This document shows positions 1 to 64,000 of a stretch of DNA of 64,000 nucleotides, piece after piece (positions within the stretch are counted from its first letter, which is position 1; every line of letters starts with the position of its first letter). The notes beneath the pieces are model-generated. The model was given only the letters and a program-made list of their open reading frames with translations. It searched no databases and was not told the origin of the DNA. The stretch comes from Loxodes magnus (taxonomy: Eukaryota; Ciliophora; Karyorelictea; Loxodida; Loxodidae): contig CAMPDV010000456.1 of assembly GCA_946699065.1 (NCBI GenBank), positions 1 through 64,000 of the forward strand, written 5' to 3'. The position numbers and the translations under genes are program-made.

Positions 1-1748
1 GTCTTGACGTCCCATAGTCTCACCGTCTAATCATCACTTCCCGATACGATGAACTCTAAATCACTGGATATAGCCACAGCATATACATAACTAGTGTGAC
101 CACTCATGGTCTTACAGGTACCTGTCTTGACGTCCCATAGTCTCACCGCCTTATCTCTACTTCCCGATACGATGAACTCTGAATCACTGGATATAGCCAC
201 AGATAATACAGAACTAGTGTGACCACTCATGGTCTTACAGGTACCTGTCTTGACGTCCCATAGTCTCACCGTCTAATCATAACTTCCCGATACGATGAAC
301 TCTAAATCACTGGATATAGCCACAGCATATACATAACTAGTGTGACCACTCATGGTCTTACAGGTACCTGTCTTGACGTCCCATAGTCTCACCGCCTTAT
401 CTCTACTTCCCGATACGATGAACTCTGAATCACTGGATATAGCCACAGCATTTACATAACTAGTGTGACCACTCATGGTCTTACAGGTACATGTCTTGAC
501 GTCCCATAGTCTCACCGTCTTATCTAAACTTCCCGATACGATGAACTCTGAATCACTGGATATAGCCACAGCATTTACATAACTAGTGTGACCACTCATG
601 GTCTTACAGGTACCTGTCTTGACGTCCCATAGTCTCACCGTCTAATCATAACTTCCCGATACGATGAACTCTGAATCACTGGATATAGCCACAGCATTTA
701 CATAACTAGTGTGACCACTCATGGTCTTACAGGTACCTGTCTTGACGTCCCATAGTCTCACCGTCTAATCTAAACTTCCCGATACGATGAACTCTGAATC
801 ACTGGATATAGCCACAGATAATACATAACTAGTGTGACCACTCATGGTCTTACAGGTACCTGTCTTGACGTCCCATAGTCTCACCGCCTTATCTCTACTT
901 CCCGATACGATGAACTCTGAATCACTGGATATAGCCACAGATAATACAGAACTAGTGTGACCACTCATGGTCTTACAGGTACCTGTCTTGACGTCCCATA
1001 GTCTCACCGTCTAATCATAACTTCCCGATACGATGAACTCTGAATCACTGGATATAGCCACAGCATTTACATAACTAGTGTGACCACTCATGGTCTTACA
1101 GGTACCTGTCTTGACGTCCCATAGTCTCACCGTCTAATCATCACTTCCCGATACGATGAACTCTGAATCACTGGATATAGCCACAGATCATACATAACTA
1201 GTGTGACCACTCATGGTCTTACAGGTACCTGTCTTGACGTCCCATAGTCTCACCGTCTAATCATCACTTCCCGATACGATGAACTCTGAATCACTGGATA
1301 TAGCCACAGCATTTACATAACTAGTGTGACCACTCATGGTCTTACAGGTACCTGTCTTGACGTCCCATAGTCTCACCGTATAATCTCCACTTCCGATACG
1401 ATGAACTCTGAATCACTGGATATAGCCACAGCATTTACATAACTAGTGTGACCACTCATGGTCTTACAGGTACCTGTCTTGACGTCCCATAGTCTCACCG
1501 TCTAATCATAACTTCCCGATACGATGAACTCTAAATCACTGGATATAGCCACAGCATATACATAACTAGTGTGACCACTCATGGTCTTACAGGTACCTGT
1601 CTTGACGTCCCATAGTCTCACCGCCTTATCTCTACTTCCCGATACGATGAACTCTGAATCACTGGATATAGCCACAGATAATACAGAACTAGTGTGACCA
1701 CTCATGGTCTTACAGGTACCTGTCTTGACGTCCCATAGTCCTCACCGT

Positions 1749-2360
1749 CTAATCATAACTTCCCGATACGATGAACTCTAAATCACTGGATATAGCCACA
1801 GCATATACATAACTAGTGTGACCACTCATGGTCTTACAGGTACCTGTCTTGACGTCCCATAGTCTCACCGCCTTATCTCTACTTCCCGATACGATGAACT
1901 CTGAATCACTGGATATAGCCACAGCATTTACATAACTAGTGTGACCACTCATGGTCTTACAGGTACCTGTCTTGACGTCCCATAGTCTCACCGTCTTATC
2001 TAAACTTCCCGATACGATGAACTCTGAATCACTGGATATAGCCACAGCATTTACATAACTAGTGTGACCACTCATGGTCTTACAGGTACCTGTCTTGACG
2101 TCCCATAGTCTCACCGTCTTATCTCTACTTCCCGATACGATGAACTCTGAATCACTGGATATAGCCACAGCATTTACATAACTAGTGTGACCACTCATGG
2201 TCTTACAGGTACCTGTCTTGACGTCCCATAGTCTCACCGCCTTATCTCTACTTCCCGATACGATGAACTCTGAATCACTGGATATAGCAACAGCATTTAC
2301 ATAACTAGTGTGACCACTCATGGTCTTACAGGTACCTGTCTTGACGTCCCATAGTCTCAC
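1749..2360 (-). CDS. Open block of five WD40 repeats (array fragment)
   Basis: This is a 203-codon stop-free slice of the array frame, bounded on both sides by TAG at residue 25. Repeats in reading order end in turns RDKA, RDK, LDK and RDKA before a closing YD-TAG. The first codon is GTG (Val27 of a repeat), so this is not a credible translation start. Five blades are fewer than a normal seven-blade propeller. It is listed only as one of the longest open pieces of zone A, not as an independent gene. Confidence 0.35.
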   Translation of the reverse strand: MRLWDVKTGTCKTMSGHTSYVNAVAISSDSEFIVSGSRDKAVRLWDVKTGTCKTMSGHTSYVNAVAISSDSEFIVSGSRDKTVRLWDVKTGTCKTMSGHTSYVNAVAISSDSEFIVSGSLDKTVRLWDVKTGTCKTMSGHTSYVNAVAISSDSEFIVSGSRDKAVRLWDVKTGTCKTMSGHTSYVYAVAISSDLEFIVSGSYD

Positions 2361-5300
2361 CGTCTAATCATAACTTCCCGATACGATGAACTCTGAATCA
2401 CTGGATATAGCCACAGCATTTACATAACTAGTGTGACCACTCATGGTCTTACAGGTACCTGTCTTGACGTCCCATAGTCTCACCGTCTAATCATAACTTC
2501 CCGATACGATGAACTCTGAATCACTGGATATAGCCACAGCATTTACATAACTAGTGTGACCACTCATGGTCTTACAGGTACCTGTCTTGACGTCCCATAG
2601 TCTCACCGTCTTATCTAAACTTCCCGATACGATGAACTCTGAATCACTGGATATAGCCACAGCATTTACATAACTAGTGTGACCACTCATGGTCTTACAG
2701 GTACCTGTCTTGACGTCCCATAGTCTCACCGTCTAATCATAACTTCCCGATACGATGAACTCTGAATCACTGGATATAGCCACAGCATTTACATAACTAG
2801 TGTGACCACTCATGGTCTTACAGGTACCTGTCTTGACGTCCCATAGTCTCACCGCCTTATCTCTACTTCCCGATACGATGAACTCTGAATCACTGGATAT
2901 AGCAACAGCATTTACATAACTAGTGTGACCACTCATGGTCTTACAGGTACCTGTCTTGACGTCCCATAGTCTCACCGTCTTATCATGACTTCCCGATACG
3001 ATGAACTCTGAATCACTGGATATAGCCACAGATAATACAGAACTAGTGTGACCACTCATGGTCTTACAGGTACATGTCTTGACGTCCCATAGTCTCACCG
3101 TCTAATCATCACTTCCCGATACGATGAACTCTGAATCACTGGATATAGCCACAGCATTTACATAACTAGTGTGACCACTCATGGTCTTACAGGTACCTGT
3201 CTTGACGTCCCATAGTCTCACCGTCTAATCTAAACTTCCCGATACGATGAACTCTGAATCACTGGATATAGCCACAGCATATACAGAATAAGTGTGACCA
3301 CTCATGGTCTTACAGGTACCTGTCTTGACGTCCCCATAGTCTCACCGTATAATCATTACTTCCCGATACGATGAACTCTGAATCACTGGATATAGCCACA
3401 GCATTTACATAACTAGTGTGACCACTCATGGTCTTACAGGTACCTGTCTTGACGTCCCATAGTCTCACCGTCTAATCATCACTTCCCGATACGATGAACT
3501 CTGAATCACTGGATATAGCCACAGCATTTACATAACTAGTGTGACCACTCATGGTCTTACAGGTACCTGTCTTGACGTCCCATAGTCTCACCGTCTAATC
3601 ATCACTTCCCGATACGATGAACTCTGAATCACTGGATATAGCCACAGCATATACAGAATAAGTGTGACCACTCATGGTCTTACAGGTACCTGTCTTGACG
3701 TCCCATAGTCTCACCGTCTTATCATAACTTCCCGATACGATGAACTCTGAATCACTGGATATAGCCACAGCATTTACATAACTAGTGTGACCACTCATGG
3801 TCTTACAGGTACCTGTCTTGACGTCCCATAGTCTCACCGTATAATCTCCACTTCCCGATACGATGAACTCTGAATCACTGGATATAGCAACAGCATTTAC
3901 ATAACTAGTGTGACCACTCATGGTCTTACAGGTACCTGTCTTGACGTCCCATAGTCTCACCGTCTAATCATAACTTCCCGATACGATGAACTCTGAATCA
4001 CTGGATATAGCCACAGATAATACAGAACTAGTGTGACCACTCATGGTCTTACAGGTACCTGTCTTGACGTCCCATAGTCTCACCGTCTTATCTAAACTTA
4101 CCGATACGATGAACTCTGAATCACTGGATATAGCCACAGCATTTACATAACTAGTGTGACCACTCATGGTCTTACAGGTACCTGTCTTGACGTCCCATAG
4201 TCTCACCGTCTAATCATCACTTCCCGATACGATGAACTCTGAATCACTGGATATAGCCACAGCATTTACATAACTAGTGTGACCACTCATGGTCTTACAG
4301 GTACCTGTCTTGACGTCCCCATAGTCTCACCGTCTTATCTAAACTTCCCGATACGATGAACTCTGAATCACTGGATATAGCCACAGATAATACAGAACTA
4401 GTGTGACCACTCATGGTCTTACAGGTACCTGTCTTGACGTCCCATAGTCTCACCGTCTAATCATAACTTCCCGATACGATGAACTCTGAATCACTGGATA
4501 TAGCCACAGCATTTACATAACTAGTGTGACCACTCATGGTCTTACAGGTACCTGTCTTGACGTCCCATAGTCTCACCGTCTTATCATGACTTCCCGATAC
4601 GATGAACTCTGAATCACTGGATATAGCAACAGCATTTACATAACTAGTGTGACCACTCATGGTCTTACAGGTACCTGTCTTGACGTCCCATAGTCTCACC
4701 GTCTTATCATGACTTCCCGATACGATGAACTCTGAATCACTGAATATAGCAACAGCATTTACATAACTAGTGTGACCACTCATGGTCTTACAGGTACCTG
4801 TCTTGACGTCCCATAGTCTCACCGTCTAATCATAACTTCCCGATACGATGAACTCTGAATCACTGGATATAGCCACAGCATTTACATAACTAGTGTGACC
4901 ACTCATGGTCTTACAGGTACCTGTCTTGACGTCCCATAGTCTCACCGTCTAATCATCACTTCCCGATACGATGAACTCTGAATCACTGGATATAGCCACA
5001 GCATATACAGAATAAGTGTGACCACTCATGGTCTTACAGGTACCTGTCTTGACGTCCCATAGTCTCACCGTCTTATCATGACTTCCCGATACGATGAACT
5101 CTGAATCACTGGATATAGCCACAGATCATACATAACTAGTGTGACCACTCATGGTCTTACAGGTACCTGTCTTGACGTCCCATAGTCTCACCGTCTAATC
5201 ATCACTTCCCGATACGATGAACTCTGAATCACTGGATATAGCCACAGATAATACATAACTAGTGTGACCACTCATGGTCTTACAGATACCTGTCTTGACG

Positions 5301-7286
5301 TCCCATAGTCTCACCGTCTAATCATAACTTCCCGATACGATGAACTCTGAATCACTGGATATAGCCACAGATAATACAGAACTAGTGTGACCACTCATGG
5401 TCTTACAGGTACCTGTCTTGACGTCCCATAGTCTCACCGTATAATCTCCACTTCCCGATACGATGAACTCTGAATCACTGAATATAGCAACAGCATTTAC
5501 ATAACTAGTGTGACCACTCATGGTCTTACAGGTACCTGTCTTGACGTCCCATAGTCTCACCGTCTAATCATCACTTCCCGATACGATGAACTCTGAATCA
5601 CTGGATATAGCCACAGATCATACATAACTAGTGTGACCACTCATGGTCTTACAGGTACCTGTCTTGACGTCCCATAGTCTCACCGTCTTATCTCTACTTC
5701 CCGATACGATGAACTCTGAATCACTGGATATAGCCACAGATAATACAGAACTAGTGTGACCACTCATGGTCTTACAGGTACCTGTCTTGACGTCCCATAG
5801 TCTCACCGTATAATCTCCACTTCCCGATACGATGAACTCTGAATCACTGAATATAGCAACAGCATTTACATAACTAGTGTGACCACTCATGGTCTTACAG
5901 GTACCTGTCTTGACGTCCCATAGTCTCACCGTATAATCTCCACTTCCCGATACGATGAACTCTGAATCACTGGATATAGCCACAGATCATACATAACTAG
6001 TGTGACCACTCATGGTCTTACAGGTACCTGTCTTGACGTCCCATAGTCTCACCGTCTAATCATCACTTCCCGATACGATGAACTCTGAATCACTGGATAT
6101 AGCCACAGCATTTACATAACTAGTGTGACCACTCATGGTCTTACAGGTACCTGTCTTGACGTCCCATAGTCTCACCGTCTTATCATGACTTCCCGATACG
6201 ATGAACTCTGAATCACTGGATATAGCCACAGATAATACAGAACTAGTGTGACCACTCATGGTCTTACAGGTACCTGTCTTGACGTCCCATAGTCTCACCG
6301 TATAATCTCCACTTCCCGATACGATGAACTCTGAATCACTGAATATAGCAACAGCATTTACATAACTAGTGTGACCACTCATGGTCTTACAGGTACCTGT
6401 CTTGACGTCCCATAGTCTCACCGTCTAATCATAACTTCCCGATACGATGAACTCTGAATCACTGGATATAGCCACAGATCATACATAACTAGTGTGACCA
6501 CTCATGGTCTTACAGGTACCTGTCTTGACGTCCCATAGTCTCACCGTCTAATCATAACTTCCCGATACGATGAACTCTGAATCACTGGATATAGCCACAG
6601 CATTTACATAACTAGTGTGACCACTCATGGTCTTACAGGTACCTGTCTTGACGTCCCATAGTCTCACCGTCTAATCATGACTTCCCGATACGATGAACTC
6701 TGAATCACTGGATATAGCCACAGATCATACATAACTAGTGTGACCACTCATGGTCTTACAGGTACCTGTCTTGACGTCCCATAGTCTCACCGTATAATCT
6801 CCACTTCCCGATACGATGAACTCTGAATCACTGGATATAGCCACAGCATTTACATAACTAGTGTGACCACTCATGGTCTTACAGGTACCTGTCTTGACGT
6901 CCCATAGTCTCACCGTCTAATCATCACTTCCCGATACGATGAAACTCTGAATCACTGGATATAGCCACAGATAATACAGAACTAGTGTGACCACTCATGG
7001 TCTTACAGGTACCTGTCTTGACGTCCCATAGTCTCACCGTATAATCTCCACTTCCCGATACGATGAACTCTGAATCACTGGATATAGCCACAGCATTTAC
7101 ATAACTAGTGTGACCACTCATGGTCTTACAGGTACCTGTCTTGACGTCCCATAGTCTCACCGTCTAATCATAACTTCCCGATACGATGAACTCTGAATCA
7201 CTGGATATAGCCACAGCATTTACATAACTAGTGTGACCACTCATGGTCTTACAGGTACCTGTCTTGACGTCCCATAGTCTCACCGT

Positions 7287-7898
7287 CTAATCATAACTTC
7301 CCGATACGATGAACTCTGAATCACTGGATATAGCAACAGCATTTACATAACTAGTGTGACCACTCATGGTCTTACAGGTACCTGTCTTGACGTCCCATAG
7401 TCTCACCGTCTTATCATGACTTCCCGATACGATGAACTCTGAATCACTGGATATAGCAACAGCATTTACATAACTAGTGTGACCACTCATGGTCTTACAG
7501 GTACCTGTCTTGACGTCCCATAGTCTCACCGTATAATCTAAACTTCCCGATACGATGAACTCTGAATCACTGGATATAGCAACAGCATTTACATAACTAG
7601 TGTGACCACTCATGGTCTTACAGGTACATGTCTTGACGTCCCATAGTCTCACCGTATTATCTAAACTTCCCGATACGATGAACTCTGAATCACTGGATAT
7701 AGCCACAGCATTTACATAACTAGTGTGACCACTCATGGTCTTACAGGTACCTGTCTTGACGTCCCATAGTCTCACCGTATAATCTCCACTTCCCGATACG
7801 ATGAACTCTGAATCACTGGATATAGCCACAGATAATACATAACTAGTGTGACCACTCATGGTCTTACAGATACCTGTCTTGACGTCCCATAGTCTCAC
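7287..7898 (-). CDS. Open block of five WD40 repeats (array fragment)
   Basis: A 203-codon TAG-to-TAG slice of the same frame. It includes the Ile variant at residue 36 (KTGIC in place of KTGTC), a rare Asn at residue 25 (LDNTVRLWD, plus strand gtattatct) and one Cys variant at residue 35 (KTCTC). The apparent start is GTG inside a repeat. The piece looks like coding sequence in composition, but there is no evidence that it is expressed separately. Confidence 0.35.
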   Translation of the reverse strand: MRLWDVKTGICKTMSGHTSYVLSVAISSDSEFIVSGSGDYTVRLWDVKTGTCKTMSGHTSYVNAVAISSDSEFIVSGSLDNTVRLWDVKTCTCKTMSGHTSYVNAVAISSDSEFIVSGSLDYTVRLWDVKTGTCKTMSGHTSYVNAVAISSDSEFIVSGSHDKTVRLWDVKTGTCKTMSGHTSYVNAVAISSDSEFIVSGSYD

Positions 7899-8270
7899 CG
7901 TCTAATCATAACTTCCCGATACGATGAACTCTGAATCACTGGATATAGCCACAGATAATACAGAACTAGTGTGACCACTCATGGTCTTACAGGTACCTGT
8001 CTTGACGTCCCATAGTCTCACGCTATAATCTAAACTTCCCGATACGATGAACTCTGAATCACTGGATATAGCAACAGCATTTACATAACTAGTGTGACCA
8101 CTCATGGTCTTACAGGTACATGTCTTGACGTCCCATAGTCTCACCGTCTTATCATGACTTCCCGATACGATGAACTCTGAATCACTGGATATAGCCACAG
8201 ATCATACATAACTAGTGTGACCACTCATGGTCTTACAGGTACCTGTCTTGACGTCCCATAGTCTCACCGT

Positions 8271-8936
8271 CTAATCATCACTTCCCGATACGATGAACTC
8301 TGAATCACTGGATATATCCACAGATAATACATAATCTGTGTGACCACTCATGGTCTTACAGGTACCTGTCTTGACGTCCCATAGTCTCACGCTATAATCT
8401 AAACTTCCCGATACGATGAACTCTGAATCACTGGATATATCCACAGATAATACATAATCTGTGTGACCACTCATGGTCTTACAGGTACCTGTCTTGACGT
8501 CCCATAGTCTCACCGTATAATCTAAACTTCCCGATACGATGAACTCTGAATCACTGGATATAGCCACAGCATTTACATAACTAGTGTGACCACTCATGGT
8601 CTTACAGGTACCTGTCTTGACGTCCCATAGTCTCACTGCCTTATCATGACTTCCCGATACGATGAACTCTGAATCACTGGATATAGCCACAGATAATACA
8701 GAACTAGTGTGACCACTCATGGTCTTACAGGTACATGTCTTGACGTCCCATAGTCTCACCGTCTTATCTAAACTTCCCGATACGATGAACTCTGAATCAC
8801 TGGATATAGCAACAGCATTTACATAACTAGTGTGACCACTCATGGTCTTACAGGTACCTGTCTTGACGTCCCATAGTCTCACCGTCTTATCATGACTTCC
8901 CGATACGATGAACTCTGAATCACTGGATATAGCCAC
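8271..8936 (-). CDS. Open block of about 5.4 WD40 repeats (array fragment)
   Basis: A 221-codon slice running from a TGA at residue 7 of one repeat (upstream limit near 8938) to a TAG at residue 25. It contains two [11 protein letters not shown] repeats, a cassette that becomes common only after 30 kb, one next to a Ser26 turn (LDYS). It also contains a mixed turn, HDKA, near 8637. The apparent start is GTG (Val9). It is a fragment of the array frame. Confidence 0.35.
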   Translation of the reverse strand: MAISSDSEFIVSGSHDKTVRLWDVKTGTCKTMSGHTSYVNAVAISSDSEFIVSGSLDKTVRLWDVKTCTCKTMSGHTSSVLSVAISSDSEFIVSGSHDKAVRLWDVKTGTCKTMSGHTSYVNAVAISSDSEFIVSGSLDYTVRLWDVKTGTCKTMSGHTDYVLSVDISSDSEFIVSGSLDYSVRLWDVKTGTCKTMSGHTDYVLSVDISSDSEFIVSGSDD

Positions 8937-9239
8937 AGATCATACATAACTAGTGTGACCACTCATGGTCTTACAGGTACCTGTCTTGACGTCCCATAGT
9001 CTCACCGTCTAATCATCACTTCCCGATACGATGAACTCTGAATCACTGGATATAGCCACAAATCTTACATATCTAGTGTGACCACTCATGGTCTTACAGG
9101 TACCTGTCTTGACGTCCCATAGTCTCACCGTCTTATCTAAACTTCCCGATACGATGAACTCTGAATCACTGGATATAGCAACAGCATTTACATAACTAGT
9201 GTGACCACTCATGGTCTTACAGGTACATGTCTTGACGTC

Positions 9240-10239
9240 CCATAGTCTCACCGTCTTATCTAAACTTCCCGATACGATGAACTCTGAATCACTGGATATA
9301 GCCACAGCATTTACATAACTAGTGTGACCACTCATGGTCTTACAGGTACCTGTCTTGACGTCCCATAGTCTCACCGTCTAATCTCCACTTCCCGATACGA
9401 TGAACTCTGAATCACTGGATATAGCCACAGATAATACAGAACTAGTGTGACCACTCATGGTCTTACAGGTACCTGTCTTGACGTCCCATAGTCTCACCGT
9501 CTAATCATCACTTCCCGATACGATGAACTCTGAATCACTGGATATAGCCACAGATAATACAGAACTAGTGTGACCACTCATGGTCTTACAGGTACCTGTC
9601 TTGACGTCCCATAGTCTCACCGTCTAATCATAACTTCCCGATACGATGAACTCTGAATCACTGGATATAGCAACAGCATTTACATAACTAGTGTGACCAC
9701 TCATGGTCTTACAGGTACCTGTCTTGACGTCCCATAGTCTCACCGTCTAATCATCACTTCCCGATACGATGAACTCTGAATCACTGGATATAGCCACAGA
9801 TCATACATAACTAGTGTGACCACTCATGGTCTTACAGGTACCTGTCTTGACGTCCCATAGTCTCACCGTCTAATCATAACTTCCCGATACGATGAACTCT
9901 GAATCACTGGATATAGCAACAGCATTTACATAACTAGTGTGACCACTCATGGTCTTACAGGTACATGTCTTGACGTCCCATAGTCTCACCGTCTTATCTA
10001 AACTTCCCGATACGATGAACTCTGAATCACTGGATATAGCCACAGATAATACAGAACTAGTGTGACCACTCATGGTCTTACAGGTACCTGTCTTGACGTC
10101 CCATAGTCTCACCGTCTTATCTAAACTTCCCGATACGATGAACTCTGAATCACTGGATATAGCAACAGCATTTACATAACTAGTGTGACCACTCATGGTC
10201 TTACAGGTACATGTCTTGACGTCCCATAGTCTCACCGTC
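9240..10239 (-). repeat. Higher-order block, copy 1 (about 8 units, offset 14 units)
   Basis: The order of unit types (GD-stop, DD-stop, YD-stop, a TGA unit, YD-stop with KTCTC, LDK, LDK with KTCTC) is repeated 1722 bp (14 x 123) to the right, with matching silent and coding variants. Matching ends where the right copy lacks the ccacaaataatac variant present at 10290. The boundaries were read by eye and are good to about one unit. Confidence 0.8.
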
Positions 10240-10961
10240 TAATCATCACTTCCCGATACGATGAACTCTGAATCACTGGATATAGCCACAAATAATACAG
10301 AACTAGTGTGACCACTCATGGTCTTACAGGTACATGTCTTGACGTCCCATAGTCTCACCGTCTTATCTAAACTTCCCGATACGATGAACTCTGAATCACT
10401 GGATATAGCCACAGCATTTACATAACTAGTGTGACCACTCATGGTCTTACAGGTACCTGTCTTGACGTCCCATAGTCTCACCGTATAATCTCCACTTCCC
10501 GATACGATGAACTCTGAATCACTGGATATAGCCACAGATAATACATAACTAGTGTGACCACTCATGGTCTTACAGATACCTGTCTTGACGTCCCATAGTC
10601 TCACCGTCTAATCATAACTTCCCGATACGATGAACTCTGAATCACTGGATATAGCAACAGCATTTACATAACTAGTGTGACCACTCATGGTCTTACAGGT
10701 ACCTGTCTTGACGTCCCATAGTCTCACGCTATAATCATGACTTCCCGATACGATGAACTCTGAATCACTGGATATAGCCACAGCATATACAGAATAAGTG
10801 TGACCACTCATGGTCTTACAGGTACATGTCTTGACGTCCCATAGTCTCACCGTCTAATCATCACTTCCCGATACGATGAACTCTGAATCACTGGATATAG
10901 CCACAAATAATACAGAACTAGTGTGACCACTCATGGTCTTACAGGTACATGTCTTGACGTC

Positions 10962-11961
10962 CCATAGTCTCACCGTCTTATCTAAACTTCCCGATACGAT
11001 GAACTCTGAATCACTGGATATAGCCACAGCATTTACATAACTAGTGTGACCACTCATGGTCTTACAGGTACCTGTCTTGACGTCCCATAGTCTCACCGTC
11101 TAATCTCCACTTCCCGATACGATGAACTCTGAATCACTGGATATAGCCACAGATAATACAGAACTAGTGTGACCACTCATGGTCTTACAGGTACCTGTCT
11201 TGACGTCCCATAGTCTCACCGTCTAATCATCACTTCCCGATACGATGAACTCTGAATCACTGGATATAGCCACAGATAATACAGAACTAGTGTGACCACT
11301 CATGGTCTTACAGGTACCTGTCTTGACGTCCCATAGTCTCACCGTCTAATCATAACTTCCCGATACGATGAACTCTGAATCACTGGATATAGCAACAGCA
11401 TTTACATAACTAGTGTGACCACTCATGGTCTTACAGGTACCTGTCTTGACGTCCCATAGTCTCACCGTCTAATCATCACTTCCCGATACGATGAACTCTG
11501 AATCACTGGATATAGCCACAGATCATACATAACTAGTGTGACCACTCATGGTCTTACAGGTACCTGTCTTGACGTCCCATAGTCTCACCGTCTAATCATA
11601 ACTTCCCGATACGATGAACTCTGAATCACTGGATATAGCAACAGCATTTACATAACTAGTGTGACCACTCATGGTCTTACAGGTACATGTCTTGACGTCC
11701 CATAGTCTCACCGTCTTATCTAAACTTCCCGATACGATGAACTCTGAATCACTGGATATAGCCACAGATAATACAGAACTAGTGTGACCACTCATGGTCT
11801 TACAGGTACCTGTCTTGACGTCCCATAGTCTCACCGTCTTATCTAAACTTCCCGATACGATGAACTCTGAATCACTGGATATAGCAACAGCATTTACATA
11901 ACTAGTGTGACCACTCATGGTCTTACAGGTACATGTCTTGACGTCCCATAGTCTCACCGTC
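10962..11961 (-). repeat. Higher-order block, copy 2 (about 8 units, offset 14 units)
   Basis: Second copy of the block at 9240-10239, displaced by exactly 1722 bp. The rare ccacaaataatac unit also appears twice nearby (about 10290 and 10905, five units apart), so several exchange events overlap here. Confidence 0.8.
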
Positions 11962-13065
11962 TAATCATCACTTCCCGATACGATGAACTCTGAATCACTG
12001 GATATAGCCACAGCATTTACATAACTAGTGTGACCACTCATGGTCTTACAGGTACCTGTCTTGACGTCCCATAGTCTCACCGTCTTATCTAAACTTCCCG
12101 ATACGATGAACTCTGAATCACTGGATATAGCCACAGATCATACATAACTAGTGTGACCACTCATGGTCTTACAGGTACCTGTCTTGACGTCCCATAGTCT
12201 CACCGTCTAATCATTACTTCCCGATACGATGAACTCTGAATCACTGGATATAGCCACAGATAATACAGAATCTGTGTGACCACTCATGGTCTTACAGGTA
12301 CATGTCTTGACGTCCCATAGTCTCACCGTCTTATCTAAACTTCCCGATACGATGAACTCTGAATCACTGGATATAGCCACAGATAATACAGAACTAGTGT
12401 GACCACTCATGGTCTTACAGGTACATGTCTTGACGTCCCATAGTCTCACCGTCTAATCATTACTTCCCGATACGATGAACTCTGAATCACTGGATATAGC
12501 AACAGCATCATACATAACTAGTGTGACCACTCATGGTCTTACAGGTACCTGTCTTGACGTCCCATAGTCTCATCGTCTAATCATCACTTCCCGATACGAT
12601 GAACTCTGAATCACTGGATATAGCCACAGATAATACAGAATCTAGTGTGACCACTCATGGTCTTACAGGTACATGTCTTGACGTCCCATAGTCTCACCGT
12701 CTTATCTAAACTTCCCGATACGATGAACTCTGAATCACTGGATATAGCCACAGATCATACATAACTAGTGTGACCACTCATGGTCTTACAGGTACATGTC
12801 TTGACGTCCCATAGTCTCACCGTATAATCTCCACTTCCCGATACGATGAACTCTGAATCACTGGATATAGCCACAGCATTTACATAACTAGTGTGACCAC
12901 TCATGGTCTTACAGGTACCTGTCTTGACGTCCCATAGTCTCACCGTATAATCTCCACTTCCCGATACGATGAACTCTGAATCACTGGATATAGCCACAGA
13001 TAATACATAACTAGTGTGACCACTCATGGTCTTACAGGTACCTGTCTTGACGTCCCATAGTCTCA

Positions 13066-13140
13066 CCGTCTTATCTATGACTTCCCGATACGATGAACTC
13101 TGAATCACTGGATATAGCAACAGATTTACATAACTAGTGT
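13066..13140 (-). other. Compensated frameshift within one WD40 unit, copy 1
   Basis: An extra base in cttatctatgac (about 13075) and a missing base in cagatttac (about 13134) lie in the same unit. On the minus strand the frame leaves after SYV, reads an alternative peptide containing [15 protein letters not shown], and returns at IDKTVRLWD. The unit stays open, so a 144-codon slice (12755-13189) passes through it. The normal segment [15 protein letters not shown] is lost, which would abolish strands of that blade. Confidence 0.8.
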
Positions 13141-13436
13141 GACCACTCATGGTCTTACAGGTACCTGTCTTGACGTCCCATAGTCTCACCGTCTAATCAT
13201 TACTTCCCGATACGATGAACTCTGAATCACTGGATATAGCCACAGATAATACATAATCTGTGTGACCACTCATGGTCTTACAGGTACATGTCTTGACGTC
13301 CCATAGTCTCACCGTCTTATCTAAACTTCCCGATACGATGAACTCTGAATCACTGGATATAGCAACAGATCATACATAACTAGTGTGACCACTCATGGTC
13401 TTACAGGTACCTGTCTTGACGTCCCATAGACTCACC

Positions 13437-13500
13437 GTCTTATCTATGACTTCCCGATACGATGAACTCTGAATCACTGGATATAGCCACAGATTTACAG
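13437..13500 (-). other. Compensated frameshift within one WD40 unit, copy 2
   Basis: The same +1 (ctatgac, about 13447) and -1 (cagatttac, about 13491) pair as three units to the left, with small differences (Leu-Trp-Leu in place of three Leu, and SSV before it). The shared pair shows that this altered unit was itself duplicated and not made twice. A 62-codon slice (13370-13558) runs through it. Confidence 0.75.
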
Positions 13501-14640
13501 AACTAGTGTGACCACTCATGGTCTTACAGGTACCTGTCTTGACGTCCCATAGTCTCACCGTCTAATCATTACTTCCCGATACGATGAACTCTGAATCACT
13601 GGATATAACCACAGATCATACATAATCTAGTGTGACCACTCATGGTCTTACAGGTACATGTCTTGACGTCCCATAGTCTCACCGTCTAATCATAAACTTC
13701 CCGATACGATGAACTCTGAATCACTGGATATAGCAACAGCATTTACATAACTAGTGTGACCACTCATGGTCTTACAGGTACCTGTCTTGACGTCCCATAG
13801 TCTCACCGTCTTATCTAAACTTCCCGATACGATGAACTCTGAATCACTGGATATAGCCACAGATAATACAGAACTAGTGTGACCACTCATGGTCTTACAG
13901 GTACCTGTCTTGACGTCCCATAGTCTCACCGTCTAATCATCACTTCCCGATACGATGAACTCTGAATCACTGGATATAGCCACAGATAATACATAACTAG
14001 TGTGACCACTCATGGTCTTACAGGTACCTGTCTTGACGTCCCATAGTCTCACCGTCTTATCATAAACTTCCCGATACGATGAACTCTGAATCACTGGATA
14101 TAGCCACAGCATTTACATAACTAGTGTGACCACTCATGGTCTTACAGGTACCTGTCTTGACGTCCCATAGTCTCACCGTCTTATCTAAACTTCCCGATAC
14201 GATGAACTCTGAATCACTGGATATAGCCACAGATAATACAGAACTAGTGTGACCACTCATGGTCTTACAGGTACCTGTCTTGACGTCCCATAGTCTCACC
14301 GTCTAATCATAACTTCCCGATACGATGAACTCTGAATCACTGGATATAGCCACAGCATTTACATAACTAGTGTGACCACTCATGGTCTTACAGGTACATG
14401 TCTTGACGTCCCATAGTCTCACCGTCTTATCTAAACTTCCCGATACGATGAACTCTGAATCACTGGATATAGCCACAGCATTTACATAACTAGTGTGACC
14501 ACTCATGGTCTTACAGGTACCTGTCTTGACGTCCCATAGTCTCACCGTCTTATCTAAACTTCCCGATACGATGAACTCTGAATCACTGGATATAGCCACA
14601 GCATTTACATAACTAGTGTGACCACTCATGGTCTTACAGG

Positions 14641-14820
14641 TACCTGTCTTGACGTCTAGTGTGACCATAGTCTCATCGTCTAATCATCTAAACTTCCCAA
14701 TACGATGAACTCTGAATCACTGGATATAGCCACAGCATATACATTACTAGTGTGACCACTCATGGTCTTACAGGTACCTGTCTGACGATAGTCTAGTCTT
14801 ATCTAAACTTCCCGATACGA
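14641..14820 (-). repeat. Rearranged junction in the array
   Basis: Near 14656 an 8-base insertion resembling part of the neighbouring ctagtgtgacc motif follows gacgtc. The next turn has three extra bases (ctaatcatctaaac), and near 14781 the next unit has lost about 8 bases (cctgtctgacgatagtc). The net change is +3, so the frame downstream is restored. It also alters the RLWD motif: ATG GTC ACA CTA GAC replaces the usual residues, losing the blade's Trp. A nearby unit has SNVYAV (about 14739). This looks like a microhomology-mediated repair scar, not a module boundary. Confidence 0.75.
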
Positions 14821-16149
14821 TGAACTCTGAATCACTGGATATAGCAACAGCATTTACATAACTAGTGTGACCACTCATGGTCTTACAGGTACCTGTCTTG
14901 ACGTCCCATAGTCTCATCGTCTAATCATCACTTCCCGATACGATGAACTCTGAATCACTGGATATAGCCACAGATAATACAGAACTAGTGTGACCACTCA
15001 TGGTCTTACAGGTACATGTCTTGACGTCCCATAGTCTCACCGTCTTATCATGACTTCCCGATACGATGAACTCTGAATCACTGGATATAGCCACAGATAA
15101 TACATAACTAGTGTGACCACTCATGGTCTTACAGGTACATGTCTTGACGTCCCATAGTCTCACCGTCTAATCATTACTTCCCGATACGATGAACTCTGAA
15201 TCACTGGATATAGCCACAGCATTTACATAACTAGTGTGACCACTCATGGTCTTACAGGTACATGTCTTGACGTCCCATAGTCTCACCGTCTTATCTAAAC
15301 TTCCCGATACGATGAACTCTGAATCACTGGATATAGCCACAGCATTTACATAACTAGTGTGACCACTCATGGTCTTACAGGTACCTGTCTTGACGTCCCA
15401 TAGTCTCACCGTCTAATCTAAACTTCCCAATACGATGAACTCTGAATCACTGGATATAGCCACAGCATTTCATAACTAGTGTGACCACTCATGGTCTTAC
15501 AGGTACCTGTCTTGACGTCCCATAGTCTCACCGTCTTATCTAAACTTCCCGATACGATGAACTCTGAATCACTGGATATAGCAAAAGCATTTACATAACT
15601 AGTGTGACCACTCATGGTCTTACAGGTACCTGTCTTGACGTCCCATAGTCTCACCGTCTAATCATCACTTCCCGATACGATGAACTCTGAATCACTGGAT
15701 ATAGCAACAGCATTTACATAACTAGTGTGACCACTCATGGTCTTACAGGTACCTGTCTTGACGTCCCATAGTCTCACCGTCTTATCTAAACTTCCCGATA
15801 CGATGAACTCTGAATCACTGGATATAGCCACAGCATTTACATAACTAGTGTGACCACTCATGGTCTTACAGGTACCTGTCTTGACGTCCCATAGTCTCAC
15901 CGTCTAATCTAAACTTCCCGATACGATGAACTCTGAATCACTGGATATAGCCACAGATCATACATAACTAGTGTGACCACTCATGGTCTTACAGGTACCT
16001 GTCTTGACGTCCCATAGTCTCACCGTCTTATCATGACTTCCCGATACGATGAACTCTGAATCACTGGATATAACCACAGATCATACATAACTAGTGTGAC
16101 CACTCATGGTCTTACAGGTACCTGTCTTGACGTCCCATAGTCTCACCGT

Positions 16150-16638
16150 CTAATCATAACTTCCCGATACGATGAACTCTGAATCACTGGTTATAGCAAC
16201 AGCATTTACATAACTAGTGTGACCACTCATGGTCTTACAGGTACCTGTCTTGACGTCCCATAGTCTCACCGTCTTATCTAAACTTCCCGATACGATGAAC
16301 TCTGAATCACTGAATATAGCAACAGCATTTACATAACTAGTGTGACCACTCATGGTCTTACAGGTACCTGTCTTGACGTCCCATAGTCTCACCGTATAAT
16401 CTCCACTTCCCGATACGATGAACTCTGAATCACTGGATATAGCCACAGCATTTACATAACTAGTGTGACCACTCATGGTCTTACAGGTACCTGTCTTGAC
16501 GTCCCATAGTCTCACCGTATAATCTCCACTTCCCGATACGATGAACTCTGAATCACTGGATATAGCAACAGCATTTACATAACTAGTGTGACCACTCATG
16601 GTCTTACAGGTACCTGTCTTGACGTCCCATAGTCTCAC
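16150..16638 (-). CDS. Open block of four WD40 repeats (array fragment)
   Basis: A 162-codon TAG-to-TAG slice with turns LDK, GDY and GDY, one Phe12 variant (AIFSD) and one Thr variant at residue 12 (AITSD, from ggttatagc near 16190). The apparent start is GTG. It is one of the two longest clean slices in the first part of zone C. Confidence 0.3.
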   Translation of the reverse strand: MRLWDVKTGTCKTMSGHTSYVNAVAISSDSEFIVSGSGDYTVRLWDVKTGTCKTMSGHTSYVNAVAISSDSEFIVSGSGDYTVRLWDVKTGTCKTMSGHTSYVNAVAIFSDSEFIVSGSLDKTVRLWDVKTGTCKTMSGHTSYVNAVAITSDSEFIVSGSYD

Positions 16639-17869
16639 CGTCTAATCATTACTTCCCGATACGATGAACTCTGAATCACTGGATATAGCCACAGATAATA
16701 CAGAACTAGTGTGACCACTCATGGTCTTACAGGTACATGTCTTGACGTCCCATAGTCTCACCGTCTTATCATGACTTCCCGATACGATGAACTCTGAATC
16801 ACTGGATATAGCCACAGATCATACATAACTAGTGTGACCACTCATGGTCTTACAGGTACCTGTCTTGACGTCCCATAGTCTCACCGTCTAATCATAACTT
16901 CCCGATACGATGAACTCTGAATCACTGGATATAGCCACAGATAATACAGAACTAGTGTGACCACTCATGGTCTTACAGGTACATGTCTTGACGTCCCATA
17001 GTCTCACCGTCTAATAATCACTTCCCGATACGATGAACTCTGAATCACTGGATATAGCCACAGATAATACAGAATAAGTGTGACCACTCATGGTCTTACA
17101 GGTACCTGTCTTGACGTCCCATAGTCTCACCGTCTAATCATAACTTCCCGATACGATGAACTCTGAATCACTGGATATAGCCACAGCATTTACATAACTA
17201 GTGTGACCACTCATGGTCTTACAGGTACATGTCTTGACGTCCCATAGTCTCACCGTCTAATCATTACTTCCCGATACGATGAACTCTGAATCACTGGATA
17301 TAGCCACAGCATTTACATAACTAGTGTGACCACTCATGGTCTTACAGGTACATGTCTTGACGTCCCATAGTCTCACCGTCTAATAATCACTTCCCGATAC
17401 GATGAACTCTGAATCACTGGATATAGCCACAGATAATACAGAATAAGTGTGACCACTCATGGTCTTACAGGTACCTGTCTTGACGTCCCATAGTCTCACC
17501 GTCTAATCTAAACTTCCCGATACGATGAACTCTGAATCACTGGATATAGCAACAGCATTTCATAACTAGTGTGACCACTCATGGTCTTACAGGTACCTGT
17601 CTTGACGTCCCATAGTCTCACCGTCTTATCTAAACTTCCCGATACGATGAACTCTGAATCACTGGATATAGCAACAGCATTTACATAACTAGTGTGACCA
17701 CTCATGGTCTTACAGGTACCTGTCTTGACGTCCCATAGTCTCACCGTCTAATCATCACTTCCCGATACGATGAACTCTGAATCACTGGATATAGCAACAG
17801 CATTTACATAACTAGTGTGACCACTCATGGTCTTACAGGTACCTGTCTTGACGTCCCATAGTCTCACCG

Positions 17870-18480
17870 TCTAATCATCACTTCCCGATACGATGAACTC
17901 TGAATCACTGGATATAGCAACAGCATTTACATAACTAGTGTGACCACTCATGGTCTTACAGGTACCTGTCTTGACGTCCCATAGTCTCACCGTCTTATCA
18001 TGACTTCCCGATACGATGAACTCTGAATCACTGGATATAGCCACAGATCATACATAACTAGTGTGACCACTCATGGTCTTACAGGTACCTGTCTTGACGT
18101 CCCATAGTCTCACCGTCTAATCATAACTTCCCGATACGATGAACTCTGAATCACTGGATATAGCCACAGATAATACATAACTAGTGTGACCACTCATGGT
18201 CTTACAGGTACCTGTCTTGACGTCCCATAGTCTCACCGTCTTATCATGACTTCCCGATACGATGAACTCTGAATCACTGGATATAGCCACAGATAATACA
18301 GAATAAGTGTGACCACTCATGGTCTTACAGGTACCTGTCTTGACGTCCCATAGTCTCACCGTCTTATCATGACTTCCCGATACGATGAACTCTGAATCAC
18401 TGGATATAGCCACAGATCATACATAACTAGTGTGACCACTCATGGTCTTACAGGTACCTGTCTTGACGTCCCATAGTCTC
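17870..18480 (-). repeat. Higher-order block, copy 1 (about 5 units, offset 14 units)
   Basis: The order DD-stop, HDK with TGA, YD-stop with SYVLSV, HDK with an aataag unit, HDK with TGA is repeated 1722 bp to the right. The third-from-right unit differs slightly between copies (gataatacagaataag here against gcatatacagaataag). Confidence 0.7.
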
Positions 18481-19591
18481 ACCGTATAATCTCCACTTCC
18501 CGATACGATGAACTCTGAATCACTGGATATAGCAACAGCATTTACATAACTAGTGTGACCACTCATGGTCTTACAGGTACATGTCTTGACGTCCCATAGT
18601 CTCACCGTCTAATCATAACTTCCCGATACGATGAACTCTGAATCACTGGATATAGCAACAGCATTTACATAACTAGTGTGACCACTCATGGTCTTACAGG
18701 TACCTGTCTTGACGTCCCATAGTCTCACCGTCTTATCTAAACTTCCCGATACGATGAACTCTGAATCACTGGATATAGCAACAGCATTTACATAACTAGT
18801 GTGACCACTCATGGTCTTACAGGTACATGTCTTGACGTCCCATAGTCTCACCGTCTAATCATTACTTCCCGATACGATGAACTCTGAATCACTGGATATA
18901 GCCACAGATAATACAGAACTAGTGTGACCACTCATGGTCTTACAGGTACATGTCTTGACGTCCCATAGTCTCACCGTCTAATCATTACTTCCCGATACGA
19001 TGAACTCTGAATCACTGGATATAGCCACAGATAATACATAATCTGTGTGACCACTCATGGTCTTACAGGTACATGTCTTGACGTCCCATAGTCTCACCGT
19101 CTAATCATTACTTCCCGATACGATGAACTCTGAATCACTGGATATAGCCACAGATAATACATAACTAGTGTGACCACTCATGGTCTTACAGGTACATGTC
19201 TTGACGTCCCATAGTCTCACCGTCTAATCATTACTTCCCGATACGATGAACTCTGAATCACTGGATATAGCCACAGCATTTACATAACTAGTGTGACCAC
19301 TCATGGTCTTACAGGTACCTGTCTTGACGTCCCATAGTCTCACCGTCTAATCATCACTTCCCGATACGATGAACTCTGAATCACTGGATATAGCCACAGA
19401 TAATACATAACTAGTGTGACCACTCATGGTCTTACAGGTACATGTCTTGACGTCCCATAGTCTCACCGTCTAATCATTACTTCCCGATACGATGAACTCT
19501 GAATCACTGGATATAACCACAGATCATACATAACTAGTGTGACCACTCATGGTCTTACAGGTACCTGTCTTGACGTCCCATAGTCTCACCG

Positions 19592-20202
19592 TCTAATCAT
19601 CACTTCCCGATACGATGAACTCTGAATCACTGGATATAGCAACAGCATTTACATAACTAGTGTGACCACTCATGGTCTTACAGGTACCTGTCTTGACGTC
19701 CCATAGTCTCACCGTCTTATCATGACTTCCCGATACGATGAACTCTGAATCACTGGATATAGCCACAGATCATACATAACTAGTGTGACCACTCATGGTC
19801 TTACAGGTACCTGTCTTGACGTCCCATAGTCTCACCGTCTAATCATAACTTCCCGATACGATGAACTCTGAATCACTGGATATAGCCACAGATAATACAT
19901 AACTAGTGTGACCACTCATGGTCTTACAGGTACCTGTCTTGACGTCCCATAGTCTCACCGTCTTATCATGACTTCCCGATACGATGAACTCTGAATCACT
20001 GGATATAGCCACAGCATATACAGAATAAGTGTGACCACTCATGGTCTTACAGGTACCTGTCTTGACGTCCCATAGTCTCACCGTCTTATCATGACTTCCC
20101 GATACGATGAACTCTGAATCACTGGATATAGCCACAGATCATACATAACTAGTGTGACCACTCATGGTCTTACAGGTACCTGTCTTGACGTCCCATAGTC
20201 TC
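19592..20202 (-). repeat. Higher-order block, copy 2 (about 5 units, offset 14 units)
   Basis: Second copy of the block at 17870-18480. A related but shorter version of the same order (HDK with TGA, then YD-stop with SYVLSV) appears again near 27212-27400. Confidence 0.7.
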
Positions 20203-20207
20203 ACCGT

Positions 20208-20696
20208 CTAATCATAACTTCCCGATACGATGAACTCTGAATCACTGGATATAGCCACAGATAATACATAACTAGTGTGACCACTCATGGTCTTACAGGT
20301 ACCTGTCTTGACGTCCCATAGTCTCACCGTCTTATCTAAACTTCCCGATACGATGAACTCTGAATCACTGAATATAGCAACAGCATTTACATAACTAGTG
20401 TGACCACTCATGGTCTTACAGGTACCTGTCTTGACGTCCCATAGTCTCACCGTCTTATCTAAACTTCCCAATACGATGAACTCTGAATCACTGGATATAG
20501 CCACAGCATTTACATAACTAGTGTGACCACTCATGGTCTTACAGGTACCTGTCTTGACGTCCCATAGTCTCACCGTCTTATCTAAACTTCCCGATACGAT
20601 GAACTCTGAATCACTGGATATAGCAACAGCATTTACATAACTAGTGTGACCACTCATGGTCTTACAGGTACATGTCTTGACGTCCCATAGTCTCAC
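20208..20696 (-). CDS. Open block of four WD40 repeats (array fragment)
   Basis: A 162-codon TAG-to-TAG slice with three LDK turns. One repeat reads IVLGS for IVSGS, a TCG to TTG change at a CpG (plus strand cttcccaatac near 20469). The apparent start is GTG. It is a fragment of the array frame. Confidence 0.3.
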   Translation of the reverse strand: MRLWDVKTCTCKTMSGHTSYVNAVAISSDSEFIVSGSLDKTVRLWDVKTGTCKTMSGHTSYVNAVAISSDSEFIVLGSLDKTVRLWDVKTGTCKTMSGHTSYVNAVAIFSDSEFIVSGSLDKTVRLWDVKTGTCKTMSGHTSYVLSVAISSDSEFIVSGSYD

Positions 20697-23600
20697 CGTC
20701 TAATCATTACTTCCCGATACGATGAACTCTGAATCACTGGATATAGCCACAGATAATACAGAACTAGTGTGACCACTCATGGTCTTACAGGTACATGTCT
20801 TGACGTCCCATAGTCTCACCGTCTTATCATGACTTCCCGATACGATGAACTCTGAATCACTGGATATAGCCACAGATCATACATAACTAGTGTGACCACT
20901 CATGGTCTTACAGGTACCTGTCTTGACGTCCCATAGTCTCACCGTCTTATCTAAACTTCCCGATACGATGAACTCTGAATCACTGGATATAGCCACAGCA
21001 TTTACATAACTAGTGTGACCACTCATGGTCTTACAGGTACCTGTCTTGACGTCCCATAGTCTCACCGTCTAATAATCACTTCCCGATACGATGAACTCTG
21101 AATCACTGGATAAAGCAACAGCATTTACATAACTAGTGTGACCACTCATGGTCTTACAGGTACCTGTCTTGACGTCCCATAGTCTCACCGTCTAATCATC
21201 ACTTCCCGATACGATGAACTCTGAATCACTGGATATAGCCACAGCATTTACATAACTAGTGTGACCACTCATGGTCTTACAGGTACCTGTCTTGACGTCC
21301 CATAGTCTCACCGTCTAATCATAACTTCCCGATACGATGAACTCTGAATCACTGGATATAGCCACAGCATTTACATAACTAGTGTGACCACTCATGGTCT
21401 TACAGGTACCTGTCTTGACGTCCCATAGTCTCACCGTCTAATCTAAACTTCCCGATACGATGAACTCTGAATCACTGGATATAGCAACAGCATTTCATAA
21501 CTAGTGTGACCACTCATGGTCTTACAGGTACCTGTCTTGACGTCCCATAGTCTCACCGTCTAATCATAACTTCCCGATACGATGAACTCTGAATCACTGG
21601 ATATAGCCACAGATAATACATAATCTGTGTGACCACTCATGGTCTTACAGGTACATGTCTTGACGTCCCATAGTCTCACCGTCTAATCATCACTTCCCGA
21701 TACGATGAACTCTGAATCACTGGATATAGCCACAGCATTTACATAACTAGTGTGACCACTCATGGTCTTACAGGTACCTGTCTTGACGTCCCATAGTCTC
21801 ACCGTCTAATCATCACTTCCCGATACGATGAACTCTGAATCACTGGATATAGCAACAGATAATACAGAATCTGTGTGACCACTCATGGTCTTACAGGTAC
21901 CTGTCTTGACGTCCCATAGTCTCACCGTCTTATCATGACTTCCCGATACGATGAACTCTGAATCACTGGATATAGCAACAGCATTTACATAACTAGTGTG
22001 ACCACTCATGGTCTTACAGGTACCTGTCTTGACGTCCCATAGTCTCATCGTCTAATCATTACTTCCCGATACGATGAACTCTGAATCACTGGATATAGCC
22101 ACAGATAATACAGAACTAGTGTGACCACTCATGGTCTTACAGGTACATGTCTTGACGTCCCATAGTCTCACCGTCTAATCATTACTTCCCGATACGATGA
22201 ACTCTGAATCACTGGATATAGCAACAGCATTTACATAACTAGTGTGACCACTCATGGTCTTACAGGTACCTGTCTTGACGTCCCATAGTCTCATCGTCTA
22301 ATCATCACTTCCCGATACGATGAACTCTGAATCACTGGATATAGCCACAGATAATACAGAACTAGTGTGACCACTCATGGTCTTACAGGTACCTGTCTTG
22401 ACGTCCCATAGTCTCACCGTCTTATCTAAACTTCCCGATACGATGAACTCTGAATCACTGGATATAGCCACAGATCATACATAACTAGTGTGACCACTCA
22501 TGGTCTTACAGGTACCTGTCTTGACGTCCCATAGTCTCACCGTATAATCTCCACTTCCCGATACGATGAACTCTGAATCACTGGATATAGCCACAGCATT
22601 TACATAACTAGTGTGACCACTCATGGTCTTACAGGTACCTGTCTTGACGTCCCATAGTCTCACCGTCTAATCATAACTTCCCGATACGATGAACTCTGAA
22701 TCACTGGATATAGCCACAGATGATACATAACTAGTGTGACCACTCATGGTCTTACAGGTACCTGTCTTGACGTCCCATAGTCTCACCGTCTAATCTAAAC
22801 TTCCCAATACGATGAACTCTGAATCACTGGATATAGCCACAGCATATACATAACTAGTGTGACCACTCATGGTCTTACAGGTACCTGTCTTGACGTCCCA
22901 TAGTCTCACCGTCTAATCATAACTTCCCGATACGATGAACTCTGAATCACTGGATATAGCAACAGCATATACAGAATAAGTGTGACCACTCATGGTCTTA
23001 CAGGTACCTGTCTTGACGTCCCATAGTCTCACCGTCTAATCATAACTTCCCGATACGATGAACTCTGAATCACTGGATATAGCAACAGCATTTCATAACT
23101 AGTGTGACCACTCATGGTCTTACAGGTACCTGTCTTGACGTCCCATAGTCTCACCGTCTAATCATTACTTCCCGATACGATGAACTCTGAATCACTGGAT
23201 ATAGCCACAGATAATACATAACTAGTGTGACCACTCATGGTCTTACAGGTACATGTCTTGACGTCCCATAGTCTCACCGTCTTATCTAAACTTCCCGATA
23301 CGATGAACTCTGAATCACTGGATATAGCCACAGCATTTACATAACTAGTGTGACCACTCATGGTCTTACAGGTACCTGTCTTGACGTCCCATAGTCTCAC
23401 CGTCTAATCATAACTTCCCGATACGATGAACTCTGAATCACTGGATATAGCAACAGCATTTCATAACTAGTGTGACCACTCATGGTCTTACAGGTACCTG
23501 TCTTGACGTCCCATAGTCTCACCGTCTAATCATTACTTCCCGATACGATGAACTCTGAATCACTGGATATAGCCACAGATAATACATAACTAGTGTGACC

Positions 23601-26600
23601 ACTCATGGTCTTACAGGTACATGTCTTGACGTCCCATAGTCTCACCGTCTAATCATTACTTCCCGATACGATGAACTCTGAATCACTGGATATAGCCACA
23701 GATAATACATAACTAGTGTGACCACTCATGGTCTTACAGGTACATGTCTTGACGTCCCATAGTCTCACCGTCTAATCATAACTTCCCGATACGATGAACT
23801 CTGAATCACTGGATATAGCAACAGCATTTACATAACTAGTGTGACCACTCATGGTCTTACAGGTACCTGTCTTGACGTCCCATAGTCTCACCGTCTAATC
23901 ATAACTTCCCGATACGATGAACTCTGAATCACTGGATATAGCAACAGCATTTACATAACTAGTGTGACCACTCATGGTCTTACAGGTACCTGTCTTGACG
24001 TCCCATAGTCTCACCGTCTAATCATTACTTCCCGATACGATGAACTCTGAATCACTGGATATAGCCACAGATCATACATAACTAGTGTGACCACTCATGG
24101 TCTTACAGGTACATGTCTTGACGTCCCATAGTCTCACCGTCTAATCATCACTTCCCAATACGATGAACTCTGAATCACTGGATATAGCCACAGCATATAC
24201 ATAACTAGTGTGACCACTCATGGTCTTACAGGTACCTGTCTTGACGTCCCATAGTCTCACCGTCTAATCATAACTTCCCGATACGATGAACTCTGAATCA
24301 CTGGATATAGCAACAGCATTTCATAACTAGTGTGACCACTCATGGTCTTACAGGTACCTGTCTTGACGTCCCATAGTCTCACCGTCTAATCTAAACTTCT
24401 CAATACGATGAACTCTGAATCACTGGATATAGCCACAGATAATACATAACTAGTGTGACCACTCATGGTCTTACAGGTACCTGTCTTGACGTCCCATAGT
24501 CTCACCGTCTAATCATAACTTCCCGATACGATGAACTCTGAATCACTGGATATAGCAACAGCATTTACATAACTAGTGTGACCACTCATGGTCTTACAGG
24601 TACCTGTCTTGACGTCCCATAGTCTCACCGTCTAATCATCACTTCCCGATACGATGAACTCTGAATCACTGGATATAGCCACAGATAATACAGAACTAGT
24701 GTGACCACTCATGGTCTTACAGGTACATGTCTTGACGTCCCATAGTCTCACCGTCTAATCTAAACTTCCCGATACGATGAACTCTGAATCACTGGATATA
24801 GCAACAGCATTTCATAACTAGTGTGACCACTCATGGTCTTACAGGTACCTGTCTTGACGTCCCATAGTCTCACCGTCTAATCATAACTTCCCGATACGAT
24901 GAACTCTGAATCACTGGATATAGCAACAGCATTTACATAACTAGTGTGACCACTCATGGTCTTACAGGTACATGTCTTGACGTCCCATAGTCTCACCGTC
25001 TAATCATCACTTCCCGATACGATGAACTCTGAATCACTGGATATAGCCACAGATAATACAGAACTAGTGTGACCACTCATGGTCTTACAGGTACATGTCT
25101 TGACGTCCCATAGTCTCACCGTCTTATCTAAACTTCCCGATACGATGAACTCTGAATCACTGGATATAGCCACAGCATTTACATAACTAGTGTGACCACT
25201 CATGGTCTTACAGGTACCTGTCTTGACGTCCCATAGTCTCACCGTATAATCTCCACTTCCCGATACGATGAACTCTGAATCACTGGATATAGCCACAGCA
25301 TTTACATAACTAGTGTGACCACTCATGGTCTTACAGGTACCTGTCTTGACGTCCCATAGTCTCACCGTCTAATCATTACTTCCCGATACGATGAACTCTG
25401 AATCACTGGATATAGCAACAGCATTTACATAACTAGTGTGACCACTCATGGTCTTACAGGTACCTGTCTTGACGTCCTATAGTCTCATCGTCTAATCATC
25501 ACTTCCCGATACGATGAACTCTGAATCACTGGATATAGCCACAGCATATACATAACTAGTGTGACCACTCATGGTCTTACAGGTACCTGTCTTGACGTCC
25601 CATAGTCTCACCGTCTAATCATCACTTCCCGATACGATGAACTCTGAATCACTGGATATAGCCACAGCATTTACATAACTAGTGTGACCACTCATGGTCT
25701 TACAGGTACCTGTCTTGACGTCCCATAGTCTCACCGTCTAATCATCACTTCCCGATACGATGAACTCTGAATCACTGGATATAGCAACAGCATTTACATA
25801 ACTAGTGTGACCACTCATGGTCTTACAGGTACCTGTCTTGACGTCCCATAGTCTCACCGTCTAATCTAAACTTCCCGATACGATGAACTCTGAATCACTG
25901 GATATAGCCACAGATAATACAGAACTAGTGTGACCACTCATGGTCTTACAGGTACCTGTCTTGACGTCCCATAGTCTCACCGTCTAATTTTTACTTCCCG
26001 ATACGATGAACTCTGAATCACTGGATATAGCCACAGATAATACAGAATCTGTGTGACCACTCATGGTCTTACAGGTACCTGTCTTGACGTCCCATAGTCT
26101 CACCGTCTTATCATGACTTCCCGATACGATGAACTCTGAATCACTGGATATAGCAACAGCATTTCATAACTAGTGTGACCACTCATGGTCTTACAGGTAC
26201 CTGTCTTGACGTCCCATAGTCTCACCGTCTAATCATTACTTCCCGATACGATGAACTCTGAATCACTGGATATAGCCACAGATAATACATAACTAGTGTG
26301 ACCACTCATGGTCTTACAGGTACCTGTCTTGACGTCCCATAGTCTCACCGTCTAATCATCACTTCCCGATACGATGAACTCTGAATCACTGGATATAGCC
26401 ACAGATCATACAGAACTAGTGTGACCACTCATGGTCTTACAGGTACATGTCTTGACGTCCCATAGTCTCACCGTCTAATCATTACTTCCCGATACGATGA
26501 ACTCTGAATCACTGGATATAGCAACAGCATTTCATAACTAGTGTGACCACTCATGGTCTTACAGGTACCTGTCTTGACGTCCCATAGTCTCACCGTCTTA

Positions 26601-28439
26601 TCTAAACTTCCCGATACGATGAACTCTGAATCACTGGATATAGCCACAGATAATACAGAACTAGTGTGACCACTCATGGTCTTACAGGTACCTGTCTTGA
26701 CGTCCCATAGTCTCACCGTCTAATCATTACTTCCCGATACGATGAACTCTGAATCACTGGATATAGCCACAGCATTTACATAACTAGTGTGACCACTCAT
26801 GGTCTTACAGGTACCTGTCTTGACGTCCCATAGTCTCACCGTCTAATCATAACTTCCCGATACGATGAACTCTGAATCACTGGATATAGCCACAGCATTT
26901 ACATAACTAGTGTGACCACTCATGGTCTTACAGGTACCTGTCTTGACGTCCCATAGTCTCACCGTCTAATCATAACTTCCCGATACGATGAACTCTGAAT
27001 CACTGGATATAGCAACAGCATTTACATAACTAGTGTGACCACTCATGGTCTTACAGGTACCTGTCTTGACGTCCCATAGTCTCACCGTCTAATCATAACT
27101 TCCCGATACGATGAACTCTGAATCACTGAATATAGCAACAGCATATACAGAATAAGTGTGACCACTCATGGTCTTACAGGTACCTGTCTTGACGTCCCAT
27201 AGTCTCACCGTCTTATCATGACTTCCCGATACGATGAACTCTGAATCACTGGATATAGCCACAGATCATACATAACTAGTGTGACCACTCATGGTCTTAC
27301 AGGTACCTGTCTTGACGTCCCATAGTCTCACCGTCTAATCATAACTTCCCGATACGATGAACTCTGAATCACTGGATATAGCCACAGATAATACATAACT
27401 AGTGTGACCACTCATGGTCTTACAGGTACCTGTCTTGACGTCCCATAGTCTCACCGTCTTATCTAAACTTCCCGATACGATGAACTCTGAATCACTGGAT
27501 ATAGCCACAGCATATACAGAATAAGTGTGACCACTCATGGTCTTACAGGTACCTGTCTTGACGTCCCATAGTCTCACCGTCTTATCTAAACTTCCCAATA
27601 CGATGAACTCTGAATCACTGGATATAGCCACAGCATATACATAACTAGTGTGACCACTCATGGTCTTACAGGTACCTGTCTTGACGTCCCATAGTCTCAC
27701 CGTCTAATCTAAACTTCCCGATACGATGAACTCTGAATCACTGGATATAGCAACAGCATTTCATAACTAGTGTGACCACTCATGGTCTTACAGGTACCTG
27801 TCTTGACGTCCCATAGTCTCACCGTCTAATCATAACTTCCCGATACGATGAACTCTGAATCACTGGATATAGCAACAGCATTTCATAACTAGTGTGACCA
27901 CTCATGGTCTTACAGGTACCTGTCTTGACGTCCCATAGTCTCACCGTCTAATCATAACTTCCCGATACGATGAACTCTGAATCACTGGATATAGCAACAG
28001 CATTTACATAACTAGTGTGACCACTCATGGTCTTACAGGTACCTGTCTTGACGTCCCATAGTCTCACCGTCTAATCTCCACTTCCCGATACGATGAACTC
28101 TGAATCACTGGATATAGCAACAGCATTTACATAACTAGTGTGACCACTCATGGTCTTACAGGTACATGTCTTGACGTCCCATAGTCTCACCGTCTAATCA
28201 TAACTTCCCGATACGATGAACTCTGAATCACTGGATATAGCCACAGCATTTACATAACTAGTGTGACCACTCATGGTCTTACAGGTACCTGTCTTGACGT
28301 CCCATAGTCTCACCGTCTAATCATCACTTCCCGATACGATGAACTCTGAATCACTGGATATAGCCACAGCATTTACATAACTAGTGTGACCACTCATGGT
28401 CTTACAGGTACCTGTCTTGACGTCCCATAGTCTCACCGT

Positions 28440-29912
28440 CTAATCATCACTTCCCGATACGATGAACTCTGAATCACTGGATATAGCCACAGCATTTACA
28501 TAACTAGTGTGACCACTCATGGTCTTACAGGTACCTGTCTTGACGTCCCATAGTCTCACCGTCTTATCTAAACTTCCCGATACGATGAACTCTGAATCAC
28601 TGGATATAGCCACAGATAATACAGAACTAGTGTGACCACTCATGGTCTTACAGGTACCTGTCTTGACGTCCCATAGTCTCACCGTCTAATCATAACTTCC
28701 CGATACGATGAACTCTGAATCACTGGATATAGCAACAGCATTTACATAACTAGTGTGACCACTCATGGTCTTACAGGTACCTGTCTTGACGTCCCATAGT
28801 CTCATCGTCTAATCATTACTTCCCGATACGATGAACTCTGAATCACTGGATATAGCCACAGATAATACAGAACTAGTGTGACCACTCATGGTCTTACAGG
28901 TACCTGTCTTGACGTCCCATAGTCTCACCGTCTAATCATCACTTCCCGATACGATGAACTCTGAATCACTGGATATAGCCACAGCATATACAGAATAAGT
29001 GTGACCACTCATGGTCTTACAGGTACCTGTCTTGACGTCCCATAGTCTCACCGTCTAATCATCACTTCCCGATACGATGAACTCTGAATCACTGGATATA
29101 GCCACAGCATATACAGAATAAGTGTGACCACTCATGGTCTTACAGGTACCTGTCTTGACGTCCCATAGTCTCACCGTCTAATCATCACTTCCCAATACGA
29201 TGAACTCTGAATCACTGGATATAGCCACAGCATTTACATAACTAGTGTGACCACTCATGGTCTTACAGGTACCTGTCTTGACGTCCCATAGTCTCACCGT
29301 CTAATCTAAACTTCCCGATACGATGAACTCTGAATCACTGGATATAGCGACAGCATTTACATAACTAGTGTGACCACTCATGGTCTTACAGGTACCTGTC
29401 TTGACGTCCCATAGTCTCACCGTCTTATCTAAACTTCCCGATACGATGAACTCTGAATCACTGGATATAGCCACAGCATATACATAACTAGTGTGACCAC
29501 TCATGGTCTTACAGGTACCTGTCTTGACGTCCCATAGTCTCACCGTCTTATCTAAACTTCCCGATACGATGAACTCTGAATCACTGGATATAGCCACAGA
29601 TAATACAGAACTAGTGTGACCACTCATGGTCTTACAGGTACCTGTCTTGACGTCCCATAGTCTCACCGTCTAATCATAACTTCCCGATACGATGAACTCT
29701 GAATCACTGGATATAGCAACAGCATTTACATAACTAGTGTGACCACTCATGGTCTTACAGGTACCTGTCTTGACGTCCCATAGTCTCACCGTCTTATCTA
29801 AACTTCCCGATACGATGAACTCTGAATCACTGGATATAGCCACAGCATTTACATAACTAGTGTGACCACTCATGGTCTTACAGGTACCTGTCTTGACGTC
29901 CCATAGTCTCAC
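28440..29912 (-). repeat. Higher-order block, copy 1 (about 12 units, offset 38-39 units)
   Basis: Distinctive markers in order are tctcatcg with ctaatcattac, an aataag unit, ctaatcatcac with cttcccaatac, and a rare GTC codon for Val9 (atagcgac, near 29347). All recur to the right in the same order. The offset is 4795 bp on the left and 4672 bp on the right; the 123-bp difference is one unit present here and missing in the other copy. Confidence 0.8.
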
Positions 29913-32900
29913 CGTCTAATCATAACTTCCCGATACGATGAACTCTGAATCACTGGATATAGCCACAGCATTTACATAACTAGTGTGACCACTCATGGTC
30001 TTACAGGTACCTGTCTTGACGTCCCATAGTCTCACCGTCTTATCATAACTTCCCGATACGATGAACTCTGAATCACTGGATATAGCCACAGCATTTACAT
30101 AACTAGTGTGACCACTCATGGTCTTACAGGTACCTGTCTTGACGTCCCATAGTCTCACCGTCTAATCATAACTTCCCGATACGATGAACTCTAAATCACT
30201 GGATGTAGCAACAGCATTTACATAACTAGTGTGACCACTCATGGTCTTACAGGTACCTGTCTTGACGTCCCATAGTCTCACCGTCTAATCATCACTTCCC
30301 GATACGATGAACTCTGAATCACTGGATATATCCACAGATAATACATAATCTGTGTGACCACTCATGGTCTTACAGGTACCTGTCTTGACGTCCCATAGTC
30401 TCACCGTCTTATCATAACTTCCCGATACGATGAACTCTGAATCACTGGATATAGCCACAGCATTTACATAACTAGTGTGACCACTCATGGTCTTACAGGT
30501 ACCTGTCTTGACGTCCCATAGTCTCACCGTATAATCTCCACTTCCCGATACGATGAACTCTGAATCACTGGATATAGCCACAGCATATACATAACTAGTG
30601 TGACCACTCATGGTCTTACAGGTACCTGTCTTGACGTCCCATAGTCTCACCGTCTAATCTAAACTTCCCGATACGATGAACTCTGAATCACTGGATATAG
30701 CAACAGCATTTCATAACTAGTGTGACCACTCATGGTCTTACAGGTACCTGTCTTGACGTCCCATAGTCTCACCGTCTAATCATAACTTCCCGATACGATG
30801 AACTCTGAATCACTGGATATAGCAACAGCATTTACATAACTAGTGTGACCACTCATGGTCTTACAGGTACCTGTCTTGACGTCCCATAGTCTCACCGTCT
30901 AATCATCACTTCCCGATACGATGAACTCTGAATCACTGGATATATCCACAGATAATACATAATCTGTGTGACCACTCATGGTCTTACAGGTACCTGTCTT
31001 GACGTCCCATAGTCTCACCGTCTTATCTAAACTTCCCGATACGATGAACTCTGAATCACTGGATATAGCCACAGCATTTACATAACTAGTGTGACCACTC
31101 ATGGTCTTACAGGTACCTGTCTTGACGTCCCATAGTCTCACCGTCTAATCATAACTTCCCGATACGATGAACTCTGAATCACTGGATATAGCCACAGCAT
31201 TTACATAACTAGTGTGACCACTCATGGTCTTACAGGTACCTGTCTTGACGTCCCATAGTCTCACCGTCTAATCATCACTTCCCGATACGATGAACTCTGA
31301 ATCACTGGATATAGCCACAGCATATACAGAATAAGTGTGACCACTCATGGTCTTACAGGTACCTGTCTTGACGTCCCATAGTCTCACCGTCTAATCATAA
31401 CTTCCCGATACGATGAACTCTAAATCACTGGATGTAGCAACAGCATTTACATAACTAGTGTGACCACTCATGGTCTTACAGGTACCTGTCTTGACGTCCC
31501 ATAGTCTCACCGTCTAATCATCACTTCCCGATACGATGAACTCTGAATCACTGGATATATCCACAGATAATACATAATCTGTGTGACCACTCATGGTCTT
31601 ACAGGTACCTGTCTTGACGTCCCATAGTCTCACCGTCTTATCATAACTTCCCGATACGATGAACTCTGAATCACTGGATATAGCCACAGCATTTACATAA
31701 CTAGTGTGACCACTCATGGTCTTACAGGTACCTGTCTTGACGTCCCATAGTCTCACCGCCTTATCTCTACTTCCCGATACGATGAACTCTGAATCACTGG
31801 ATATAGCCACAGCATTTACATAACTAGTGTGACCACTCATGGTCTTACAGGTACCTGTCTTGACGTCCCATAGTCTCACCGTCTAATCATAACTTCCCGA
31901 TACGATGAACTCTAAATCACTGGATGTAGCAACAGCATTTACATAACTAGTGTGACCACTCATGGTCTTACAGGTACCTGTCTTGACGTCCCATAGTCTC
32001 ACCGTCTAATCATCACTTCCCGATACGATGAACTCTGAATCACTGGATATATCCACAGATAATACATAATCTGTGTGACCACTCATGGTCTTACAGGTAC
32101 CTGTCTTGACGTCCCATAGTCTCACCGTCTTATCATAACTTCCCGATACGATGAACTCTGAATCACTGGATATATCCACAGATAATACATAATCTGTGTG
32201 ACCACTCATGGTCTTACAGGTACCTGTCTTGACGTCCCATAGTCTCACCGTCTTATCATAACTTCCCGATACGATGAACTCTGAATCACTGGATATAGCC
32301 ACAGCATTTACATAACTAGTGTGACCACTCATGGTCTTACAGGTACCTGTCTTGACGTCCCATAGTCTCACCGCCTTATCTCTACTTCCCGATACGATGA
32401 ACTCTGAATCACTGGATATAGCCACAGCATTTACATAACTAGTGTGACCACTCATGGTCTTACAGGTACCTGTCTTGACGTCCCATAGTCTCACCGTCTA
32501 ATCATAACTTCCCGATACGATGAACTCTAAATCACTGGATGTAGCCACAGCATTTACATAACTAGTGTGACCACTCATGGTCTTACAGGTACCTGTCTTG
32601 ACGTCCCATAGTCTCACCGTCTAATCATAACTTCCCGATACGATGAACTCTAAATCACTGGATGTAGCAACAGCATTTACATAACTAGTGTGACCACTCA
32701 TGGTCTTACAGGTACCTGTCTTGACGTCCCATAGTCTCACCGTCTAATCATCACTTCCCGATACGATGAACTCTGAATCACTGGATATATCCACAGATAA
32801 TACATAATCTGTGTGACCACTCATGGTCTTACAGGTACCTGTCTTGACGTCCCATAGTCTCACCGTCTTATCATAACTTCCCGATACGATGAACTCTGAA

Positions 32901-33234
32901 TCACTGGATATAGCCACAGCATTTACATAACTAGTGTGACCACTCATGGTCTTACAGGTACCTGTCTTGACGTCCCATAGTCTCACCGTATAATCTCCAC
33001 TTCCCGATACGATGAACTCTGAATCACTGGATATAGCCACAGCATATACATAACTAGTGTGACCACTCATGGTCTTACAGGTACCTGTCTTGACGTCCCA
33101 TAGTCTCACCGTCTAATCTAAACTTCCCGATACGATGAACTCTGAATCACTGGATATAGCAACAGCATTTCATAACTAGTGTGACCACTCATGGTCTTAC
33201 AGGTACCTGTCTTGACGTCCCATAGTCTCACCGT

Positions 33235-34584
33235 CTAATCATAACTTCCCGATACGATGAACTCTGAATCACTGGATATAGCAACAGCATTTACATAACT
33301 AGTGTGACCACTCATGGTCTTACAGGTACCTGTCTTGACGTCCCATAGTCTCACCGTCTTATCTAAACTTCCCGATACGATGAACTCTGAATCACTGGAT
33401 ATAGCCACAGATAATACAGAACTAGTGTGACCACTCATGGTCTTACAGGTACCTGTCTTGACGTCCCATAGTCTCACCGTCTAATCATAACTTCCCGATA
33501 CGATGAACTCTGAATCACTGGATATAGCAACAGCATTTACATAACTAGTGTGACCACTCATGGTCTTACAGGTACCTGTCTTGACGTCCCATAGTCTCAT
33601 CGTCTAATCATTACTTCCCGATACGATGAACTCTGAATCACTGGATATAGCCACAGATAATACAGAACTAGTGTGACCACTCATGGTCTTACAGGTACCT
33701 GTCTTGACGTCCCATAGTCTCACCGTCTTATCATAACTTCCCGATACGATGAACTCTGAATCACTGGATATAGCCACAGCATATACAGAATAAGTGTGAC
33801 CACTCATGGTCTTACAGGTACCTGTCTTGACGTCCCATAGTCTCACCGTCTAATCATCACTTCCCAATACGATGAACTCTGAATCACTGGATATAGCCAC
33901 AGCATTTACATAACTAGTGTGACCACTCATGGTCTTACAGGTACCTGTCTTGACGTCCCATAGTCTCACCGTCTAATCTAAACTTCCCGATACGATGAAC
34001 TCTGAATCACTGGATATAGCGACAGCATTTACATAACTAGTGTGACCACTCATGGTCTTACAGGTACCTGTCTTGACGTCCCATAGTCTCACCGTCTTAT
34101 CTAAACTTCCCGATACGATGAACTCTGAATCACTGGATATAGCCACAGCATATACATAACTAGTGTGACCACTCATGGTCTTACAGGTACCTGTCTTGAC
34201 GTCCCATAGTCTCACCGTCTTATCTAAACTTCCCGATACGATGAACTCTGAATCACTGGATATAGCCACAGATAATACAGAACTAGTGTGACCACTCATG
34301 GTCTTACAGGTACCTGTCTTGACGTCCCATAGTCTCACCGTCTAATCATAACTTCCCGATACGATGAACTCTGAATCACTGGATATAGCAACAGCATTTA
34401 CATAACTAGTGTGACCACTCATGGTCTTACAGGTACCTGTCTTGACGTCCCATAGTCTCACCGTCTTATCTAAACTTCCCGATACGATGAACTCTGAATC
34501 ACTGGATATAGCCACAGCATTTACATAACTAGTGTGACCACTCATGGTCTTACAGGTACCTGTCTTGACGTCCCATAGTCTCAC
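33235..34584 (-). repeat. Higher-order block, copy 2 (one unit shorter than copy 1)
   Basis: Second copy of the block at 28440-29912, including the rare atagcgac codon near 34019. It has a single aataag unit where copy 1 has two, which explains the one-unit change in offset. The further 2-bp shortfall is accounted for by the deleted alleles at about 30711 and 33170 between the copies. Confidence 0.8.
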
Positions 34585-35693
34585 CGTCTTATCATGACTT
34601 CCCGATACGATGAACTCTGAATCACTGGATATAGCCACAGCATTTACATAACTAGTGTGACCACTCATGGTCTTACAGGTACCTGTCTTGACGTCCCATA
34701 GTCTCACCGTCTTATCATAACTTCCCGATACGATGAACTCTGAATCACTGGATATAGCCACAGCATTTACATAACTAGTGTGACCACTCATGGTCTTACA
34801 GGTACCTGTCTTGACGTCCCATAGTCTCACCGTCTAATCATAACTTCCCGATACGATGAACTCTAAATCACTGGATATAGCAACAGCATTTACATAACTA
34901 GTGTGACCACTCATGGTCTTACAGGTACCTGTCTTGACGTCCCATAGTCTCACCGTCTTATCATAACTTCCCGATACGATGAACTCTGAATCACTGGATA
35001 TAGCCACAGCATTTACATAACTAGTGTGACCACTCATGGTCTTACAGGTACCTGTCTTGACGTCCCATAGTCTCACCGCCTTATCTCTACTTCCCGATAC
35101 GATGAACTCTGAATCACTGGATATAGCCACAGCATTTACATAACTAGTGTGACCACTCATGGTCTTACAGGTACCTGTCTTGACGTCCCATAGTCTCACC
35201 GTATAATCTCCACTTCCCGATACGATGAACTCTGAATCACTGGATATAGCCACAGATAATACAGAACTAGTGTGACCACTCATGGTCTTACAGGTACCTG
35301 TCTTGACGTCCCATAGTCTCACCGTCTAATCATCACTTCCCGATACGATGAACTCTGAATCACTGGATATAGCAACAGCATTTCATAACTAGTGTGACCA
35401 CTCATGGTCTTACAGGTACCTGTCTTGACGTCCCATAGTCTCACCGTCTAATCATAACTTCCCGATACGATGAACTCTGAATCACTGGATATAGCAACAG
35501 CATTTACATAACTAGTGTGACCACTCATGGTCTTACAGGTACCTGTCTTGACGTCCCATAGTCTCACCGTCTAATCATAACTTCCCGATACGATGAACTC
35601 TGAATTACTGGATATAGCCACAGCATTTACATAACTAGTGTGACCACTCATGGTCTTACAGGTACCTGTCTTGACGTCCCATAGTCTCACCGT

Positions 35694-38600
35694 CTAATCA
35701 TAACTTCCCGATACGATGAACTCTAAATCACTGGATATAGCCACAGCATTTACATAACTAGTGTGACCACTCATGGTCTTACAGGTACCTGTCTTGACGT
35801 CCCATAGTCTCACCGTCTTATCTAAACTTCCCGATACGATGAACTCTGAATCACTGGATATAGCCACAGCATTTACATAACTAGTGTGACCACTCATGGT
35901 CTTACAGGTACCTGTCTTGACGTCCCATAGTCTCACCGTATAATCTCCACTTCCCGATACGATGAACTCTGAATCACTGGATATAGCCACAGCATTTACA
36001 TAACTAGTGTGACCACTCATGGTCTTACAGGTACCTGTCTTGACGTCCCATAGTCTCACCGTCTAATCATAACTTCCCGATACGATGAACTCTAAATCAC
36101 TGGATGTAGCAACAGCATTTACATAACTAGTGTGACCACTCATGGTCTTACAGGTACCTGTCTTGACGTCCCATAGTCTCACCGTCTAATCATCACTTCC
36201 CGATACGATGAACTCTGAATCACTGGATGTAGCAACAGCATTTACATAACTAGTGTGACCACTCATGGTCTTACAGGTACCTGTCTTGACGTCCCATAGT
36301 CTCACCGTCTAATCATCACTTCCCGATACGATGAACTCTGAATCACTGGATATATCCACAGATAATACATAATCTGTGTGACCACTCATGGTCTTACAGG
36401 TACCTGTCTTGACGTCCCATAGTCTCACCGTCTTATCATAACTTCCCGATACGATGAACTCTGAATCACTGGATATAGCCACAGCATATACATAACTAGT
36501 GTGACCACTCATGGTCTTACAGGTACCTGTCTTGACGTCCCATAGTCTCACCGTATAATCTCCACTTCCCGATACGATGAACTCTGAATCACTGGATATA
36601 GCCACAGCATTTACATAACTAGTGTGACCACTCATGGTCTTACAGGTACCTGTCTTGACGTCCCATAGTCTCACCGTCTAATCATAACTTCCCGATACGA
36701 TGAACTCTAAATCACTGGATGTAGCAACAGCATTTACATAACTAGTGTGACCACTCATGGTCTTACAGGTACCTGTCTTGACGTCCCATAGTCTCACCGT
36801 ATAATCATCACTTCCCGATACGATGAACTCTGAATCACTGGATATATCCACAGATAATACATAATCTGTGTGACCACTCATGGTCTTACAGGTACCTGTC
36901 TTGACGTCCCATAGTCTCACCGTCTAATCATCACTTCCCGATACGATGAACTCTGAATCACTGGATATATCCACAGATAATACATAATCTGTGTGACCAC
37001 TCATGGTCTTACAGGTACCTGTCTTGACGTCCCATAGTCTCACCGTCTTATCTAAACTTCCCGATACGATGAACTCTGAATCACTGGATATAGCCACAGC
37101 ATTTACATAACTAGTGTGACCACTCATGGTCTTACAGGTACCTGTCTTGACGTCCCATAGTCTCACCGTCTTATCATGACTTCCCGATACGATGAACTCT
37201 GAATCACTGGATATAGCCACAGCATTTACATAACTAGTGTGACCACTCATGGTCTTACAGGTACCTGTCTTGACGTCCCATAGTCTCACCGTCTTATCAT
37301 AACTTCCCGATACGATGAACTCTGAATCACTGGATATAGCCACAGCATTTACATAACTAGTGTGACCACTCATGGTCTTACAGGTACCTGTCTTGACGTC
37401 CCATAGTCTCACCGTCTAATCATAACTTCCCGATACGATGAACTCTAAATCACTGGATATAGCAACAGCATTTACATAACTAGTGTGACCACTCATGGTC
37501 TTACAGGTACCTGTCTTGACGTCCCATAGTCTCACCGTCTTATCATAACTTCCCGATACGATGAACTCTGAATCACTGGATATAGCCACAGCATTTACAT
37601 AACTAGTGTGACCACTCATGGTCTTACAGGTACCTGTCTTGACGTCCCATAGTCTCACCGCCTTATCTCTACTTCCCGATACGATGAACTCTGAATCACT
37701 GGATATAGCCACAGCATTTACATAACTAGTGTGACCACTCATGGTCTTACAGGTACCTGTCTTGACGTCCCATAGTCTCACCGTATAATCTCCACTTCCC
37801 GATACGATGAACTCTGAATCACTGGATATAGCCACAGATAATACAGAACTAGTGTGACCACTCATGGTCTTACAGGTACCTGTCTTGACGTCCCATAGTC
37901 TCACCGTCTTATCTAAACTTCCCGATACGATGAACTCTAAATCACTGGATATAGCCACAGCATTTACATAACTAGTGTGACCACTCATGGTCTTACAGGT
38001 ACCTGTCTTGACGTCCCATAGTCTCACCGTCTAATCATAACTTCCCGATACGATGAACTCTGAATCACTGGATATAGCAACAGCATTTACATAACTAGTG
38101 TGACCACTCATGGTCTTACAGGTACCTGTCTTGACGTCCCATAGTCTCACCGTCTAATCATAACTTCCCGATACGATGAACTCTGAATCACTGGATATAG
38201 CCACAGCATTTACATAACTAGTGTGACCACTCATGGTCTTACAGGTACCTGTCTTGACGTCCCATAGTCTCACCGTCTTATCTAAACTTCCCGATACGAT
38301 GAACTCTAAATCACTGGATATAGCCACAGCATTTACATAACTAGTGTGACCACTCATGGTCTTACAGGTACCTGTCTTGACGTCCCATAGTCTCACCGTC
38401 TTATCATGACTTCCCGATACGATGAACTCTGAATCACTGGATATAGCCACAGCATTTACATAACTAGTGTGACCACTCATGGTCTTACAGGTACCTGTCT
38501 TGACGTCCCATAGTCTCACCGTATAATCTCCACTTCCCGATACGATGAACTCTGAATCACTGGATATAGCCACAGCATTTACATAACTAGTGTGACCACT

Positions 38601-41600
38601 CATGGTCTTACAGGTACCTGTCTTGACGTCCCATAGTCTCACCGTCTAATCATAACTTCCCGATACGATGAACTCTAAATCACTGGATGTAGCAACAGCA
38701 TTTACATAACTAGTGTGACCACTCATGGTCTTACAGGTACCTGTCTTGACGTCCCATAGTCTCACCGTCTAATCATCACTTCCCGATACGATGAACTCTG
38801 AATCACTGGATATATCCACAGATAATACATAATCTGTGTGACCACTCATGGTCTTACAGGTACCTGTCTTGACGTCCCATAGTCTCACCGTCTAATCATC
38901 ACTTCCCGATACGATGAACTCTGAATCACTGGATATAGCCACAGATAATACAGAACTAGTGTGACCACTCATGGTCTTACAGGTACCTGTCTTGACGTCC
39001 CATAGTCTCACCGTCTAATCATCACTTCCCGATACGATGAACTCTGAATCACTGGATATATCCACAGATAATACATAATCTGTGTGACCACTCATGGTCT
39101 TACAGGTACCTGTCTTGACGTCCCATAGTCTCACCGTCTTATCATAACTTCCCGATACGATGAACTCTGAATCACTGGATATAGCCACAGCATATACATA
39201 ACTAGTGTGACCACTCATGGTCTTACAGGTACCTGTCTTGACGTCCCATAGTCTCACCGTATAATCTCCACTTCCCGATACGATGAACTCTGAATCACTG
39301 GATATAGCCACAGCATTTACATAACTAGTGTGACCACTCATGGTCTTACAGGTACCTGTCTTGACGTCCCATAGTCTCACCGTCTAATCATAACTTCCCG
39401 ATACGATGAACTCTAAATCACTGGATGTAGCAACAGCATTTACATAACTAGTGTGACCACTCATGGTCTTACAGGTACCTGTCTTGACGTCCCATAGTCT
39501 CACCGTATAATCATCACTTCCCGATACGATGAACTCTGAATCACTGGATATATCCACAGATAATACATAATCTGTGTGACCACTCATGGTCTTACAGGTA
39601 CCTGTCTTGACGTCCCATAGTCTCACCGTCTAATCATCACTTCCCGATACGATGAACTCTGAATCACTGGATATATCCACAGATAATACATAATCTGTGT
39701 GACCACTCATGGTCTTACAGGTACCTGTCTTGACGTCCCATAGTCTCACCGTCTTATCTAAACTTCCCGATACGATGAACTCTGAATCACTGGATATAGC
39801 CACAGCATTTACATAACTAGTGTGACCACTCATGGTCTTACAGGTACCTGTCTTGACGTCCCATAGTCTCACCGTCTTATCATGACTTCCCGATACGATG
39901 AACTCTGAATCACTGGATATAGCCACAGCATTTACATAACTAGTGTGACCACTCATGGTCTTACAGGTACCTGTCTTGACGTCCCATAGTCTCACCGTCT
40001 TATCATAACTTCCCGATACGATGAACTCTGAATCACTGGATATAGCCACAGCATTTACATAACTAGTGTGACCACTCATGGTCTTACAGGTACCTGTCTT
40101 GACGTCCCATAGTCTCACCGTCTAATCATAACTTCCCGATACGATGAACTCTAAATCACTGGATATAGCCACAGCATTTACATAACTAGTGTGACCACTC
40201 ATGGTCTTACAGGTACCTGTCTTGACGTCCCATAGTCTCACCGTCTTATCATAACTTCCCGATACGATGAACTCTGAATCACTGGATATAGCCACAGCAT
40301 TTACATAACTAGTGTGACCACTCATGGTCTTACAGGTACCTGTCTTGACGTCCCATAGTCTCACCGCCTTATCTCTACTTCCCGATACGATGAACTCTGA
40401 ATCACTGGATATAGCCACAGCATTTACATAACTAGTGTGACCACTCATGGTCTTACAGGTACCTGTCTTGACGTCCCATAGTCTCACCGTATAATCTCCA
40501 CTTCCCGATACGATGAACTCTGAATCACTGGATATAGCCACAGATAATACAGAACTAGTGTGACCACTCATGGTCTTACAGGTACCTGTCTTGACGTCCC
40601 ATAGTCTCACCGTCTTATCTAAACTTCCCGATACGATGAACTCTAAATCACTGGATATAGCCACAGCATTTACATAACTAGTGTGACCACTCATGGTCTT
40701 ACAGGTACCTGTCTTGACGTCCCATAGTCTCACCGTCTTATCTAAACTTCCCGATACGATGAACTCTGAATCACTGGATATAGCCACAGCATTTACATAA
40801 CTAGTGTGACCACTCATGGTCTTACAGGTACCTGTCTTGACGTCCCATAGTCTCACCGTATAATCTCCACTTCCCGATACGATGAACTCTGAATCACTGG
40901 ATATAGCCACAGCATTTACATAACTAGTGTGACCACTCATGGTCTTACAGGTACCTGTCTTGACGTCCCATAGTCTCACCGTCTAATCATAACTTCCCGA
41001 TACGATGAACTCTAAATCACTGGATGTAGCAACAGCATTTACATAACTAGTGTGACCACTCATGGTCTTACAGGTACCTGTCTTGACGTCCCATAGTCTC
41101 ACCGTCTAATCATCACTTCTTGATACGATGAACTCTGAATCACTGGATATATCCACAGATAATACATAATCTGTGTGACCACTCATGGTCTTACAGGTAC
41201 CTGTCTTGACGTCCCATAGTCTCACCGTCTTATCATAACTTCCCGATACGATGAACTCTGAATCACTGGATATAGCCACAGCATTTACATAACTAGTGTG
41301 ACCACTCATGGTCTTACAGGTACCTGTCTTGACGTCCCATAGTCTCACCGCCTTATCTCTACTTCCCGATACGATGAACTCTGAATCACTGGATATAGCC
41401 ACAGCATTTACATAACTAGTGTGACCACTCATGGTCTTACAGGTACCTGTCTTGACGTCCCATAGTCTCACCGTCTAATCATAACTTCCCGATACGATGA
41501 ACTCTAAATCACTGGATGTAGCAACAGCATTTACATAACTAGTGTGACCACTCATGGTCTTACAGGTACCTGTCTTGACGTCCCATAGTCTCACCGTCTA

Positions 41601-44600
41601 ATCATCACTTCCCGATACGATGAACTCTGAATCACTGGATATAGCCACAGCATATACAGAATAAGTGTGACCACTCATGGTCTTACAGGTACATGTCTTG
41701 ACGTCCCATAGTCTCACCGTCTTATCATAACTTCCCGATACGATGAACTCTGAATCACTGGATATAGCCACAGCATTTACATAACTAGTGTGACCACTCA
41801 TGGTCTTACAGGTACCTGTCTTGACGTCCCATAGTCTCACCGCCTTATCTCTACTTCCCGATACGATGAACTCTGAATCACTGGATATAGCCACAGCATT
41901 TACATAACTAGTGTGACCACTCATGGTCTTACAGGTACCTGTCTTGACGTCCCATAGTCTCACCGTCTAATCATAACTTCCCGATACGATGAACTCTAAA
42001 TCACTGGATGTAGCAACAGCATTTACATAACTAGTGTGACCACTCATGGTCTTACAGGTACCTGTCTTGACGTCCCATAGTCTCACCGTCTAATCATCAC
42101 TTCCCGATACGATGAACTCTGAATCACTGGATATAGCCACAGCATATACAGAATAAGTGTGACCACTCATGGTCTTACAGGTACATGTCTTGACGTCCCA
42201 TAGTCTCACCGTCTTATCATAACTTCCCGATACGATGAACTCTGAATCACTGGATATAGCCACAGCATTTACATAACTAGTGTGACCACTCATGGTCTTA
42301 CAGGTACCTGTCTTGACGTCCCATAGTCTCACCGTCTTATCTAAACTTCCCGATACGATGAACTCTGAATCACTGGATATAGCCACAGCATTTACATAAC
42401 TAGTGTGACCACTCATGGTCTTACAGGTACCTGTCTTGACGTCCCATAGTCTCACCGTCTTATCTAAACTTCCCGATACGATGAACTCTAAATCACTGGA
42501 TATAGCCACAGCATTTACATAACTAGTGTGACCACTCATGGTCTTACAGGTACCTGTCTTGACGTCCCATAGTCTCACCGTATAATCTCCACTTCCCGAT
42601 ACGATGAACTCTGAATCACTGGATATAGCCACAGCATTTACATAACTAGTGTGACCACTCATGGTCTTACAGGTACCTGTCTTGACGTCCCATAGTCTCA
42701 CCGTCTAATCATCACTTCCCGATACGATGAACTCTGAATCACTGGATATAGCCACAGCATTTACATAACTAGTGTGACCACTCATGGTCTTACAGGTACC
42801 TGTCTTGACGTCCCATAGTCTCACCGTATAATCTCCACTTCCCGATACGATGAACTCTGAATCACTGGATATAGCCACAGCATTTACATAACTAGTGTGA
42901 CCACTCATGGTCTTACAGGTACCTGTCTTGACGTCCCATAGTCTCACCGTATAATCTCCACTTCCCGATACGATGAACTCTGAATCACTGGATATAGCCA
43001 CAGCATTTACATAACTAGTGTGACCACTCATGGTCTTACAGGTACCTGTCTTGACGTCCCATAGTCTCACCGTCTAATCATAACTTCCCGATACGATGAA
43101 CTCTGAATCACTGGATAAAGCAACAGCATTTACATAACTAGTGTGACCACTCATGGTCTTACAGGTACCTGTCTTGACGTCCCATAGTCTCACCGTATAA
43201 TCTCCACTTCCCGATACGATGAACTCTGAATCACTGGATATAGCAACAGCATTTACATAACTAGTGTGACCACTCATGGTCTTACAGGTACATGTCTTGA
43301 CGTCCCATAGTCTCACCGTCTAATCATAACTTCCCGATACGATGAACTCTGAATCACTGGATATAGCCACAGCATTTACATAACTAGTGTGACCACTCAT
43401 GGTCTTACAGGTACCTGTCTTGACGTCCCATAGTCTCACCGTCTAATCATAACTTCCCGATACGATGAACTCTGAATCACTGGATATATCCACAGATAAT
43501 ACATAATCTGTGTGACCACTCATGGTCTTACAGGTACCTGTCTTGACGTCCCATAGTCTCACCGTCTTATCATAACTTCCCGATACGATGAACTCTGAAT
43601 CACTGGATATAGCCACAGCATTTACATAACTAGTGTGACCACTCATGGTCTTACAGGTACCTGTCTTGACGTCCCATAGTCTCACCGTCTTATCATAACT
43701 TCCCGATACGATGAACTCTGAATCACTGGATATAGCCACAGATAATACAGAACTAGTGTGACCACTCATGGTCTTACAGGTACCTGTCTTGACGTCCCAT
43801 AGTCTCACCGTCTTATCTAAACTTCCCAATACGATGAACTCTGAATCACTGGATATAGCAACAGCATTTACATAACTAGTGTGACCACTCATGGTCTTAC
43901 AGGTACCTGTCTTGACGTCCCATAGTCTCACCGTCTTATCTAAACTTCCCGATACGATGAACTCTGAATCACTGGATATAGCCACAGCATTTACATAACT
44001 AGTGTGACCACTCATGGTCTTACAGGTACCTGTCTTGACGTCCCATAGTCTCACCGTCTTATCATGACTTCCCGATACGATGAACTCTGAATCACTGGAT
44101 ATAGCCACAGCATTTACATAACTAGTGTGACCACTCATGGTCTTACAGGTACCTGTCTTGACGTCCCATAGTCTCACCGTATAATCTCCACTTCCCGATA
44201 CGATGAACTCTGAATCACTGGATATAGCCACAGCATTTACATAACTAGTGTGACCACTCATGGTCTTACAGGTACCTGTCTTGACGTCCCATAGTCTCAC
44301 CGTCTAATCATAACTTCCCGATACGATGAACTCTAAATCACTGGATGTAGCAACAGCATTTACATAACTAGTGTGACCACTCATGGTCTTACAGGTACCT
44401 GTCTTGACGTCCCATAGTCTCACCGTCTAATCATAACTTCCCGATACGATGAACTCTGAATCACTGGATATATCCACAGATAATACATAATCTGTGTGAC
44501 CACTCATGGTCTTACAGGTACCTGTCTTGACGTCCCATAGTCTCACCGTCTTATCATAACTTCCCGATACGATGAACTCTGAATCACTGGATATAGCCAC

Positions 44601-47600
44601 AGCATTTACATAACTAGTGTGACCACTCATGGTCTTACAGGTACCTGTCTTGACGTCCCATAGTCTCACCGTCTTATCATAACTTCCCGATACGATGAAC
44701 TCTGAATCACTGGATATAGCCACAGATAATACAGAACTAGTGTGACCACTCATGGTCTTACAGGTACCTGTCTTGACGTCCCATAGTCTCACCGTCTTAT
44801 CTAAACTTCCCAATACGATGAACTCTGAATCACTGGATATAGCAACAGCATTTACATAACTAGTGTGACCACTCATGGTCTTACAGGTACCTGTCTTGAC
44901 GTCCCATAGTCTCACCGTCTTATCTAAACTTCCCGATACGATGAACTCTGAATCACTGGATATAGCCACAGCATTTACATAACTAGTGTGACCACTCATG
45001 GTCTTACAGGTACCTGTCTTGACGTCCCATAGTCTCACCGTCTTATCATGACTTCCCGATACGATGAACTCTGAATCACTGGATATAGCCACAGCATTTA
45101 CATAACTAGTGTGACCACTCATGGTCTTACAGGTACCTGTCTTGACGTCCCATAGTCTCACCGTATAATCTCTACTTCCCGATACGATGAACTCTGAATC
45201 ACTGGATATAGCCACAGCATTTACATAACTAGTGTGACCACTCATGGTCTTACAGGTACCTGTCTTGACGTCCCATAGTCTCACCGTCTTATCATAACTT
45301 CCCGATACGATGAACTCTGAATCACTGGATATAGCCACAGATAATACAGAACTAGTGTGACCACTCATGGTCTTACAGGTACCTGTCTTGACGTCCCATA
45401 GTCTCACCGTCTTATCTAAACTTCCCAATACGATGAACTCTGAATCACTGGATATAGCAACAGCATTTACATAACTAGTGTGACCACTCATGGTCTTACA
45501 GGTACCTGTCTTGACGTCCCATAGTCTCACCGTCTTATCTAAACTTCCCGATACGATGAACTCTGAATCACTGGATATAGCCACAGCATTTACATAACTA
45601 GTGTGACCACTCATGGTCTTACAGGTACCTGTCTTGACGTCCCATAGTCTCACCGTCTTATCATGACTTCCCGATACGATGAACTCTGAATCACTGGATA
45701 TAGCCACAGCATTTACATAACTAGTGTGACCACTCATGGTCTTACAGGTACCTGTCTTGACGTCCCATAGTCTCACCGTATAATCTCCACTTCCCGATAC
45801 GATGAACTCTGAATCACTGGATATAGCCACAGCATTTACATAACTAGTGTGACCACTCATGGTCTTACAGGTACCTGTCTTGACGTCCCATAGTCTCACC
45901 GTCTTATCATAACTTCCCGATACGATGAACTCTGAATCACTGGATATAGCCACAGCATTTACATAACTAGTGTGACCACTCATGGTCTTACAGGTACCTG
46001 TCTTGACGTCCCATAGTCTCACCGTCTTATCATAACTTCCCGATACGATGAACTCTGAATCACTGGATATAGCCACAGATAATACAGAACTAGTGTGACC
46101 ACTCATGGTCTTACAGGTACCTGTCTTGACGTCCCATAGTCTCACCGTCTTATCTAAACTTCCCAATACGATGAACTCTGAATCACTGGATATAGCAACA
46201 GCATTTACATAACTAGTGTGACCACTCATGGTCTTACAGGTACCTGTCTTGACGTCCCATAGTCTCACCGTATAATCTCTACTTCCCGATACGATGAACT
46301 CTGAATCACTGGATATAGCCACAGCATTTACATAACTAGTGTGACCACTCATGGTCTTACAGGTACCTGTCTTGACGTCCCATAGTCTCACCGTCTTATC
46401 ATGACTTCCCGATACGATGAACTCTGAATCACTGGATATAGCCACAGCATTTACATAACTAGTGTGACCACTCATGGTCTTACAGGTACCTGTCTTGACG
46501 TCCCATAGTCTCACCGTATAATCTCCACTTCCCGATACGATGAACTCTGAATCACTGGATATAGCCACAGCATTTACATAACTAGTGTGACCACTCATGG
46601 TCTTACAGGTACCTGTCTTGACGTCCCATAGTCTCACCGTCTAATCATAACTTCCCGATACGATGAACTCTAAATCACTGGATGTAGCAACAGCATTTAC
46701 ATAACTAGTGTGACCACTCATGGTCTTACAGGTACCTGTCTTGACGTCCCATAGTCTCACCGTCTAATCATCACTTCCCGATACGATGAACTCTGAATCA
46801 CTGGATATATCCACAGATAATACATAATCTGTGTGACCACTCATGGTCTTACAGGTACCTGTCTTGACGTCCCATAGTCTCACCGTCTTATCATAACTTC
46901 CCGATACGATGAACTCTGAATCACTGGATATAGCCACAGCATTTACATAACTAGTGTGACCACTCATGGTCTTACAGGTACCTGTCTTGACGTCCCATAG
47001 TCTCACCGCCTTATCTCTACTTCCCGATACGATGAACTCTGAATCACTGGATATAGCCACAGCATTTACATAACTAGTGTGACCACTCATGGTCTTACAG
47101 GTACCTGTCTTGACGTCCCATAGTCTCACCGTCTAATCATAACTTCCCGATACGATGAACTCTGAATCACTGGATATAGCGACAGCATTTACATAACTAG
47201 TGTGACCACTCATGGTCTTACAGGTACCTGTCTTGACGTCCCATAGTCTCACCGTCTAATCATCACTTCCCGATACGATGAACTCTGAATCACTGGATAT
47301 ATCCACAGATAATACATAATCTGTGTGACCACTCATGGTCTTACAGGTACCTGTCTTGACGTCCCATAGTCTCACCGTATAATCTCCACTTCCCGATACG
47401 ATGAACTCTGAATCACTGGATATAGCCACAGCATTTACATAACTAGTGTGACCACTCATGGTCTTACAGGTACCTGTCTTGACGTCCCATAGTCTCACCG
47501 CCTTATCTCTACTTCCCGATACGATGAACTCTGAATCACTGGATATAGCCACAGCATTTACATAACTAGTGTGACCACTCATGGTCTTACAGGTACCTGT

Positions 47601-50600
47601 CTTGACGTCCCATAGTCTCACCGTATAATCTCCACTTCCCGATACGATGAACTCTGAATCACTGGATATAGCCACAGCATTTACATAACTAGTGTGACCA
47701 CTCATGGTCTTACAGGTACCTGTCTTGACGTCCCATAGTCTCACCGTATAATCTCCACTTCCCGATACGATGAACTCTGAATCACTGGATATAGCCACAG
47801 CATTTACATAACTAGTGTGACCACTCATGGTCTTACAGGTACCTGTCTTGACGTCCCATAGTCTCACCGTCTAATCATAACTTCCCGATACGATGAACTC
47901 TGAATCACTGGATAAAGCAACAGCATTTACATAACTAGTGTGACCACTCATGGTCTTACAGGTACCTGTCTTGACGTCCCATAGTCTCACCGTATAATCT
48001 CCACTTCCCGATACGATGAACTCTGAATCACTGAATATAGCAACAGCATTTACATAACTAGTGTGACCACTCATGGTCTTACAGGTACATGTCTTGACGT
48101 CCCATAGTCTCACCGTCTTATCATAACTTCCCGATACGATGAACTCTGAATCACTGGATATAGCCACAGCATTTACATAACTAGTGTGACCACTCATGGT
48201 CTTACAGGTACCTGTCTTGACGTCCCATAGTCTCACCGCCTTATCTCTACTTCCCGATACGATGAACTCTGAATCACTGGATATAGCCACAGCATTTACA
48301 TAACTAGTGTGACCACTCATGGTCTTACAGGTACCTGTCTTGACGTCCCATAGTCTCACCGTCTAATCATAACTTCCCGATACGATGAACTCTAAATCAC
48401 TGGATGTAGCAACAGCATTTACATAACTAGTGTGACCACTCATGGTCTTACAGGTACCTGTCTTGACGTCCCATAGTCTCACCGTCTAATCATCACTTCC
48501 CGATACGATGAACTCTGAATCACTGGATATAGCCACAGCATATACAGAATAAGTGTGACCACTCATGGTCTTACAGGTACATGTCTTGACGTCCCATAGT
48601 CTCACCGTCTTATCATAACTTCCCGATACGATGAACTCTGAATCACTGGATATAGCCACAGCATTTACATAACTAGTGTGACCACTCATGGTCTTACAGG
48701 TACCTGTCTTGACGTCCCATAGTCTCACCGTCTTATCTAAACTTCCCGATACGATGAACTCTGAATCACTGGATATAGCCACAGCATTTACATAACTAGT
48801 GTGACCACTCATGGTCTTACAGGTACCTGTCTTGACGTCCCATAGTCTCACCGTATAATCTCCACTTCCCGATACGATGAACTCTGAATCACTGGATATA
48901 GCCACAGCATTTACATAACTAGTGTGACCACTCATGGTCTTACAGGTACCTGTCTTGACGTCCCATAGTCTCACCGTCTAATCATAACTTCCCGATACGA
49001 TGAACTCTAAATCACTGGATGTAGCAACAGCATTTACATAACTAGTGTGACCACTCATGGTCTTACAGGTACCTGTCTTGACGTCCCATAGTCTCACCGT
49101 CTAATCATAACTTCCCGATACGATGAACTCTGAATCACTGGATATATCCACAGATAATACATAATCTGTGTGACCACTCATGGTCTTACAGGTACCTGTC
49201 TTGACGTCCCATAGTCTCACCGTCTAATCATAACTTCCCGATACGATGAACTCTAAATCACTGGATATAGCCACAGCATTTACATAACTAGTGTGACCAC
49301 TCATGGTCTTACAGGTACCTGTCTTGACGTCCCATAGTCTCACCGTATAATCTCCACTTCCCGATACGATGAACTCTGAATCACTGGATATAGCCACAGC
49401 ATTTACATAACTAGTGTGACCACTCATGGTCTTACAGGTACCTGTCTTGACGTCCCATAGTCTCACCGTATAATCTCCACTTCCCGATACGATGAACTCT
49501 GAATCACTGGATATAGCCACAGCATTTACATAACTAGTGTGACCACTCATGGTCTTACAGGTACCTGTCTTGACGTCCCATAGTCTCACCGTCTTATCAT
49601 AACTTCCCGATACGATGAACTCTGAATCACTGGATATAGCCACAGCATTTACATAACTAGTGTGACCACTCATGGTCTTACAGGTACCTGTCTTGACGTC
49701 CCATAGTCTCACCGTCTTATCTAAACTTCCCGATACGATGAACTCTGAATCACTGGATATAGCCACAGCATTTACATAACTAGTGTGACCACTCATGGTC
49801 TTACAGGTACCTGTCTTGACGTCCCATAGTCTCACCGTCTTATCTAAACTTCCCGATACGATGAACTCTAAATCACTGGATATAGCCACAGCATTTACAT
49901 AACTAGTGTGACCACTCATGGTCTTACAGGTACCTGTCTTGACGTCCCATAGTCTCACCGTATAATCTCCACTTCCCGATACGATGAACTCTGAATCACT
50001 GGATATAGCCACAGCATTTACATAACTAGTGTGACCACTCATGGTCTTACAGGTACCTGTCTTGACGTCCCATAGTCTCACCGTATAATCTCCACTTCCC
50101 GATACGATGAACTCTGAATCACTGGATATAGCCACAGCATTTACATAACTAGTGTGACCACTCATGGTCTTACAGGTACCTGTCTTGACGTCCCATAGTC
50201 TCACCGTATAATCTCCACTTCCCGATACGATGAACTCTGAATCACTGGATATAGCCACAGCATTTACATAACTAGTGTGACCACTCATGGTCTTACAGGT
50301 ACCTGTCTTGACGTCCCATAGTCTCACCGTCTAATCATAACTTCCCGATACGATGAACTCTGAATCACTGGATATAGCCACAGCATTTACATAACTAGTG
50401 TGACCACTCATGGTCTTACAGGTACCTGTCTTGACGTCCCATAGTCTCACCGTCTAATCATAACTTCCCGATACGATGAACTCTGAATCACTGGATAAAG
50501 CAACAGCATTTACATAACTAGTGTGACCACTCATGGTCTTACAGGTACCTGTCTTGACGTCCCATAGTCTCACCGTATAATCTCCACTTCCCGATACGAT

Positions 50601-53600
50601 GAACTCTGAATCACTGAATATAGCAACAGCATTTACATAACTAGTGTGACCACTCATGGTCTTACAGGTACATGTCTTGACGTCCCATAGTCTCACCGTC
50701 TTATCTAAACTTCCCGATACGATGAACTCTGAATCACTGGATATAGCCACAGCATTTACATAACTAGTGTGACCACTCATGGTCTTACAGGTACCTGTCT
50801 TGACGTCCCATAGTCTCACCGTCTAATCATAACTTCCCGATACGATGAACTCTGAATCACTGGATATATCCACAGATAATACATAATCTGTGTGACCACT
50901 CATGGTCTTACAGGTACCTGTCTTGACGTCCCATAGTCTCACCGTCTTATCTAAACTTCCCGATACGATGAACTCTGAATCACTGGATATAGCCACAGCA
51001 TTTACATAACTAGTGTGACCACTCATGGTCTTACAGGTACCTGTCTTGACGTCCCATAGTCTCACCGTCTAATCATAACTTCCCGATACGATGAACTCTG
51101 AATCACTGGATATATCCACAGATAATACATAATCTGTGTGACCACTCATGGTCTTACAGGTACCTGTCTTGACGTCCCATAGTCTCACCGTCTTATCATA
51201 ACTTCCCGATACGATGAACTCTGAATCACTGGATATAGCCACAGATCATACATAACTAGTGTGACCACTCATGGTCTTACAGGTACCTGTCTTGACGTCC
51301 CATAGTCTCACCGTATAATCTAAACTTCCCGATACGATGAACTCTGAATCACTGGATATAGCCACAGCATTTACATAACTAGTGTGACCACTCATGGTCT
51401 TACAGGTACCTGTCTTGACGTCCCATAGTCTCACCGTCTAATCATAACTTCCCGATACGATGAACTCTGAATCACTGGATATAGCAACAGCATTTACATA
51501 ACTAGTGTGACCACTCATGGTCTTACAGGTACCTGTCTTGACGTCCCATAGTCTCACCGTCTTATCATCACTTCCCGATACGATGAACTCTGAATCACTG
51601 AATATAGCAACAGCATTTACATAACTAGTGTGACCACTCATGGTCTTACAGGTACCTGTCTTGACGTCCCATAGTCTCACCGTCTAATCATCACTTCCCG
51701 ATACGATGAACTCTGAATCACTGGATATAGCCACAGCATATACAGAATAAGTGTGACCACTCATGGTCTTACAGGTACATGTCTTGACGTCCCATAGTCT
51801 CACCGTCTTATCATAACTTCCCGATACGATGAACTCTGAATCACTGGATATAGCCACAGCATTTACATAACTAGTGTGACCACTCATGGTCTTACAGGTA
51901 CCTGTCTTGACGTCCCATAGTCTCACCGTATAATCATCACTTCCCGATACGATGAACTCTGAATCACTGGATATATCCACAGATAATACATAATCTGTGT
52001 GACCACTCATGGTCTTACAGGTACCTGTCTTGACGTCCCATAGTCTCACCGTATAATCTAAACTTCCCGATACGATGAACTCTGAATCACTGGATATAGC
52101 CACAGCATTTACATAACTAGTGTGACCACTCATGGTCTTACAGGTACCTGTCTTGACGTCCCATAGTCTCACCGTCTTATCTAAACTTCCCGATACGATG
52201 AACTCTGAATCACTGGATATAGCCACAGCATTTACATAACTAGTGTGACCACTCATGGTCTTACAGGTACCTGTCTTGACGTCCCATAGTCTCACCGTCT
52301 TATCTAAACTTCCCGATACGATGAACTCTGAATCACTGGATATAGCCACAGATAATACAGAACTAGTGTGACCACTCATGGTCTTACAGGTACCTGTCTT
52401 GACGTCCCATAGTCTCACCGTCTTATCTAAACTTCCCGATACGATGAACTCTGAATCACTGGATATAGCCACAGCATTTACATAACTAGTGTGACCACTC
52501 ATGGTCTTACAGGTACCTGTCTTGACGTCCCATAGTCTCACCGTATAATCTCCACTTCCCGATACGATGAACTCTGAATCACTGGATATAGCCACAGATA
52601 ATACAGAACTAGTGTGACCACTCATGGTCTTACAGGTACCTGTCTTGACGTCCCATAGTCTCACCGCCTTATCTCTACTTCCCGATACGATGAACTCTGA
52701 ATCACTGGATATAGCCACAGCATTTACATAACTAGTGTGACCACTCATGGTCTTACAGATACCTGTCTTGACGTCCCATAGTCTCACCGTCTAATCATAA
52801 CTTCCCGATACGATGAACTCTAAATCACTGGATGTAGCAACAGCATTTACATAACTAGTGTGACCACTCATGGTCTTACAGGTACCTGTCTTGACGTCCC
52901 ATAGTCTCACCGTCTAATCATCACTTCCCGATACGATGAACTCTGAATCACTGGATATATCCACAGATAATACATAATCTGTGTGACCACTCATGGTCTT
53001 ACAGGTACCTGTCTTGACGTCCCATAGTCTCACCGTCTTATCATAACTTCCCGATACGATGAACTCTGAATCACTGGATATAGCCACAGCATTTACATAA
53101 CTAGTGTGACCACTCATGGTCTTACAGGTACCTGTCTTGACGTCCCATAGTCTCACCGCCTTATCTCTACTTCCCGATACGATGAACTCTGAATCACTGG
53201 ATATAGCCACAGCATTTACATAACTAGTGTGACCACTCATGGTCTTACAGGTACCTGTCTTGACGTCCCATAGTCTCACCGTCTAATCATAACTTCCCGA
53301 TACGATGAACTCTAAATCACTGGATGTAGCAACAGCATTTACATAACTAGTGTGACCACTCATGGTCTTACAGGTACCTGTCTTGACGTCCCATAGTCTC
53401 ACCGCCTTATCTCTACTTCCCGATACGATGAACTCTGAATCACTGGATATAGCCACAGCATTTACATAACTAGTGTGACCACTCATGGTCTTACAGGTAC
53501 CTGTCTTGACGTCCCATAGTCTCACCGTCTAATCATCACTTCCCGATACGATGAACTCTGAATCACTGGATATAGCCACAGATAATACAGAACTAGTGTG

Positions 53601-56600
53601 ACCACTCATGGTCTTACAGGTACATGTCTTGACGTCCCATAGTCTCACCGTCTAATCATAACTTCCCGATACGATGAACTCTGAATCACTGGATATAGCC
53701 ACAGCATTTACATAACTAGTGTGACCACTCATGGTCTTACAGGTACCTGTCTTGACGTCCCATAGTCTCACCGCCTTATCTCTACTTCCCGATACGATGA
53801 ACTCTGAATCACTGGATATAGCCACAGCATTTACATAACTAGTGTGACCACTCATGGTCTTACAGGTACCTGTCTTGACGTCCCATAGTCTCACCGTATA
53901 ATCTCCACTTCCCGATACGATGAACTCTGAATCACTGGATATAGCCACAGATAATACAGAACTAGTGTGACCACTCATGGTCTTACAGGTACCTGTCTTG
54001 ACGTCCCATAGTCTCACCGTCTAATCATCACTTCCCGATACGATGAACTCTGAATCACTGGATATAGCCACAGCATATACAGAATAAGTGTGACCACTCA
54101 TGGTCTTACAGGTACATGTCTTGACGTCCCATAGTCTCACCGTATAATCTCCACTTCCCGATACGATGAACTCTGAATCACTGGATATAGCCACAGCATT
54201 TACATAACTAGTGTGACCACTCATGGTCTTACAGGTACCTGTCTTGACGTCCCATAGTCTCACCGTCTTATCTAAACTTCCCGATACGATGAACTCTAAA
54301 TCACTGGATATAGCCACAGCATTTACATAACTAGTGTGACCACTCATGGTCTTACAGGTACCTGTCTTGACGTCCCATAGTCTCACCGTATAATCTCCAC
54401 TTCCCGATACGATGAACTCTGAATCACTGGATATAGCCACAGCATTTACATAACTAGTGTGACCACTCATGGTCTTACAGGTACCTGTCTTGACGTCCCA
54501 TAGTCTCACCGTCTTATCATAACTTCCCGATACGATGAACTCTGAATCACTGGATATAGCCACAGCATTTACATAACTAGTGTGACCACTCATGGTCTTA
54601 CAGGTACCTGTCTTGACGTCCCATAGTCTCACCGTATAATCTCCACTTCCCGATACGATGAACTCTGAATCACTGGATATAGCCACAGCATTTACATAAC
54701 TAGTGTGACCACTCATGGTCTTACAGGTACCTGTCTTGACGTCCCATAGTCTCACCGTATAATCTCCACTTCCCGATACGATGAACTCTGAATCACTGAA
54801 TATAGCAACAGCATTTACATAACTAGTGTGACCACTCATGGTCTTACAGGTACATGTCTTGACGTCCCATAATCTCACCGTCTTATCTAAACTTCCCGAT
54901 ACGATGAACTCTGAATCACTGGATATAGCCACAGCATTTACATAACTAGTGTGACCACTCATGGTCTTACAGGTACCTGTCTTGACGTCCCATAGTCTCA
55001 CCGTATAATCTCCACTTCCCGATACGATGAACTCTGAATCACTGAATATAGCAACAGCATTTACATAACTAGTGTGACCACTCATGGTCTTACAGGTACA
55101 TGTCTTGACGTCCCATAGTCTCACCGCCTTATCTCTACTTCCCGATACGATGAACTCTGAATCACTGGATATAGCCACAGCATTTACATAACTAGTGTGA
55201 CCACTCATGGTCTTACAGGTACCTGTCTTGACGTCCCATAGTCTCACCGTCTAATCATAACTTCCCGATACGATGAACTCTGAATCACTGGATATATCCA
55301 CAGATAATACATAATCTGTGTGACCACTCATGGTCTTACAGGTACCTGTCTTGACGTCCCATAGTCTCACCGTCTAATCATCACTTCCCGATACGATGAA
55401 CTCTGAATCACTGGATATAGCCACAGCATTTACATAACTAGTGTGACCACTCATGGTCTTACAGGTACCTGTCTTGACGTCCCATAGTCTCACCGTATAA
55501 TCTCCACTTCCCGATACGATGAACTCTGAATCACTGGATATATCCACAGATAATACATAATCTGAGTGACCACTCATGGTCTTACAGGTACCTGTCTTGA
55601 CGTCCCATAGTCTCACCGTATAATCTCCACTTCCCGATACGATGAACTCTGAATCACTGGATATAGCCACAGCATTTACATAACTAGTGTGACCACTCAT
55701 GGTCTTACAGGTACCTGTCTTGACGTCCCATAGTCTCACCGCCTTATCTCTACTTCCCGATACGATGAACTCTGAATCACTGGATATAGCCACAGCATTT
55801 ACATAACTAGTGTGACCACTCATGGTCTTACAGGTACCTGTCTTGACGTCCCATAGTCTCACCGTATAATCTCCACTTCCCGATACGATGAACTCTGAAT
55901 CACTGGATATAGCCACAGCATTTACATAACTAGTGTGACCACTCATGGTCTTACAGGTACATGTCTTGACGTCCCATAGTCTCACCGTCTTATCTAAACT
56001 TCCCGATACGATGAACTCTGAATCACTGGATATAGCCACAGCATTTACATAACTAGTGTGACCACTCATGGTCTTACAGGTACCTGTCTTGACGTCCCAT
56101 AGTCTCACCGTCTAATCATAACTTCCCGATACGATGAACTCTGAATCACTGGATATAGCCACAGCATTTACATAACTAGTGTGACCACTCATGGTCTTAC
56201 AGGTACCTGTCTTGACGTCCCATAGTCTCACCGTCTAATCATCACTTCCCGATACGATGAACTCTGAATCACTGGATATAGCCACAGCATATACAGAATA
56301 AGTGTGACCACTCATGGTCTTACAGGTACATGTCTTGACGTCCCATAGTCTCACCGTATAATCTCCACTTCCCGATACGATGAACTCTGAATCACTGGAT
56401 ATAGCCACAGCATTTACATAACTAGTGTGACCACTCATGGTCTTACAGGTACCTGTCTTGACGTCCCATAGTCTCACCGTCTTATCTAAACTTCCCGATA
56501 CGATGAACTCTAAATCACTGGATATAGCCACAGCATTTACATAACTAGTGTGACCACTCATGGTCTTACAGGTACCTGTCTTGACGTCCCATAGTCTCAC

Positions 56601-59600
56601 CGTATAATCTCCACTTCCCGATACGATGAACTCTGAATCACTGGATATAGCCACAGCATTTACATAACTAGTGTGACCACTCATGGTCTTACAGGTACCT
56701 GTCTTGACGTCCCATAGTCTCACCGTCTTATCATAACTTCCCGATACGATGAACTCTGAATCACTGGATATAGCCACAGCATTTACATAACTAGTGTGAC
56801 CACTCATGGTCTTACAGGTACCTGTCTTGACGTCCCATAGTCTCACCGTCTAATCTCCACTTCCCGATACGATGAACTCTGAATCACTGGATATAGCCAC
56901 AGCATTTACATAACTAGTGTGACCACTCATGGTCTTACAGGTACCTGTCTTGACGTCCCATAGTCTCAACGTATAATCTCCACTTCCCGATACGATGAAC
57001 TCTGAATCACTGAATATAGCAACAGCATTTACATAACTAGTGTGACCACTCATGGTCTTACAGGTACATGTCTTGACGTCCCATAGTCTCACCGTCTTAT
57101 CTAAACTTCCCGATACGATGAACTCTGAATCACTGGATATAGCCACAGCATTTACATAACTAGTGTGACCACTCATGGTCTTACAGGTACCTGTCTTGAC
57201 GTCCCATAGTCTCACCGTCTAATCATAACTTCCCGATACGATGAACTCTGAATCACTGGATATATCCACAGCATTTACATAACTAGTGTGACCACTCATG
57301 GTCTTACAGGTACCTGTCTTGACGTCCCATAGTCTCACCGTCTAATCATCACTTCCCGATACGATGAACTCTGAATCACTGGATATAGCCACAGCATTTA
57401 CATAACTAGTGTGACCACTCATGGTCTTACAGGTACATGTCTTGACGTCCCATAGTCTCACCGTCTAATCTCCACTTCCCGATACGATGAACTCTGAATC
57501 ACTGGATATAGCCACAGCATTTACATAACTAGTGTGACCACTCATGGTCTTACAGGTACCTGTCTTGACGTCCCATAGTCTCACCGTCTAATCTCCACTT
57601 CCCGATACGATGAACTCTGAATCACTGGATATAGCCACAGCATTTACATAACTAGTGTGACCACTCATGGTCTTACAGGTACCTGTCTTGACGTCCCATA
57701 GTCTCACCGTATAATCTCCACTTCCCGATACGATGAACTCTGAATCACTGGATATAGCCACAGCATTTACATAACTAGTGTGACCACTCATGGTCTTACA
57801 GGTACCTGTCTTGACGTCCCATAGTCTCACCGTCTAATCATAACTTCCCGATACGATGAACTCTGAATCACTGGATATAGCCACAGATAATACATAATCT
57901 GTGTGACCACTCATGGTCTTACAGGTACCTGTCTTGACGTCCCATAGTCTCACCGTCTTATCTAAACTTCCCGATACGATGAACTCTGAATCACTGGATA
58001 TAGCCACAGCATTTACATAACTAGTGTGACCACTCATGGTCTTACAGGTACCTGTCTTGACGTCCCATAGTCTCACCGTCTAATCATAACTTCCCGATAC
58101 GATGAACTCTGAATCACTGGATATATCCACAGATAATACATAATCTGTGTGACCACTCATGGTCTTACAGGTACCTGTCTTGACGTCCCATAGTCTCACC
58201 GTCTAATCATCACTTCCCGATACGATGAACTCTGAATCACTGGATATAGCCACAGCATTTACATAACTAGTGTGACCACTCATGGTCTTACAGGTACCTG
58301 TCTTGACGTCCCATAGTCTCACCGTACAATCTCAACTTCCCGATACGATGAACTCTGAATCACTGGATATATCCACAGATAATACATAATCTGAGTGACC
58401 ACTCATGGTCTTACAGGTACCTGTCTTGACGTCCCATAGTCTCACCGTATAATCTCCACTTCCCGATACGATGAACTCTGAATCACTGAATATAGCAACA
58501 GCATTTACATAACTAGTGTGACCACTCATGGTCTTACAGGTACCTGTCTTGACGTCCCATAGTCTCACCGTATAATCTCCACTTCCCGATACGATGAACT
58601 CTGAATCACTGGATATAGCCACAGCATTTACATAACTAGTGTGACCACTCATGGTCTTACAGGTACCTGTCTTGACGTCCCATAGTCTCACCGTCTTATC
58701 TAAACTTCCCGATACGATGAACTCTAAATCACTGGATATAGCCACAGCATTTACATAACTAGTGTGACCACTCATGGTCTTACAGGTACCTGTCTTGACG
58801 TCCCATAGTCTCACCGTATAATCTCCACTTCCCGATACGATGAACTCTGAATCACTGGATATAGCCACAGCATTTACATAACTAGTGTGACCACTCATGG
58901 TCTTACAGGTACCTGTCTTGACGTCCCATAGTCTCACCGTCTTATCATCACTTCCCGATACGATGAACTCTGAATCACTGGATATAGCCACAGCATTTAC
59001 ATAACTAGTGTGACCACTCATGGTCTTACAGGTACCTGTCTTGACGTCCCATAGTCTCACCGTATAATCTCCACTTCCCGATACGATGAACTCTGAATCA
59101 CTGGATATAGCCACAGCATTTACATAACTAGTGTGACCACTCATGGTCTTACAGGTACCTGTCTTGACGTCCCATAGTCTCACCGTCTTATCTAAACTTC
59201 CCGATACGATGAACTCTAAATCACTGGATATAGCCACAGCATTTACATAACTAGTGTGACCACTCATGGTCTTACAGGTACCTGTCTTGACGTCCCATAG
59301 TCTCACCGTATAATCTCCACTTCCCGATACGATGAACTCTGAATCACTGTATATAGCCACAGCATTTACATAACTAGTGTGACCACTCATGGTCTTACAG
59401 GTACCTGTCTTGACGTCCCATAGTCTCACCGTCTTATCATAACTTCCCGATACGATGAACTCTGAATCACTGGATATAGCCACAGCATTTACATAACTAG
59501 TGTGACCACTCATGGTCTTACAGGTACCTGTCTTGACGTCCCATAGTCTCACCGTATAATCTCCACTTCCCGATACGATGAACTCTGAATCACTGGATAT

Positions 59601-59798
59601 AGCCACAGCATTTACATAACTAGTGTGACCACTCATGGTCTTACAGGTACCTGTCTTGACGTCCCATAGTCTCAACGTATAATCTCCACTTCCCGATACG
59701 ATGAACTCTGAATCACTGAATATAGCAACAGCATTTACATAACTAGTGTGACCACTCATGGTCTTACAGGTACATGTCTTGACGTCCCATAGTCTCAC
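35694..59798 (-). CDS. Zone D: indel-free WD40 block, interrupted by in-frame TAG codons
   Basis: About 196 consecutive units whose spacing stays at exact multiples of 123 bp over 24 kb, so the WD40 frame never shifts. The interruptions are TAG at residue 25 in about a third of units, one TGA at residue 7 (about 51245), and one TGA from a point change at the Gly before Asp24 (about 58330). If UAG is a sense codon here, two segments of thousands of residues would be open. Otherwise the longest slice is 736 codons. This frame conservation contrasts sharply with zones B and C. It could mean selection on the protein, or simply very recent homogenisation from an intact template. Type CDS is used for the intact frame; expression is unproven. 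Confidence 0.45.
36309..38026 (-). repeat. Higher-order block, copy 1 (14 units, offset 22 units)
   Basis: The order of units is repeated 2706 bp (22 x 123) to the right: identical translated slices of 121, 80 and 162 codons, then a nearly identical run through turns YDK, RDKA, GDY and LDK with the Leu15 variant. One difference is GTT against GTG at Val9 near 37460 and 40166. Confidence 0.85.
39015..40732 (-). repeat. Higher-order block, copy 2 (14 units, offset 22 units)
   Basis: Second copy of 36309-38026. To its right the copies diverge: here the open frame continues two more units, because the turn that is TAG in copy 1 (about 38030) is AAG (Lys) here. Confidence 0.85.
40122..40979 (-). 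CDS. Open block of seven WD40 repeats (array fragment)
   Basis: A 285-codon TAG-to-TAG slice. Seven blades is the usual size of a complete WD40 propeller, though the slice starts and ends mid-repeat at residue 25-27. Because it begins at the innermost strand of one unit, a Velcro-type closure would be possible in principle. Turns in order are GDY, LDK, LDK, GDY, RDKA and YDK. The start is GTG, with the first ATG (Met40, before SGH) 15 codons in. There is no evidence of separate expression. Confidence 0.35.
   Translation of the reverse strand: MRLWDVKTGTCKTMSGHTSYVNAVAISSDSEFIVSGSGDYTVRLWDVKTGTCKTMSGHTSYVNAVAISSDSEFIVSGSLDKTVRLWDVKTGTCKTMSGHTSYVNAVAISSDLEFIVSGSLDKTVRLWDVKTGTCKTMSGHTSSVLSVAISSDSEFIVSGSGDYTVRLWDVKTGTCKTMSGHTSYVNAVAISSDSEFIVSGSRDKAVRLWDVKTGTCKTMSGHTSYVNAVAISSDSEFIVSGSYDKTVRLWDVKTGTCKTMSGHTSYVNAVAISSDLEFIVSGSYD
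43443..44300 (-). CDS. Open block of seven WD40 repeats (array fragment)
   Basis: A 285-codon TAG-to-TAG slice that is the short relative of the 18-repeat block to its right. Turns are GDY, HDK, LDK, LDK (the IVLGS variant), YDK and YDK, ending in a [11 protein letters not shown] repeat. The apparent start is GTG. Confidence 0.35.
   Translation of the reverse strand: MRLWDVKTGTCKTMSGHTSYVNAVAISSDSEFIVSGSGDYTVRLWDVKTGTCKTMSGHTSYVNAVAISSDSEFIVSGSHDKTVRLWDVKTGTCKTMSGHTSYVNAVAISSDSEFIVSGSLDKTVRLWDVKTGTCKTMSGHTSYVNAVAISSDSEFIVLGSLDKTVRLWDVKTGTCKTMSGHTSSVLSVAISSDSEFIVSGSYDKTVRLWDVKTGTCKTMSGHTSYVNAVAISSDSEFIVSGSYDKTVRLWDVKTGTCKTMSGHTDYVLSVDISSDSEFIVSGSYD
43566..46637 (-). repeat. Four tandem copies of a 5-8 unit cassette
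   Basis: The IVLGS marker units are spaced 984, 615 and 738 bp apart, that is 8, 5 and 6 units. Around each the order YDK, SSVLSV/YDK, LDK(IVLGS) recurs, usually followed by LDK, HDK and GDY. In the fourth copy an RDY unit replaces the first LDK. This is a nested higher-order repeat built by steps of unequal size. Confidence 0.8.
44427..46637 (-). CDS. Longest stop-free WD40 block: 18 repeats, 736 codons
   Basis: The longest slice of the window, TAG to TAG, with no indel. It contains three successive copies of a five-to-six-unit cassette, each marked by the IVLGS unit (cttcccaatac near 44808, 45424 and 46162) followed by an SSVLSV unit and a YDK turn. A fourth copy lies in the block just to the left (43821). 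Two units have the unusual RDY turn (tataatctctac near 45165 and 46270), a hybrid of the RDKA and GDY cassettes. Eighteen blades would make more than two seven-bladed propellers. The apparent start is GTG within a repeat, so it is most likely an internal part of something larger. Confidence 0.45.
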   Translation of the reverse strand: MRLWDVKTGTCKTMSGHTSYVNAVAISSDSEFIVSGSGDYTVRLWDVKTGTCKTMSGHTSYVNAVAISSDSEFIVSGSHDKTVRLWDVKTGTCKTMSGHTSYVNAVAISSDSEFIVSGSRDYTVRLWDVKTGTCKTMSGHTSYVNAVAISSDSEFIVLGSLDKTVRLWDVKTGTCKTMSGHTSSVLSVAISSDSEFIVSGSYDKTVRLWDVKTGTCKTMSGHTSYVNAVAISSDSEFIVSGSYDKTVRLWDVKTGTCKTMSGHTSYVNAVAISSDSEFIVSGSGDYTVRLWDVKTGTCKTMSGHTSYVNAVAISSDSEFIVSGSHDKTVRLWDVKTGTCKTMSGHTSYVNAVAISSDSEFIVSGSLDKTVRLWDVKTGTCKTMSGHTSYVNAVAISSDSEFIVLGSLDKTVRLWDVKTGTCKTMSGHTSSVLSVAISSDSEFIVSGSYDKTVRLWDVKTGTCKTMSGHTSYVNAVAISSDSEFIVSGSRDYTVRLWDVKTGTCKTMSGHTSYVNAVAISSDSEFIVSGSHDKTVRLWDVKTGTCKTMSGHTSYVNAVAISSDSEFIVSGSLDKTVRLWDVKTGTCKTMSGHTSYVNAVAISSDSEFIVLGSLDKTVRLWDVKTGTCKTMSGHTSSVLSVAISSDSEFIVSGSYDKTVRLWDVKTGTCKTMSGHTSYVNAVAISSDSEFIVSGSYDKTVRLWDVKTGTCKTMSGHTDYVLSVDISSDSEFIVSGSYD
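49224..50327 (-). CDS. Open block of nine WD40 repeats (array fragment)
   Basis: A 367-codon TAG-to-TAG slice dominated by GDY turns (six) with SYVNAV faces throughout, so it is the most uniform long piece of the window. The Leu15 variant (SSDLEF) occurs twice. The apparent start is GTG. Confidence 0.35.
   Translation of the reverse strand: MRLWDVKTGTCKTMSGHTSYVNAVAISSDSEFIVSGSGDYTVRLWDVKTGTCKTMSGHTSYVNAVAISSDSEFIVSGSGDYTVRLWDVKTGTCKTMSGHTSYVNAVAISSDSEFIVSGSGDYTVRLWDVKTGTCKTMSGHTSYVNAVAISSDLEFIVSGSLDKTVRLWDVKTGTCKTMSGHTSYVNAVAISSDSEFIVSGSLDKTVRLWDVKTGTCKTMSGHTSYVNAVAISSDSEFIVSGSYDKTVRLWDVKTGTCKTMSGHTSYVNAVAISSDSEFIVSGSGDYTVRLWDVKTGTCKTMSGHTSYVNAVAISSDSEFIVSGSGDYTVRLWDVKTGTCKTMSGHTSYVNAVAISSDLEFIVSGSYD
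51684..52787 (-). CDS. Open block of nine WD40 repeats (array fragment)
   Basis: A 367-codon TAG-to-TAG slice with the most varied faces in zone D: SYVNAV, SSVLSV, DYVLSVD and YSVYAV. It contains unusual turns DDY and LDY and a KTGIC variant at its upstream end (cagatacctg near 52757). The apparent start is GTG. Confidence 0.35.
   Translation of the reverse strand: MRLWDVKTGICKTMSGHTSYVNAVAISSDSEFIVSGSRDKAVRLWDVKTGTCKTMSGHTSSVLSVAISSDSEFIVSGSGDYTVRLWDVKTGTCKTMSGHTSYVNAVAISSDSEFIVSGSLDKTVRLWDVKTGTCKTMSGHTSSVLSVAISSDSEFIVSGSLDKTVRLWDVKTGTCKTMSGHTSYVNAVAISSDSEFIVSGSLDKTVRLWDVKTGTCKTMSGHTSYVNAVAISSDSEFIVSGSLDYTVRLWDVKTGTCKTMSGHTDYVLSVDISSDSEFIVSGSDDYTVRLWDVKTGTCKTMSGHTSYVNAVAISSDSEFIVSGSYDKTVRLWDVKTCTCKTMSGHTYSVYAVAISSDSEFIVSGSDD
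54021..55247 (-). CDS. Open block of ten WD40 repeats (array fragment)
   Basis: A 408-codon TAG-to-TAG slice with turns RDKA, GDY, LDK, GDY, GDY, YDK, GDY, LDK and GDY. Two near-identical units pair the Phe12 variant (AIFSD, from ctgaatat) with KTCTC, seen near 54797 and 55043, two units apart. The apparent start is GTG. Confidence 0.35.
   Translation of the reverse strand: MRLWDVKTGTCKTMSGHTSYVNAVAISSDSEFIVSGSRDKAVRLWDVKTCTCKTMSGHTSYVNAVAIFSDSEFIVSGSGDYTVRLWDVKTGTCKTMSGHTSYVNAVAISSDSEFIVSGSLDKTVRLWDVKTCTCKTMSGHTSYVNAVAIFSDSEFIVSGSGDYTVRLWDVKTGTCKTMSGHTSYVNAVAISSDSEFIVSGSGDYTVRLWDVKTGTCKTMSGHTSYVNAVAISSDSEFIVSGSYDKTVRLWDVKTGTCKTMSGHTSYVNAVAISSDSEFIVSGSGDYTVRLWDVKTGTCKTMSGHTSYVNAVAISSDLEFIVSGSLDKTVRLWDVKTGTCKTMSGHTSYVNAVAISSDSEFIVSGSGDYTVRLWDVKTCTCKTMSGHTYSVYAVAISSDSEFIVSGSDD
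55374..56108 (-). repeat. Higher-order block, copy 1 (6 units, offset 61 units)
   Basis: A 244-codon open slice whose translation is identical to that of 62879-63613, 7505 bp away (61 x 123 plus 2 net indel bases). It includes the rare Ser3 variant (GHSDYV, from aatctgagtgacc near 55560). That variant is seen otherwise only at 58380-58400 and in the second copy. Confidence 0.85.
56340..57830 (-). repeat. Higher-order block, copy 1 (about 12 units, offset 22 units)
   Basis: Shares unit order and rare markers with the block 22 units (2706 bp) to the right: tctcaacg (Leu27, giving TLRLWD) near 56966, a DISS unit with an SYVNAV face near 57265, and consecutive ctaatctccac (GD-stop) turns near 57468 and 57588. 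Confidence 0.8.
57830..58322 (-). repeat. Higher-order block, copy 1 (4 units, offset 33 units)
   Basis: The unit order YD-stop with [16 protein letters not shown]-stop with DISS, DD-stop matches 61892-62384. The offset is 4062 bp, that is 33 x 123 plus the three extra bases between the copies. Confidence 0.75.
58332..59798 (-). CDS. Open block of twelve WD40 repeats (array fragment)
   Basis: A 488-codon slice, the second longest. It ends at a private TGA (plus strand aatctcaac near 58330, where GGA for Gly23 became TGA), not at the usual TAG. Its upstream limit comes from the indel pair near 59815-59836. It contains LDK turns with the Leu15 variant alternating with GDY turns, a Tyr12 variant (AIYSD near 59350), one DDK turn and one TLRLWD unit. 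The apparent start is GTG. Confidence 0.35.
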   Translation of the reverse strand: MRLWDVKTCTCKTMSGHTSYVNAVAIFSDSEFIVSGSGDYTLRLWDVKTGTCKTMSGHTSYVNAVAISSDSEFIVSGSGDYTVRLWDVKTGTCKTMSGHTSYVNAVAISSDSEFIVSGSYDKTVRLWDVKTGTCKTMSGHTSYVNAVAIYSDSEFIVSGSGDYTVRLWDVKTGTCKTMSGHTSYVNAVAISSDLEFIVSGSLDKTVRLWDVKTGTCKTMSGHTSYVNAVAISSDSEFIVSGSGDYTVRLWDVKTGTCKTMSGHTSYVNAVAISSDSEFIVSGSDDKTVRLWDVKTGTCKTMSGHTSYVNAVAISSDSEFIVSGSGDYTVRLWDVKTGTCKTMSGHTSYVNAVAISSDLEFIVSGSLDKTVRLWDVKTGTCKTMSGHTSYVNAVAISSDSEFIVSGSGDYTVRLWDVKTGTCKTMSGHTSYVNAVAIFSDSEFIVSGSGDYTVRLWDVKTGTCKTMSGHSDYVLSVDISSDSEFIVSGS

Positions 59799-60538
59799 CG
59801 TCTTATCTAAACTTCCCCGATACGATGAACTCTGAAATCACTGGATATAGCCACAGCATTTACATAACTAGTGTGACCACTCATGGTCTTACAGGTACCT
59901 GTCTTGACGTCCCATAGTCTCACCGTCTAATCATAACTTCCCGATACGATGAACTCTGAATCACTGGATATATCCACAGCATTTACATAACTAGTGTGAC
60001 CACTCATGGTCTTACAGGTACCTGTCTTGACGTCCCATAGTCTCACCGTCTAATCATCACTTCCCGATACGATGAACTCTGAATCACTGGATATAGCCAC
60101 AGCATTTACATAACTAGTGTGACCACTCATGGTCTTACAGGTACATGTCTTGACGTCCCATAGTCTCACCGTCTAATCTCCACTTCCCGATACGATGAAC
60201 TCTGAATCACTGGATATAGCCACAGCATTTACATAACTAGTGTGACCACTCATGGTCTTACAGGTACCTGTCTTGACGTCCCATAGTCTCACCGTCTAAT
60301 CTCCACTTCCCGATACGATGAACTCTGAATCACTGGATATAGCCACAGCATTTACATAACTAGTGTGACCACTCATGGTCTTACAGGTACCTGTCTTGAC
60401 GTCCCATAGTCTCACCGTATAATCTCCACTTCCCGATACGATGAACTCTGAATCACTGGATATAGCCACAGCATTTACATAACTAGTGTGACCACTCATG
60501 GTCTTACAGGTACCCTGTCTTGACGTCCCATAGTCTCA
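59045..60538 (-). repeat. Higher-order block, copy 2 (about 12 units, offset 22 units)
   Basis: Second copy of 56340-57830, with tctcaacg near 59671. It has picked up extra bases near 59815 (cttcccc), 59836 (gaaatc) and 60512 (gtaccc) that are absent from copy 1. The offset is 2706 bp before these sites and 2708 bp after the first two. Confidence 0.8.
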
Positions 60539-61891
60539 CCGTATAATCTCCACTTCCCGATACGATGAACTCTGAATCACTGGATATAGCCACAGATAAT
60601 ACATAATCTGTGTGACCACTCATGGTCTTACAGGTACCTGTCTTGACGTCCCATAGTCTCACCGTCTAATCTCCACTTCCCGATACGATGAACTCTGAAT
60701 CACTGGATATAGCCACAGCATTTACATAACTAGTGTGACCACTCATGGTCTTACAGGTACCTGTCTTGACGTCCCATAGTCTCACCGTATAATCTCCACT
60801 TCCCGATACGATGAACTCTGAATCACTGAATATAGCAACAGCATTTACATAACTAGTGTGACCACTCATGGTCTTACAGGTACCTGTCTTGACGTCCCAT
60901 AGTCTCACCGTATAATCTCCACTTCCCGATACGATGAACTCTGAATCACTGGATATAGCCACAGCATTTACATAACTAGTGTGACCACTCATGGTCTTAC
61001 AGGTACCTGTCTTGACGTCCCATAGTCTCACCGTCTTATCTAAACTTCCCGATACGATGAACTCTGAATCACTGGATATAGCCACAGCATTTACATAACT
61101 AGTGTGACCACTCATGGTCTTACAGGTACCTGTCTTGACGTCCCATAGTCTCACCGTCTAATCATAACTTCCCGATACGATGAACTCTGAATCACTGGAT
61201 ATAGCCACAGCATTTACATAACTAGTGTGACCACTCATGGTCTTACAGGTACCTGTCTTGACGTCCCATAGTCTCACCGTATAATCTCCACTTCCCGATA
61301 CGATGAACTCTGAATCACTGGATATAGCCACAGCATTTACATAACTAGTGTGACCACTCATGGTCTTACAGGTACCTGTCTTGACGTCCCATAGTCTCAC
61401 CGCCTTATCTCTACTTCCCGATACGATGAACTCTGAATCACTGGATATAGCCACAGCATTTACATAACTAGTGTGACCACTCATGGTCTTACAGGTACCT
61501 GTCTTGACGTCCCATAGTCTCACCGTATAATCTCCACTTCCCGATACGATGAACTCTGAATCACTGGATATAGCCACAGATAATACAGAACTAGTGTGAC
61601 CACTCATGGTCTTACAGGTACCTGTCTTGACGTCCCATAGTCTCACCGTCTAATCATCACTTCCCGATACGATGAACTCTGAATCACTGGATATAGCCAC
61701 AGCATATACAGAATAAGTGTGACCACTCATGGTCTTACAGGTACATGTCTTGACGTCCCATAGTCTCACCGTATAATCTCCACTTCCCGATACGATGAAC
61801 TCTGAATCACTGGATATAGCCACAGCATTTACATAACTAGTGTGACCACTCATGGTCTTACAGGTACCTGTCTTGACGTCCCATAGTCTCA

Positions 61892-62384
61892 CCGTCTAAT
61901 CATAACTTCCCGATACGATGAACTCTGAATCACTGGATATAGCCACAGATAATACATAATCTGTGTGACCACTCATGGTCTTACAGGTACCTGTCTTGAC
62001 GTCCCATAGTCTCACCGTCTTATCTAAACTTCCCGATACGATGAACTCTGAATCACTGGATATAGCCACAGCATTTACATAACTAGTGTGACCACTCATG
62101 GTCTTACAGGTACCTGTCTTGACGTCCCATAGTCTCACCGTCTAATCATAACTTCCCGATACGATGAACTCTGAATCACTGGATATATCCACAGATAATA
62201 CATAATCTGTGTGACCACTCATGGTCTTACAGGTACCTGTCTTGACGTCCCATAGTCTCACCGTCTAATCATCACTTCCCGATACGATGAACTCTGAATC
62301 ACTGGATATAGCCACAGCATTTACATAACTAGTGTGACCACTCATGGTCTTACAGGTACCTGTCTTGACGTCCCATAGTCTCAC
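61892..62384 (-). repeat. Higher-order block, copy 2 (4 units, offset 33 units)
   Basis: Second copy of 57830-58322. Divergence begins at the unit carrying the private TGA in copy 1. Confidence 0.75.
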
Positions 62385-62878
62385 CGTATAATCTCCACTT
62401 CCCGATACGATGAACTCTGAATCACTGAATATAGCAACAGCATTTACATAACTAGTGTGACCACTCATGGTCTTACAGGTACATGTCTTGACGTCCCATA
62501 GTCTCACCGTCTAATCATCACTTCCCGATACGATGAACTCTGAATCACTGGATATAGCCACAGCATTTACATAACTAGTGTGACCACTCATGGTCTTACA
62601 GGTACCTGTCTTGACGTCCCATAGTCTCACCGTATAATCTCCACTTCCCGATACGATGAACTCTGAATCACTGGATATAGCCACAGCATTTACATAACTA
62701 GTGTGACCACTCATGGTCTTACAGGTACCTGTCTTGACGTCCCATAGTCTCACCGTCTAATCATAACTTCCCGATACGATGAACTCTGAATCACTGGATA
62801 TATCCACAGATAATACATAATCTGTGTGACCACTCATGGTCTTACAGGTACCTGTCTTGACGTCCATAGTCTCACCGT

Positions 62879-63613
62879 CTAATCATCACTTCCCGATACG
62901 ATGAACTCTGAATCACTGGATATAGCCACAGCATTTACATAACTAGTGTGACCACTCATGGTCTTACAGGTACCTGTCTTGACGTCCCATAGTCTCACCG
63001 TATAATCTCCACTTCCCGATACGATGAACTCTGAATCACTGGATATATCCACAGATAATACATAATCTGAGTGACCACTCATGGTCTTACAGGTACCTGT
63101 CTTGACGTCCCATAGTCTCACCGTATAATCTCCACTTCCCGATACGATGAACTCTGAATCACTGGATATAGCCACAGCATTTACATAACTAGTGTGACCA
63201 CTCATGGTCTTACAGGTACCTGTCTTGACGTCCCATAGTCTCACCGCCTTATCTCTACTTCCCGATACGATGAACTCTGAATCACTGGATATAGCCACAG
63301 CATTTACATAACTAGTGTGACCACTCATGGTCTTACAGGTACCTGTCTTGACGTCCCATAGTCTCACCGTATAATCTCCACTTCCCGATACGATGAACTC
63401 TGAATCACTGGATATAGCCACAGCATTTACATAACTAGTGTGACCACTCATGGTCTTACAGGTACATGTCTTGACGTCCCATAGTCTCACCGTCTTATCT
63501 AAACTTCCCGATACGATGAACTCTGAATCACTGGATATAGCCACAGCATTTACATAACTAGTGTGACCACTCATGGTCTTACAGGTACCTGTCTTGACGT
63601 CCCATAGTCTCAC
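62879..63613 (-). repeat. Higher-order block, copy 2 (6 units, offset 61 units)
   Basis: Second copy of 55374-56108, with the same six-unit order and the GHSDYV marker near 63068. It is an open 244-codon slice, TAG to TAG, of the same frame. Confidence 0.85.
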
Positions 63614-64000
63614 CGTCTAATCATAACTTCCCGATACGATGAACTCTGAATCACTGGATAAAGCAACAGCATTTACATAACTAGTGTGACCACTCATGGT
63701 CTTACAGGTACCTGTCTTGACGTCCCATAGTCTCACCGTATAATCTCCACTTCCCGATACGATGAACTCTGAATCACTGGATATAGCCACAGCATTTACA
63801 TAACTAGTGTGACCACTCATGGTCTTACAGGTACCTGTCTTGACGTCCCATAGTCTCACCGTCTTATCTCCACTTCCCGATACGATGAACTCTGAATCAC
63901 TGGATATAGCCACAGCATTTACATAACTAGTGTGACCACTCATGGTCTTACAGGTACCTGTCTTGACGTCCCATAGTCTCACCGTCTAATCATAACTTCC

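Follow-up and report, generated by a model that had tools for sequence, protein, structure and literature searches.

The window, by which we mean the whole 64,000-nucleotide stretch that was analyzed, raises a simple question: does the TAG that recurs in frame at one place of its WD40 repeat stop translation, or does it stand for a residue? The original prediction preferred the second reading, with UAG as a sense codon (glutamine, as in ciliates), and offered as the alternative a nonsense allele copied around the array. Our overall answer, held with high confidence, is that this is the DNA of a karyorelict ciliate in which UAG and UAA specify glutamine and that TAG is an ordinary allele at a variable surface column of a WD40 array.

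Tandem Repeats Finder (TRF) returned positions 1-64000 as a single tandem array with a period of 123, 520.3 copies, and 1% indels. Cyclic alignment of the reverse complement of the window to the consensus unit parsed 522 units, of which 500 had no deletion. The 41 codons of the unit are numbered from the D of DVKTGT, and residue 25 of the original prediction is column 36 in this numbering.

Positions 1..64000, reverse strand: WD40 tandem array with a 123-bp (41-codon) unit, one array in TRF and 522 units in the cyclic alignment.

The array continues beyond the window on the same contig (C456; 263,470 bases) and was found in every sampled stretch up to about C456:180216. These samples leave 60 kb of array in between unread, and the whole would come to ~1,460 units in about 180 kb if the unread gaps are alike. 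On its sense strand the array starts in the middle of a unit, against an 80-bp AT-rich satellite near C456:180216, and its other end is the contig end. At C456:174001-194000 (L052, L048) the WD40 array has about 44% G+C and the adjoining satellite about 25%. The units of the window also carry a Gly/Cys variant in column 5 (GGT in 454 and TGT in 66 of 520 units), which is outside the known variable surface sites. Further WD40 places in the assembly are many and include C1503, C119, C620, C9, C272, C1832, and C6957 (99,277 first-look candidates, of which 150 were scored).

Column 36, which lies between Asp35 and Thr37-Val-Arg-Leu-Trp, is TAG in 244 of the 521 readable units, AAG in 183, TAT in 92, AAT in 1, and TGT in 1. 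These 244 are nearly all of the 245 in-frame TAGs of the window, the remaining one replacing TGG in column 41. The predicted confinement of TAG to one repeat column and the predicted sister codons (AAG, TAT, rarely AAT) were thus borne out, whereas the estimate that about a third of units carry TAG was too low, the share being 47% across the window and ranging from 18 of 65 units at positions 40001-48000 up to 49 of 66 at 24001-32000. No in-frame TAA was counted among the 522 parsed units, and TGA occurs in frame in column 18 (28 units) and column 34 (1 unit). TAG stands on 41 different backgrounds of columns 15, 16, 18, 19, 21, and 34, with at least 3 copies on 18 of them, so a single block recently duplicated in its entirety is not the explanation. 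Tandem copies are not independent, and the confinement of TAG is therefore by itself no chance test; it gains meaning from what the genome as a whole shows about the code and from which column is affected.

The evidence on the code comes primarily from conserved genes, whose codon use had been proposed as the check on the prediction. The assembly holds 29 matches to the Cpn60/TCP1 chaperonin family, of which 22 are full-length, each with 2 to 10 TAG and 8 to 17 TAA; the 7 shorter matches also hold TAG and TAA but were left out of the codon scoring. The 22 sequences were aligned with every stop written as X, and each X column was scored by the other sequences. TAG was best read as Gln (score of 26.5 over 103 sites, versus 9.9 for Glu in second place), as was TAA (34.1 over 262 sites, versus −30.6 for Glu). 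The control codons CAA and CAG likewise came out as Gln, and eight more controls (GAA, AAG, AAA, TTA, TAT, TGG, GAG, and AAT) recovered their standard residues, making ten of ten in total. TGA, with 2 sites in all 22 matches, was too rare for an assignment. Gln wins clearly, though by a modest margin at each site, since few Gln columns are conserved. These chaperonin-family genes of the same assembly support the reading of UAG as glutamine that the original prediction preferred.

Individual genes point the same way. In the CCT-zeta gene (L019), 7 of 19 X positions fall on Gln of a solved zeta subunit (3 of 7 TAG and 4 of 12 TAA), by a hand count in one alignment, the first of the four printed. 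The remaining 12 X positions align with K, D, A, R, Y, T, G, or N, and the four TAGs among them with D, K, K, and T. Of three eRF1_1 matches, two were followed (the third being L016); these eRF1-like genes have open frames of about 450 codons that contain TAA and TAG and end at TGA. Genes that end in TAG and lack in-frame TAG at conserved residues, which would have spoken against the prediction, were not what we found, the gene ends looked at being those of the two eRF1-like frames. Elsewhere, TAG takes the place of CAG (Gln) in 3 of 78 units of the C6957 array and in 1 of 276 counted units of the C119 and C1503 arrays. The two eRF1-like genes (L017, L018) are very similar and lie about 35 kb apart on C196. 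A stretch that looks like an interspersed repeat (CWR...LIASPK...TTCVNYGYLNSP) is present both at L053 (C119:695001-695500), upstream of a WD40 array, and at L017, near an eRF1-like gene.

The assembly also has a multicopy tRNA with anticodon CUA. A search pattern joining a CUA anticodon loop to a T arm matched 86 places versus 20 for a backward-read control, and by our own count 72 of the 86 are identical. ARAGORN found a tRNA with anticodon CTA in 3 of the 4 places fetched and none in the fourth; its label, Pyl, is due to the bacterial code used. A shared-body pattern, allowing at most 1 mismatch and only YTR anticodons, gave 340 matches versus 0 for its control, and the anticodons among the 100 matches listed of these 340 were CTA or TTG. 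A tRNA with anticodon UUA, which this pattern permits, was absent among the 100 matches listed of 340. The CUA tRNA and the TTG-anticodon tRNA share 27 of 32 bases by our own count, most of the compared bases being fixed by the pattern, and 2 of the 5 differences are in the anticodon. The CUA tRNA is thus multicopy and has a tRNA-Gln-like body, and from that body it would be charged with glutamine. The candidates from an earlier pattern (8 matches versus 1 for the control) were rejected, as they are not a CUA tRNA; by eye, we take them to resemble the D arm of a leucine or serine tRNA. CTA-anticodon tRNA genes also stand in a regular tandem at C130:557649-566500, with 588-bp spacing and at least 16 copies (including L055, C130:557580-557760).

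To see how the units would fold, eight consecutive units of the window were taken with TAG read as Gln.

Positions 51423..52406, reverse strand: eight consecutive units, modeled with TAG read as Gln.

This sequence matched Pfam PF00400 in eight stretches with an E value of 1.1e-94. An AlphaFold model made with no alignment had a mean pLDDT of 92.1 and a pTM of 0.90; four of the five models had a pLDDT of 86 to 92, and one had 39. The strands of unit 1 in the model are at residues 8-11, 17-22, 28-33, and 38-42, which would place columns 34 and 36 in the b-c turn, column 16 in the d-a loop, and column 18 at the start of strand a. The nearest solved folds are WD40 propellers, including ODA16 (5mzh), Tako8 (6y7o), and 2ymu.

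These positions have a counterpart in fungi. According to the available text of PMC1805685, the NWD repeats of Podospora have four codons under strong positive selection, 7 and 9 around a conserved codon 8 and 25 and 27 around a conserved codon 26, and these sit in the d-a loop and the b-c turn. The equivalents in the window are columns 16 and 18, which flank V17, and columns 34 and 36, which flank D35, with the same spacing; the two numberings were matched through the conserved V and D, which lie 18 apart, rather than through an alignment with HET-E. The original prediction did not recognize its TAG column as belonging to a set of four hypervariable surface sites. In the 500 complete units, the four columns, which were named beforehand by PMC1805685, hold 19 of the 53 extra codon types versus an expected 5.2 (P = 2.8e-7) and 12 of 33 if only types with at least 3 copies are counted (P = 3.7e-5), both P values treating codon types as independent. 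The seven-site list in the accessible part of PMC12222747, mapped by hand with one site falling onto the next unit, takes in 24 of the 53 (P = 1.7e-6).

The variation is not confined to the four sites. Ranked by amino acid entropy, the leading columns of the window are 34, 36, 18, 19, 15, and 16, in that order; all four sites are in the top six, but columns 19 and 15 come ahead of column 16, the weakest of the four, with 1 extra codon type in complete units; column 34 has nine amino acid states. Seven variable columns (14, 15, 16, 18, 19, 34, and 36), chosen partly from the data, hold 1 synonymous and 25 nonsynonymous codon types, while the columns outside them hold 6 synonymous and 21 nonsynonymous types (neutral share, 0.255). 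In the rest of C456 (six samples, 451 readable units), the in-frame stops include 147 TAG at column 36 and 59, 45, and 52 TGA at columns 16, 18, and 34; TAA occurs 75 times at column 26 and twice at column 16, and a lone TAG stands at column 3. In a second WD40 array family (C119, C1503), with a 42-codon unit, the corresponding columns 17, 19, 35, and 37 are variable, as are columns 11, 12, 14, and 15; its 276 counted units include duplicates from overlapping loci. The C6957 array of this family varies at the same four columns plus Phe11 and Thr12, with variation of Pro25 in 2 units. TGA in the C119/C1503 family stands at columns where sister units have Phe, Ser, or Leu/Arg/Tyr. Since most WD40 families vary at exposed positions, the coincidence with the fungal sites does not point specifically to recognition. 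What the variable columns appear to record is an imprint at the protein level, not a recognition function.

Whether the array is still a gene is a separate matter from how its TAG is read. Three features bear on it.

Positions 35384..59818, reverse strand: longest stretch free of frameshifting indels, some 198 units, with 64 TAG in column 36 and 2 TGA as in-frame "stops."
Positions 35322..51245, reverse strand: open frame of 5,308 codons with TGA as the only stop, its final codons running past the frameshift at 35383.
Positions 15470..35383, reverse strand: zone with 14 units that share a 1-bp deletion at codon 17 (unit length, 122), from the unit alignment.

The longest stretch includes 198 contiguous 123-bp units at 35433-59786, and its 2 TGAs are in columns 18 and 34. 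The coordinates of the open frame were converted by hand from a reverse-complement start of 12755; under the standard code, the longest open frame on the strand of the array has 737 codons. Frameshift events in the 64-kb window number 35. Of the 14 units with the codon 17 deletion, 13 have a linked GTT at codon 20, and column 34 differs among the 14. Five 10-kb samples of C456 beyond the window have 1 frameshift, and the last 6.3 kb of the array at the far edge has 12 frameshifting events. The 35 frameshifts and the neutral-looking variation outside the seven columns argue against present purifying selection; despite its 198 clean units, the window probably does not hold an intact reading frame under selection and is probably not one intact gene. 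The array is most likely a coding-derived satellite, in whole or in part. We rejected even unit length as a proof of coding, as indels are about as scarce in the adjoining 80-bp satellite (0% in L048 and 1 to 3% in L052) as in the WD40 array (0% in L011 and 2% in L052). A search for NACHT domains gave 31 weak matches (best E value, 6.7e-7), none of them on C456, C119, C1503, or C6957; the single match on C9 is some 230 kb away from that contig's listed WD40 places.

Two explanations contest the glutamine reading itself. If UAG kept its standard meaning, TAG would be a nonsense allele in a dead satellite, spread by unequal exchange, and a disruptive allele does seem to spread here, the same −1 deletion being present in 14 units. 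To that extent the alternative offered by the original prediction was right about variants moving within the array, but it was not right about TAG being nonsense: TAG and TAA lie inside conserved genes of the same assembly, a multicopy CUA tRNA is present, and TAG is found in 244 of 521 units on 41 backgrounds versus 14 of 522 units for the frameshift. We regard a nonsense TAG as virtually impossible. It is also very improbable that UAG is a sense codon for Glu, Lys, Leu, or Tyr, as some other reassigned codes have it. Glu does come second for TAG in the chaperonin set, and the sister codons of column 36 are mostly those of Lys and Tyr, yet Gln comes first for TAG, TAA, CAA, and CAG alike, 3 of 7 TAGs in CCT-zeta fall on Gln, TAG replaces CAG in samples of the second array family, and the CUA tRNA has the shared bases with the TTG-anticodon tRNA described above, most of them fixed by the pattern. 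UAG in the array is thus most likely the ordinary glutamine codon of this ciliate.

A third explanation accepts glutamine and makes the array one or more living giant genes that encode consecutive WD40 propellers serving recognition, as with Podospora HNWD. We consider this doubtful, although a fair amount speaks for it: two array families vary at the same four columns, 198 contiguous units are clean, the samples beyond the window hold 1 frameshift, and the eight-unit model reached a pLDDT of 92 without an alignment. Yet a frameshift allele has spread in the window, frameshifting events crowd the far edge, the ratio of types outside the chosen variable columns is neutral, the array starts mid-unit against a satellite that itself has few indels, and none of the 31 NACHT matches is on C456, C119, C1503, or C6957, the one on C9 being distant from the WD40 places listed for that contig. 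Less probable still is the more speculative idea that very large, expressed WD40 arrays serve as a reservoir of recognition blades, in which exchange between thousands of units reshuffles the four exposed sites of each blade, UAG and UGA (Gln and Trp) are normal alleles, and the outcome is convergent with HNWD, possibly in mating-type or self recognition.

Our preferred reading, with TAG as a glutamine allele of a coding-derived array, would join what we observed of the code, the tRNA, the columns, and the repeated frameshift as follows. UAG and UAA both specify glutamine, UAG being read by the multicopy CUA tRNA, and UGA would be a stop and sometimes, by the published code, Trp. The array encodes nearly identical WD40 blades whose differences gather in a few exposed columns, most of all in 34, 36, and 18 but in 16, 19, and 15 as well. 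In column 36, Gln (TAG), Lys (AAG), and Tyr (TAT) replace one another, with Asn as a rare fourth state, and since these codons are linked by single-base steps, TAG is one ordinary allele of a freely varying surface position. Unit variants would have spread through the array by unequal exchange or conversion; that exchange was the copying process, and that the array descends from a WD40 gene with an exposed face under diversifying selection, are what we infer from the pattern of variants. The array of the window would now behave largely like a coding-derived satellite.

It follows that in-frame TAG here is ordinary ciliate coding, and that a class of arrays varies at the same surface sites as a fungal family for non-self recognition. 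Should any of the arrays be transcribed, they would add a separate instance of recognition diversity generated by exchange between nearly identical propeller blades; otherwise they would be a protein-coding repeat turned satellite and still marked by past selection. Both cases would be concealed as "low-complexity tandem repeats" by TRF masking of the kind applied in the published annotation.

The available text of PMC11441545 describes a 706-Mbp macronuclear (MAC) assembly of Loxodes magnus with genetic code table 27, in which UGA is a stop or Trp, and 231 Mbp of such repeats; its main text, as far as available and its supplement aside, leaves WD40 unmentioned. We found no literature combining Loxodes and WD40, and none on WD40 with satellites or megasatellites that describes such an array, judging from search listings and from the available parts of PMC5405496, where WD40 is listed among the tandem repeats of Paramecium. 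Within these sources, and the supplement of PMC11441545 aside, the class of WD40 arrays and the place of their variation were not found described in print. The TAG of the window is not new and is explained by a known code. As in code table 27 of karyorelict ciliates such as Loxodes, UAA and UAG stand in frame in conserved genes and are best read as Gln, and UGA ends both eRF1-like frames and also occurs inside WD40 units; no difference from this code was seen in these features.

Highly repetitive WD40 proteins (PMC5587647), 2ymu, and the designed Tako8 (6y7o) share with the array the almost identical blades, which the eight-unit model matches, but they are single proteins of some 7 to 14 blades, whereas the array is of satellite scale. 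The HNWD family of Podospora anserina (het-d, het-e, and het-r; PMC1805685 and PMC12222747, as far as these texts are available) differs in usually having 11 units per functional allele, compared to 522 in the window, and in genes that also carry an N-terminal effector and a NACHT domain, whereas here the sense-strand start of the array is mid-unit beside a satellite and C456 has no NACHT match. The array further differs in its frameshifted copies, its ciliate code, and its columns 15 and 19, which are as variable as column 16. The likeness lies in the near-identical WD40 repeats and in hypervariable codons set in two pairs, each flanking a conserved residue: 7, 9, 25, and 27 in HNWD and 16, 18, 34, and 36 in the array, the last of these being the column of the TAG.
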